A model generated the notes under the pieces. That model was not told the DNA's origin. It saw only the letters and a program-made list of their open reading frames with translations, and did no database searches. A program made the translations under genes and the position numbers. This document shows positions 1-64,000 of a stretch of DNA of 64,000 bases, one piece after another. The stretch spans positions 75,257,595-75,321,594 of the forward strand of contig NC_083601.1 of the NCBI RefSeq assembly GCF_029168945.1, written 5' to 3'. Numbering within the stretch: position 1 is the first letter of the stretch; each line of letters begins with the position of its first letter. The DNA is from Cannabis sativa (Eukaryota > Streptophyta > Magnoliopsida > Rosales > Cannabaceae).

Positions 1-1
1 C

Positions 2-2610
2 AATGGACAATGGAATGAAGATCACAATTATGTGAACTATGTGGCTAGTGGAGAATTCATACCAACAAAATGCAAGTACGAAGAGCTACTGCAAATACTG
101 CTTACTTCATTGGGTTGCGAAAACACCAGCACAACACTACAAATACAGTACCAAGCTAAAGAAGGAATACCACCGATCAAAATATGCAACGATCGAAGCC
201 TCTACTTTTACTTGGAATTGAAAATGAAGGAAACAGATTTCACTACATATCCACTATGTGTCAACCAGCAAAACAACAACACAACACCTGCTGCAACACC
301 AAATTCGATATCCACAACAACACCGTATGAATATAATGTGGCAATGATCGAAAACAACATAACAACGCTTGAAAACAACATAACAACAACAGAATCATAC
401 ACAACGGGACAGCAAACAGAAGAAGGGGAAAAGTCAGAAACAATAGAAGATGAGGAGGACAAATTCGACATAATTGACTATGCAAATCTGGTTGCTGAAG
501 AAATGGTAGAACAACTTGAAAACACCAGTAAAAAACTGGATCCAGAAATCGACATCAACAATGCAAAGTTAATAACAGACAAGCAACACCCCGAAGTGGA
601 AAAAGGACAGGCATACAAAGACAAAGAAACTCTAAAAAATGTCCTCAGCTACTACGCAATCAAAAACAACTTTCAGTACAAAGTGTGGAAGTCCTGCTCT
701 CAAGAGTACAGTCTGAAGTGTGTTTACGAAAGCTGCAATTGGTCACTAAGAGCATCGAGAAATGGCCCAACAAACACATTCATAATCAGGAGGTTTGTTT
801 TTAATAGTTTTTTAATGTTGTTTTTGTTGTCAGCCTTAACAAATGCCCTTTTTCCACAATTTTGTACTGAAATACACATGTTTGGTATCTGCAACAGGTT
901 TGTTTTAATAGTTTTTTAATGTTGTTTTTGTTGTTTTTTTGTTTCAATAGGTTCTCAAATATGCACACATGCCCCATAAATATTAGGCATGAAGACCAAA
1001 GGCAAGCAACATCGAAACTGATAGGGGAATGCATAAAACCGAAGTTCTTGAACATAAAGACCAAGGCAACAGCGATGGACATAAAAGGGGAGTTGAAATA
1101 CAGATTTGGCATCAAAATGAACTATATGAAAGCTTGGAGAAGTAAGGAACATGCAGTAAACGACTTGAGAGGTAATGCTAGTGACTCGTACAGCCTAATA
1201 CCGAGTTTCTTACACATGGTGGAAAAAACAAACCCTGGATCATTTGTCGATCTGAAAACGGCAGAAGACAACAGCTTGCTCTTTGTTTTCATGGCGTTGG
1301 ATGCATCCATAAAAGGGTGGGGAGCATGCAGACCGATAGTTGTTGTGGACGGAACGTTCCTCAAAGCAGCTTATGGGGGAACTTTGTTGTGCGCATGCAC
1401 ACAAGATGCAGCAGGTCATATTTTTCCACTAGCGTTTTGTGTTGCAGATTCTGAGAATGACCAATCTTGGAAATGGTTCTTCAAAAAATTTAAAGAAGCG
1501 TATGGGGTACGGGAACACCAATGCCTAATTTCAGACAGGAATGAAAGCCTCATCAAAGCAGCAAGAGAAATCTATCCAGAAATTGCACACAGTTACTGCG
1601 GTTACCACATTTTGAGCAACCTTAAAACAAGCTTCAAACAACATGCTGCCAAATACAATCTGCCATTCTTTGGAGCAGTCAAAGCCTACACAGAAAAGCA
1701 ATTCGAGTTCCACATGGCTGAATTGGATGGATTGGACAAACGCATAAGACCTTACCTAAAAAAAATCGGGTATGAAAAGTGGTCAAGAATTCATAGCCAA
1801 AACAAGAGGTATTCCACAATGACCTCAAACATATCAGAATCACTGAACGCTGCAAATTTGGCAGCAAGGGAGCTACCAATTACAACGCTGCTAGAATGCT
1901 TGAGAGCATTGGTGCAACAATGGACGCATACTAATAGGACAAAAGCACACAACACCTTCACTAAGCTATCACCAACTGGAGAAGACATACTGTTGAAAAA
2001 TTACACATACTCATTGAATCTGGAGGTAAAATATTATTTATGCTTTTTTTTTTAAAAAAAAAAAAAACAAACAGTAAGTAAAAGGTGTTGTTGTGGTGTT
2101 GTTTTAATAGTTTTGTATTGTTGTTGTAGGAATTACAGCTATGTGTGTTTTTTTTTTAAAAAATGAAATTTAAAACAGGTTAAAGCAACAACAGATTACT
2201 TGTTTGAGGTAACAAGAATGAAAGAATCGTGGGAAGTAGACCTAGAAAAAAGAACATGCACGTGCAACAGGTTCCAAATAGATGAAATGCCATGCGGGCA
2301 CGCTGTGGCCGTGATGAGGGAGATGAACATGGACCCGTACACCTACTGTTCAGATTACTACACAAAAAAAAATTGGCTGGCAACTTATTCAGGGACAGTT
2401 TACCCAATAGGACACCAAAGTGAGTGGGAGGTACCGGAAGAAGTGAAGAATATTATAGTCTTGCCTCCACATGAAAGAGTAAAATCAGGAAGACCAAAAA
2501 CATTAAGAAGGAAGGCTGGATGGGAAAAGGATCAACACAACAAGTGCAGCAAATGTGGTGAACTGGGGCATAACAAAAGAACATGCAGCAGAAGACGTAG
2601 AAGGGAATAA
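2..2610 (+). CDS. MuDR/MULE-family transposase, 5'-truncated by the window edge; exons 2-792, 951-2025, 2179-2610
   Basis: DDE transposase that cuts and moves Mutator-type elements by binding their terminal inverted repeats in the nucleus. The frame is open to the left edge, so the true start lies upstream. Exon 1 has a polar, acidic N-terminal region and then the MuDR-type zinc-binding domain, which continues into exon 2 (HTC at its start). Exon 2 holds the MULE transposase domain. Candidate catalytic residues are D in VVVDGTF (1348-1350), D in LISDRN (1534-1536) and E in NISESLN (1837-1839). Exon 3 has a SWIM zinc finger (CTC at 2257-2265, then CGH near 2293-2301) and a CCHC knuckle (CSKCGELGHNKRTC, 2544-2585). 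Splices at 792/951 and 2025/2179 use GT..AG and keep the frame. No stop or frameshift is seen, so the gene may be functional. Confidence 0.88.
793..935 (+). repeat. Partial duplication of the intron-1 donor side (793-830 and 898-935)
   Basis: About 37 bp beginning GTTTGTTTT(T)AATAG occurs at 793 and again at 898, one base different in length. Both copies begin with a possible GT donor preceded by AG. The intron therefore holds two near-identical donors 105 bp apart, with a 65-bp non-repeated segment between them. Use of the second donor would read into stops, so the first is preferred. Confidence 0.65.
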
Positions 2611-3125
2611 AAACAACAACAGAACAACAGTGGAAAAACAAAAGAAAACTACACATACGTTTTGAGAATGAGATATTGAGGAATTTAAATTTCTGAACTA
2701 CAAAGGGAATACAGTTTTTATTTGAAAAACATTGATTACAATGGGAATTGTTGATACTTTAGATTGGATATTAAAAGATGTTGGATACTAAATTGAATAT
2801 ATATATGAAGTTTGTTATTGAAACAGTTTGTGTTTTTAATACTGAAATGAATATTTGTATTCAAAAAAACAGAGAAACTATAAGAAAAAAAAACAAAAAA
2901 AGAAGGGATGTGAAATGAAAAAACTAACAACTTTAACATACCAACTTGTTTGTACATAAGAATAATAAGAAAAAACATACAAAAATAAAAGATTACATAT
3001 TGTCCACACAAAACGTAAGGAAACATAACAGAACACCAATGTTTGTTTACGAAAAACAACATAAAAAACATAAAAACAACATTAAAAAACTATAAGAACA
3101 ATGACAGTCTGATTGAAAAAACAAA
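2611..3125. other. Spacer between convergent transposase and ULP genes
   Basis: AT-rich spacer of about 515 bp holding the 3' ends of both convergent genes. No open frame, repeat array or recognisable RNA is seen. The two transcripts could overlap here, but no polyadenylation site can be fixed. Confidence 0.6.
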
Positions 3126-6100
3126 TTACTTTTTGGGAAGGCTGGGAGGGGCCTCGGATTCACTTTCAATGTTCTCAGTTTGCTTCTTCATGCCATATTG
3201 ATAAAATAACACAGCCAAACGATCGCGGTGAATTTCCACATCAAAATCAGAGGATGGGATGGGTTTGCCATCAATGAAATACTCAGCAAATGATGCTACA
3301 AAAACACCACAATCACTGGAAAAAAAACAACAAGAAAACACAAAAACAGACACTATGAGAACACTGATTAAAAACAAAGTCACATAACAAAAAAATAAAA
3401 ATACAAACAACCAGTGAAAAACATTGAACACTAAACATAAAACTTACGCTGTGACCTGCTCGGGTAAACCATCAACAGCAACAATAGGGAACGGTTCCAT
3501 AGTGCTAAACTTAGCTTCGTTGCGAAGGCCTTTGAAGTCTAACATAGAGAAGTAATATGGTAAAATAACAGAGAAAGGCTTGCAAGCCTCTTTGGCAGCT
3601 GTCATATACCTCCCAGAACGCAATGAATTGTACAGATATATGCGCCTGTCAACTATGTTAAGACGACCACAAATCCAATGATCCTGTAATTTTACATTGA
3701 TAGGCATAACAACATGATCAACCAAATGCCAAGGAGTGGCACATAATATCTTACCACCTTGAATGTACTGGGCCACATTGTGAGAAAGAGACAACACCGA
3801 TATATCGTTGTTTTTCTCAACAAACTTCTCATACAAAGTTGTTATGCTAGAACAAAAGAGGCAATCAGTTGTGGTGACTTTGATTTTCTACTACTGAGTA
3901 CATTATTTTCTTACGAAGATAATAGAAAATGATGTCAATGTGCTGAACAAAAAAAAAAATAAGTAAAAAAACATTCAAACTTATAAAAAACTAACAGAAC
4001 AACACTTAAAAACATTAAAAAAAAATAAATAAAAAAAACAATATGTAAAATAATAATAATAACAAAAAAAAAACTTACAGAATTGGTAAGGAAACAATTA
4101 GGGTAGGCAAGGTTGTGAAACCACATCTTGTTGCTGATGTCCTCAACACCAAAACGAAATGGCGGAAATATTGTGTCCTTACCCTTACAATACACATTAG
4201 TTGTTGTGCTAAAAAAAACAAACAAAAAAAATATCAAAACACAAATAAAAAAATAAAAAATAAATGGAAAACGATAAGAGATATATAACTGTGAACACCT
4301 ACAAAAATACTTACTTAGATTTATGCTTTCTAAGACCTGTATCAACCCACTTGACAAACTCAGCTTCCAATTGCGGATCGACAGGTTCACCAATCTTGTT
4401 GTCCAACGGGCACAAACCACGCACATATTTAACGACCTTATACACAGAATCATCAGGAGAAACTGAGGATGAACCTGATTTAGATGCACCAGAAGCAAGC
4501 TCAATGAATGGGGATTTCAAAACAGCTCCTTTCTTCCGATCCCTCTTTTGAGGACGTAAGATAGGAGTCTCTTGAAAAACAACCATTTCAAGATCAGTCT
4601 TCTCATAAGTCTCAACAGAAGTAGGGGCATGAGTTGAGGAACCAATCTAAAAAAGGAAATGGGAAAAAAAAAGAGTTTTTTTAAATTTCAAATAGTACAA
4701 TCAAAACACTATAAAAACAACAATAGAATACCATATAAATACAAATTACAAAGGAACAAAAACAGAAACACAAACCAAATTCTCCACAGCTTTAACAGCA
4801 GATGCAATTGTTGCATCAACATCAATGTTCTCCTCCCCACCTTGAGACTGTTCAGGCTGACAACAAAAAAATAGTAAAAAACTATTAAAACAAACACAAA
4901 ACACAGAAATTCACACAAAAAAGCACAAAAAAAATGATGTCCAAACAAGAAATACACCTGTTTGATCTCTGCAAGAGGTTCCACAGGATCAGAAATCTTG
5001 GCATCATCCACCTTGCCGGTATCATCATCCCTCGAAACAACCTCGGGGACAACAACACCCTCATCGTTTCGAACATCGCCCGTGCGAGCCTCATCCTGAC
5101 CAGCAGCAACACCATCTCCACCCAGATCATCATCATCATCATCAGTTTCATCGTCATGATGATCATCTCCTTTGTCATCGTCAAATTTATCATCCTCGTC
5201 TTCCTCCGAAGTGGAATCTTCATCATCCTCATTTTCTGAAGTACGAAGAGCATCTTCAGACTGAGATCCATTGTGAGTAAGACCACCTTGGGATGACTGA
5301 GAACAACAAAAAATTAAAAAATTAATTTACTGTATAAAACAACATAAAAACACTACTAAAAAAATAACAGAAAAAGTAATGACAATTAAAAAAAACACCT
5401 CAATAAGAATGTCCAGCTTCTTGTTCATCTCAGCAACAGATTTCATAAGAATCCCTTGCTGACTGACAACAACAGATAAACACTTTTTAAATTCCTCAAA
5501 CTCAACTCGGGAGACATTCTCATGAGCAGATGATGAAGAAGCACCCATCAAGCTAGGTTGACCAGCAGGCTTGGAACCACCTTTAATTTTGAATTTTACA
5601 GCCTCGGGAGTAGTCTCACCAGAGAAAAAATCAGTGAGGCTCAAACTCAATCTCTCAACGGAAGTTGGAGTGATGTTTCTTAATTTTAACTGAAACAAGA
5701 AAAACCAACAAAAAACAATATGCACATGAAACTGAAATTATAAAATAACAACAACAATCAAAACATAAAGTATAAATGATGTACATAAAAACAACATTAA
5801 AACAACAGTGGAAATAGTGTAAAAAACAACAGGATTACCTCTTTCAAAGACCGATCGAAAATGAGGGTGTTCATGACATCCATTTTCACCATACCCTCCT
5901 TGTCCTTGGGTAATTTAGGCCAATTCAAAATCCTTGGAATGCCAACATTTGAGTACAAGGACAGTTTCCCAATAACATACGGGCAACACTCGAAAAACCA
6001 GAATTGAATAGCCAAAGGAAAACCCAATAACCTGTAATACCCACCATTCTCGTCACTACGAACTACCCTCTTATAACCAGAATCTATCTTACCATTCAAA

Positions 6101-7355
6101 GAATGCATAGTGATATCAAAACAATGCTTGCCCCAACCAAATTCATTATATCGACCACTATCGACAACATCTATTTCCTCAGACGAAACAACTTTACCCG
6201 GGGGACCACCTAACAAATAACACTGCACAAAATACAATACAGCCAACTTGACTGCAAGATCGTCGTTATCCTTAAGATTGTCAGCAATAAAAGCAGTCTG
6301 AATAGCACCCTTGGTAATTTTTTTGTACCCCTTAAAACAATGTTTGACCAATTCATTATCATCTTGCTTAAACTGATAAAAATCAGAATCAACATGACAA
6401 TCTAACCCCGTGACCAACGCAAACTCTTCGATACTAAACCTAAGGTATTTCCCTTGGACACAAACCCAAAACTCCAACTCATTAGGCTGCTGAACCTCCC
6501 TCAACAGCAAACAATGAAGCAATTGGTAATGAATTATGTACTCCGGAATTCGAAGAAAATAACCAAACACAGATTTTGAAAAAATTTCCAATTGGCTTTC
6601 AGTTAGAATTCTCTTAATGTCACCAAGTACAGAGTAATACCCAGATGTTACTACTCTAGAATGATAGAATTGAGATCGGGTGTACTTGCATTCCCAATCC
6701 TAAAAAACAGAACAATAAAAACACTGATAAAACACCAAAAAACACTACGAAAATAACAACAACAAAAACACAATAAAAAAAACATAGAACAGAATGCATA
6801 ACATGACAAACCTCAACAATCCTATTAACAGGAATTTCTTCAGAAACACCTGATGATGGCAACACCTTTACAGGGGATTTACCCTTGCCCTAAAATAAAA
6901 CAAAACAACACCAACAAAACAACAAATAAAAAATTAACAAAAACACATAAATAAATCAAACAAGATATATAAAACAATTACAAATACAGAGACAAAAAAA
7001 ACAAATACCCAGATATATGAACTTCAAAAATCGAATTTAACAAAAAAAAACAAAAAACCTCAAAAACAACAACAGATAAATAGTAAAATACCTTAACAGA
7101 AACAGGCGACTTAAGAAATTCAGAATCCAACTCAAAATCTGAGTCTGAATTTTCAACAACAGTTCGAGGTCTTTTTCCTCGAGTGTTCTTCGAAGGTCCA
7201 GCAATGGTTTTTCTTTTAACAGAAGGGGAAGTGGGGCTAGGAGGGTTCTCTTTCAGATTTTTTTTACCCATTTTTGATTTGGGTCTGGTTTTCTGCGATT
7301 GTTTTGTGGGTTTTGTAACTTTAGCCGGAGATGGTGATGAACGAGTAACGGCCAT
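3126..7355 (-). CDS. DUF1985 / Ulp1-like cysteine protease gene carried by the MULE, ten exons
   Basis: Predicted C48-family (Ulp1/SENP-like) protease, about 1020 residues; the family removes SUMO-type modifiers. Exons on the - strand: 7355-7092, 6889-6812, 6699-5839, 5689-5399, 5296-4958, 4856-4776, 4646-4315, 4208-4079, 3942-3448, 3315-3126. All introns are GT..AG. The start is the first ATG, at 7355. Order: basic N-terminus with KRPR-type nuclear signals; DUF1985 in exon 3 (about residues 140-380); a short coiled coil ending exon 4; a very acidic Asp/Glu run in exon 5; C-terminal protease. Triad: His in DHWICG (about 3680), Asp in NIVDRR (about 3650), Cys in ADCGVFV (3311-3309). One net frameshift is needed near 3885-3890, between a YYLR motif and a TTTDC motif; otherwise the frame is clean. 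It converges on the transposase, as in ULP-carrying MULEs. The substrate cannot be told. Confidence 0.82.
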
Positions 7356-7828
7356 TATCAACAACTATGAAGGTATTTATAGACAAAAAAAATAAAAATG
7401 GGAGGGAAAATGAGAGGGAAGTTTAAGAAAGTGGGATGGGATTTGAAATTTTTTAAAATGAAAAAACCACCCACTACTACAACCGTATAAGAAAACTGAA
7501 AATGGGGAAGAAGATGAACAGTTGAGGAGAGAGAGATTTACAATTACAAAATTTATATTCGAAAATAATAAAAAAAAATAAAAGAAAAATACAAAAATAC
7601 AATACCTTTTTGATCAGAACACATAACCGTCAAATCAAACAATTAAAAATAATTTTTTTTAAAAAAAAAAATAAACGTGGCAAAACCCTATCGTGACAAG
7701 TGGCAATGACCAGCCCCTTACACGGCTAAAGTTTCAAGGCAGTAAACTGCCAAAAAAAAAAAAAAACAGTATAAATGTTGTTTCCAGCGTGGCACAGTAT
7801 AAATGAAATAAAATGGGAAAAATCAGTA
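7356..7828 (-). promoter_or_regulatory. Upstream region of the ULP-like gene inside the MULE end
   Basis: About 470 bp between the ULP start codon and the element end. It is AT-rich, with poly-A/T runs near 7650 and 7750 and a small inverted repeat (GGCAGT at 7738, ACTGCC at 7746) just inside the end. It must hold the promoter and 5' UTR of the - strand gene, but no TATA box can be chosen with confidence. Confidence 0.4.
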
Positions 7829-7845
7829 GTGGGTGTAAATTTCCC
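7829..7845 (-). repeat. Probable right terminal inverted-repeat end of the MULE
   Basis: Read from outside inward on the - strand this begins GGGAAATTTACACCCAC. Two other ends nearby, at 7857 (GGAAATTACACTC) and 8351 (GGGAAATTTATACC on the - strand), have the same terminal consensus, which supports calling it a MULE terminus. The partner is off window. Confidence 0.5.
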
Positions 7846-7854
7846 AAAATAAAT

Positions 7855-8351
7855 GAGGAAATTACACTCTATACCATTTTTAGATTGTCCTCTTTTATTT
7901 TTACTCTCTTTTTTAAAGTATATCATTTTTATCTCTTTTTTAAGCATTAATACTCTCCATGTAACTCTCTTATGTCAGGGTATTTTGGGTACAATACATA
8001 TAAAAAGATGTATATTTCAATTAAATATAAAATTAGAGGTAAATTTGATTAATTGATTAATAAAAATAGTATTTTTCAACGTACTCCAAAATAAATTACA
8101 TTTTTACAGAACTACAGCGTTTTTCACTTTTTTTTTTATTTTCTTTTTACAAAAATATGGTTTGTTATTTTTTAGTTGCTCTTAAAAATGTTAGTTTTTA
8201 CGTTACAAAATTATAGAATAATGTTGTAACAACGTGAAAATAACGTTATATTCTCTCTTAAAAAAATAACATTACGTAAAAATGTAAAGAAAAAAAAGAC
8301 CAGTAAAAAAATAAAAAATGTGCAATATTAAGTGTTTGGTATAAATTTCCC
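7855..8351. mobile_element. Candidate ~500-bp MULE-type MITE
   Basis: The left end reads GAGGAAATTACACTCTATACCA. The right end, reverse-complemented, reads GGGAAATTTATACCAAACAC. The two are related inverted repeats sharing GGAAATT and TATACCA. The 9-bp flanks AAAATAAAT (7846) and AAAATATTA (8353) match at seven positions, like a decayed MULE target duplication. The interior is AT-rich with no ORF. It directly abuts the larger MULE end, so its left flank may instead be that element's duplication. Confidence 0.38.
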
Positions 8352-8915
8352 TAAAATATTACTTATTAGAAAATAATGATAAAGTGAGTGAAAAAATAAA
8401 ATAATTTTTTATTATTATATATGACAAAAAATTACCACTGAATGCATACTACCTTATATAACTTTAATAATAAAATTAACCAAACTATTTTGCGAACAAA
8501 CCTAAGTCCATCTCCAAAAGAAATAAATTAGTAATGCAAAATTAAAATATAACTCACTTCCTAAAAAATGTGATGCAAATTTATTAGTAGAAATTACACT
8601 ATTTATGGGATTTTTTTTAGTCTTTACTTTTTTTATGGCATTTTTAAATAAAGCATTTTATATATGGGAATTATATTTTGTTTTCCCTTTTATAGGTTTT
8701 ATGAAAGCTATATTTTTGTTATCTTTGGCCCAATTCCCATATTTTATTTTTTTTTTAAAAAAATAAATAAATAAGCTACAACTATTGTAGCTAACTTTTT
8801 GCATGGAGTAGCTTAGTACTCATTGCTTACCGCCGTTGCTTATGCTTCAATCAATCACACATTTTGTCAATCTCTCTTCATTTTCGTTTCATTTTCTCTC
8901 AGCTTAGGGTTTCAT
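8352..8915. other. AT-rich spacer with a further TIR-like sequence near 8590
   Basis: No gene is seen. At 8590-8612 the sequence GAAATTACACTATTTATGGG resembles the MULE-type termini at 7857 and 7845. It could be the left end of a second MULE enclosing the DUF1985 pseudogene to the right. The matching right end is not visible and may have been lost when Copia-0 inserted. Confidence 0.35.
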
Positions 8916-8961
8916 TCTCTTCTTCTTCTTCTTCTTCTTCTTCTTCTTCTTCTTCTTCTTC
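8916..8961 (+). repeat. (TCT)n microsatellite
   Basis: About 15 perfect TCT/CTT units. CTT tracts are common in plant 5' leaders, and a transcribed-looking segment leads toward the DUF1985 pseudogene, but no transcript start can be proven. Confidence 0.9.
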
Positions 8962-9798
8962 GGTGTACTGGGTTGCCATTAACGATCGAAGCAAGCTTCG
9001 ACTCCTGCTGCCGTGTGTGTAGTTTCTTCGTTTGAGATTATTTTTCGAGCTAGATTGCTTGGTTAATTGAGATATTTATTCATTTTCTTCGTAGTTTTTG
9101 TTGTAATTTCTTTAGTTTAGTGATTATAGTTTTTTAATTTGATGTTTATTTTTTTAAAAAAAAAATCGTGATGTTTTTGCCATGGTCGGTTGGGATTTTA
9201 GGTTGTTTTTGGTGTTTTGGTGTGAGTTCTTTCTAATTTTTAAAAAATTTGTCCCCATTTGGTGGTTGATCATTGTTTTATTTAGTTTATTTTTGTTTTA
9301 AGTTTGTGTTTGTGTTGATTTTTTTTGGTTTTGCAGTTAATGATTGTTAAATCTTCATGATTTTTCTAGGGTTTTTTTTTGTACTTTTTTGTTTGTGTTC
9401 AATCGGTTTGTAAGTATTTGTGTTTGGTTTAGTTTGTTCTTTGTTTTTGTCTTCATGAATTGCATACATTTAAGATTTTATAAATAATTTTTAAATGAAA
9501 CCGTTTTTTTTTTGTATAATAGATTTTCTTAATGGTATAATAGTATTTGTTCTCTTTAATTTTTTATGATTTTTGTATTTTGATTATTCGCTTTTTTAAA
9601 TGTTTTTTTTATTTGTTTATGTTCTTAGTGGGTGTGGTAACTGTTTTTGCCACGTTGTGGCAGTTTTCTTTTTGTTGTGTGTTTGTGATGTGGGTTGGCA
9701 GTTACATTTTGATTGGTTATATATGTTTATTGTTAGTCTTTTATGTGCACTTATTTACTTTGTTGACTTCGCTTTTAGCCAACGACAATGAGTCTTTT
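8962..9798 (+). other. T-rich stretch, possible 5' leader and first intron of the pseudogene
   Basis: Strongly T-rich with frequent GTTTTTGTT runs, similar in base composition to the introns of the pseudogene that follows. Short open frames (for example 9547-9801) have no recognisable domain and read like translated T-rich intron. No splice sites can be assigned firmly. Confidence 0.4.
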
Positions 9799-10452
9799 TG
9801 ATAAGCGATAAACGATGTGTCGTTGTAAGAATACGTAATAAAGCAAATAATAATAATAAGAAGACACAAAAATTTTATAGAGGTTCAGCCCCGAGCAGTT
9901 CGGTAATAGCTTAATCCTCGTTAGTTGTATTGACTTAAGAATAAGGAAGAAGATTCATTTTCTTATAGCTCTTACAATAGTATCTCTGAATATATAATTC
10001 TTAGATAGCCTTAGCTTATAGCATTTTGGCGTATGATCTCTGTTTTTTCGTCCTCCTTGCCCAGTGAACATTGCTCACTATTTATAGGGCATGAAACTTG
10101 AGGAGGAAGAGTTTCCTCTCTCGTTACAAAGCGCATAAACACAAAGATCGTGTGATCATTGCTGAATGCTAGGATCGTGGGATTGAGGCTGTATACACCG
10201 ATAGTGGAACCGTGTGTATGCCACTTCCACACAAGTTGATCCCTGAGTTATAGGGATTGAGCTGGTGACTCACGAAGTTCTTGGTTGAATTCGATAAGTG
10301 TTCCTCATTTTGCACGGCTCGTTGAGTATTCCATCATGGATATGCCAGCGAGGGATCCTGCTCGGCATGTTCATCCGACCAGGTGCTCTAAGTTGATGCC
10401 ACGTGTCACCATTCTTGTGATGCCACGTCAGAGTGCCAATTTTGGGATAACA
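9799..10452 (-). mobile_element. Possible solo LTR, - orientation
   Basis: Read on the - strand, this 654-bp segment starts TGTTATCCCAAAATTGGC and ends CGTTTATCGCTTATCA, giving TG..CA termini. It is more GC-rich than its surroundings. Its right part has two GATGCCACGT motifs (10396 and 10420), each with an ACGT core. The line GAGGTTCAGCCCCGA near 9880 resembles an LTR R/U5 region. No convincing 5-bp target duplication is seen (CTTTT against TAGTT), so the boundaries or the class may be wrong. Confidence 0.45.
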
Positions 10453-10501
10453 TAGTTATTTATCTTTCTCTGTATACTTTGTGTTGTTTAGGTTTAAGAT
10501 C

Positions 10502-13500
10502 ATGGATAAGAAAGCTGATACTATTGTGTATGTTAAAAAAAGAAAGAGGCCTGAAGAAATAAAAGTATTTATTTAAATTTTTATGTTCTTTATTTTTTTT
10601 TCAGTATCATAGTTGTTTTTTATGTTCTTGTGTTGTTTATGTTCTGATCAATATTTTCAGGATATTGTTCCTTATGTTGATCCTGCTATTCAACTGCAGG
10701 ATGTTCCTTAAGCAATTAGTGTGTCAGAAAATGTAAATGATTAGGTATATAACTGGTTTTCTTGTTTATTTCTTGTTCATTTTTTGGTGTTAATTCATGT
10801 TCTTTTTTTTTTTTTAAAAAAAATACTTTTATTTTAATCTTGTCTTTTTTATAACTGTTTTATAACCAGTTTTAATCTTGTCTTTGTTATTGTTAAAAAA
10901 TTAATTTCGATAAGTCTGTTAATGTTCCTTCGGTATGTGGTGATTCTGAAACCGGTTCTAAGATTCCAGTTGATGATTCTAAGAAAGCAGAATTTAAAAA
11001 ATCTCGTGCAAAGAAGAAGAAGGTGAGTATCTTTCCTATGTTCTATTCTTGTTTTTGTATTATAACTGGTTTTTTTTTTAAGAAATGGGTTTTCAAATAT
11101 TTATTTCTGTAACTTAGTTTTTATACTATTTATAACTGGTTTTTTCTTTAAGAAATGAGTTTTTAAATATTTATTTTCTGTAATTTAGTTTTTATATTCT
11201 TTTTATAATTGGTTTCTTTTTTTTTTTAATGTTTTTCATATGTTTTGTGTTTCATTGCTTGTTTTAGTATTATAACTGGCCTTTTTTTTTGTTTGTATTA
11301 CCTGATGTTTGTCTCACTTTGATTTTTTAAAGTTTTGTTTTTATATTTTTTTTAACCTGTTTCTTTTTTGTGTTTCAAGGTTAATGTTGATGCAACGGAT
11401 AATGATTTCGTTGATCCTTTTGTATCTGGAACAAGTTCTAATATTTTAGTTGAAGAAAAAAAAGAGCCCACTATTAGGGAGACCCACAACCAAAAGGAAA
11501 AGGTGATTAGATGTTCTCAATTTTGTTTTTTTTTTACTGTTTATGAATATTTTTTTATGTATATATTTAATTTTTGTTTCCTATTTTTTTCAGGCTGGGT
11601 TGGCTGATTTTGATGTTTTGAAGCCGCCAGTACGTCGTGTAACACGTGCTGGCGTGAAATGTGTGGCTTCGAAGGGCCCTAGTCCTTCGATTCCTAAAGA
11701 ATCCATTAAGAAATCCACAAGTTTTTCCAATGGGGTAAGTATTTTAAGTTTTTCTTTTTACATATATATTTTGTTTTATTTTCATGTGTATTTTTTTGTT
11801 TATGGAACCAGTTATTTCTAAATCATGTTTTTGTTATTTTTTTCACTGTCTAAATTTTCTTTTATCACTGGTTATTTTTGCAGGATTTTTACTTAAAAAT
11901 GAAACTCGAGCACCGTTTTGCAAGTAAACTTCAGATTTGGAATAACCCATGGGTTATTGATGAGCTTAATGGAAATCTCACCGCTTCTCAAAAGGTGTTT
12001 TTTTTACGACGCCTTTTTCTCAATTTCTGAAGATGGGCAATATTAAGTGGAACATTTCCTTGCCTCACCTTGCTTTAGTGAGGGAGGTTCATCAGGAGAG
12101 GGAGGATTTTGAGAAGTGGATTCTGATTCGGGATAGAGTTGTACGGTTTGGTTTGGAGGAGTTCGTTTTAATTACTGGGTTAAGCAGAAGATGTCGTTCA
12201 AGAAGAAGATGTTTCCTCACTTGACTATTAAAGTTATTCAAGAGGAGGTTAGGGGAAGGTTTTAGTCCGGGGATTTTGAGGATGATGTTGATGCTGTGAA
12301 GATGGGGATTGTAATTCTGTTAAGTCATTATTTGTATGGATATGAGAATGGGAAGAAAGTTGACAATGAATTGTTTGGGTTCGTCGATGGGGAGCTGTCA
12401 GACTTGTGGAATATAGCATTTGGGAAATTATTGTGGGACAGAACTTTTCATTACATGAACTTAGCTTTTAAGGATGGCGACAATATCTTTTATAAGATTG
12501 AGAAGGCCAAAGATGAAAAGGATAAGTCTTATTCTTTTAAATTTCAAGGTTTTCAATTTGCTTTCCTTATTTGGTTGTTTGAGATACTTCCAAGCCTTTC
12601 TCCTAAGTACTGCAAGAGGATTGTGAATATATATCCTTGATTGCTAAACTGGGAGAGTACATACAAGAAAAAAATTGGAGGTTATTCGGAACTTGAATCT
12701 GAGGTTTTTAACAATCCTGCGGTACTTTTATTTTTTTTATAACTGGTTTCCTTTTTTTTTCATTGTTTATTTATAACTGGTTTTTTAACATGTTTTATTT
12801 CTTCCCATTTTTTCAGGCCACTGTGAAGGATTTCTATCCTGTTGGTCGTGAGCTGAAGAAATCTGCAATGCAAAACCTCAAGTTCGAACCAGTTTATCTT
12901 CTAAAGAAACCTCCAGGTTTCGATGGGAAGGTATGTTTTCTTTTTCTTTTCTTTTGGTTTGTGTTTTTGTTTTGTTCTTTTTAGTTTATTGGTTTTTTTT
13001 TATATGTTTTTCAATTTTTGTTATGTTTTCTTGTTTGTTTGTTTTCAGTTTTCTAAGTTGGAGTCGACTTTGGTTTATATACAAGAGGACCAGAAGAAGA
13101 TTTTATTGAGTATTAAAAATTTGAAAGATGAGTTTAGTATTAAATTTGATGAAGTGATTGAGTTGTTGAAGAGGAAGAGTGGGTCGTCTGTGCCCAAAGA
13201 TGTCGAGGATAAGGCTGAGGATTCTTATTTTGAGAATCTTGATGTTGGTGGCAATGATGATGAGTTACCTAATCCATTGTCACCAGAGGTATTTTTTCTT
13301 CATTTTGTTGCTTTTTTGTTTTTATAATTGGTTATTTTTATTTACATTTGGTTTTTCGTGTTTTCAGTTTTTTTTATGTTGTATAACCATTTATTTTTTT
13401 ATGTTCTTTTTTTCATTCTTTCTCTTTTTTAAAAACAGGTTATGACTATGTTTTTTGTTGTTTTTTTGTAGGTAGTTTCGAAATCTAATCTTCCTGATTA

Positions 13501-14083
13501 TGATGATGAGTCTGGTGGGCTGCAATTGTCAGTTGTTCAGGAAGATTAGGTTGTTTGTTTGTTTCTTGTTATTAGTGATGTCTTTATTATAACTGTTATT
13601 CATGTTTTTTTTTTTTCAGGTTCATTCTGGTTTAGGTGAGCGGAAGGATGAGGCCTTTGTGTTTTCTTATGAACACATTGAAGTCGACCAATCCATTTTG
13701 GATTTGGTTGACAACCTCACTCGGGCATATGCCTCGCAAAATAGTGTAAAAAATGATCAATGGGATTGGGTATCAATTCCTGATTCTGCATCCCCTATTG
13801 TGGATGATGAGGTTGAAGTACTAGATGTAGTATCTTTGCAATCTAGGGTTGCTCTCAAGAGATAAGCAAAATCTAGATTGCACTGTAGATCTCCTTTTGT
13901 CAATGAGTTTGGTTCTTCTGAACCAAAAGTTCAGAAGAAGAAGGAGAAGGAGCCATCTGGTGAAGTATAGTTTGATCCTAAGGAGATGTTTCCCTTTGTT
14001 CAAGAGATTGGCATGAACACAGATACTGAAGATTGCAAGGAATATGTTAAGTGGATTGAAGGTGCTCGCTTGTTGAAGAAGAA
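10502..14083 (+). pseudogene. Decayed DUF1985 gene, paralogue of the MULE ULP-like gene, protease end missing
   Basis: Exon-like blocks with splice-type borders: 10502-10564 (MDKKADT start), 10661-10744, about 10910-11022, 11380-11502, 11594-11734, 11884-12720, 12818-12929, 13048-13288, 13471-13548, 13620-14083. The 11884-12720 block carries DUF1985 (EEFVLITGLS matches EEFALVTGLD in the - strand ULP gene). The 13048 block encodes a coiled coil, as exon 4 of that gene does. The last block has a basic KR-rich stretch, SPFV and KEYVKWI, matching KSPFI and AEFVKWV of its exon 7. Lesions include in-frame stops at about 10709, 12264, 12638 and 13863, a frameshift near 12027, and a stop near 13966. 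The homologous gene would next encode the Ulp1 protease, but Copia-0 starts at 14198 instead. It was probably a second ULP-type gene. Confidence 0.72.
10748..12783 (+). repeat. Recurrent intronic motif TATAACTGGTTTT
   Basis: TATAACTGG followed by a T run occurs exactly at 10748, 11061, 11131, 11271, 12738 and 12772. Variants occur near 10862 (TATAACCAGTTTT), 11203 and 13324 (TATAATTGG). All lie in intron segments of the DUF1985 pseudogene and none in its exon blocks. It is absent from the introns of the - strand paralogue as far as I can see. Confidence 0.7.
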
Positions 14084-14197
14084 GTATGTATTATATTGTT
14101 TTGTCCTTGTTATTTTTTTTTAGTTACTGAAATATATTTTTTCACTGTTTTTTTTTATTTTCGATTTTTTGTTGTAAATGCAGGACCAATAAAAAAA

Positions 14198-16009
14198 CTG
14201 TTGGGTTTTGTACCCTAAATAAAACTCATTTCCATATAATCAGATTTACTTATTAATAAAGATCAGAAATAACATTTTATGTTGCATGGTTCACATGATT
14301 TATTTCATGATTATATATATATAATGTATGAATTCTATTTAAGTCCAGAACATATGAATTTGTTAATGATTATAGTGTTGTCAGCACAGTGGAATATAAT
14401 CTTAATTATATGTTCGAAAGTTTATTCCTTGATTTGTCAGAACACTGGATTTAGACTGACATGGTATAATCAGCAATAGGTATTCTTACACCTTGGAAAA
14501 GTGTTATGTCCTTTCCAGGACATTGGCAAAGTTTACTAGTATCGGATGTATGGAGTATACATCGGAAGGGACCGATATTGAACTTTGATTAGATATATTA
14601 AAATTTACCGTAATATCTAATCAATTCAATATCACCTGTTGATCCTAGATCAAATGATCTTAATCCTGATATGATTAGGTTCAATCTCAAGATTGTTATT
14701 CGTGTTCTTTGATTTGTTAGTTAAGCCTACTTTTGAGTCAGGGTGATACGTACATTTTGGGAACACGGTAGTGCAATTGAGTGGGAGCGCTAACATAAAT
14801 ATGGAATCTATAGCTTCCATCTGTCGAATAGAAAGTAAAGGATGATTTCCTTCGAGCTTAACCAAACGAAAATAAATGGTAGAGTACTCATTTCACTTAG
14901 CTGAAATATCATTTATACAGGGTTAAGTGTTTTAAGGATAAAATACATTGTAGGGTGTAACGGTAATTTAATCCCTTTACAATGTAAATCATCTATATAG
15001 AGGATCATTGATCAAATTAGAATTATAACAATGGATAACTAATGACGTATCTATATCGTGGAACATATAGAGCGTTCTATATGACTGAGAGTGCAATTCC
15101 AAGTTCTAAGTGTGGATTCAATAAGGAATTAATAAGTTAGGGAATTTACTTGGTAAATTCAGTTCGACTTATTGGAAGCTCGGTTATATAGACCCATGGT
15201 CCCCATACTAGTTGAGACCATACTGCTTGTAAGACTCAGTTAATTGATTTTAATTAATCAATTATAATTCTAAAGTTAGACTATGTCTACTTTATGAATT
15301 TTCACTAAGCAAGGACGAAATTGTAAATAAAAGAGATTCTAGGTTTATTTATTAATTAAGATACTTTATATGTCTAAATTAATAAATATATTAAATGACA
15401 ATATTATTTGATAATTATTTTTAGTTATTAAATAATTAGAATTGGCATTTAAAATGGTTAAATTGGATAATTGACATTTTTGAGAAAATGGGAATGAAAA
15501 ATAACAAAATGGGAAAGTTTCAAAGTGAGGCCCAATTTCCTATTCTGGCCGCCCACTATGCATAGGCTTTTACTATTTATTTTTTTATTATTTTAATGCC
15601 ATACAATTCTAACCTAAACCTAGAGGGCATTCTATAAATAGAAAGTGTTGGATTCAGGAAACTTATGACTTTCATGACTTACACAATGTTTCCTTCAAAC
15701 AAAATCCAAGCCGCCCCTTCTCTCTCTTTTTTTCTCTAAAATTTCGAAAACCCTTGAGTGATAGAGTAGTGCCCACACACATCAAGTGGTACCTCAATTA
15801 TAGTATGTAAGACTGTGGAAAATCAGCATCAAAGAAGGAGAGAAAGAGATCCATATTCAGATCTTGATAATGCTCTGCTACAAAAAAGAATCAAGGGCTA
15901 GAGATCTGAATGGAAGGAGTCATAATATTCTGCTCCACCCAATGTAAGGTTTTCTTAAACTCTTATGTGTTTATTTCATTGTTTTAGAATTCATATTAGG
16001 ATGTTAATC
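14198..16009 (+). mobile_element. Copia-0 5' LTR, main part (1812 bp), split by Gypsy-1
   Basis: Begins TGTTGGGTTTTGTACCCTAA and is collinear with the Copia-A and Copia-B LTRs in this window. It stops inside the shared GATGTTAAT at 16009, exactly where Gypsy-1 starts. The remaining 47 bp are at 44020-44066. The joined length (1859 bp) fits the family (1892-1897 bp). A TATAAATA box is at 15633-15640. It resembles Copia-B more closely than Copia-A but is clearly diverged, so it is the oldest copia copy here. It interrupts the DUF1985 pseudogene. Confidence 0.85.
15633..15640 (+). promoter_or_regulatory. TATA box of the Copia-0 LTR
   Basis: TATAAATA lies at the same point of the LTR as in all other copies of this family (22033, 30249, 38468, 49940 and 58278), marking the likely Pol II promoter and the U3/R boundary region. 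Confidence 0.6.
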
Positions 16010-16070
16010 TGTAATATCCAGTTTATATACATATATTGGTATTTGGTATATTAAGTGTGATACAATTATA

Positions 16071-16134
<64 letters not shown>

Positions 16135-18166
16135 CTTTTTTTTTTTTTTTTGTGTGTGTGAGTGGGTGGGAAAAAGAAAAAAAAATGATCATATATATAT
16201 TAAATAGTGAGCTAAATAAATAGTGAGGCATTAGATTAGTTAGTTTAAAATTTAATTTTAAATTATATCAGCATAATTTTATCTGATTAGTTAGATTTTT
16301 ATATTTAAATTTAAACCTATTATACGATATGTTATATACATATATACTCTAGAACCCTAGCAGCCAAATAGTATCGTATTCCTTTATTCTCACCATCTCT
16401 CAATTTTTTTATCCTCTCTATTGCACCAAATCAATTGTTTTAATCTTAAGAGCTTCGGGGTCAACAATCAACCGATCATCGTTTCATGTCTTCGAAATCT
16501 TCAGGTAAAATTCGTAGTTGTGTTTTATTTTCGTTTTTAGAGAAATAAGATTTCATAAAACTACCATATCTCTCTCTCCATAGGTCCGTTTTCAGTGATC
16601 TAGGTACCGTTTTAAAGATAATTTAATGATCTATATTTTTTGTGAAGAAACTTATTCCTAATTCGGATTATTTTGATGTCAAAAAATTCATGTTTTACAC
16701 TGACTGTCGAATTACAGTTTTTTTTTTAAATTTCTTTCCGATATTGCCTTAGTAAAAGTGTGATATCTCTCTCGATATCTATTATTTTCCAGCGATTCTT
16801 ATACTGTTAGAAAGATAACTCAATAATCCATATTTTCTTTTAAGAAACCTTTCCCTAATTCGGAGTTCTTACCAGTCAAAAGTTAGTATCTTTATTCGGT
16901 TATGATATTTCGTTTTAAGTTTTGTTTCAGAAAAAGTATCTTCAGTAAAAATTCAATATCTCTCTCACTTTTGATCCATTTTAAAATATCTTTATTTCGT
17001 TTTAAAGCTTAGGAAAATAGATACATTTTTTATGAAGGAAGTATTATCTAGATCGGGGTGTAACTATTTTTAAAACTTTTATTTTTGGGCTGTATTCAGA
17101 AATCGGCATGATCCAGGATTTTAAAGAAACTGTTTTGAGAAAACATGCATAACTCCTAGGTTATGGCTCCAATTTTGATGATCTTTATACCGTTAGAAAG
17201 GTCTTTCGATTAACTAAAAACTTTGTGAACAGTAGGACTTCTAATTCAAACGTTTTATGAGTCAAATTCTAGGCTAAACTTGCTGTACAGTAAGAGTAAT
17301 AAATATATTGAGTTTATTGGTAGACTAAGGGTTTTACTAATTGTTATAGGGCCTAGAAGGTATCGTAGAAGTTAATTACAGCGGAGTTGAGGTAAGGAAA
17401 AATAATTATACTTTATACTTGCTTTTTATATGGTTTGAGTACCTAGTATGACTGCTTGAATAAATTGTATGGAAACTGTGGAATGTGATAGTTTCGGTGA
17501 AATAGTGTTTTATCGATGGATTGTATATGGCTGTTTAATCATGTTCCAGGTACTTGGAAGTGGTTGAAAACTACACATGTATGGTGATGTGGTAAGTGAG
17601 GCAGTGTACATAAGGGTGCACTGGTCATTGGTACTGCGTTCTAGTTAAGAACGTAAGACACTCGAGATTTGTATGGAAGCTGGAGTGTGAGTGTTTGTTA
17701 TTTCAGTATTTGTGTGGTTGCCTCTATTTATACTTATGATTAGTTGATTGTATGTTTGATGTATATGTTTGTGCTATGATGTGTGAATGCTGGTACATAG
17801 TATTTTGTTTTTCTTTACTGGGCTTTGTAGCTCACCCCTTATTTACCCCCTATGTGCAGATAAGTAAGCCTGTAAGCTTTCAGTGACAAGTTGAGTCTGG
17901 GCAGCATGGGGTGTATCTCGTGTGATCATGTAACTGCGTGTGGTCTTGGCCATCTTCTGCTGAAAGTCTTTTTTTTTTTAATTTATTAAACTTATCGAGG
18001 ATGTTGTCGCTTAAATTTTCTATTACTTTTACCTAAGTAGTAATACTTTATTTTCAACTGGGTACCCATGTTTTGAAAATTGTTATTTTTTTTAATAAGG
18101 GCAACATTAGTATCTTAACGCCAGTTTATTTATGGCATCTTATTTTACGTAAGTAAGGGCGTTACA
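16010..18166 (+). repeat. Gypsy-1 5' LTR (2157 bp)
   Basis: Starts TGTAATATCCAG and ends GGGCGTTACA, the TG..CA form. It contains a long ATT microsatellite near its start. It aligns along its whole length with 41846-44014, with dispersed substitutions and small indels, including an 11-bp segment near 17908 that is missing from the 3' copy. Confidence 0.93.
16074..16134 (+). repeat. (ATT)n microsatellite in Gypsy-1 5' LTR
   Basis: About 20 uninterrupted TTA/ATT units. The partner array in the 3' LTR is at 41910-41982 and carries interruptions (ACT, CATT). Confidence 0.95.
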
Positions 18167-18168
18167 AA

Positions 18169-18181
18169 TGGTACCAGAGCC
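18169..18181 (+). promoter_or_regulatory. Gypsy-1 primer-binding site
   Basis: TGGTACCAGAGCC begins two bases after the LTR end. It matches the initiator-Met tRNA 3' end complement (TGGTATCAGAGCC) at 12 of 13 positions. Confidence 0.85.
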
Positions 18182-18798
18182 ACAGTTACATTGATCTTGA
18201 ATTCACGCGACATACACACCATCGCTGCAAAGGATCAACTTGTCATCAAGTATGTATGCTTTATTTATGTTATGTCTTATATGTTAAATTTGGTTAATTC
18301 CAAGCTGGTATTTATTTTGAGTTGTGCAGAGTTGATAATGAATCCAAACGTAGTTAGGCAATTAAAGACCTAAGACGCTTGCCGGCATCTAGCGAGAGAA
18401 GTAAACTTAAGAAAATAATAGAGGATATGGATAAAATTAATCATGGCATGGGGATGAATAGACACTTAGCTTGGTTTAGTCTTTAGCTTTAGATTTTCCT
18501 TTAGTTAGCTAGAAGTTTAGGGTATGGTTAATCAAAACAATTAACTGATTCTTTGGAGTTAGAATTTTAGTATAACTCAAACAATTTTCTTATTAGTGTA
18601 AGTTTTTTTATATGAGTAAAGATTATTTTATTTATTTATTTATTTTTACATGGTGAATTGTTGCTTGATGATTTACGTTTTTTTTTAAGTTTATATAATT
18701 TAGTGTATAAATATTTTCTTTTTGAGCGAGATACATCTTTGGTTATTTTTCTTACCGCTACCATCTCCTTTCTTTTGAAGAACAAGTTAAGGGATTTG

Positions 18799-20592
18799 AT
18801 GGAAAATGGTGAACCCAGAAGATCAACCCGGTTGAATGAAAGAGCGGCTGTAAGAGACCGAGCTAGAGGTCGGGGGCGAGGAGGTGCTCGCGGTCGAGGT
18901 CGCGGTCGAGGCAGGGGAAACCAGCATGTCCCTGCCAAGGCGGTGATCCAGGAGAATCAAAATGCCCCTGTAAATGGACAACAACCAGGTCAAGGTGGGG
19001 GCAACCACGAAGTCCTTGCTGGGGTAGTTGGTCAAGAACACCAAAACGCCCCTGTAGTGGTGCCACCACAACAAGAAGATTTGGCGCAAGAAGTTGCTCG
19101 TGTCAGGGAAGAACTTAGGAAGCGAGATGAAGAGCCTCACAACCGTCAGGAACAACCCAATCAAGGACAACATCAATTTTTGCCGGTGCAATACATGCCT
19201 GTGCCGGAGGGTCGATGGGAACTAATATATGAAAGGTTCCGTAAGCAACACCCACCAAATTTTTAAGGGGGCTTAGATCCAATGGAAGCTGAGGAATGGT
19301 TAAGAACAGTGGAAGGTATTGTTGAGTACATGCGGCTCGGTAACGGAGATAGTGTAGCTTGTGCTGCTAGTTTATTGAAAAAGGATGCCCGCATCTGGTG
19401 GGACGTTATTAAACAAACACGGGATGTGGCCACAATGACCTGGGCTGACTTTGTACAAGTGTTTAACAAAAAATACTACAGTGAAGCAATACGCTCAGCT
19501 AGAGTTAATGAGTTCACGAACCTGAGGCAGGGTAAGTCTACAGTTACAGAGTATGCTCGTCAATTTGACAGATTAGCAAAGTTTGCCACAAATATGGTTC
19601 CTACTGAGTTTCTGAGGATTCATCGCTTTACTGAAGGGCTCGACTCTCGAATAAGTCGGGACATAGCGATGTCAGGAGTAAGGGCAACCACGTATGCTGA
19701 GGTACTGGAAAAAGCCCTAGAAGCTTAGTTGTGTGAAAGTCGTATACAGAAAGACAATACAGCTAGGTGGGAGGCGAGAAAGGCAGTAATGGAGGTGGTG
19801 ATAACAAAAGGAAGCTGCCAAGTAACCAACACAACAAAGCCGATAAGAGAAATAAGATGGGGTCCAATAACTACAAAGGGAAGAAGCCATATATGGAGTA
19901 CCCCCTATCCCCAACATGTAGTCGTAAGCATCTGGGAGAATGTCAACTAAAAGGCAAGACTTGTTACAAGTGTGGGCAACCAGGCCACTATAAGAAGGAC
20001 TGTCCGCAAAAGGGTGATCAACTGAAGGATGACAAACTTGTCCCAGCTCGAGTATTTGCACTAACCAGAGGGGAGGCTGAGACTAGTAACACTGTGGTTG
20101 CAGGTCAGATTTCTATCTCTGGAAAACTATGTACTGTTTTATTTGATTCCGGAGCTACGCACTCATTTATTGCTTTAAAGATGATAGTTAAGTTAGAAAT
20201 ACCGTATGTAAACTTTAGTTATAAGTTCATGACGGAGTTGCCCTCGGGCGAGGTTATGATATCATCTAGAGGAGTGCTGGATGCGCCAATAAGGATTGCA
20301 GACAAGGAACTTAGTGGAGATCTGATAGAGCTGGAGATGAGGGATTACGATCTTATCTTGGGTATGGATTGGCTATCACGACATGGAGCAACAATAGACT
20401 GTCGAAAGAGGACAGTGACTTTCACCCCTGAATCTGGAGAGGCATTCATATTTGAAGGAATCAAAGTCAAGTCAAGCTTACCGCTAGTTACAGCCCTGAA
20501 GGCACAAAGGATGATACGTGCGGGATGTCAAGCATACTTGGCCAGCATAGTAGACAAGTTAAGAGAAACCCCCCTCAAGCCAAAGAATGTCC
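18799..20592 (+). pseudogene. Gypsy-1 gag and protease part of the polyprotein gene, broken
   Basis: Gag coats the RNA genome in particles; the aspartic protease matures it. The start is the ATG at 18799, followed by an Arg-Gly-rich N-terminus (RGRGRGRG). The retrotransposon-gag core runs about 19280-19700, the CCHC knuckle (CYKCGQPGHYKKDC) is at 19962-20003, and the protease motif DSGATHS begins at 20144. Lesions: in-frame TAA at 19264 (one base from GAA), in-frame TAG at 19726, and a frameshift near 19770, after which the knuckle lies in another frame. The frame then runs clean until Copia-A inserts at 20593. It continues in phase at 38924 after one copy of the target duplication is discounted. 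Confidence 0.9.
20588..20592 (+). repeat. Target-site duplication, left copy, of Copia-A (TGTCC)
   Basis: TGTCC directly precedes the first Copia-A LTR. The identical TGTCC at 38919-38923 directly follows the third LTR. No such pair flanks the middle LTR. Confidence 0.95.
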
Positions 20593-22485
20593 TGTTAGGT
20601 TTTATGCCCTAAATAAAACTCCATTTCAATGTAATCTATTTTATTCAACATCAATAAAGAAACAGAAGTATTTTTCATTCATTTGTGTATGTTTTGGCTC
20701 ACTTTATCAATTGCTTGTCTAATTGATTTATAAATTCATCTTAAACCCTTTTCACATACTTGATCATGTTTATTGTGCTGTCATCACATTGGAAAGTAAA
20801 CATGACTATGTGAATAAAGTTTCCTAGATTTATCAGACACTGGGTTTTACTGATATGATAATCTACAACAAGAGTTTACTTGTATTTGGAGAAATACTAT
20901 GTTCTTTCCAGAACATTGGTTAAAGTAAAGCTCAGGTTGGATGCATGGAGTATGCATCGGAAGGGACCGATATTGAACTTTGAATTAGATTTAATTAAAG
21001 TTACCGTAAAATCTATTCAAGTCAATATCGCCAAGTTGATCCTAGATCAAATGATCTTAATCCTGTTATGATTAGGCTCAATCTTGAAAGGCTATTCGTG
21101 TTCTTTGATTTGTTAGTTAAGCCTACTTTTAGGTCAGGGTGATACGTACATTTTGGGAACACGGTAGTGCAATTGAGTGGGAGCGCTAGCATAAACATGG
21201 AATCTATAGCTTCTATCTGGCAAATAGTAAGCAAAGGATGATTTCCTTCGAGCTTGACCAAACGAAAATAAATGGTGGAGATCTCATTTCACATAAGCTG
21301 AAATATCATTTATACGGGGTCAAGTGTTTTAAGGATAAAACACATAGTAGGGTGTTACGGTAATTTAATCCCTTTACTGTGTAGATCATTCATATAGAGG
21401 ATCATTGATCAAATTAGGATTATAACAATGGATAACTAATGATGTGTCTATATGGTGGAACATATAGAGCATTCTATATACTGAGAGTGCAATTCTAAGT
21501 TCTATGCGTGGATTCAACGAAGAATTAATAAGTTAGTGAATTTTAGTGCTAAATTCTTGATCTACTTATTGGAAGCTCGGTTATATAGACCCATGGTCCC
21601 CCCACTAGTTGAGATAATATTGTTTGTAAGACTCATGTAATTGGTTTTGATTAATCAATTATAATTCACAAATTAGACTATGTCTATTTGTGAAATTTTC
21701 ACTAAGTAAGGGCGAAATTGTAAAGAAAGAGTTAACAGGGGCATATTTGTTAATTATGATACTTTGTATGGTTCAATTAATAAATATGATAAATGACAAT
21801 ATTATTTAATAATTATTTATAGTTATTAAATAGTTAGAATTGGCATTTAAATGATTGAATTAGGAAATTGGCATTTTTGAGAAAATCAGATACAAAAAGT
21901 GGTAAAATTGCAAAATTGCAAAAATCAAGGCCAGTCCACCTAGCCTAGGGCCAGCCACTTATGTTATCTTTTTTAAATGATTTTTTCATTATTTTAATGC
22001 CATATAATTCAAATCAAACCCTAGAGGAATGCTATAAATAGATAGTGAAGGCTTCAGGAAAATTACACTTTCTGAATCAGAAAAACCTGAGCCTCCACTC
22101 TCTTCTCTAGCTGCCACTCTCTCTCTCTTTTCTTCCTCAATATTTCGAACCTCTTTTAGTGATTAGAGTAGTGACCACACACATCAAGCAATACCTCAAT
22201 CATAGTGAGGAAGATTGTGAAGAAAGATCAACGACGAAAGGAGATTCGGCATCAAGGATTCGAGAGAAGAAGATCCGGGTTCGGATCTTGATAATACTCT
22301 GCTACAGAAAGGAATCAAGGGTTAGAGATCTGAACGGAAGGAGTCATTATAATTCCGCTGCACCCAATGTAAGGTTTCTTAAACTTTATATGTGTTTAAT
22401 TTATCGTTTTAGAAAGTTCATATTTAGGATGTTAATAAACATACTTGTGAGTAGATCTAAGATCCTGGTAAAATAATATCCAACA
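20593..22485 (+). repeat. Copia-A LTR 1 (1893 bp)
   Basis: Starts TGTTAGGTTTTATGCCC and ends AATATCCAACA. TATAAATA is at 22033-22040. Near its end (22245-22290) several CAG sites of the other copies appear as CGG or CGAG, while most of the upstream LTR keeps CAG/CTG. Confidence 0.95.
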
Positions 22486-22487
22486 AC

Positions 22488-22500
22488 TGGCCTCAGAGCC
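22488..22500 (+). promoter_or_regulatory. Copia-A primer-binding site, variant
   Basis: TGGCCTCAGAGCC lies two bases after the LTR end. It matches the initiator-Met complement TGGTATCAGAGCC except for CC in place of TA. Copia-0 at 44069 has the canonical form. Confidence 0.65.
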
Positions 22501-23064
22501 ATGGTAATTGATTTACTTACATGAAATTTGGACTTTAAAACGATTGTTTGTATGTTCTTTGGATGGTATCATGTTGTATTGAGTGTTATTTGATGAATGA
22601 TTGATGTTTGTGAAATTTTCGTGATAAATAATTGTGATTTCGATTCTGTAATTATTTTTATTGGATAGTATGGAAAAAATTAAGCAAGTTAGCCTTTTAC
22701 AGAACTCAATTTGGATTTTATTTGAATTAGTTATGATTTTTGAAGATTTGACAAAATCGGGGGTTGTCTTGATATTTTTGCAACGATCGCAGAACTGTCC
22801 GTACAGTTTCGGTTTTTTTTCCCTTTTCTTCAATTTTTCATACCTTTTCATGGAATTAACTTCCAAATTTTTGTATAGTTTTGTATATATACTAATACTA
22901 TTCCTAATTCAATTCTAATTATCATTTTGAATTAATTTATTTTTTTTTAAATTAATTCAAGATATTAGTGTAATTTGAATTTGAATAGAATTAGTAATTA
23001 TCTTTTTGCTTAAAAACCTATCTTATTTTTAAATTTGATTATATTTTTTTTAAATTTAAGGTCA

Positions 23065-23260
23065 GATTTTTTAGATATTTATAATATCTTTTGAGATATT
23101 TATAATATCTTTTAAGATATTTATAATATCTTTTAAGATATTTTTAAAAATATCTTTTAAGATATTTATAAAATCTTTTAAGATATTTTAAAATATCTTA
23201 TCTTTTAAGATATTTAAAAATATCTTATCTTTTAAGATTTTTTTTTAAATCTTTTTAGAT
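23065..23260 (+). repeat. Tandem ~21-bp palindromic repeat in the Copia-A leader
   Basis: Units of the type ATATCTTTTAAGATATTTATA repeat about eight times with length variation. The core TCTTTTAAGA is an imperfect palindrome. Copies are at 31275-31450 (unit 2) and, shorter, at 50985-51070 (Copia-B). Confidence 0.85.
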
Positions 23261-25559
23261 ATTTTGACCTTATTTAAAATAAGATATTTATAATCATGTA
23301 ATTTTAAATAGATATAAGATAAAAAGTAGGTTTAATTTTTTAAATTTTTTTTAAATTTTCGAAATTTATTTTTTAATTCCGAAATTATTTTTTTTCGAAT
23401 ATTAAATTTTTATTTAATTATTTATTTATTCGAAATTTATTATAAAAAAATAAAAAAAAATAAAAAATTAAATAAATCCTACTTCCAACTATCCACTAAC
23501 CCCGTTGCGTTATGAGTATGTGTTTTAACTTATGTGTAAGTTTTCAAAACCTATTATTACTTGATTGCAAATAGCCATGGTTACCTTTGCCGAGATCTAA
23601 TGATACGATGGCTCCCTTGGTCAAGATAATAATTTGTAACAGGTATAATTTACAATCTTCTTTCATCTGTGTATGACCTAGCAACATGATAGGACCCATC
23701 CAAAGTGTGCCTGTGTGAGCCTATGTGTTTAATTTTATTATAGATGCATATAGGTTAATGTTGCTAAAATAAATTATCATAATTATTGATAGGATTTATT
23801 TAGGCCCATTTAGTTTTTGGGCCTATTCAATTAATAACAGTTGTTCTTATTAAGGTTAAATTCCTCTCTTTTGGGCCTTGTGTGAGAGTTGGGAGCCATA
23901 GAAGTGGGTACGACATACTGAACCCAGCACCCCTCACACAAACTACCCCAATTGTGAAGTGCCCATTTGCACGATTTGAATGATCGTACTAGGGTTAATT
24001 ACACTAGTTTAACCTAATTAAAATTGAATTAGCAACATAATTAATTTCATTTATTTTGAAATTAATTTAGAAAATCATAGTTTAAAGAATTTAATATTCT
24101 AAGCTAAACTATATGTATTTTCTTGTATTTAATTAAATATAGAATTATAACCATCTAGATTCTTTCTGGAACTTATTTTAAATTTTTCATTAAATATTCC
24201 TATTTAAGTTGATATTTAGTTATACATAACTAACCAACTTAAATCTGAATATCTTTTGAATTCAAAATTTTAAATTAAGTTGAGGAATTTTAGGAATTGG
24301 TTATTAAGATTCTTTAGATATTTTTTAAGTTGATATTTTTCAAATATTAACTTAAAATGGAATATCTTAGATATTTTTAGGTTAATATCTTTTTTGAATA
24401 TTTAACTTAAAATATCTACAAAATTAAGTGGTTACAACTTAATTTTGAATTTAATTAAATCTGATTTGAAAGATATTTAAGTTGATTTTTTTAGATTCTT
24501 TCTAAAACAACTTAAACAAGATATTTTCAAATTTGTTCCATTTAAAATTCAAATTTTTGAATTTAATTAATAATTGAAAATTAATTAAAGTTGATTTTTT
24601 ATTTAAATCAATTTTGATTTTTAATTTTTCATTATTATATTATGGAACTTATTCGATATTTATTTGAATTTATTTTTCAAATTTAAATAATAATTGAAAA
24701 TTAATTAAAGTTGATTTTAATTAAACCAACTTTAATTTGTAATTTTTCATTATTATAATATCGAATATTATGATTATACAAAATACATATATATATTTTT
24801 TAAATAATGAGCTTTTAATCAAAAGATATTCGATCTCCATTGTTGGTCTTACAATAGTTAAACTTATTCAATATAACCTCGAGACGCTAGACTTCGTCCC
24901 CCTATGGATGGTTATTCGTTGAACACTTTTAACACCGTAAGATTTCATTTGATAAGTGTTTTGTGAGTTTTCGTCTCTATTTAGACTCTCCCCTACGGTG
25001 ACTACTTAGAGATAAACTCATAGAACATGAAACAATGGTGGAAGCTCATAAAATGAGAATAACCTTGACTCTCGCCTACGGGACAACGTTGGATTCTCAT
25101 TTTGATCGAATAAAAGGTTGCTAAAATGTTTAATTTTAGATGAGCCGACAACTCTATTCAACTAATGTTATCTTTGACTCTCGCCTACGGGACACTTTGC
25201 ATTTCATTATGTTGGAAACCTTGGAAAATAAACTATGTTAGATTTAGTATTTCTATAACATATGTCATGACTTGTTATTTTCTGAACTTGTGTATGAATT
25301 TTGAACCAAAATCTTACTTCTGTTTTATTGATGTGTTGTAGTGTCTATAATCCCCTTCTCATTCCACTCCTAGTTAATATCTTAGCAATTGAACTTGAAG
25401 TTATAAACTCCTTGTCGAGTAATACTTCACATATGCTCATGATGGACTTTAAATTCCGTAAAGCAGGTAAAAGGTAGGAATTGTTCACTACGAAGAGCAA
25501 ATAGTTCATAACTCCATAAATCCTACTACTTCAAGCTTAGTTGAGAAGATAAGAGAAAG

Positions 25560-28500
25560 TGATTCCACTTCCTCAAGTTATACTTCACAACAAAATGAAC
25601 AAGCAAGAACAACAATTAACAAACGAATAAGCAGTAATGCTTTAGTCTTCGAATCATGTGTGTTAGAGAATGATAAATCCATTTGGATTCTTGATTCGGG
25701 TCTACAAACCATGTAAGTTGTTCATTGCAATTGCTTGAGAATTGGAATTATTTGAAATCCGGAGAGTTGAAACTTAAAGTTGGTAATGGCGAAATGGTTT
25801 CGGTTAGAGCTAGAGGAAAAGCCAAACTCAAGTTTCAAAACAGAATTTTGGAATTAGACAATGTCTTATACATTCCAAATTTCAGTAGAAACTTAGTTTC
25901 TGTTTCATGCTTACAATTGCAACAATACAAATTAGATTTTTCGGATTGGTTCTACCATTTCTCGAAATGACATTCGGATTTGTGTTGCATCCATGGAACA
26001 GGGCTTTATGTTCTTAGACCGAAACACCATTTGCCCTACATAACGAACTTTTTAAAGTAGCTAAACCTAGAAACCACAAAAAGCAAAAGATCGTTGATGA
26101 TAATGAAACATATCTATGGCATTTACGTTTAGGTCATATAGGCTTTGATAGACTCGATAGGCTAACCAAAGACGGTCCATTGAAAAATGTCGTCTTAGGT
26201 GAATTGCCGGTTTGCGAGTCTGCTGGAAGGAAAAATGACTAAACGTTCTTTCTCCGCAAAGGGAGAGCGTGCCAAAATCCCTCTAGGGTTAGTGCATTCC
26301 GATGTACGCGGACCTTTGAATGTCAAAGCCCGAGGTGGTTATGAGTACTTCGTCACTTTCATTGACGATTACTCTAGATATGGACATATTTACCTTATGC
26401 ATAAGAAATCGAAACATTTGCAAAGTTTCAAGAATTTCATGCTTTGGCCCAAAACCAATTAGGTAAATCATTAAAGATCTTGCGGGCGATAGGGGTGGAG
26501 AATATATGGATATGCAGTTCAAAGATCATTTAATTGAACTTGGAATTGAATCTCAATTAACCGCCCCTAGCACTCCACAGCAAAATGGAGTTGCAGAAAG
26601 ACGGAATCGCACGCTTTTGGAAATGGTTAGGTCTATGCTTAGTTTTTCAACTCTACCTACGTCCTTCAGGGATATGCAATTCGGATGGCAACCGACATTT
26701 TAAATGTTGTTCCATCTAAATCAATCCCTAAGACACCTTTAGAACTTTGGAATGGTCGTACACCTAGTTTACGCCATTACGTAATCTGGGGTGCCCTGCT
26801 CATGTCTTAAGAAAGAAAGACGGCAAACTTGAGTCACGTACTGAAGTTTGCATGTTTGTCGGTAATTCTAAAGAGACTAGGGGTGGACTATTTTATAGTC
26901 GCAAGGATGATAAAGTGTTTGTTTCTACAAATGCCACTTTCCTTGAAGATGACTATATTAAGAATTTCAAATCACAAAGTAAAGTAGTGTTGGAGGAAAT
27001 GCTTTCAGATATAAGTCCTTCCAATGTTCCGTTCTCTTCCACACGTGAAGAGGACAATCCCACTCCCTCAGTTGAACAAACTGAGCAATCTACTACTAAA
27101 GTTTCTGTTCAGAAGACAACCGTACCTCGTCGTAGTGGGAGGGTTTCAACAAAACCTGCTCGTTATGGCTTGGATGGTGAAATCAATATGGTCGTAGGTG
27201 ACGGTATTGATGACGATCCATTAACCTATAAACAGGCAATGGCTAGTCCGCAACGGAAACGATGGTCAGCCGGAATGGATTCAGAAATGGATTCCATGAA
27301 AAAGAACAAAGTCTGGGAATATGTAGACGCACCTGACGACTATCATCCGATAGGATGCAAGTGGGTTTACAAGAAGAAAAGAGGAGCTGGAGGCGAAGTC
27401 GAAACTTTCAAAGCTAGACTTGTAGCCAAGGGTTATACCCAAAGAGAAGGCGTGGACTATGAGGAAACTTTTAGTCCTGTTGCCATGCTCAAATCCATCC
27501 GAATTCTTCTCTCCATAGCTGCTTTCGATTATGAAATCTGGCAAATGGATGTCAAGACTGCCTTCCTTAATGGGGTACTTGAAGAAACCATCTATATGGA
27601 GCAACCAGAAGGTTATGTTCTTCCTGGGCAAGAAAAGAAAGTTTGCAAGTTAAACAGGTCTATCTATGGACTTACGCAAGCTTCTCGCTCATGGAACAAG
27701 AGGTTTGATGAAATCATCAAAACCTACGACTTTCTTCAGAATGAAGATGAACCTTGTGTTTACCAACTCAAGGAAGACCAAATAGTAGTATTCCTGGTCC
27801 TTTATGTTGATGACATTTTGATCATTGGAAACAATGTCAAGAAAATGACTCACATTAAGGAATGGCTCAACACTCAATTCGATATGAAAGATTTGGGTGA
27901 AGCAGCCTATGTTCTTGGTATTCAGATTATAAGAAACCGGAAGAACAGATCTCTTGCTCTCTCTCAAACGACCTACATAGACAAAGTCTTAGAGAGATTC
28001 TCCATGAGCAACACCAATGGGGCAAACATGCCTTCTAGATATGGTATTCGTCTATCTAAGGAACGATCCGCATCGATCCTCAAGAGATAGAGGACATGGC
28101 GAAAATTCCCTATGCCTCTGCAGTTGGAAGTCTAATGTATGCAATGTTATGCACTAGACCTGACATCTGTTATGTTGTTGGAATCGTGAGCAGGTATCAG
28201 TCTAATCCAGGACAAGAACATTGGAATGCAGTTAAGTATATTCTGAAATACTTAAAGAGTACAAGGAATCTTATGTTAGTCTACAAGGGTGGTGCTTTAA
28301 ATCCCATAGGCTACACTCGATTCGGATTTCCAGCAAGTCTTGAAGACGGAAATCAACATCGGGATGGTGTTGACTCTTGGGGGTGGAGCAGTGGTTTGGA
28401 GAAGTGCTAAACAAACCGCAATATCGGACTCAACTATGGAAGCTGAATACATAGCGACGGCGAAGGCTGCTAAAGAACTTGTCCGGCTAAGAAAGTTCTT

Positions 28501-28757
28501 CACCAAAGCATAGGAGTTGTTCTGGAATGGAAAAGCCTGCGGTACTACTGCGTGATAACAATGGAGCAATAGCAAACAGCAAAGAACCTCGAAGCCACAA
28601 GAGAAGCAAACACATTGAAAGGAAGTATCACATTATCAGAGAATACGTGGCAAGAGGGGATGTACTAGTTGAGAAAGTTGACACAGAGGACAACCTAGCT
28701 GATCCATTTACCAAAGTCTTGGCCGTGACGGCCTTTGAAAAGCACCGTCGAATATAG
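25560..28757 (+). pseudogene. Copia-A pol (PR-IN-RT-RNaseH), unit 1, interrupted
   Basis: Copia polyprotein for protease, integrase and reverse transcriptase/RNase H. The protease region is at about 25690-25950 (LDS-type motif disturbed at 25700). The pre-integrase motif WHLRLGH is near 26120. Integrase runs 26260-26690, with D in VHSDV and E in QQNGVAERR. The RT frame 26852-28090 carries a clean YVDD (about 27805), and RNase H lies at 28096-28757. Breaks fall near 25700, 25945, 26220, 26410, 26485, 26700, 26790, 28085 and 28350. Several lie where the expected codon contains CTG or CAG: 26214-26228 (ESCLEG), 26409 (KKSE) and 26485 (SDRGG). The uninterrupted 412-codon RT frame suggests a recently active source. 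The PPT follows at 28793-28806. Confidence 0.85.
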
Positions 28758-28792
28758 GATTAATTGATATGTACTAATTAGTTTTATATTAG

Positions 28793-28806
28793 TGCAAGTG
28801 GGAGTT
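28793..28806 (+). promoter_or_regulatory. Polypurine tract before Copia-A LTR 2
   Basis: GCAAGTGGGAGTT directly before TGTTAGG. The same tract precedes LTR 3 (37011-37024) and the Copia-B 3' LTR (56833-56846). It primes plus-strand synthesis in copia elements. Confidence 0.75.
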
Positions 28807-30698
28807 TGTTAGGTTTTATGCCCTAAATAAAACTCCATTTCAATGTAATCTATTTTATTCAACATCAATAAAGAAACAGAAGTATTTTTCATTCATTTGT
28901 GTATGTTTTGGCTCACTTTATCAATTGCTTGTCTAATTGATTTATAAATTCATCTTAAACCCTTTTCACATACTTGATCATGTTTATTGTCTTGTCATCA
29001 CATTGGAAAGTAAACATGACTATGTGAATAAAGTTTCCTAGATTTATCGTACACCGGGTTTTACCGATATGATAATCTACAACAAGAGTTTACTTGTATT
29101 TGGAGAAATACTATGTTCTTTCCAGAACATTGGTTAAAGTAAAGCTTCGGAGTTGGATGCATGGAGTATGCATCGGAAGGGACCGATATTGAACTTTGAA
29201 TTAGATTTAATTAAAGTTACCGTAAAATCTATTCAAGTCAATATCGCCAAGTTGATCCTAGATCAAATGATCTTAATCCCGTTATGATTAGGCTCACTCT
29301 TGAAAGGCTATTCGTGTTCTTTGATTTGTTAGTTAAGCCTACTTTTAGGTCGGGGTGATACGTACATTTTGGGAACACGGTAGTGCAATTGAGTGGGAGC
29401 GCTAGCATAAACATGGAATCTATAGCTTCTATCGGCAAATAGTAAGCAAAGGATGATTTCCTTCGAGCTTGACCAAACGAAAATAAATGGTGGAGATCTC
29501 ATTTCACATAGTGAAATATCATTTATACGGGGTCAAGTGTTTTAAGGATAAAACACATAGTAGGGTGTTACGGTAATTTAATCCCTTTACTTGTGTAGAT
29601 CATTCATATAGAGGATCATTGATCAAATTAGGATTATAACAATGGATAACTAATGATGTGTCTATATGGTGGAACATATAGAGCATTCTATATGCGAGAG
29701 TGCAATTCTAAGTTCTATGCGTGGATTCAACGAAGAATTAATAAGTTAGTGAATTTTAGTGCTAAATTCTTGATCTACTTATTGGAAGCTCGAGTTATAT
29801 AAACCCATGGTCCCCCCACTAGTTGAGATAATATTGTTTGTAAGACTCATGTAATTGGTTTTGATTAATCAATTATAATTCACAAATTAGACTATGTCTA
29901 TTTGTGAAATTTTCACTAAGTAAGGGCGAAATTGTAAAGAAAGAGTTAACAGGGGCATATTTGTTAATTATGATACTTTGTATGGTTCAATTAATAAATA
30001 TGATAAATGACAATATTATTTAATAATTATTTATAGTTATTAAATAGTTAGAATTGGCATTTAAATGATTGAATTAGGAAATTGGCATTTTTAAGAAAAT
30101 CGAGATACAAAAAGTGGTAAAATTGCAAAATTGCAAAAATCAAGGCCCGATCCACCTAGCCTAGGGCCAGCCACTTATGTTATCTTTTTTAAATGATTTT
30201 TTCATTATTTTAATGCCATATAATTCAAATCAAACCCTAGAGGAATGCTATAAATAGATAGTGAAGGCGTCAGGAAAATTACACTTTACGAATCGGAAAA
30301 ACACGAGCCTCCACTCTCTTCTCTAGGCCACTCTCTCTCTCTTTTCTTCCTCAATATTTCGAACCTCTTTTAGTGATTAGAGTAGTGACCACACACATCG
30401 AAGCAATACCTCAATCATAGTGAGGAAGATTGTGAAGAAAGATCAACGATGAAGGAGATTCAGCATCAAGGATTCAGAGAAGAAGATCCAGGTTCAGATC
30501 TTGATAATACTCTGCTACAGAAAGGAATCAAGGGTTAGAGATCTGAACGGAAGGAGTCATTATAATTCCGCTGCACCCAATGTAAGGTTTCTTAAACTTT
30601 ATATGTGTTTAATTTATCGTTTTAGAAAGTTCATATTTAGGATGTTAATAAACATACTTGTGAGTAGATCTAAGATCCTGGTAAAATAATATCCAACA
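28807..30698 (+). repeat. Copia-A LTR 2, shared middle LTR (1892 bp)
   Basis: Serves as 3' LTR of unit 1 and 5' LTR of unit 2. TATAAATA is at 30249-30256. It differs from LTR 1 nearly only at CAG/CTG sites. For example ATCAGACACTGGG (20832) reads ATCGTACACCGGG at 29046, and TTCTGAATCAG reads TTACGAATCGG near 30289. Confidence 0.95.
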
Positions 30699-33535
30699 AG
30701 CGGCCTCGAGCCATGGTAATTGATTTACTTACATGAAATTTGGACTTTAAAACGATTGTTTGTATGTTCTTTGGATGGTATCATGTTGTATTGAGTGTTA
30801 TTTGATGAATGATTGATGTTTGTGAAATTTTCGTGATAAATAATTGTGATTTCGATTCTGTAATTATTTTTATTGGATAGTATGGAAAAAATTAAGCAAG
30901 TTAGCCTTTTACAGAACTCAATTTGGATTTTATTTGAATTAGTTATGATTTTTTGAAGATTTGACAAAATCGGGGCTGTGCTGATATTTTCTGCGATCGC
31001 AGAACTGTCCGTACAGTTTCGGTTTTTTTTCCCTTTTCTTCAATTTTTCATACCTTTTCATGGAATTAACTTCCAAATTTTTGTATAGTTTTGTATATAT
31101 ACTAATACTATTCCTAATTCAATTCTAATTATCATTTTGAATTAATTTATTTTTTAAATTAATTCAAGATATTAGTGTAATTTGAATTTGAATAGAATTA
31201 GTAATTATCTTTTCGCTTAAAAACCTATCTTATTTTTAAATTTGATTATATTTTTTTTAAATTTAAGGTCGATTTTTAGATATTTATAATATCTTTTGAG
31301 ATATTTATAATATCTTTTAAGATATTTATAATATCTTTTAAGATATTTTTAAAAATATCTTTTAAGATATTTATAAAATCTTTTAAGATATTTTAAAATA
31401 TCTTATCTTTTAAGATATTTAAAAATATCTTATCTTTTAAGATTTTTTTTTAAATCTTTTTAGATATTTTGACCTTATTTAAAATAAGATATTTATAATC
31501 ATGTAATTTTAAATAGATATAAGATAAAAAGTAGGTTTAATTTTTTAAATTTTTTTTAAATTTTCGAAATTTATTTTTTAATTCCGAAATTATTTTTTTT
31601 CGAATATTAAATTTTTATTTAATTATTTATTTATTCGAAATTTATTATAAAAAAATAAAAAAATAAAAAAAAATAAAAAATTAAATAAATCCTACTTCCA
31701 ACTATCCAGCCTAACCTTTGCGGGGAGTATGTGTTTTAACTTATGTGTAAGTTTTCAAAACCTATTATTACTTGATTGCAAATAGCCATGGTTACCTTTT
31801 GCCGGATCTAATGATACGATGGCTCCACTTAGTCAAGATAATAATTTGTAACGGTATAATTTACAATCTTCTTTCATCCGTGTATGACCTAGCAACATGA
31901 TAGGACCCATCCAAAGTGTGCCTGTGTGAGCCTATGTGTTTAATTTTATTATAGATGCATATAGGTTAATGTTGCTAAAATAAATTATCATAATTATTGA
32001 TAGGATTTATTTAGGCCCATTTAGTTTTTGGGCATATTCAATTAATAACGGCTTGTTCTTATTAAGGTTAAATTCCTCTCTTTTGGGCCTTGTGTGAGAG
32101 TTGGGAGCCATAGAAGTGGGTACGACATACCGAACCCGCACCCCCTCACACAAACTACCCCAATTGTGAAGGCCCATTTGCTCGATTTGAATGACTGTAC
32201 TAGGGTTAATTACACTAGTTTAACCTAATTAAAATTGAATTAGCAACATAATTAATTTCATTTATTTTGAAATTAATTTAGAAAATCATAGTTTAAAGAA
32301 TTTAATATTCTAAGCTAAACTATATGTATTTTCTTGTATTTAATTAAATATAGAATTATAACCATCTAGATTCTTTCTGGAACTTATTTTAAATTTTTCA
32401 TTAAATATTCCTATTTAAGTTGATATTTAGTTATACATAACTAACCAACTTAAATACTGAATATCTTTTGAATTCAAAATTTTAAATTAAGTTGAGGAAT
32501 TTTAGGAATTGGTTATTAAGATTCTTTAGATATTTTTTAAGTTGATATTTTTCAAATATTAACTTAAAATGGAATATCTTAGATATTTTTAGGTTAATAT
32601 CTTTTTTGAATATTTAACTTAAAATATCTACAAAATTAAGTGGTTACAACTTAATTTTGAATTTAATTAAATACGATTTGAAAGATATTTAAGTTGATTT
32701 TTTTAGATTCTTTCTAAAACAACTTAAACAAGATATTTTCAAATTTGTTCCATTTAAAATTCAAATTTTTGAATTTAATTAATAATTGAAAATTAATTAA
32801 AGTTGATTTTTTATTTAAATCAATTTTGATTTTTAATTTTTCATTATTATATTATGGAACTTATTCGATATTTATTTGAATTTATTTTTCAAATTTAAAT
32901 AATAATTGAAAATTAATTAAAGTTGATTTTAATTAAACCAACTTTAATTTGTAATTTTTCATTATTATAATATCGAATATTATGATTATACAAAATACAT
33001 ATATATATTTTTTAAATAATGAGCTTTTAATCAAAAGATATTCGATCTCCATTGTTGGTCTTACAATAGTTAAACTTATTCAATATAACCTCGAGACGCT
33101 AGACTTCGTCCCCTATGGATGGTTATTCGTTGAACACTTTTAACACCGTAAGATTTCATTTGATAAGTGTTTTGTGAGTTTTCGTCTCTATTTAGACTCT
33201 CCCTACGGTGACTACTTAGAGATAAACTCATAGAACATGAAACAATGGTGGAAGCTCATAAAATGAGAATAACCTTGACTCTCGCCTAAACGGGACAACG
33301 TTGGATTCTCATTTTGATCGAATAAAAGGTTGCTAAAATGTTTAATTTTAGATGAGCTGACAACTCTATTCAACTAATGTTATCTTTGACTCTCGCCTAC
33401 CGGGACACTGCATTTCATTATGTTGGAAACCTTGGAAAATAAACTATGTTAGATTTAGTATTTCTATAACATATGTCATGACTGTTATTTTCTGAACTTG
33501 TGTATGAATTTTGAACCAAAATCTTACTTCTGTTT
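30699..33535 (+). other. Copia-A long non-coding leader, unit 2
   Basis: Near-identical repeat of 22486-25300. The primer site reads GCGGCCTCGAGCC, changed at the CTG and CAG positions relative to unit 1. It holds the ~21-bp palindromic array (31275-31450) and the GACTCTCGCCTA..GGGAC motifs (33276 and 33389), both altered at the CTACGGG step (CTAAACGGG, CTACCGGG). No coding frame is recognised. Confidence 0.8.
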
Positions 33536-33774
33536 TATTGATGTGTTGTAGTGTCTATAATCCCCTTCTCATTCCACTCCTAGTTAATATCTTAGCAATT
33601 GAACTTGAATTTATAAACTCCTTGTCGAGTAATACTTCACATATGCTCATGATGGACTTTAAATTCCGAAGCGAGGTAAGGCGGGAATTGTTCACTCTGA
33701 AGAGCAAATAGTTCATAACTCCATAAATCCTACTACTTCAAGCTTAGTTGAGAAGATAAGAGAAAGTGATTCCA

Positions 33775-36700
33775 CTTCCTCAAGTTATACTTCACAACAA
33801 AATGAACAAGCAAGAACAACAATTAACAAACGAATAAGCAGTAATGCTTTAGTCTTCGAATCATGTGTGTTAGAGAATGATAAATCCATTTGGATTCTTG
33901 ATTAAGGTCTACAAACCATGTAAGTTGTTCATTGCAATTGCTTGAGAATTGGAATTATTTGAAATCGGAGAGTTGAAACTTAAAGTTGGTAATGGCGAAA
34001 TGGTTTCGGTTAGAGCTAGAGGAAAAGCCAAACTCAAGTTTCAAAACGAATTTTGGAATTAGACAATGTCTTATACATTCCAAATTTCGGTAGAAACTTA
34101 GTTTCGTTTCATGCTTACAATTGCAACAATACAAATTAGATTTTTCGGATTACGGTTCTACCATTTCTCGAAATGACATTCAGATTTGTGTTGCATCCAT
34201 GGAACGAGGGCTTTATGTTCTTAGACCAGAAACACCATTTGCCCTACATAACGAACTTTTTAAAGTAGCTAAACCTAGAAACCACAAAAAGCAAAAGATC
34301 GTTGATGATAATGAAACATATCTATGGCATTTACGTTTAGGTCATATAGGCTTTGATAGACTCAATAGGCTAACCAAAGACGGTCCATTGAAAAATGTCG
34401 TCTTAGGTGAATTGCCGGTTGCGAGTCTGCCTGGAAGGAAAAATGACTAAACGTTCTTTCTGCGCAAAGGGAGAGCGTGCCAAAATCCCTCTAGGGTTAG
34501 TGCATTCCGATGTACGCGGACCTTTGAATGTCAAAGCCCGAGGTGGTTATGAGTACTTCGTCACTTTCATTGACGATTACTCTAGATATGGACATATTTA
34601 CCTTATGCATAAGAAATGCGAAACATTTGCAAAGTTTCAAGAATTTCATGCTTTGGCCCAAAACCAATTAGGTAAATCATTAAAGATCTTGCGAACGATA
34701 GGGGTGGAGAATATATGGATATGCGGTTCAAAGATCATTTAATTGAACTTGGAATTGAATCTCAATTAACCGCCCCTAGCACTCCACGGCAAAATGGAGT
34801 TGCGAGAAAGACGGAATCGCACGCTTTTGGAAATGGTTAGGTCTATGCTTAGTTTTTCAACTCTACCTACGTCCTTACAGGGATATGCAATTCGGATGGC
34901 AGGCCGACATTTTAAATGTTGTTCCATCTAAATCAATCCCTAAGACACCTTTAGAACTTTGGAATGGTCGTACACCTAGTTTACGCCATTACGGAATACG
35001 GGGTGCCTGCTCATGTCTTAAGAAAGAAAGACGGCAAACTTGAGTCACGTACTGAAGTTTGCATGTTTGTCGGTAATTCTAAAGAGACTAGGGGTGGACT
35101 ATTTTATAGTCGCAAGGATGATAAAGTGTTTGTTTCTACAAATGCCACTTTCCTTGAAGATGACTATATTAAGAATTTCAAATCACAAAGTAAAGTAGTG
35201 TTGGAGGAAATGCTTTCGGATATAAGTCCTTCCAATGTTCGTTCTCTTCCACACGTGAAGAGGACAATCCCACTCCCTCAGTTGAACAAACTGAGCAATC
35301 TACTACTAAAGTTTCTGTTCAGAAGACAACCGTACCTCGTCGTAGTGGGAGGGTTTCAACAAAACCTGCTCGTTATGGCTTGGATGGTGAAATCAATATG
35401 GTCGTAGGTGACGGTATTGATGACGATCCATTAACCTATAAACAGGCAATGGCTAGTCCGCAACGGAAACGATGGCAGCCGGAATGGATTCAGAAATGGA
35501 TTCCATGAAAAAGAACAAAGTCTGGGAATATGTAGACGCACCTGACGACTATCATCCGATAGGATGCAAGTGGGTTTACAAGAAGAAAAGAGGAGCTGGA
35601 GGCGAAGTCGAAACTTTCAAAGCTAGACTTGTAGCCAAGGGTTATACCCAAAGAGAAGGCGTGGACTATGAGGAAACTTTTAGTCCTGTTGCCATGCTCA
35701 AATCCATCCGAATTCTTCTCTCCATAGTGCCGCTTTCGATTATGAAATACCGGCAAATGGATGTCAAGACTGCCTTCCTTAATGGGGTACTTGAAGAAAC
35801 CATCTATATGGAGCAACCGAAGGTTATGTTCTTCACAGGGCAAGAAAAGAAAGTTTGCAAGTTAAACGAGGTCTATCTATGGACTTACGCAAGCTTCTCG
35901 CTCATGGAACAAGAGGTTTGATGAAATCATCAAAACCTACGACTTTCTTCAGAATGAAGATGAACCTTGTGTTTACCAACTCAAGGAAGACCAAATAGTA
36001 GTATTCCTGGTCCTTTATGTTGATGACATTTTGATCATTGGAAACAATGTCAAGAAAATGACTCACATTAAGGAATGGCTCAACACTCAATTCGATATGA
36101 AAGATTTGGGTGAAGCAGCCTATGTTCTTGGTATTCGATTATAAGAAACCGGAAGAACGAGATCTCTTGCTCTCTCTCAAACGACCTACATAGACAAAGT
36201 CTTAGAGAGATTCTCCATGAGCAACACCAATGGGGCAAACATGCCTTCTAGATATGGTATTCGTCTATCTAAGGAACAGTCACCGACTGATCCTCAAGAG
36301 ATAGAGGACATGGCGAAAATTCCCTATGCCTCTGGGTTGGAAGTCTAATGTATGCAATGTTATGCACTAGACCCGACATACGGTATGTTGTTGGAATCGT
36401 GAGCGGTATCGGTCTAATCCGGGACAAGAACATTGGAATGCGATTAAGTATATTACGAAATACTTAAAGAGTACAAGGAATCTTATGTTAGTCTACAAGG
36501 GTGGTGCTTTAAATCCCATAGGCTACACCGATTCGGATTTCCGGTGCAAGTCTTGAAGACGGGAAATCAACATACGGGATGGTGTTTACTCTTGGGGGTG
36601 GAGCGGTGGTTTGGAGAAGTGCTAAACAAACCGCAATATCGGACTCAACTATGGAAGATTTGAATACATAGCGACGGCGAAGGCTGCTAAAGAACTTGTA

Positions 36701-36975
36701 CGGCTAAGAAAGTTCTTCACCCGGCATAGGAGTTGTTCTGGAATGGAAAAGCCTGCGAGTACTACTACGTGATAACAATGGAGCAATAGCAAACAGCAAA
36801 GAACCTCGAAGCCACAAGAGAAGCAAACACATTGAAAGGAAGTATCACATTATCAGAGAATACGTGGCAAGAGGGGATGTACTAGTTGAGAAAGTTGACA
36901 CAGAGGACAACCTAGGCTGATCCATTTACCAAAGTCTTGGCCGTGACGGCCTTTGAAAAGCACCGTCGAATATAG
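33775..36975 (+). pseudogene. Copia-A pol, unit 2, heavily interrupted
   Basis: Same domain order as unit 1: protease with a TAA at 33903 in place of the DSG region, pre-integrase frame 34121-34450 (WHLRLGH), integrase 34407-34742, RT pieces 34964-35407 and 35472-35921, and a YVDD-type segment near 36020. RNase H ends with TAG at 36973. It is otherwise almost identical to unit 1. The extra frameshifts lie where unit 1 has CAG or CTG: 35730 (AGCTGC), 35750 (ATCTGG), 35818 (CCAGAAG), 35868 (ACAGG), 36138 (TCAGAT), 36170 (ACAGAT) and 36333 (CTGCAG). The damage therefore looks like sequence error rather than decay. Confidence 0.82.
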
Positions 36976-37024
36976 GATTAATTGATATGTACTAATTAGT
37001 TTTATATTAGTGCAAGTGGGAGTT

Positions 37025-38918
37025 TGTTAGGTTTTATGCCCTAAATAAAACTCCATTTCAATGTAATCTATTTTATTCAACATCAATAAAGAAACGAAGT
37101 ATTTTTCATTCATTTGTGTATGTTTTGGCTCACTTTATCAATTGCTTGTCTAATTGATTTATAAATTCATCTTAAACCCTTTTCACATACTTGATCATGT
37201 TTATTGTCTTGTCATCACATTGGAAAGTAAACATGACTATGTGAATAAAGTTTCCTAGATTTATCGGACACCTTTGGGTTTTGCGATATGATAATCTACA
37301 ACAAGAGTTTACTTGTATTTGGAGAAATACTATGTTCTTTCCGAGAACATTGGTTAAAGTAAAGCTTCGGGTTGGATGCATGGAGTATTCATCGGAAGGG
37401 ACCGATTTTGAACTTTGAATTAGATTTAATTAAAGTTACCGTAAAATCTACTCAAGTCAATATCGCCAAGTTGATCCTAGATCAAATGATCTTAATCTGT
37501 TATGATTAGGCTCAATCTTGAAAGGCTATTCGTGTTCTTTGATTTGTTAGTTAAGCCTACTTTTAGGTCAGGGTGATACGTACATTTTGGGAACACGGTA
37601 GTGCAATTGAGTGGGAGCGCTAGCATAAACATGGAATCTATAGCTTCTATCTGGCAAATAGTAAGCAAAGGATGATTTCCTTCGAGCTTGACCAAACGAA
37701 AATAAATGGTGGAGATCTCATTTCACATAAGCTGAAATATCATTTATACGGGGTCAAGTGTTTTAAGGATAAAACACATAGTAGGGTGTTACGGTAATTT
37801 AATCCCTTTATTGTGTAGATCATTCATATAGAGGATCATTGATCAAATTAGGATTATAACAATGGATAACTAATGATGTGTCTATATGGTGGAACATATA
37901 GAGCATTCTATATACTGAGAGTGCAATTCTAAGTTCTATGCGTGGATTCAACGAAGAATTAATAAGTTAGTGAATTTTAGTGCTAAATTCTTGATCTACT
38001 TATTGGAAGCTCGGTTATATAGACCCATGGTCCCCCCACTAGTTGAGATAATATTGTTTGTAAGACTCATGTAATTGGTTTTGATTAATCAATTATAATT
38101 CACAAATTAGACTATGTCTATTTGTGAAATTTTCACTAAGTAAGGGCGAAATTGTAAAGAAAGAGTTAACAGGGGCATATTTGTTAATTATGATACTTTG
38201 TATGGTTCAATTAATAAATATGATAAATGACAATATTATTTAATAATTATTTATAGTTATTAAATAGTTAGAATTGGCATTTAAATGATTGAATTAGGAA
38301 ATTGGCATTTTTGAGAAAATCAGATACAAAAAGTGGTAAAATTGCAAAATTGCAAAAATCAAGGCCCAGTCCACCTAGCCTAGGGCCAGCCACTTATGTT
38401 ATCTTTTTTAAATGATTTTTTCATTATTTTAATGCCATATAATTCAAATCAAACCCTAGAGGAATGCTATAAATAGATAGTGAAGGCTTCAGGAAAATTA
38501 CACTTTCTGAATCAGAAAAACCTGAGCCTCCACTCTCTTCTCTAGCTGCCACTCTCTCTCTCTTTTCTTCCTCAATATTTCGAACCTCTTTTAGTGATTA
38601 GAGTAGTGACCACACACATCAAGCAATACCTCAATCATAGTGAGGAAGATTGTGAAGAAAGATCAACAGCAAAGGAGATTCAGCATCAAGGATTCAGAGA
38701 AGAAGATCCAGGTTCAGATCTTGATAATACTCTGCTACAGAAAGGAATCAAGGGTTAGAGATCTGAACGGAAGGAGTCATTATAATTCCGCTGCACCCAA
38801 TGTAAGGTTTCTTAAACTTTATATGTGTTTAATTTATCGTTTTAGAAAGTTCATATTTAGGATGTTAATAAACATACTTGTGAGTAGATCTAAGATCCTG
38901 GTAAAATAATATCCAACA
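37025..38918 (+). repeat. Copia-A LTR 3 (1894 bp)
   Basis: Ends AATATCCAACA and is followed at once by TGTCC (38919-38923), the right target duplication. TATAAATA is at 38468-38475. The first ~400 bp carry CAG/CTG-site changes against LTR 1 (ACAGAAG to ACGAAG near 37093, CCAGAAC to CCGAGAAC near 37342). The rest mostly keeps CAG/CTG. Confidence 0.95.
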
Positions 38919-38923
38919 TGTCC

Positions 38924-41834
38924 ACATAGTATGTGAATTCCAAGAAGTTTTTCGGGAAGACCTACCAGGGCTACCCCCAGATAGAGAGACAGAATTTGTG
39001 ATTGAGTCAGCGCTAGGCACAACACCAATCTCGAGGGCTCCATACCACATGGCTCCCAATGAATTGAAGGAATTGAAGGCTCAATTACAAGATCTTTTAG
39101 ACAAGGGGTTCATTAGACAAAGTTACTCACCTTGGGGTGCGCCAGTGTTGTTCGTCAAGAAGAAGGACGGTAGTATGCGGATGTGTATAGACTATCGAGA
39201 GCTAAACAAAGTGACTATAAAGAACAAGTATCCCTTGCCTCGCATCGATGATTTGTTTGATCAGTTACAAGGGGCGATCGTCTTCTCAAAGATCGACTTG
39301 AGATCTGGGTACCACCAATTGAAAGTCCGAGAGGAAGATATAGCAAAGACAGCATTTCGAACACGGTATGGGCATTATGAATTTTTAGTGATGTTATTTG
39401 GGTTAACCAATGCCCCAGCAGCCTTCATGGATTTAATTAATAGAGTATTCAAGGAATATCTTGACAAGTTTGTGGTGGTATTCATTGATGACATACTCAT
39501 TTATTCAAGGACAATGGAAGAGCACGAGGAGCACTTAAGGTTAACTCTAAGCAGACTTAAAGAGCACCAATTGTATGCCAAATTCAAAAAGTGTGAGTAC
39601 TGGTTGGAGAAAGTGGCGTTTCTAGGCCATATAGTGTCCAAAGATGGGGTAGAGGTGGACCCTGCGAAAATTGAAGTAGTGAAGAGCTGGCCAAAACCAA
39701 AAACCGCAAGTGAGGTTCGGAGTTTCCTCGGACTAGCTGGATATTATAGGAGATTCGTTGAAGGGTTCTCAAAAGTAGCCACATCGTTGACAAATTTGAC
39801 TCGAAAGCAACAAAAATTTTTTGTGGACGGATAAATGTGAGGAAAGCTTTCAGACATTGAAAGATAAACTCGTAACAGCACCCGTCCTGTGTGTTCCAAC
39901 TAACAAAGACAAATTTTGTAGTATATTGCGACGCATCAAAGCAAGGGCTTGGCTGTGTGTTGATGCAGAATGAGAAGGTGGTAGCCTATGCCTCTAGATA
40001 GCTAAAGGAGTATGAGACAAGGTACCCAACTCATGACTTAGAGTTGGCAGCAATGGTCTTTGCATTGAAAATCTGGAGGCACTACCTCTATGGAGAGAAG
40101 TGTAAAATATACACAGATCACAAAAGCCTAAAATACTTCTTTACGAAAGAGCTTAACATGAGACAGAGGCGGTGGTTGGAACTGGTAAAAGATTACGATT
40201 GTGAGATACTGTACCATCCTGGAAAGGCTAATGTAGTGGCGGATGCACTTGGCAGACGCAAGTATGCAAGCTTATCAATGTTAAGGGTATTAAAAGTGCC
40301 GTTGCAACAGGAAATCGAGAGATCTGGAATAGAGTTAGTAACAGGAAAGCTAGCTAACCTCACAATTGAATCAAATTTATTAGAGAATATCAAAGAAGAA
40401 CAAGCCCAAGATGAGTTTTTAATCAAGAAGCAGGTCGAACTACAAAATGGGAAAGCCGGGGACTTCTCAGTTAATGAAGATGGTATTCTACTATACAAGG
40501 CAAGGGTGTGTGTACCTAATAAAGCGGAGTTGCAATCAAAAAATTTACAAGAGACGCACACTACACCCTATTCTTTACACCCAGGGTCAACCAAAATGTA
40601 CAACGATCTGAAAGGTAGGTATTGGTGGCCGGGTATGAAAAATAATATAGTAGAATTTGTAGCAAAATGCCTTACCTGCCAGCAAGTTAGGGCCGAACAC
40701 CAGAGACCTGCAAGACTGTTGCAATCTCTTGATATTCCTGAGTGGAAATGGGAAGATATTGCTATGGATTTTGTGACGGGGTTACCGAAGAATAGGAAAC
40801 AACAGGATTCTGTCTGGGTGATTATTGACAGACTCACTAAATCAGCACATTTTCTGACTGTGCGCACTAATTACAACGCAGAGCAATATGCTGAACTGTA
40901 TGTAAAAGAAATTATAAGGCTACATGGAGTCCCAAAGACCATTGTATCTGATAGAGGTTCAGTTTTTACCTCTAAGTTTTGGGAAAGTGTGCAAAGTGCT
41001 TTGGGCACAAAACTGAAGTTGAGTACAACATTCCATCCACAAACTGATGGACAATCGGAACGAACTATTCAAATACTAGAAGACATGCTACGAGCTTGTG
41101 CGTTGGATTTCCCAGGTAACTGGAGTAACTATTTGCCACTAATGGAGTTCTCGTACAACAATAGCTATCAATCTACAATAGGGATGGCACCTTATGAAAT
41201 GTTGTATGGGAGGAAGTGTCGATCACCACTACACTGGGATGAGGTTGGCAAAAAGCGATACTTAGGCCTAGACCTAGTAAGAGAGGCCACTGAAGCGGTA
41301 GAAAAGATTCGAAATAGAATGGTAACTGCACAAAGCTGCCAGAAAAGTTATGCCGACGCAAAGCGACGGAATGTGGAATTTGCAGTGGGTGATAAAGTGT
41401 TCCTTCGAGTGTCACCTATGAAAGGGGCTATGCGTTTTGGAAAGCGAGGAAAGCTAAGTCCAAGATTTATAGGTCCTTTTGAGATATTGGACAGAGTGGG
41501 ACAGGTAGCTTATCGACTGGCACTGCCACCAGTATTAGCTGAGACGCATAATGTGTTCCATATTTCTATGCTACGAAAATACGTGTTGGATCCATCACAC
41601 GTGTTGAACTATGAAAGAATGGAGCTAAAGCAGGACTTGAGTTATGAAGTGCGACCAGTTCGCATTATAGAGAGAGGAACGAAGGAGTTAAGGTCCAAAA
41701 GTATTCCTCTAGTAAAAGTTCTGTGGAGCAACCGTTCAGAAAGGGATGCAACGTGAGAAATGGAGGGAGACATGAAAGAACAATACCCCGAACTTTTTGG
41801 TAAGTCTAATTTCGAGGACGAAATTTTCCTTTAA
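38924..41834 (+). pseudogene. Gypsy-1 RT-RNaseH-integrase part of the polyprotein gene, broken
   Basis: Continues the frame cut at 20592. RT has YRELN, LRSGYHQ and the active-site FIDD (39481-39492). RNase H and connection follow, then integrase with an HHCC region (about 40560-40690), catalytic D in MDFVTG and VSDRGS, E in GQSERT, and a C-terminal tail of chromodomain type ([12 protein letters not shown]). Lesions: a one-base T insertion in the run near 39818-39820, an extra T near 39914, an in-frame TAG at about 40000 where SRQLK is expected (CAG to TAG), and TGA at 41754 for Trp (TGG to TGA). The original stop is TAA at 41832. The C-to-T and G-to-A stops fit methylcytosine decay. Confidence 0.9.
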
Positions 41835-41845
41835 GGAGGGTAGAA
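41830..41845 (+). promoter_or_regulatory. Gypsy-1 polypurine tract
   Basis: TTTAAGGAGGGTAGAA lies between the pol stop and the 3' LTR, the standard position for plus-strand priming. Confidence 0.8.
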
Positions 41846-41919
41846 TGTAATATCCAGTTTATATACATATATTGGTATTTGGTATATTAAGTGTGATACA
41901 ATTATATTGTTATTATTAC

Positions 41920-41970
<51 letters not shown>

Positions 41971-44014
41971 CATTATTATTAATATCTGTTTTTTTTGTTT
42001 TTTTGTTGTGCGTGTGAGTGGGTGGGAAAAAGAAAAAAAAATGATGATATATATATTAAATAGTGAGATAAATAAATAGTGAGACATTAGATTAGTTAGT
42101 TTAAAATTTAAATTTAAATTATATCAGCATAATTTTATCTGATTAGTTAGATTTTTATATTTAAATTTAAACCTATTATACGATATGTTATATACGTATA
42201 TACTCTAGAACCCTAGCAGCCAGATAGTATCGTATTCTTTTATTCTCACCATCTCTCAATTTTTTTTATTCTCTCTATTGCACCAAATTAATTGCTTTAA
42301 TCTTAAGAGCTTCGGGGTCAACAATCAACCGATCATCGTTTCGTGTCTTCGAAATCTTCAGGTAAAATTCGTAGTTGTGTTTTATTTTCGTTTTCAGAGA
42401 AATAGGCTTTCATAAAACTACCATATCTCTCTCTCCATAGGTCCATTTTCAGTGATCTAGGTACTATTTTAAAGATAATTTAATAATATATATTTTTTAT
42501 GAAGAAACTCTTTCCTAATTCGGATTATTTCGATTTTAAAAATTTCATGTTTTACACTGACTGTTGAATTACAGTTTTTTTAAATTTCTTTCTGATATTG
42601 CCTTAGTAAAAGTGTGATATCTCTCTCGATATCTATTATTTCCAGCGATTCTTGTACTATTATAAAGATAATTCAATAATCCATATTTTCTTTGAAGAAA
42701 CCTTTCCGTAATTCGGAGTTCTTACCAGTCAAAAGTTAGTATCTTTACTCGGTTATGATATTTCGTTTTAAGTTTTGTTTCAGAAAAAGTGTCTTCAGTA
42801 TAAATTTAATATCTCTCTCACTTTTGATCCATTTTAATAGATCTTTATCTTGTTTTAAAGCTTAGGAAAATAGCTACATTTTTTATGAAGGAAGTATTAT
42901 CTAGATCGTGGTATAACTATTTTTAAAACTTTTATTTTTGGGATGTATTCAGAAATCGGCATGATCCAGGATTTTAAAGAAACTGTTTTGGGAAAATATG
43001 CATAACTCCTAGGTTATAGCTCCGATTTTGATGATCTTTATACCGTTAGAAAGGTCTTTCGATTAACTAAAAACTTTGTGAACAGTAGGACTTTTAATTC
43101 AAACGTTTTATGAGTCAAATTCTTGGCTAAACTTGCTGTACAGTAAGAGTAATAAATATATTGAGTTTATCGGTGGACTAAGGGTTTCACTAATTGTTAT
43201 AGGGCCTAGAAGGTATCGTAGAAGTTAATTACAGCGGAGTTGAGTTAAGGAAAAATAATTATACTTTGTACTTGCTTGTTATATGGTTTGAGTACTTAGT
43301 ATGACTGCTTGAATAAATTGTATGGAAACTGTGGAATGTGATAGTTTCGGTGAAATAGTGTTTTATCGATGGATTGTATATGGCTATTTAATCATGTTCC
43401 AGGTACTTGGAAGTGGTTGAAAACCACACATGTATGGTGATGTGGTAAGTGAGGCAGTGTTCATAAGGGTGCACTGGTCATTGGTACTGCGTTTTAGTTA
43501 AGAACGTAAGACACTCCAGATTTGTATGGAAGTTGGAGTGTGAGTGTTTGTTATTTCAGTATTTGTGTGGCTGCCTCTATTTATACTTATGATTAGTTGA
43601 GTGTATGTTTGATGTATATATTTGTGCTATGATGTGTGAATGCTAGTACATAGTATTTTGTTTTTCTTTACTGGGCTTTGCAGCTCACCCCTTATTTACC
43701 CCCTATGTGCAGATAAGTAAGCCTGTAAGCTTTCGGTGACAAATTGAGTCTGGATATCTCGTGTGATCATGTAACTGCGTGTGGTCTTGGCCATCTTCTG
43801 CTGAAAGTCTTTTTTTTTTTTTTTTTAAATTTATTAAACTTATCGAGGATGTTGTCGCTTAAATTTTCTATTACTTTTACCTAAGTAGTAATACTTTATT
43901 TTCAACTGGGTAACCATGTTTTGAAAATTGTTATTTTTTTTAATAAGGGCAACATTAGTATCTTAACTCCAGTTTATTTTTGGCATCTTATTTTATGTAA
44001 GTAAGGGCGTTACA
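41846..44014 (+). repeat. Gypsy-1 3' LTR (2169 bp)
   Basis: Starts TGTAATATCCAG and ends GGGCGTTACA. Contains the interrupted ATT array at 41910-41982. Ordinary substitutions against the 5' LTR are spread along its length; CAG and CTG sites are mostly conserved (CTAGCAGCC, CTTCAGG, CCAGTTT), unlike in the copia copies. Confidence 0.93.
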
Positions 44015-44019
44015 TAATG

Positions 44020-44066
44020 AAACATACTTGGTAGTAATTCTAGATCCTGGTAAAATATTTCCAACA
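44020..44066 (+). mobile_element. Copia-0 5' LTR, last 47 bp, after the Gypsy-1 insertion
   Basis: AAACATACTTG continues the LTR sequence that stopped at 16009 and ends TTTCCAACA. It matches the last part of the Copia-A and Copia-B LTRs. Confidence 0.88.
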
Positions 44067-44340
44067 ACTGGTATCAGAGCCATGGTAATGATTTACTTTC
44101 ATGTAATATGAATTAAAACGATGTTTTATATATTTTGTGTTGATTTGGATGGTTTCATATTAGATTATGTGCTTATGTGATGAATGTATATGTTGTACGA
44201 ATTTTTTCCATGACAAATATTTTTTCTATTTTTGAAAATATTTTATTTGGATTCCTTGTGAAAAATTAAGCAATTTTTGTTTTTACAAAACTTAATTCCG
44301 ATAAAAATTGAGAAAGTTATGAATTTTAGAAAAATCAGGA
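44067..44340 (+). other. Copia-0 primer site and start of its leader
   Basis: A canonical initiator-Met primer site TGGTATCAGAGCC is at 44069-44081. About 250 bp then align with the start of the Copia-A leader (ATGGTAATGATTTACTT, AAAACGAT, GGATGGT.TCAT). After about 44340 the similarity is lost. Confidence 0.8.
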
Positions 44341-44575
44341 TTACATTGTGTCGAGTGGGTGCTCGTGCACTGGGACTGGATGCCCATCCGCGCGCGTGAC
44401 ACACCCAGAACCCTGCACATCCGCCCATGCCTACCCTGCATGCGCCGAAGAATGCCACACATCCCTCCCTGCCATCACCTGCTCCGCGCGCGTTTTGGGT
44501 GTCATGCAGCCTCTGGAGGCTGCACGTGCAGCCTCCTGGGGAGCCAGCCTCCCAATTTCAATTTTTTTTGAGTTT
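44341..44575. other. GC-rich island inside the Copia-0 leader
   Basis: About 235 bp rich in C and G, with CpG-rich pieces such as GCGCGCG, amid strongly AT-rich DNA. It is absent from the Copia-A and Copia-B leaders. Short overlapping frames exist in several phases on both strands with no recognisable domain. It may be captured host sequence or a divergent leader segment. Confidence 0.55.
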
Positions 44576-45792
44576 TTCCCCAAAAATCCAATTTTTTATG
44601 GGATTGTTTCCCAAAATTCAATTTTTCCAATTTTAGATTTTTTTCAATTTTAAATATTTCCAATTTGAAATATTTCTTTTTTTTTTAAAAATATTTTCAA
44701 TTTTAAATATTTCCTATTATGGTCAGATTTAAAAATTTGTTAATTTCTTTAATATTTATATATTATTTAATTATAAGATTAGATATTTTGATATTTAACA
44801 TATTTTAAATTAAAAGATAACTTTGTCTTTTTATTTAAAATATTATATTAAAATTATCTTATTATATGACAAATTAAATAATTAATAAATTTGAAATTAA
44901 CATAGATATTTTTATAGATATACTTACCATAATGAGAGTTACGTGACGAGCCACATAAATATTAGTTTTATATAAGTTCTAGTGGTTTTTGTTTAAGAAT
45001 TCAGTAACTAAGCAACGGCAACAACAATGGTAGATAGATCTATTTAAGTTTTTCATATTTGTAAAGATTATAAATCTAAACTTTTAATTTTCTTGATTTG
45101 AGATTTTGAATTGTTTTGATTTATTTATTTATGAATTTATTGAAATACTTGAATATTTATTTGTTCTGATTTTGAATTGTTCTGATTTATTCATACTTGA
45201 ATATCTATATTGATGATTGTTAATGAAATTAGTTTGTAGCTTTATGTTTCTAGAAAAAAAAAGGTATTTTTTAATATAGAGTTTAAATTTTATATTGATG
45301 ATTGTTAATGAAATTAGTCTGTAGCTTTGGGTTTTTAGAAAAAAAATAATAATTGAGTCAACAATGGCACGTATTTTTAATTTTATTTTAAAAAATGTAT
45401 TAATTTATTTTTTATTTTATTTTAAATTATTATGTAAATTTATGTAAATTATAAATCAATCAATAAATAATAAAATAACATGTCTAATATAATTTATAAT
45501 TTATGATATGAACAAATAAATATAGTTATGCCTGCGAATCGACTTGATTAAATTCAATAGAAACATAGGATAGCATTTTTTTCTAATGACAAAAGAAATA
45601 CTAATTTACAGTAAGCCAAAAGTTAGAATTTAAACCCATTAGACAATGTCTATTATTGATAATAGAAGCAAAAAAAGATAAAAGTCTTTACGATGATAAA
45701 GAGCTTAGGAGATGCTGAGAATGTTCTAATTCTAGATTAATCACCCTATAGTATATTACCTCTCTCTTAGCATAAGTAAAGCGTAGCAATGG
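44576..45792. other. AT-rich remainder of Copia-0 leader and/or flanking DNA
   Basis: No gene is seen. Runs such as TTTTAAATATTTCCAATTT resemble copia leader composition up to about 44930; beyond that the origin is unknown. No Copia-0 pol or 3' LTR appears before Gypsy-2 begins, so Copia-0 is truncated here or resumes beyond the window. Confidence 0.5.
45203..45347 (+). repeat. Direct repeat of ~54 bp, period about 91 bp
   Basis: TATATTGATGATTGTTAATG and the following AAATTAGT(T/C)TGTAGCTTT..GTTT.TAGAAAAAAA occur at about 45204 and again at 45293, with a few base changes. A local tandem duplication with no coding content. Confidence 0.8.
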
Positions 45793-46920
45793 TGTAAAGC
45801 CCGCTTAGTTAATTTGGAAATTATCAGTTAATTATGATTAATCATGAAATTATTTATAGCTATTTATATAATTTATTACTGTTATTTATGGAATTCTGAA
45901 ATGCATGGTTATGTTATTTAGTAGTTTTCATATTTTGCATTTCCGGTGCCCGGTATTTTGGAACTCGGCGTTTGGCTCAGTAGAAATCACAACTTAGTAT
46001 GTTAGTAGTTTGGGGACGGGTTTTAGACATTGGAAATGTCGGGAATGGCCGGGAATTTAGAATTTCCCAAAAATACCCCTTTAGTATGATTTATGTGGTT
46101 TTATGGTGGAGGGGCAAAATGGTCTTTTTGCCCCATTAGCATTTTGTCTTTTGTGATTTTATGAAATGGAAAATAAATGTTTAATTGTTTAATTGATGGC
46201 TGAAATAAAATGGTATATGTGGCATTTATTCTTTTTCCTTCTCATTTCAACACTTAGCAAAAAAAAAAAAAAAAAAATAGAAAATTTTGAAAAAGAAAAC
46301 TCTCATTTCTCTCTCTCATTTTTGGCCAAGTCTTGGGCAGCAAGGAGCTGATTCCTCCATTGATATTTTCTTGTGAATTCATCCCTCTTTTAGGTCCATT
46401 TCAAGCTAGGTTAGCTCTTGTAACTCCTCTTTATGTTTTGTTGAATTTGATGAAAAGTTGGTGATGCATGCATGAATTCTTAGTTGTTCTTACTGCTGGG
46501 TTTTATGGTTAATTTCTGGGATGTATGTATGTTATTTTGAGGTTAATTAAGCTATTAGAAATGCATGTTTAGTACCTTGTTTCAAGTTTAGAATTTCTAG
46601 CTCAAAAATGTGATTTTTGGTGAAATTGTTGTGAATCTGTTGCTGTATTGTTGTTAATGCTTTTGTTTGTTTTCTGAGATTATATTATGCTAGTTTAAGA
46701 GGTTTTAAGCTAGTTTGATTGCTTGTTAGGTGGTTTTGCTCAAGTTTGAGTTTAGAACTCAAAGCTTGAGCTCCTATGGTGATTTTTGTTTCTGTGCATT
46801 CTGGGTTGTTTTGAGGCCTTAGAAATGTTCTAGGGAAGGTTTAGAACAGGTCTGGAAAGTTTGAATCAATTTGGGGTTGAATTGGTTGAGATATGAAAAT
46901 TTGATGTTCTTTGCGAGGAA

Positions 46921-47010
46921 CCGGAATTCCGGTTGTGCATCCGGAATTCCGGATGGGCTTCGAAAATTCCCAGAACCGGAATTCCGGTTGAGCAACCGGT
47001 CTGCCGGTTG
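46921..47010. repeat. Clustered CCGGAATTCCGG palindromes in Gypsy-2 LTR
   Basis: The perfect 12-bp palindrome occurs at 46921, 46941 and 46976, followed by AACCGGTCTGCCGGTT at 46994. Four inverted-repeat sites fall within 90 bp. Confidence 0.9.
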
Positions 47011-47343
47011 GGGAATTTTCAGAACCCGTGTTTTTCCTCGTTTTTATGTTTTAAGGGGTATTGCCATGTTTTTTATCGATAGGGAAACTTTTAGTTCCTA
47101 GTTTAAGTCCCCGGGAAGTGATGTAGCGTGTCACTTATAGCGTTGTGATTTTTATGGTTTAGGAGCCAGTAATCCGCCGCTCAGCTAAAGTTCTAGTCAG
47201 GTTGACCGGCACACCTGAATTCGGAATCCAGGTAAGATTAGTATAACAGTATGCATATGTAGATTACATGTTTAGCGTGCATGTAGGAAGCCTAATAGAT
47301 TACTTTTGTTGTATGTTGGCTTCGAACCATCCAACCCTGTCAC

Positions 47344-47498
47344 GTCGGTACAGGCTGGAGTATGACCAGCAGCCGGAGTATGACCGGTTCGACCGATCAG
47401 GCTGACATTTGGTTGGTGGTTCCGTGCTATTGACCTATCCCGTCGGTACAGGCTGGAGTATGACCAGCGGCGGAGTATGACCGGTTCGGCCGATCGGG
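47344..47498 (+). repeat. Duplicated ~57-bp block, period 98 bp, in Gypsy-2 LTR
   Basis: GTCGGTACAGGCTGGAGTAT and its following GACCAGC..CGGAGTATGACCGGTTC recur at 47344 and 47442. Each block itself contains GGAGTATGACC twice. Confidence 0.9.
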
Positions 47499-47547
47499 AG
47501 GATACTTGTCAATAGTACCGTCCCCGTTAACGTTCAAAACTCGGTAC

Positions 47548-47630
47548 CATGTTGGACATGGCGGTAGTGGCTCGATGCGTGTTGGACACGGCAGTAGCGG
47601 GACTCTGTATCGTGTTGGACACGGCAGTTA
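47548..47630 (+). repeat. Three copies of a TGTTGGACACGGCAGTA-type unit in Gypsy-2 LTR
   Basis: ATGTTGGACATGGCGGTAG, GTGTTGGACACGGCAGTAG and GTGTTGGACACGGCAGTTAG occur about 30 bp apart, just upstream of a C/T-rich stretch. Confidence 0.85.
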
Positions 47631-48044
47631 GAATTATGTATGAGTATTATTATGCTTTTCTTACTGAGTCTGTCGACTCACAGTTTACGTTTATGTGTAG
47701 GTAAAGGCAAGGTTAAAGCTGATGGACCGTGAGCGAGCTTGTGAAGATTGTACATGTCGGGGCGGTTAGGCCTGGAGCGTACGATCATCGGGACAGCGAG
47801 GCTGATTTTTGTAACTGGTCGTTAGACGACCTTTATTTTGTGTATCAGTTAAACAGTTAAAACTTTTTGTAAATAATTTTATAATCGGGATCCCGAGTCT
47901 TTTGTAATATTGTTTTATAAGTTTAATTAAAAAGCAAAATTTTAATTAATCACGTTTTTCCATAAACCTCGTTGATTAGCAACGAGCTGCACAGTACGTT
48001 TAAAAATCACGTAATACGCCTATGGTAGTTAGGGTGTTACAATT

Positions 48045-48057
48045 TGGTATCAGAGCC
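48045..48057 (+). promoter_or_regulatory. Gypsy-2 primer-binding site
   Basis: TGGTATCAGAGCC is a perfect initiator-Met tRNA complement, starting three bases after the LTR end. Confidence 0.92.
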
Positions 48058-48287
48058 GCCAGGTTGTCTTCCGAAGATCGTCACGACATGTACAATCATC
48101 ATAAGCAGTTAGCTCGGTTCACGGTTCAGTAAGCCTTTATTGCTTTAGTAGTTTATTTTATTCAGTTATGGAAAAGAAAAGCCTGTTAGGAAGCATGTTA
48201 GTAGCCTGATAGTAGAATAGGCGCATGTTTCGTTTTTAGTTTCCAAATTAAGCGGCATTAATAAGCTCTCCTTGAATACGACCTGAT

Positions 48288-48506
48288 ATGCCAACTCTTG
48301 GTTTCGCAGGGGGTTCTAATCAGATGGACGCCAGGCGGACTACCAGGAGTCAGGGCAACTCCGTAGGGTCGAACCAAGGACAGGGAGCTCAGTTTCCCCC
48401 ACCTGTTAGGGGCCGAGGTAGAGGTCCCCGAGGCAGGGCTCGTGGTCGGGGTGATGAGAACCCGCCACAGGCTGCCCAGGCTCCCCCAGCCGATCAGGGA
48501 GCCCAG
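48288..48506 (+). pseudogene. Gypsy-2 gag, N-terminal part, cut by Copia-B
   Basis: The frame starts at ATG 48288; a second ATG at 48324 (MDARRTTRSQ) is an equally good start. It encodes an Arg-Gly-rich segment (RGRGRGPRGRARGRG) typical of the N-terminus of chromovirus Gag. The frame is open to the Copia-B insertion after GCCCAG (48506) and continues in phase at 58745 with a coiled-coil-like segment. Confidence 0.85.
48502..48506 (+). repeat. Target-site duplication, left copy, of Copia-B (CCCAG)
   Basis: CCCAG before the first Copia-B LTR is repeated exactly at 58740-58744 after the second LTR. Confidence 0.95.
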
Positions 48507-50403
48507 TGTTGGGTTTTATGCCCTAAATAAAACTCATTTCAATATAATCAGATTTGTTTATTAATATAGATCAGAAATAACATTTAATGGTGCATGGTTC
48601 ACATGATTTATTTCATGATTATATGTACATAATGTATAAATTCATCTGAAACCCTTTTCACATACTTGATCCTGTTTATTGTGTCGTCAACACATTGGAA
48701 AGTAAACATGACTATGTGAATAAAGTTTCCTAGATTTATCAGACATAGGGTTTTACTGATATGATAATCTACAACAAGAGTTTACTTGTATTTGGAGAAA
48801 TACTATGTTCTTTCCAGAACATTGGTTAAAGTAAAGCTCAGGTTGGATGCATGGAGTATGCATCGGAAGGGACCGATATTGAACTTTGACTTAGATTTAA
48901 TTAAACTTACCGTAAAATCTATTCAAGTCAATATCGCCTAGTTGATCCTAGATCAAATGATCTTAATCCAGATATGATTAGGCTCAATCTTGAAAGGCTA
49001 TTCGTGTTCTTTGATTTGTTAGTTAAGCCTACTTTTAGGTCGGGGTGATACGTACATTTTGGGAACACGGTAGTGCAATTGAGTGGGAGCGCTATCATAA
49101 ACATGGAATCTATAGCTTCTATCTGGCGAATAGTAAGCAAAGGATGATCTCCTTCGAGCTTGACCAAACGAACATAAATGGTGGAGTACTCATTTCACAT
49201 AAGCTGAAATATCATTTATACGGGGTCAAGTGTTTTAAGGAATAAATACATTGTAGGGTGTAACAGTAATTTAATCCCTTTACAATGTAGATCATTCATA
49301 TAGAGGATCATTGATCAAATTAGGATTATAACAATGGATAACTAATGATGTGTCTATATGGTGGAACATATAGAGCATTCTATATACTGAGAGTGCAATT
49401 CTAAGTTCTATGCGTGGATTCAACGAAGAATTAATAAGTTAGTGAATTTTAGTGTTAAATTCTTGATCTACTTATTGGAAGCTCGGTTATATAGACCCAT
49501 GGTCCCCCCACTAGTTGAGATAATATTGCTTGTAAGACTCATGTAATTGGTTTTGATTAATCAATTATAATTCTCAAATTAGACTATGTCTATTTGTGAA
49601 TTTTTCACTAAGTAAGGGCGAAATTGTAAAGAAAGAGTTTATAGGGGCATATTTGTTAATTATGATACTTTGTATGGTTCAATTAATAAATATGATAAAT
49701 GACAATATTATTTAATAATTATTTATAGTTATTAAATAGTTAGAATTGGCATTTAAATGGTTGAATTAGGAAATTGGTATTTTTGAGAAAATCAGATACA
49801 AAAGGTGTTAAAATTGCAAAATTGCAAAAAGCAAGGCCCAATCCACTAAGTGTAGGGCCAGCCACTTTTGTAGGAAATTTAAACTGATTTTTTCATTATT
49901 TTAATGCCAAATAATTCAAACCTAACCCTAGTGGAATGCTATAAATAGATAGTGAAGGCTTCGGGGAAATTTACACTTAAATTTTCTATTTTTCCTTCGA
50001 GAGAAAAACCGAGCCTTCTCTCTCCCTATCTTTAGCCGTCACTTCTTCTCTTCCCTCTTGAGAATTTCGAAATCCTTAGTGATTACGGTAGTGCCCACAC
50101 ACATCAAGTGATACCTCAATCATAGTGAGGAAGATCGTGAAGAAAGATCATCAAGAAAGGAGTTTCGGCATCAAAGATTCGGAGAAAGAGATCCGAGGTT
50201 CAGATATTGATAATGCTCTGCTACAGAAAGGAATCAAGGGCTAGATATCTGAACGGAAGGAGTCATTATATTCCGCTGCACCCAATGTAAGGTTTCTTAA
50301 ACTTTATATGTGTTTAATTTATCGTTTTAGAAAGTTCATATTTAGGATGTTAATAAACATACTTGTGAGTAGATCTAAGATCCTGGTAAAATAATTTCCA
50401 ACA
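48507..50403 (+). repeat. Copia-B 5' LTR
   Basis: Starts TGTTGGGTTTTATGCCC and ends AATTTCCAACA. TATAAATA is at 49940-49947. Between 49965 and 50210 it shows CGG, CGAG, CCG or AAG where the 3' LTR has CAG or CTG. Confidence 0.95.
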
Positions 50404-53400
50404 ACTGGCCTCGAGCCATGGTAATTGATTTACTTACATGTAATTTGGACTTTAAAACGATTGTTTGTATGTTCTTTGGATGGTATCATGTTGTATTGAG
50501 TGTTATTTGATGATTGATTGATGATTGTGAAATTTTCGTGAAAAATAATTGTTATTTCGGTTCTGGCATTATTTTTATTGGATAGTATGGAAAAAATTAA
50601 GCAAGTTAGCCTTTTACAGAACTCAATTTGGATTTTATTTGAATTAGTTATGATTTTTTGAAGATTTGACAAAATCGGAAATTTGTCTTGATAGTTTCCT
50701 GCGATCGCAGAACTGTCCGTACAGTTTCGAATTTTTTCAATTTTCTTCAATTTTTCATACTTTTTCATGGAATTAACTTCCAATTTTTTGTATGGTTTTG
50801 TATATATACTATTACTATTCCTAATTCAATTCTAATTATCATTTTGAATTAATTTAATTTTTTTTTAATTTAATTCAAGATATTAGTGTAATTTGAATTT
50901 GAATAGAATTAGTATTTATCTTTTTGCTTAAAAATCTATCTTATTTTTAAATTTGATTATATTTTTTTTTAAATTTAAGGTCAGATATTTTAAGATATTT
51001 ATAATATCTTTTAAGATATTTATAATATCTTTTAAGATATTTTAAAAATATCTTATCTTTTAAGATTTTTTAATTAAATCTTTTTAGATATTTTGACCAT
51101 ATTTAAATTTAAAATAAGATATTTATAATCATGTAATTTTTAAATGATATAAGATATTTTGCTAATTTTTTTAAATTTTGTTATTTTATTTATTTAAATT
51201 ACATTTAAAATTTGAAAAAGATATTTATTTATCTTTTCTAATTTTTTATTTAATTTTTATTTATAAAATAACATTTAAAATTTAAAAGTAGTTAGCAAAT
51301 TTTTTTTTGAAATGATATTTAGGTTGGTTGAAACCTAATTTTTCAAAAATTGTAGGTTTAATTTTAAATTTAAATTTTTTAAAAAAAATTCGAATTTTTC
51401 AAATTTTTTTTTAAATTTTTCGAAAAATTATTTTTTTTATTTAATTAATTATTTTCGAAATTAAATATTTAATTTAAAATTAAATAAATCCTACTTCCAA
51501 CTATCCAGCTAACCCTGTTGCAGGAGTATGTGTTTTAGCTTGTTTGTAAGTTTTCAAAACCTATTATTACTTGATTGCAAATAGCCATGGTTACTTTTTG
51601 CCAGATCTAATGATCTGATGGCTCCCTTGGTCAAGTTAATAATTTGTAACAGGTAAATTTTACAATCTTCTTTCATCTGTGTATGACCTAGCAACATGAT
51701 AGGACCCATCCAAAGTGTGCCTGTGTGAGCCTATGTGTTTAATTTCATTATAGATGCATATAGATGTTGTTGCTAAAATAAATTATCATAGTTCTTGATA
51801 GAATTTATTTAGGCCCATTTAGTTATTGGGCTTATTCAATTAATAACAGTTGTTCTTATTAAGGTTAAATTCCTCTCTTTTGGGCCTTGTGTGAGAGTTG
51901 GGAGCCATAGAAGTGGGTACGACATACTGAACCCAGCACCCCCTCACACAAACCACCCCAATTGTGAAGGCCCATTTGCCTGATTTGAATAGTACTAGGT
52001 TAATTACACTAGTTTAACCTAATTAAAATTGATTAGCAACATAATTAATTTCATTTATTTTGAAATTAATTTAAGAAAAATATAGTTTAAAGAATTATTT
52101 TTTATTCTAAGCTAAACTATATGTATTTTCTTGTATTTAATTAAATATAGAATTATAACCATCTAGATTCTTTCTGGAACTTAATTTAAATTTTTCATTA
52201 AATATTCCTATTTAAGTTGATATTTAGTTATCTTCAACTAACCAACTTAAATCTGAATATCTTTTGAATTCAAAATTTCAAAATTAAGTTGAGGAATTTT
52301 AGGCATTGGTTATTAAGATTCTTTAGATATTTTTTAAGTTAATATCTTTTCGAATATTAACTTAAAATGGAATATTTTCAAATTAAGTGGTTACAACTTA
52401 ATTTTTGATATTTAATTAAATTTAAATTTGAAAAATATTTAAGTTCTAGATTTTTTCTAGTCAACTTAAATTAGATATTTTTTCAAATTTTGTGGAAAAG
52501 ATACTTAGTCAAATAAGATATTTTCTAGATAGTTATTTCTAGACTACTTATTATTTCTAATATTAAATAGGAAATATTATACATTGTGAAATTAATTATT
52601 TATTAATTAATTTTGGTACAATTTACTTTAAGTATATTTTTCCTAGTATTAAACTAGAGATTAATAATTAAGTCTTCTCTACACTTAATTATTTATTTCT
52701 TGAATTTAATACATTTAATTAATTTGAAAATTAAATATCTAAGTTGATTTTTATCATCATACTTAAATATTTCTTTTTCATGACATTTAATTAAATAGAA
52801 AATTATTTTTAGTTGAAATTTAATTTTTCAACTAAATTTAAATAATTTTCAAAATATATTTTTTCTTTATTTTATTAATCAATTTTTTTTCGAAATTGCA
52901 TTTCTTAAATGCTAGAATTTCGAATTTTATCTTCAAAAATAGATTAAGTTGTAAATTAATTATTTATTTTAATTAATTTTGGACCAACTTAAATCAATGA
53001 TTTTTTCATTTATTGATTAATTTAAAATAAATTAAATTAAAGTATATTATTAGAAATTGAATTAATTAGTCAAAGAAAAATCTAGATAGATGATATTTTT
53101 GCTTGAAGTATTTTTCTAGTGTATTTAATTAAATAGAAAATTAATATTTAAGTTGATTTTCATCATTATACTTAAATATTTGAAATTTTTCTTATATATT
53201 TAATTAAATAGGAAAATTATATTTTTTGTTGTAAATTAATTTTATTAATTAATTTTGGGCCAACATTAAATTAGAATAATTTTTCCAGGATTTATTTTTT
53301 ATTTTAATATGCATTTTTCGAAAATTGTATTCTTAAATACTTTAATTTTTCGAAATGCAATATATATTTATAGAAAATTAAATTTGAGTTGTAAATTAAT

Positions 53401-54150
53401 TTAAATTAATTTTGTAACAACTTAAATTGAATATTTTTCTAAATATTTATTGGAAATTATTACTAAGATGGAAATAATTCATATTATTTTCATATCCATC
53501 TAAGTAAAATTTATAAATATTAAATTAAAATTTATATTTAGAATTTTTCATTCTAAATTGGAAATTTTAAATAAATATATATTTAAAATAAATAGATTAA
53601 ATAAAGAGAATCAAAGAAAATACAACTCACTTTAAATAATGAGCTTGATTATTATTAAGATATTCGATCTCCATTGTTGGTCTTACAAAAGTTAAATGTT
53701 TTCAATATAACCTCGAGACGCTAGACTTCGTCCCCCTATGGATGGTTATTCGTTGAACGCATTTAACACCGTAAGATTTCATTTGATAAGTGTTTTGTAA
53801 GTTTTCGTCTCTATTAGACTCTCCCCTACGGTGACTACTTAGAGATAAACTTATGAAACATGAAACAATGGTAGAAGCTCATAAAATGAGAATAACCTTG
53901 ACTCTCGCCTACGGGACAACGTTGGATTCTTATTTTGATCGAATAAAAGGTTGCTAGAATGGTTTCTATTTTAGATGAAGTGACAACTCTATTCAATAAA
54001 TGATGCTTTGACTCTCGCCTACGGGACCTTTGTATCGGTTTGTTGAAAACCTTGGAAATTATTTAGGATTGTAAGTTTTAGTATTTTCACTTGTCATTCC
54101 TACTAGCTATATGCTTATAATTTACGAATTGTGTATGAATTTATATTGAA
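50404..54150 (+). other. Copia-B long non-coding leader
   Basis: Begins with the variant primer site TGGCCTCGAGCC (50406). The first ~750 bp and the block 53640-54050 are closely similar to the Copia-A leader, including two GACTCTCGCCTACGGGAC motifs (53899 and 54010). The middle (51150-53600) is extremely AT-rich with many ATTTAATTAAAT-type palindromes and has no frame. Confidence 0.75.
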
Positions 54151-56832
54151 CCATGTTATTTTTACGTTATTAAGTTGTAGTTTAATTTCGAATCTTCATT
54201 GTTGGTCTAACTTGGCTTGTTTATCTAATGAGATAAATCCCTAGTGGATTTTCACCATTAGACATACATAATAGTGTTAGATTTCGAAAGATAAATATTG
54301 TACATGCGACATCTAATTTGTTCATCAATTGATGACACCTTAGACTAGTATTTTTACGATATGAAACAAGAAGATTATATAAATAAGATTACTTTGACTT
54401 TCGCTAATCGAAGCATCGTTGGATTCTTATTTTAAACGAAATTATCCTAATTCCTCTTAGCTTATTCATTTCGAATTAGCTTTCAAAACATATCATTGGA
54501 TGAATGGTCTATAAATCATTTCATGTCATTTTATATGACGCATATGATTATAATCCCGAAATTCTATTCCCGATTGATATAAATCCTCAATCTTAGAAAT
54601 CTCCTACTTGTATGGGCAAATCTGACTTAGAGTTTGTATTAGTAGTGCATGGTCCAAGATAGAATTACTCATTATATTTGGTATAAATTTAAGTCTTTGA
54701 CTTTAATTTTAGATTCCAAATAGAAATTTTCTTAAATTTCTAATTCCGGAATACAATACGGTTACACTTTCTCAAGTGTTTAATATCCATCTTTTATTAA
54801 TGGATTAAAGCGTATGGAATGTGAGTTAGGTATTCGTGACCGGGATCCACTTGAAGTATTCTAAGAACTCTTTGATGTAACTAAACCTATATCATCCAAA
54901 GACACTACCACATTTTTTTTAATCTGTGTGGCATTTGTATCTTGTTCATAGTGGTTTTGACAAGATCAATCTCTCGCAAAGAGTTAATATGCCTATATCC
55001 ATCGAAAGTAGTTCATCTCATTCGCGGATGGATGTACATTCGGGGGTGGATATGAGTTTTTCGTTGTATTCTTAAAACGATAACTCTAGATTATACCTTA
55101 TGCAAAGAAATTTGAAATGTTTGAAAAATTTCATCAATTTCTAGCAATGGTTAAACACCATTAAGGTATGTGGTTAAAGATCTTGCGAATGATAGGGGTG
55201 GAGAAATAGTTAGTAGATATGCGGTTCAAAGATCATTACATTGATTTTTGAATTATATCCAAACTTACCTCCCCGAAATTTCGAGTTGCATGTTGATGAT
55301 TAGTTACTAGTCGTTGCCTAATTCCTTCTATGGTAATACAATTTCGGAATGATGTAATGGTTGTATACTTAATGTAAATCATTACTAGATTCATGGATGA
55401 CCTAATCAAAATCTTAAGAAAAGCTAGAACCATTAACCATGGTTTGTTAGCTATTCTAAGTGATTAGGGGTGGACCATCCCATTGTCAATAGATAAGAAA
55501 GTTTTTGTTCAAACAAATACTACTTTTCTAAGATAATGACTAAGTACGAAAACAAGTAGCAAATAAAGGAGATATTTAATTCTTGATTCCAAAAGTGTTC
55601 TATCATCTTATATAACATATGATGATCCCACCGCCTCTGTTGTCTTGTCACAACCGAAGAGATCAATACCATTTAGTTTTCTTAGACATAATTCACGGTG
55701 CCTTGTCGTAGTGGGAGAGTTTCTAGGAACTCACCTTCTTATGACTTGGGAGACACTAGTGATTAAAATCCATTGTGAGTTTAAACAAGTAATGGATTGT
55801 CAAGATAAGAAACTAAGAAGAAAGCCAATAGAACTATGGTTTAATCCATTCACATGGAGTAACCTAAAGTTTTCTATTACAAGGACATAAAAGGAAATTT
55901 TAGTTAATAAGTCTATTCTATGGACTTAACAAACTTCTGTTCCTAGCATTATAGGTTTGAGTTTATCTAAACCTATGGCTTATGGTATACACAGGTAATT
56001 ACTTACTCTAATGCAAGCAACTTACTTTAGTAAAATCTTTGAAGCATTTTCTTTCTAATGGCAATCTATAGAAGCTTCACAACTTCTTAGGTATAGATTT
56101 TATTTATCTAAGGAAAAGTCTTAACTATTCCGGAAAAGATAAAGCCATGAAAGAATTTCTTATATCAACGGTGAGAGGTCTTAGATATGCTTTTGTATGC
56201 CTTAGACCGGACATCTATTGTTGAGTGGGAGTAATGAGTAGGTATCGATTAATCCGGGGAGAAGAACATTGGAAGACAATCAAGTAAATTTTAAGATTAA
56301 GAAGAGGAACTATATGTTAGTCTATAAGGGTGTGTTTAAAACTCTTAGACTACACCATATCGAATTTCGAAATTTGCCTATGTGCTAGTAAATCTTTACG
56401 ATAAGATGGTGGTTACTGCGGGGGTGGAATAGTGATTTTGGAGAAGTGTAAAAACCTATCTGAATTCTCTAAGTCTACCGAGAGAGAGACCGAATGTTAA
56501 AGGTTGCGGGGGAAAGTTACTTATTCGGTCTAAGGAAAGTTCTATACATCTTTGGCACCATTCCAAATTGCCTTAAACTACTAGTGTTAATTTCTTGATT
56601 AACCAAAAGTAGTTGCCAAAGGTATAGAATCCAGTATCCCAAGAGAGTAGACATATAGAGAGGAATTTCACATTATCAATGATTTTGTGATTAAAGGAAG
56701 AGTAATGGTGGAGAAAAGGTTGTGGTTAATTCAACCTTTCAGATCCTATTACGAGGAGTTTACTACTACTACACTTGATTTGCATATCAAGGTGTTGAGA
56801 TTATTTGAAACGCACTTTTTGTTTTATATTAG
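54151..56832 (+). pseudogene. Copia-B pol relic
   Basis: Recognisable only as short matches in the same order as Copia-A pol. Integrase region: ATGTACATTCGGGGGTGGATATGAG at 55031 and CTTGCGAATGATAGGGGTGG at 55182. Pre-RT region: TGCCTTGTCGTAGTGGGAG at 55700. RNase H region: about 56200-56560. Its end matches the Copia-A end at TTTTATATTAGTGCAAGTGGG (56823). The longest open frame is 81 codons (55645-55890) with no intact domain. Unlike Copia-A, the divergence is broad and not confined to CAG/CTG, so this is real decay. Confidence 0.75.
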
Positions 56833-56846
56833 TGCAAGTGGGAGTT

Positions 56847-58739
56847 TGTTGGGTTTTATGCCCTAAATAAAACTCATTTCAATATAATCGATTTGTTTAT
56901 TAATATAGATCGAAATAACATTTAATGGTGCATGGTTCACATGATTTATTTCATGCTTATATGTACATAATGTATAAATTCATACGAAACCCTTTTCACA
57001 TACTTGATCTTGTTTATTGTGTCGTCAACACATTGGAAAGTAAACATGACTATGTGAATAAAGTTTCCTAGATTTATCAGACATAGGGTTTTACTGATAT
57101 GATAATCTACAACAAGAGTTTACTTGTATTTGGAGAAATACTATGTTCTTTCCAGAACATTGGTTAAAGTAAAGCTCAGGTTGGATGCATGGAGTATGCA
57201 TCGGAAGGGACCGATATTGAACTTTGACTTAGATTTAATTAAACTTACCGTAAAATCTATTCAAGTCAATATCGCCTAGTTGATCCTAGATCAAATGATC
57301 TTAATCCAGATATGATTAGGCTCAATCTTGAAAGGCTATTCGTGTTCTTTGATTTGTTAGTTAAGCCTACTTTTAGGTCAGGGTGATACGTACATTTTGG
57401 GAACACGGTAGTGCAATTGAGTGGGAGCGCTATCATAAACATGGAATCTATAGCTTCTATATGGCGAATAGTAAGCAAAGGATGATCTCCTTCGAGCTTG
57501 ACCAAACGAACATAAATGGTGGAGTACTCATTTCACATAAGCTGAAATATCATTTATACGGGGTCAAGTGTTTTAAGGAATAAATACATTGTAGGGTGTA
57601 ACGGTAATTTAATCCCTTTACAATGTAGATCATTCATATAGAGGATCATTGATCAAATTAGGATTATAACAATGGATAACTAATGATGTGTCTATATGGT
57701 GGAACATATAGAGCATTCTATATGCCGAGAGTGCAATTCTAAGTTCTATGCGTGGATTCAACGAAGAATTAATAAGTTAGTGAATTTTAGTGTTAAATTC
57801 TTGATCTACTTATTGGAAGCTCGGTTATATAGACCCATGGTCCCCCCACTAGTTGAGATAATATTGCTTGTAAGACTCATGTAATTGGTTTTGATTAATC
57901 AATTATAATTCTCAAATTAGACTATGTCTATTTGTGAATTTTTCACTAAGTAAGGGCGAAATTGTAAAGAAAGAGTTTATAGGGGCATATTTGTTAATTA
58001 TGATACTTTGTATGGTTCAATTAATAAATATGATAAATGACAATATTATTTAATAATTATTTATAGTTATTAAATAGTTAGAATTGGCATTTAAATGGTT
58101 GAATTAGGAAATTGGTATTTTTGAGAAAATCAGATACAAAAGGTGTTAAAATTGCAAAATTGCAAAAAGCAAGGCCCAATCCACTAAGTGTAGGGCCAGC
58201 CACTTTTGTAGGAAATTTAAACTGATTTTTTCATTATTTTAATGCCAAATAATTCAAACCTAACCCTAGTGGAATGCTATAAATAGATAGTGAAGGCTTC
58301 AGGAAATTTACACTTAAATTTTCTATTTTTCCTTCAGAGAAAAACCTGAGCCTTCTCTCTCCCTATCTTTAGCTGTCACTTCTTCTCTTCCCTCTTGAGA
58401 ATTTCGAAATCCTTAGTGATTACAGTAGTGCCCACACACATCAAGTGATACCTCAATCATAGTGAGGAAGATCGTGAAGAAAGATCATCAGCAAAGGAGT
58501 TTCAGCATCAAAGATTCAGAGAAAGAGATCCAGGTTCAGATATTGATAATGCTCTGCTACAGAAAGGAATCAAGGGCTAGATATCTGAACGGAAGGAGTC
58601 ATTATATTCCGCTGCACCCAATGTAAGGTTTCTTAAACTTTATATGTGTTTAATTTATCGTTTTAGAAAGTTCATATTTAGGATGTTAATAAACATACTT
58701 GTGAGTAGATCTAAGATCCTGGTAAAATAAATTCCAACA
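56847..58739 (+). repeat. Copia-B 3' LTR
   Basis: Collinear with 48507-50403. TATAAATA is at 58278-58285. In its first 150 bp it is the copy with CAG/CTG losses (AATCGATTT for AATCAGATTT, CATACGAAAC for CATCTGAAAC). Toward the end it keeps CAG/CTG where the 5' LTR does not. Confidence 0.95.
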
Positions 58740-61700
58740 CCCAGAACTGGGAGTTACGGTTTGCGGAGATGCAAGCCCGGATCGAAGAGCAAGACCTCGA
58801 GATTCAGAGGTTGAGACAGCAGGGTGCTCCTGCAGTTCCAGTGCCCGTAGTTCCAGTGGCACCTGCCCCTGCTGCCCAGGTCGAGATAGTGGTGGCGGCC
58901 CATAGATTGGAACCCTTGTATGAGCGGTTCCGGAAGCAAGCACCTCCGGTTTTCCTGGGAGGTCCGGACGTGATGAAAGCCGAGCAGTGGCTGACGGTGA
59001 TTACCAAGATCCTGAATTTCATGGGTGTCACCGGTAACGACAGAGTGGTGTGCGCCACATTCCAGTTCCAGGAGGACGCGCTGGTCTGGTGGGACATGGT
59101 GTCTCAGATCCATGACGTCACGACCATGACCTGGGAAAATTTCCAGGAACTCTTCAACGCGAAGTATTACAACGAGGCGGTCAGAAGCGCCAAGAGAAAA
59201 GAGTTCGCTCACCTGATCCAGCGTGAGAACATGAGCGTCACCGAGTATACGACTCAGTTTGATCGGTTGGCGAGGTTAGCCTCGGGAATTGTGCCGGCCG
59301 ACTTCAGTAAGAAGGAGAAGTATCTGGATGGGTTGAATGCCAGGATCAGGCATGATCTGATGATTACCACGGACGACAGCACCACCTATGCTCAGATGGT
59401 GGAGAAGGCACTACGAGCTGAGGGCGCAGTGGGGTGTATGTCAGAATCAGCCTGTACTCCGGTTAGTGGCGGGGCTCCTACCCCTCCTGCATCAGGCTAT
59501 AGCAGGGGGAGTAGTGGTTCGGCCATTGACCAGAGGAAGAGAGCACCCACTGCTTCCGGTGGCTCGAGTCAGAACAAGAGGTTCCGGGGGAACCAGAGCA
59601 GAGGGAGTCGTCCTGGTGGTACTGAGACCCGATTCTCCTATCTCGAGTGCCCTAGCTGCAAGAGGCACCATCGGGGTGAGTGCAAAGGTCAGGGATGCTT
59701 TCATTGTGGCATGCCCGGACACTTCAAGAGGGACTGTCCCCAGCTCCGACCAGAGGCACCGCGAGCTCCAGCAATACCCACTCCAGCCAGGGTGTTCGCT
59801 ATCACGCAGGCTGATGCAAATGCCAGCCCATCAGTTGTCACAGGTCAGCTTTTTATTAACAACTCGCTATATTCAGTGCTGTTTGATTCTGGGGCTACAC
59901 ATTCTTATGTGGCGGCCAGAGTCTTTAGTAAATTGGGTAGACCGTATGATTGATATGAATCAGGGTTTGGAACCCTGTTACCTGGCGGAGAATTGGTTAT
60001 CTCCAATAGGTGGATTAGGTCTATGCCGATCAGGATAGATGGTAGAGAGTTAAGTGCTGATCTGATAGAGATGAGTTTAGTCGAATTTGATATTATTTTA
60101 GGAATGGATTTCCTGTCTAAATATTCGGCGAGTATTGATTGTAAAAGGAAGATGGTGGTCTTCCAACCGGAAAGTGAAGAACCGTTTGTATTTGTTGGTT
60201 CAGTTCAGGGATATCGGATCCCGGTGATCTCGGCTATGTCAGCTAGAGAATTGTTGCACGGCGGTTGCTTAGGGTTTCTGGCCGTAGTGGTGGACACCAC
60301 TCGGCCAGATACCATTCGGCCAGAGGACATCAAGGTGGTTCGGGAATTTTTGGATGTTTTTCCCGAAGAACTTCCAGGGTTACCACCTCAGCGGGAGATT
60401 GATTTCGTGATTGACTTGGCACCAGGGGTGGAACCGGTTTCCAAAGCCCCGTATAGAATGGCTCCAGCTGAACTTAAGGAATTAAAGATTCAGCTCCAAG
60501 GGTTGCTTGACATAGGGTTCATTCGGCCCAGTGTGTCACCCTGGGGAGCCCCGGTTTTGTTCGTCAAGAAGAAGGATGGATCTATGAGGATGTGCATCGA
60601 CTACAGAGAATTGAACAAGCTGACAGTGAAGAATAAATATCCATTACCTAGGATCGATGATTTGTTCGATCAGCTTCAGGGGAAGACGGTCTTTTCTAAG
60701 ATTGATCTCCGTTCGGGTTATCATCAATTGAGAATCCGAGAGGAGGACATTCCGAAGACGGCTTTCCGCACTAGGTATGGACATTATGAGTTTCTGGTTA
60801 TGTCATTCGGACTAACCAATGCTCCTGCAGCATTCATGGACCTGATGAATAGAGTATTTAAGGATTTCCTCGACATCTGTGTGATTGTGTTTATCGACGA
60901 CATCCTCGTGTACTCTCAATCAGAAGAGGAGCATGAGTTACATCTTCAGATGGTACTGCAACGGCTTCGAGAACATAAGCTTTATTCCAAGTTCAAGAAA
61001 TGTGAGTTCTGGCTATCTCAGGTATCCTTCCTAGGGAACATTGTGAGCAGAGATGGGATCAAGGTGGATCCCGGGAAAATTGAATCCGTCAGGGATTGGC
61101 CGAGACCGAAGACAGTGACAGAGATCAGAAGCTTCTTAGGTTTAGCTGGGTACTACCGTAGGTTCGTCGAAGGGTTCTCCAAAATTTCAATGCCCCTAAC
61201 CGAGCTTACAAAGAAGAATCAGCGGTTTATCTGGTCAGATAAATGTGAAGCTAGTTTTCGGGGAGAGTTTGAAACAGAGGTTGATTACTGCTCCAGTGCT
61301 AGCTTTGCCTTCGGACAAGGAGAAGTTCGTAGTATATTGCGACGCATCCAAACAGGGTTTGGGATGTGTATTGATGCAAGCCGATCGGGTCATCGCTTAT
61401 GCTTCCCGCCAGTTAAAGGATTATGAACAGCGATACCCGACTCATGATCTAGAGTTGGCCGCAGTGGTTTTCGCATTGAAGATTTGGCGGCATTACCTTT
61501 ACGGGGAGAAGTGTGAGATCTATACTGACCATAAAAGTCTCAAGTATTTCTTTACTCAGAAAGATTTGAACATGAGACAAAGGCGTTGGTTGGAATTAGT
61601 GAAGGATTACGATTGTGAGATCCTCTATCATCCCGAAAAAGCCAATGTAGTGGCAGATGCCCTGAGCAGAAAGGGTCCCGGGCAAGTAGCTAGTATGGTT

Positions 61701-63254
61701 CAGATCTCACCTCAACTAGCAGAGGATATGATTAGATCCAGCATTGAGTTTGTGGTAGGTCAGCTTCACAACTTAACGCTGCAATCTGATCTATTGGAAA
61801 GAATAAAAGTCGCTCAGATGACAGATCCGGAGTTAGTGAAGATCCGAGATGAGGTGTTGGCTGGTCAAGCCAAGAACTTTTCAGTGTCAGACAGTGGGAT
61901 GCTTTTATATAAAGCCAGGGTTTGTGTTCCGAACAGTGTGGAACTTAGAAATGAGATCTTTGAGGAGGCTCATTCTACCCCGTATTCTCTGCATCCCGGC
62001 ACCACCAAGATGTACCAAGATTTGAAACCGTACTTCTGGTGGAACGGTATGAAGAAGAATTTGGTAGAATTCGTATCGAGATGCCTCACTTGTCAGCAGA
62101 TTAAAGCTGAACATCAGAGACCAGCAGGGTTGTTGCAGCCTCTAACCCTACCAGAATGGAAATGGGAGGATATTACGATGGATTTTGTGGTCGGGTTGCC
62201 TAGGACCACGGGTTTATTTGATTCCATCTGGGTAGTGGTGGATCGATTTACGAAATCTGCTCATTTTCTGCCGGTTAGAACAACATTTACAGTGGATCAG
62301 TTGGCAGAGTTGTATGTCAGAGAGATAGTGAGACTTCACGGGGTACCGAAGTCTATAGTTTCGGACAGGGATCCGAAGTTTACCTCCAAATTTTGGCAAA
62401 GTTTGCAACGGGCAATGGGTACAAGGCTGAAATTTAGTACAGCATTCCATCCTCAGACAGATGGTCAGTCCGAAAGGACAATTCAGATATTGGAGGACAT
62501 GTTGAGAGCCTGTGTTATGGACTTTGAAGGCTCATGGAATAAGTATCTACCGTTGATAGAATTTTCTTACAACAACAGTTATCAGAGTACGATAGGGATG
62601 GCTCCCTATGAACTGTTATACGGTAGGAAATGTAGATCTCCTATCCACTGGGATGAGACAGGAGAGAGAAAATACCTAGGTCCAGAGTCAGTGCAGCGGA
62701 CCAATGAGGCAATAGAGAAGATAAAAGCTAGAATGCTTGCCTCACAGAGCAGACAGAAGAGTTACGCAGATCCGAAACGCAGAGATGTTGAGTTCCAAGT
62801 AGGGGACCATGTGTTTTTACGGGTATCTCCGATGAAGGGGATTAAACGTTTCTTGAAAAGAGGCAAGTTATGCCCTAGATTTACAGGACCTTTCGAGATT
62901 CTCGAGAAGATAGGTCAAGTGGCATATCGGTTAGCATTGCCTCCAGCCTTATCAGCAGTTCACAACGTATTCCATGTCTCGATGTTGAGAAAATACGTTT
63001 CAGATCCCTCTCATATACTTAGTTATGAGAGCCTTGAGCTACAGCCAGACATGACTTATGAAGAACAGCCAGTGCAGATCCTGGATAGAAAGGATAAAGT
63101 CCTTCGGAATAAGACCATAGCATTGGTCAAGGTGCTCTGGAGAAACAGCAAGGTGGAGGAAGCCACCTGGGAGCTAGAGTCAGATATGAGAGCTCAATAT
63201 CCAGAGTTATTCAGGTTAGATTTCGGGGACGAAATCCTTTTAAGGGGGAGATAG
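58740..63254 (+). pseudogene. Gypsy-2 gag (rest)-PR-RT-RNaseH-integrase, two lesions
   Basis: Resumes the gag frame after Copia-B. The gag core runs about 58900-59420, the CCHC knuckle (CFHCGMPGHFKRDC) is at 59696-59737, and protease DSGATHS begins at 59884. RT has YRELN, LRSGYHQ and FIDD (60890-60901). RNase H follows, then integrase with an HHCC region (about 61970-62100), D in MDFVVG, D in VSDRDP and E in GQSERT. The tail (VKVLWRN..EEATWE) is chromodomain-like. Lesions: in-frame TGA at 59951, the frame resuming unchanged, and a net +1 frameshift near 61255-61272, where 59993-61426 passes into 61245-63254. The stop is TAG at 63252. Apart from these and the Copia-B insertion the gene is intact. 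Confidence 0.93.
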
Positions 63255-63255
63255 T
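63236..63255 (+). promoter_or_regulatory. Gypsy-2 polypurine tract
   Basis: CCTTTTAAGGGGGAGATAG overlaps the pol stop and directly precedes the 3' LTR. Confidence 0.85.
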
Positions 63256-64000
63256 TGTAAAGCCCGCTTAGTTAATTTGGAAATTATCAGTTAATTATGA
63301 TTAATCATGAAATTATTTATAGCTATTTAAATAATTTATTACTGTTATTTATGGAATTCTGAAATGCATGGTTATGTTATTTAGTAGTTTTCATATTTTG
63401 CATTTCCGGTGCCCGGTATTTTGGAACTCGGCGTTTGGCTCAGTAGAAATCACAACTTAGTATGTTAGTAGTTTGGGAACGGGTTTTAGACATTGGGAAT
63501 GTCGGGAATGGCCGGGAATTTAGAATTTCCCAAAAATACCCCTTTAGTATGATTTATGTGGTTTTATGGTGGAGGGGCAAAATGGTCTTTTTGCCCCATT
63601 AGCATTTTGTCTTTTGTGATTTTATGAAATGGAAAATAAATGTTTAATTGTTTAATTGATGGCTGAAATAAAATGGTATATGTGGCATTTATTCTTTTTC
63701 CTTCTCATTTCAACACTTAGCAAAAAAAAAAAAAAATAGAAAATTTTGAAAAAGAAAACTCTCATTTCTCTCTCTCATTTTTGGCCAAGTCTTGGGCAGC
63801 AAGGAGCTGATTTCTCCATTGATATTTGCTTGTGAATTCATCCCTCTTTTAGGTCCATTTCAAGCTAGGTTAGCTCTTGTAACTCCTCTTTATGTTTTGT
63901 TGAATTTGATGAAAAGTTGGTGATGCACGCATGAATTCTTAGTTGTTCTTACTGCTGGGTTTTATGGTTAATTTCTGGGATGTATGTATGTTATTTTGAG
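63256..64000 (+). repeat. Gypsy-2 3' LTR, truncated by the window edge
   Basis: First 745 bp of the LTR. Compared with 45793 onward there are about eight single-base changes and an A-run length difference (about 63722). These changes are not at CAG/CTG, unlike the differences between copia copies. Confidence 0.95.

Follow-up and report, generated by a model that had tools for sequence, protein, structure and literature searches.

Near-identical copia retrotransposon copies in a Cannabis sativa assembly differ from one another largely at CAG and CTG trinucleotides, and we consider it highly probable (about 0.93) that the differences are mainly nanopore consensus errors at methylated CHG sites that were left unpolished in repeats: an artefact, not mutation. 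An earlier note on this DNA had read the differences as base-calling error remaining in repeats, and its reading gains support from several features that base-calling error at unplaceable reads would explain, namely short indels, few in-frame stops, variation at the same sites in two elements, and a rise with distance from unique flanking sequence. Judged on the letters themselves, the spectrum is unlike cytosine deamination and unlike ordinary divergence. The test of distance from the flank is the main evidence added to the original observation.

Nested copia and gypsy elements

The window (the whole stretch analysed, 64,000 nucleotides of contig NC_083601.1) is plant DNA packed with retrotransposons nested in one another. 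The long terminal repeats (LTRs) and internal regions that were compared are:

14199..16008, + strand: related old copia LTR, with about 82% identity (control)
16010-18170, + strand: gypsy LTR, 94.5% identical to its partner at 41846-44019 (control)
20593..22485, + strand: Copia-A LTR1, with TGTCC at its outer edge
22486..28806, + strand: Copia-A internal region, copy 1
28807..30698, + strand: Copia-A LTR2, the middle LTR
30699..37024, + strand: Copia-A internal region, copy 2, with no listed open reading frame (ORF) of at least 150 aa
37025..38918, + strand: Copia-A LTR3, followed by TGTCC
41846-44019, + strand: gypsy LTR, partner of 16010-18170 (control)
45793..46541, + strand: young gypsy LTR, assigned from the layout, 98.7% identical to 63256-64000 (control)
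48507..50403, + strand: Copia-B 5' LTR, with CCCAG at its outer edge
50404..56846, + strand: Copia-B internal region
56847..58739, + strand: Copia-B 3' LTR, followed by CCCAG
63256..64000, + strand: young gypsy LTR partner, extending to the window end (control)

The gypsy element with 94.5% identical LTRs is split at 20593-38918 by Copia-A, an LTR-internal-LTR-internal-LTR tandem enclosed by a single pair of TGTCC repeats. A second gypsy element (45793-46541 to 63256-64000), with gag and pol ORFs at 58769-63254, is by its layout interrupted by Copia-B (48507-58739). The LTRs of Copia-A and Copia-B end in TGTT...AACA, and the 5-bp target repeats are TGTCC and CCCAG, respectively. A 412-aa ORF in Copia-A copy 1 carries an RVT_2 domain (PF07727, E 3.6e-72); 7634 of 7991 scored homologue candidates passed and 120 were listed, mostly unnamed, and the named Copia-A homologues among the matches listed are plant proteins, from Cucumis, Citrus, Acer and Malus among others. 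The RVT_2 domain, the TG...CA LTRs and the 5-bp target repeats are features shared with plant Ty1/copia LTR retrotransposons; Copia-A differs from these in its tandem arrangement inside one target repeat, which could have arisen by unequal recombination or by a misjoin. Once the class of differences that sets CAG/CTG against CG is removed, 19 substitution clusters remain between the two Copia-A internal copies over 6.3 kb, and four of these clusters contain neither CAG/CTG nor CG.

The Copia-B internal region matches Copia-A in three stretches of at least 200 bp, besides its LTR-flanking 3' end, and has only 19.1% G+C at 52001-54000. To the left of the retrotransposons lie an ORF with a MULE transposase domain (919-2055, + strand) and one with a DUF1985 domain (5797-6591, - strand), and scans of the window for tRNAs and for Rfam families each returned 0 hits. 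In copia elements the tRNA primer site directly follows the 5' LTR; at 22486-22510, 30699-30725 and 50404-50428, which occupy this place, the copies differ at CAG/CTG positions.

Differences at CAG and CTG between Copia copies

Five alignments were compared: the three Copia-A LTR pairs, the Copia-A internal pair and the Copia-B LTR pair. A tabulation by trinucleotide, set beforehand in the earlier note as a check, bears out an excess at CAG/CTG of about 8-fold, with 119 of 311 such trinucleotides changed as against 1291 of 27775 trinucleotides of all kinds (pooled counts, which are non-independent since the three Copia-A LTR pairs share sequences); CCG/CGG were changed in 96 of 246 cases. The excess is also found when differences are grouped into clusters, each scored if CAG/CTG occurs in either copy and set against 200 random placements. 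CAG/CTG occurs in 21 of 29 clusters between LTR1 and LTR2 (random mean 1.7, maximum 5), 13 of 19 between LTR1 and LTR3 (1.0, maximum 5), 14 of 28 between LTR2 and LTR3 (1.4, maximum 5), 53 of 96 between the internal copies (5.2, maximum 14) and 17 of 19 between the Copia-B LTRs (1.1, maximum 4), where cluster totals move by about one with alignment settings (96 or 95 for the internal pair). The claim that most differences fall at CAG/CTG is thus accurate for four of the five comparisons and reaches exactly half for LTR2 and LTR3, and the stronger wording that they fall almost only there suits only Copia-B and goes too far for the Copia-A internal regions. In alignment, the copies differ as had been described at the individual sites named (20834/29047/37264 and 20850 in the LTRs; 26409/34618, 26485/34695 and within 26211-26228/34418-34435 in the internal regions).

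The usual reading opposite a CAG or CTG is CG, CGG, CGAG, CCG or ACG. CG-type states occur at CAG and at CTG sites alike, and hence on both strands of the symmetric motif (51 LTR sites). The statement that the products are not those of methylcytosine decay is borne out: deamination, which would turn CAG into TAG or CAA and CTG into TTG or CTA, is not the pattern, and CG is present in most of the Copia CAG/CTG clusters (45 of 54 in the Copia-A internal pair and 14 of 17 in the Copia-B LTRs, where 3 of the 19 clusters in all show a CAG/CTG change with no CG). Among the internal clusters, 35 set CAG/CTG of copy 1 against CG of copy 2, 9 are the opposite way round, 8 have CAG/CTG in one copy without CG in the other, and 1 has CAG/CTG in both; a further 22 of the 96 have CG without CAG/CTG, and 21 of the 96 have neither, several of these being differences in run length. 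Gap clusters and substitution clusters are about equally common in this pair (50:45); in the old gypsy LTRs they stand at 7:74.

The variable sites are partly shared between elements. CG-type and intact states vary between copies at 20 LTR sites in Copia-A and 13 in Copia-B, and at seven sites each element has a CG-type copy alongside an intact one. This sharing bears on the possibility that true diverged paralogues or haplotypes, each with its own real variants, were chimerically joined in the assembly, which we regard as very unlikely: although LTR2 is unlike LTR1 and LTR3 across most of its length, and assemblers can make misjoins in a tandem such as this one, with its three LTRs and two internal regions, chimeric joining predicts neither the CAG/CTG specificity nor variation at the same sites in Copia-B.

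Frameshifts, unique flanks and control LTRs

The pol stretch of each Copia-A internal copy was aligned to four of the 120 listed homologues (P0001, P0013, P0002 and P0004, in which order the counts are given). Copy 1 has 7, 8, 5 and 6 frameshifts with 0, 0, 0 and 0 in-frame stops, and copy 2 has 15, 14, 11 and 13 frameshifts with 0, 1, 0 and 1 stops, the scarcity of stops being approximate as the frameshift script may convert some of them to frameshifts. Most of the frameshifts lie within 9 nt of a difference between the copies (6, 8, 5 and 6 in copy 1; 13, 13, 10 and 12 in copy 2; null fraction 0.22-0.28) and within 9 nt of a CG (5, 7, 4 and 5; 12, 13, 10 and 12; null fraction 0.39-0.52). In a decaying gene stops would be expected to accumulate as well, so that their scarcity, approximate as it is, speaks against decay.

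Within the LTRs, the position of CG-type states relative to unique flanking sequence is strongly uneven. A site was counted only if at least one other of six LTRs (the five Copia LTRs and the old control) keeps CAG/CTG, and 90 Copia LTR cells that are neither CAG/CTG nor CG-type were left out of the distance test, as was the old control LTR. For the five Copia LTRs together, the median distance from the unique flank is 1679 bp for CG-type cells (n=54) and 749 bp for intact cells (n=103), with p=4e-7 by the Mann-Whitney test, in a comparison whose cells are non-independent and in which part of the CG-type states may be ancestral. The difference remains without the middle LTR (1580 bp, n=37, versus 552 bp, n=89; p=2e-5), and the observed mean distance was reached by only 1 of 20000 within-site shuffles (21 sites). 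At 0-500 bp from the flank there are 4 CG-type and 40 intact cells, as against 23 and 16 at 1500-2000 bp.

Stricter counts, made within each family, give the same picture in opposite orientations: 13 CG-type sites in the 5' LTRs have a median column of 1696, and 10 in the 3' LTRs a median column of 257 (p=5e-5). CG-type sites are confined to the inward-facing ends of LTR1 (5 CG-type and 21 intact, the former only at columns 1681-1732) and LTR3 (5 and 23, only at columns 70-352), and they run throughout LTR2, the most affected (14 and 14, columns 248 to 1681). In Copia-B, 7 of the 8 CG-type sites of the 5' LTR (15 intact) are at columns 1483-1725, and the 5 of the 3' LTR (15 intact) are at columns 43-904, its inward-facing half. 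The exception is one CG-type site at column 556 of the Copia-B 5' LTR, near its clean outer part. At column 779, one of the 10 CG-type sites of the 3' LTRs, which lies in Copia-B, all three Copia-A copies and the old LTR read CGG, and the CAG copy rather than the CGG one may be the changed one. The earlier description of affected patches that switch between copies therefore fits the LTRs; along the Copia-A internal region a runs test found no patch structure (15 runs, with as few in 10669 of 20000 shuffles).

Control LTRs in the window are largely free of the pattern. The 94.5% identical gypsy pair has a mild excess of clusters at CAG/CTG (14 of 81 against 6.4 expected, with a maximum of 15 in 200 placements), and only 3 of the 81 set CAG/CTG against CG, so that the older gypsy LTRs do largely lack the CG-type differences, as had been stated, and depart from that statement in the mild excess. 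In the young gypsy pair (745-749 bp, 98.7% identical) 0 of 7 clusters are at CAG/CTG and 0 of 20 CAG/CTG are changed, both copies counted, where about 8 would be expected at the Copia rate. The old copia LTR at 14199-16008 has 1 CG-type, 15 intact and 23 other states at 39 sites. The affected repeats had been called young, and the near-identical Copia copies are indeed affected; given the clean 98.7% pair, however, age alone gives no rule, and distance from unique sequence fits better than youth. Ratios of CAG/CTG to CCG/CGG by region were not used as evidence; they are 4.22 in the left 14 kb, 2.08 in LTR1, 1.37 in internal copy 1, 0.82 in LTR2, 0.71 in internal copy 2, 2.00 in LTR3, 1.22 at 44020-48506, 0.91 in the Copia-B internal region and 1.55-2.90 in gypsy regions.

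Nesting offers a further comparison. By the layout Copia-B sits inside a gypsy element and should therefore be younger than its host, yet its LTRs carry 7.92 substitution clusters per kb, about as many as those of the host (8.05 per kb, a small number of 6 in 745 bp), and 2.64 per kb once the CAG/CTG-CG class is removed. If the layout is read correctly, this equality of raw divergence would count against mutation.

A real mutational process could target methylated CHG sites in silenced retrotransposons, an example being error-prone repair once 5-methylcytosine has been excised, and would yield adjacent A-to-G or T-to-C changes, loss of A or T and short (1-base) indels. It would suit a motif that is the symmetric plant CHG context, affected at CAG and CTG sites both, and some of the motif-less differences between copies may be real; such a process nevertheless offers no evident reason for opposite dependence on edge distance in 5' and 3' LTRs, none for 5-15 frameshifts with 0-1 stops, and none for the sparing of the gypsy pairs in the same window (0/7 and 3/81 clusters), and we judge it extremely improbable. 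The opposite gradients fit read placement from unique flanks. Ordinary neutral divergence with methylcytosine deamination after insertion or duplication is scarcely credible, since it could provide the internal clusters that contain neither CAG/CTG nor CG (21 of 96), the few CAG/CTG changes without CG (3/19 in the Copia-B LTRs) and the pattern of the gypsy pairs, but not an 8-fold motif excess, indels about as numerous as substitutions in the Copia-A internal pair, or CG in place of TAG/CTA or TTG/CAA. On this evidence deamination, chimeric assembly alone and a real CHG mutator were all rejected.

Probable misreading of methylated CHG sites

CHG methylation of plant transposons is well established. 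Under the reading we prefer, consensus error at methylated CHG sites, the CAG/CTG sites of silenced copia elements would contain 5-methylcytosine (5mC) on each strand, and a nanopore basecaller untrained on 5mC would read CAG/CTG as CG, CGG or CGAG, or from the other strand as CCG or ACG. The true bases would be recovered during polishing wherever reads map uniquely, and errors would persist deep within the near-identical tandem copia units, where polishing reads are unassignable, and likewise at the inward-facing ends of the paired LTRs of about 1.9 kb. Nanopore misreading and CHG methylation would together account for the motif, its symmetry and the non-deamination products, and failed polishing probably acts as the filter.

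The nanopore chemistry and the 5mC mark are inferred from a bacterial precedent. Passages of Wick et al. 2019 (PMC6591954) assign about 70% of consensus errors in a Klebsiella pneumoniae genome, with then-current ONT basecallers, to CCAGG/CCTGG, the Dcm motif that carries 5mC, and state that these errors almost disappeared after custom training on methylated DNA. That case, so far as this text describes it, resembles the present one in 5mC within a CWG core and in errors that dominate the consensus, and it was curable by training; it differs in its bacterial methylase and 5-base motif, where here a plant CHG core is affected in near-identical repeats only. By this analogy the artefact looks like one of a known kind, the plant CHG counterpart of the bacterial Dcm-motif errors. 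Passages of two further papers hold that plant methylation likely lowers nanopore accuracy or hampers basecalling of native DNA (PMC9749173, PMC7501810); in the accessible portions neither gives a CHG-specific error spectrum ('CHG' appears 0 times in the first and once, on methylation detection, in the second). Genome-wide CHG methylation in maize is put at 71.9% in seedling and 74.5% in callus in an extract of PMC8188678. In the accessible text of the open-licence PMC literature, no report of CAG-to-CG/CGG errors in plant assemblies was found.

The internal regions fit less simply. In segments that align between the elements, CG-type, intact and other states number 5, 15 and 7 in Copia-A internal copy 1 and 11, 10 and 2 in copy 2, as against 1, 17 and 5 in the three Copia-B internal segments. 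The latter lie at least 1.9 kb from a unique flank and yet are nearly clean, which is not predicted from distance alone; the Copia-B internal region has no near-identical partner within the window. We read this as a sign that near-identity to another copy would matter alongside distance. The 21 of 96 internal clusters with neither CAG/CTG nor CG need another class of error, or real change.

Should errors of this kind be widespread in plant assemblies built from nanopore reads, young retrotransposons would appear as frame-broken pseudogenes, and LTR dating would give ages that are too old, as when the Copia-B value falls from 7.92 to 2.64 per kb without this class. A tally of CAG/CTG against CG between LTR pairs is a cheap test of assembly quality for which reads are unnecessary, and through these errors the assembly itself may retain a rough imprint of CHG methylation.
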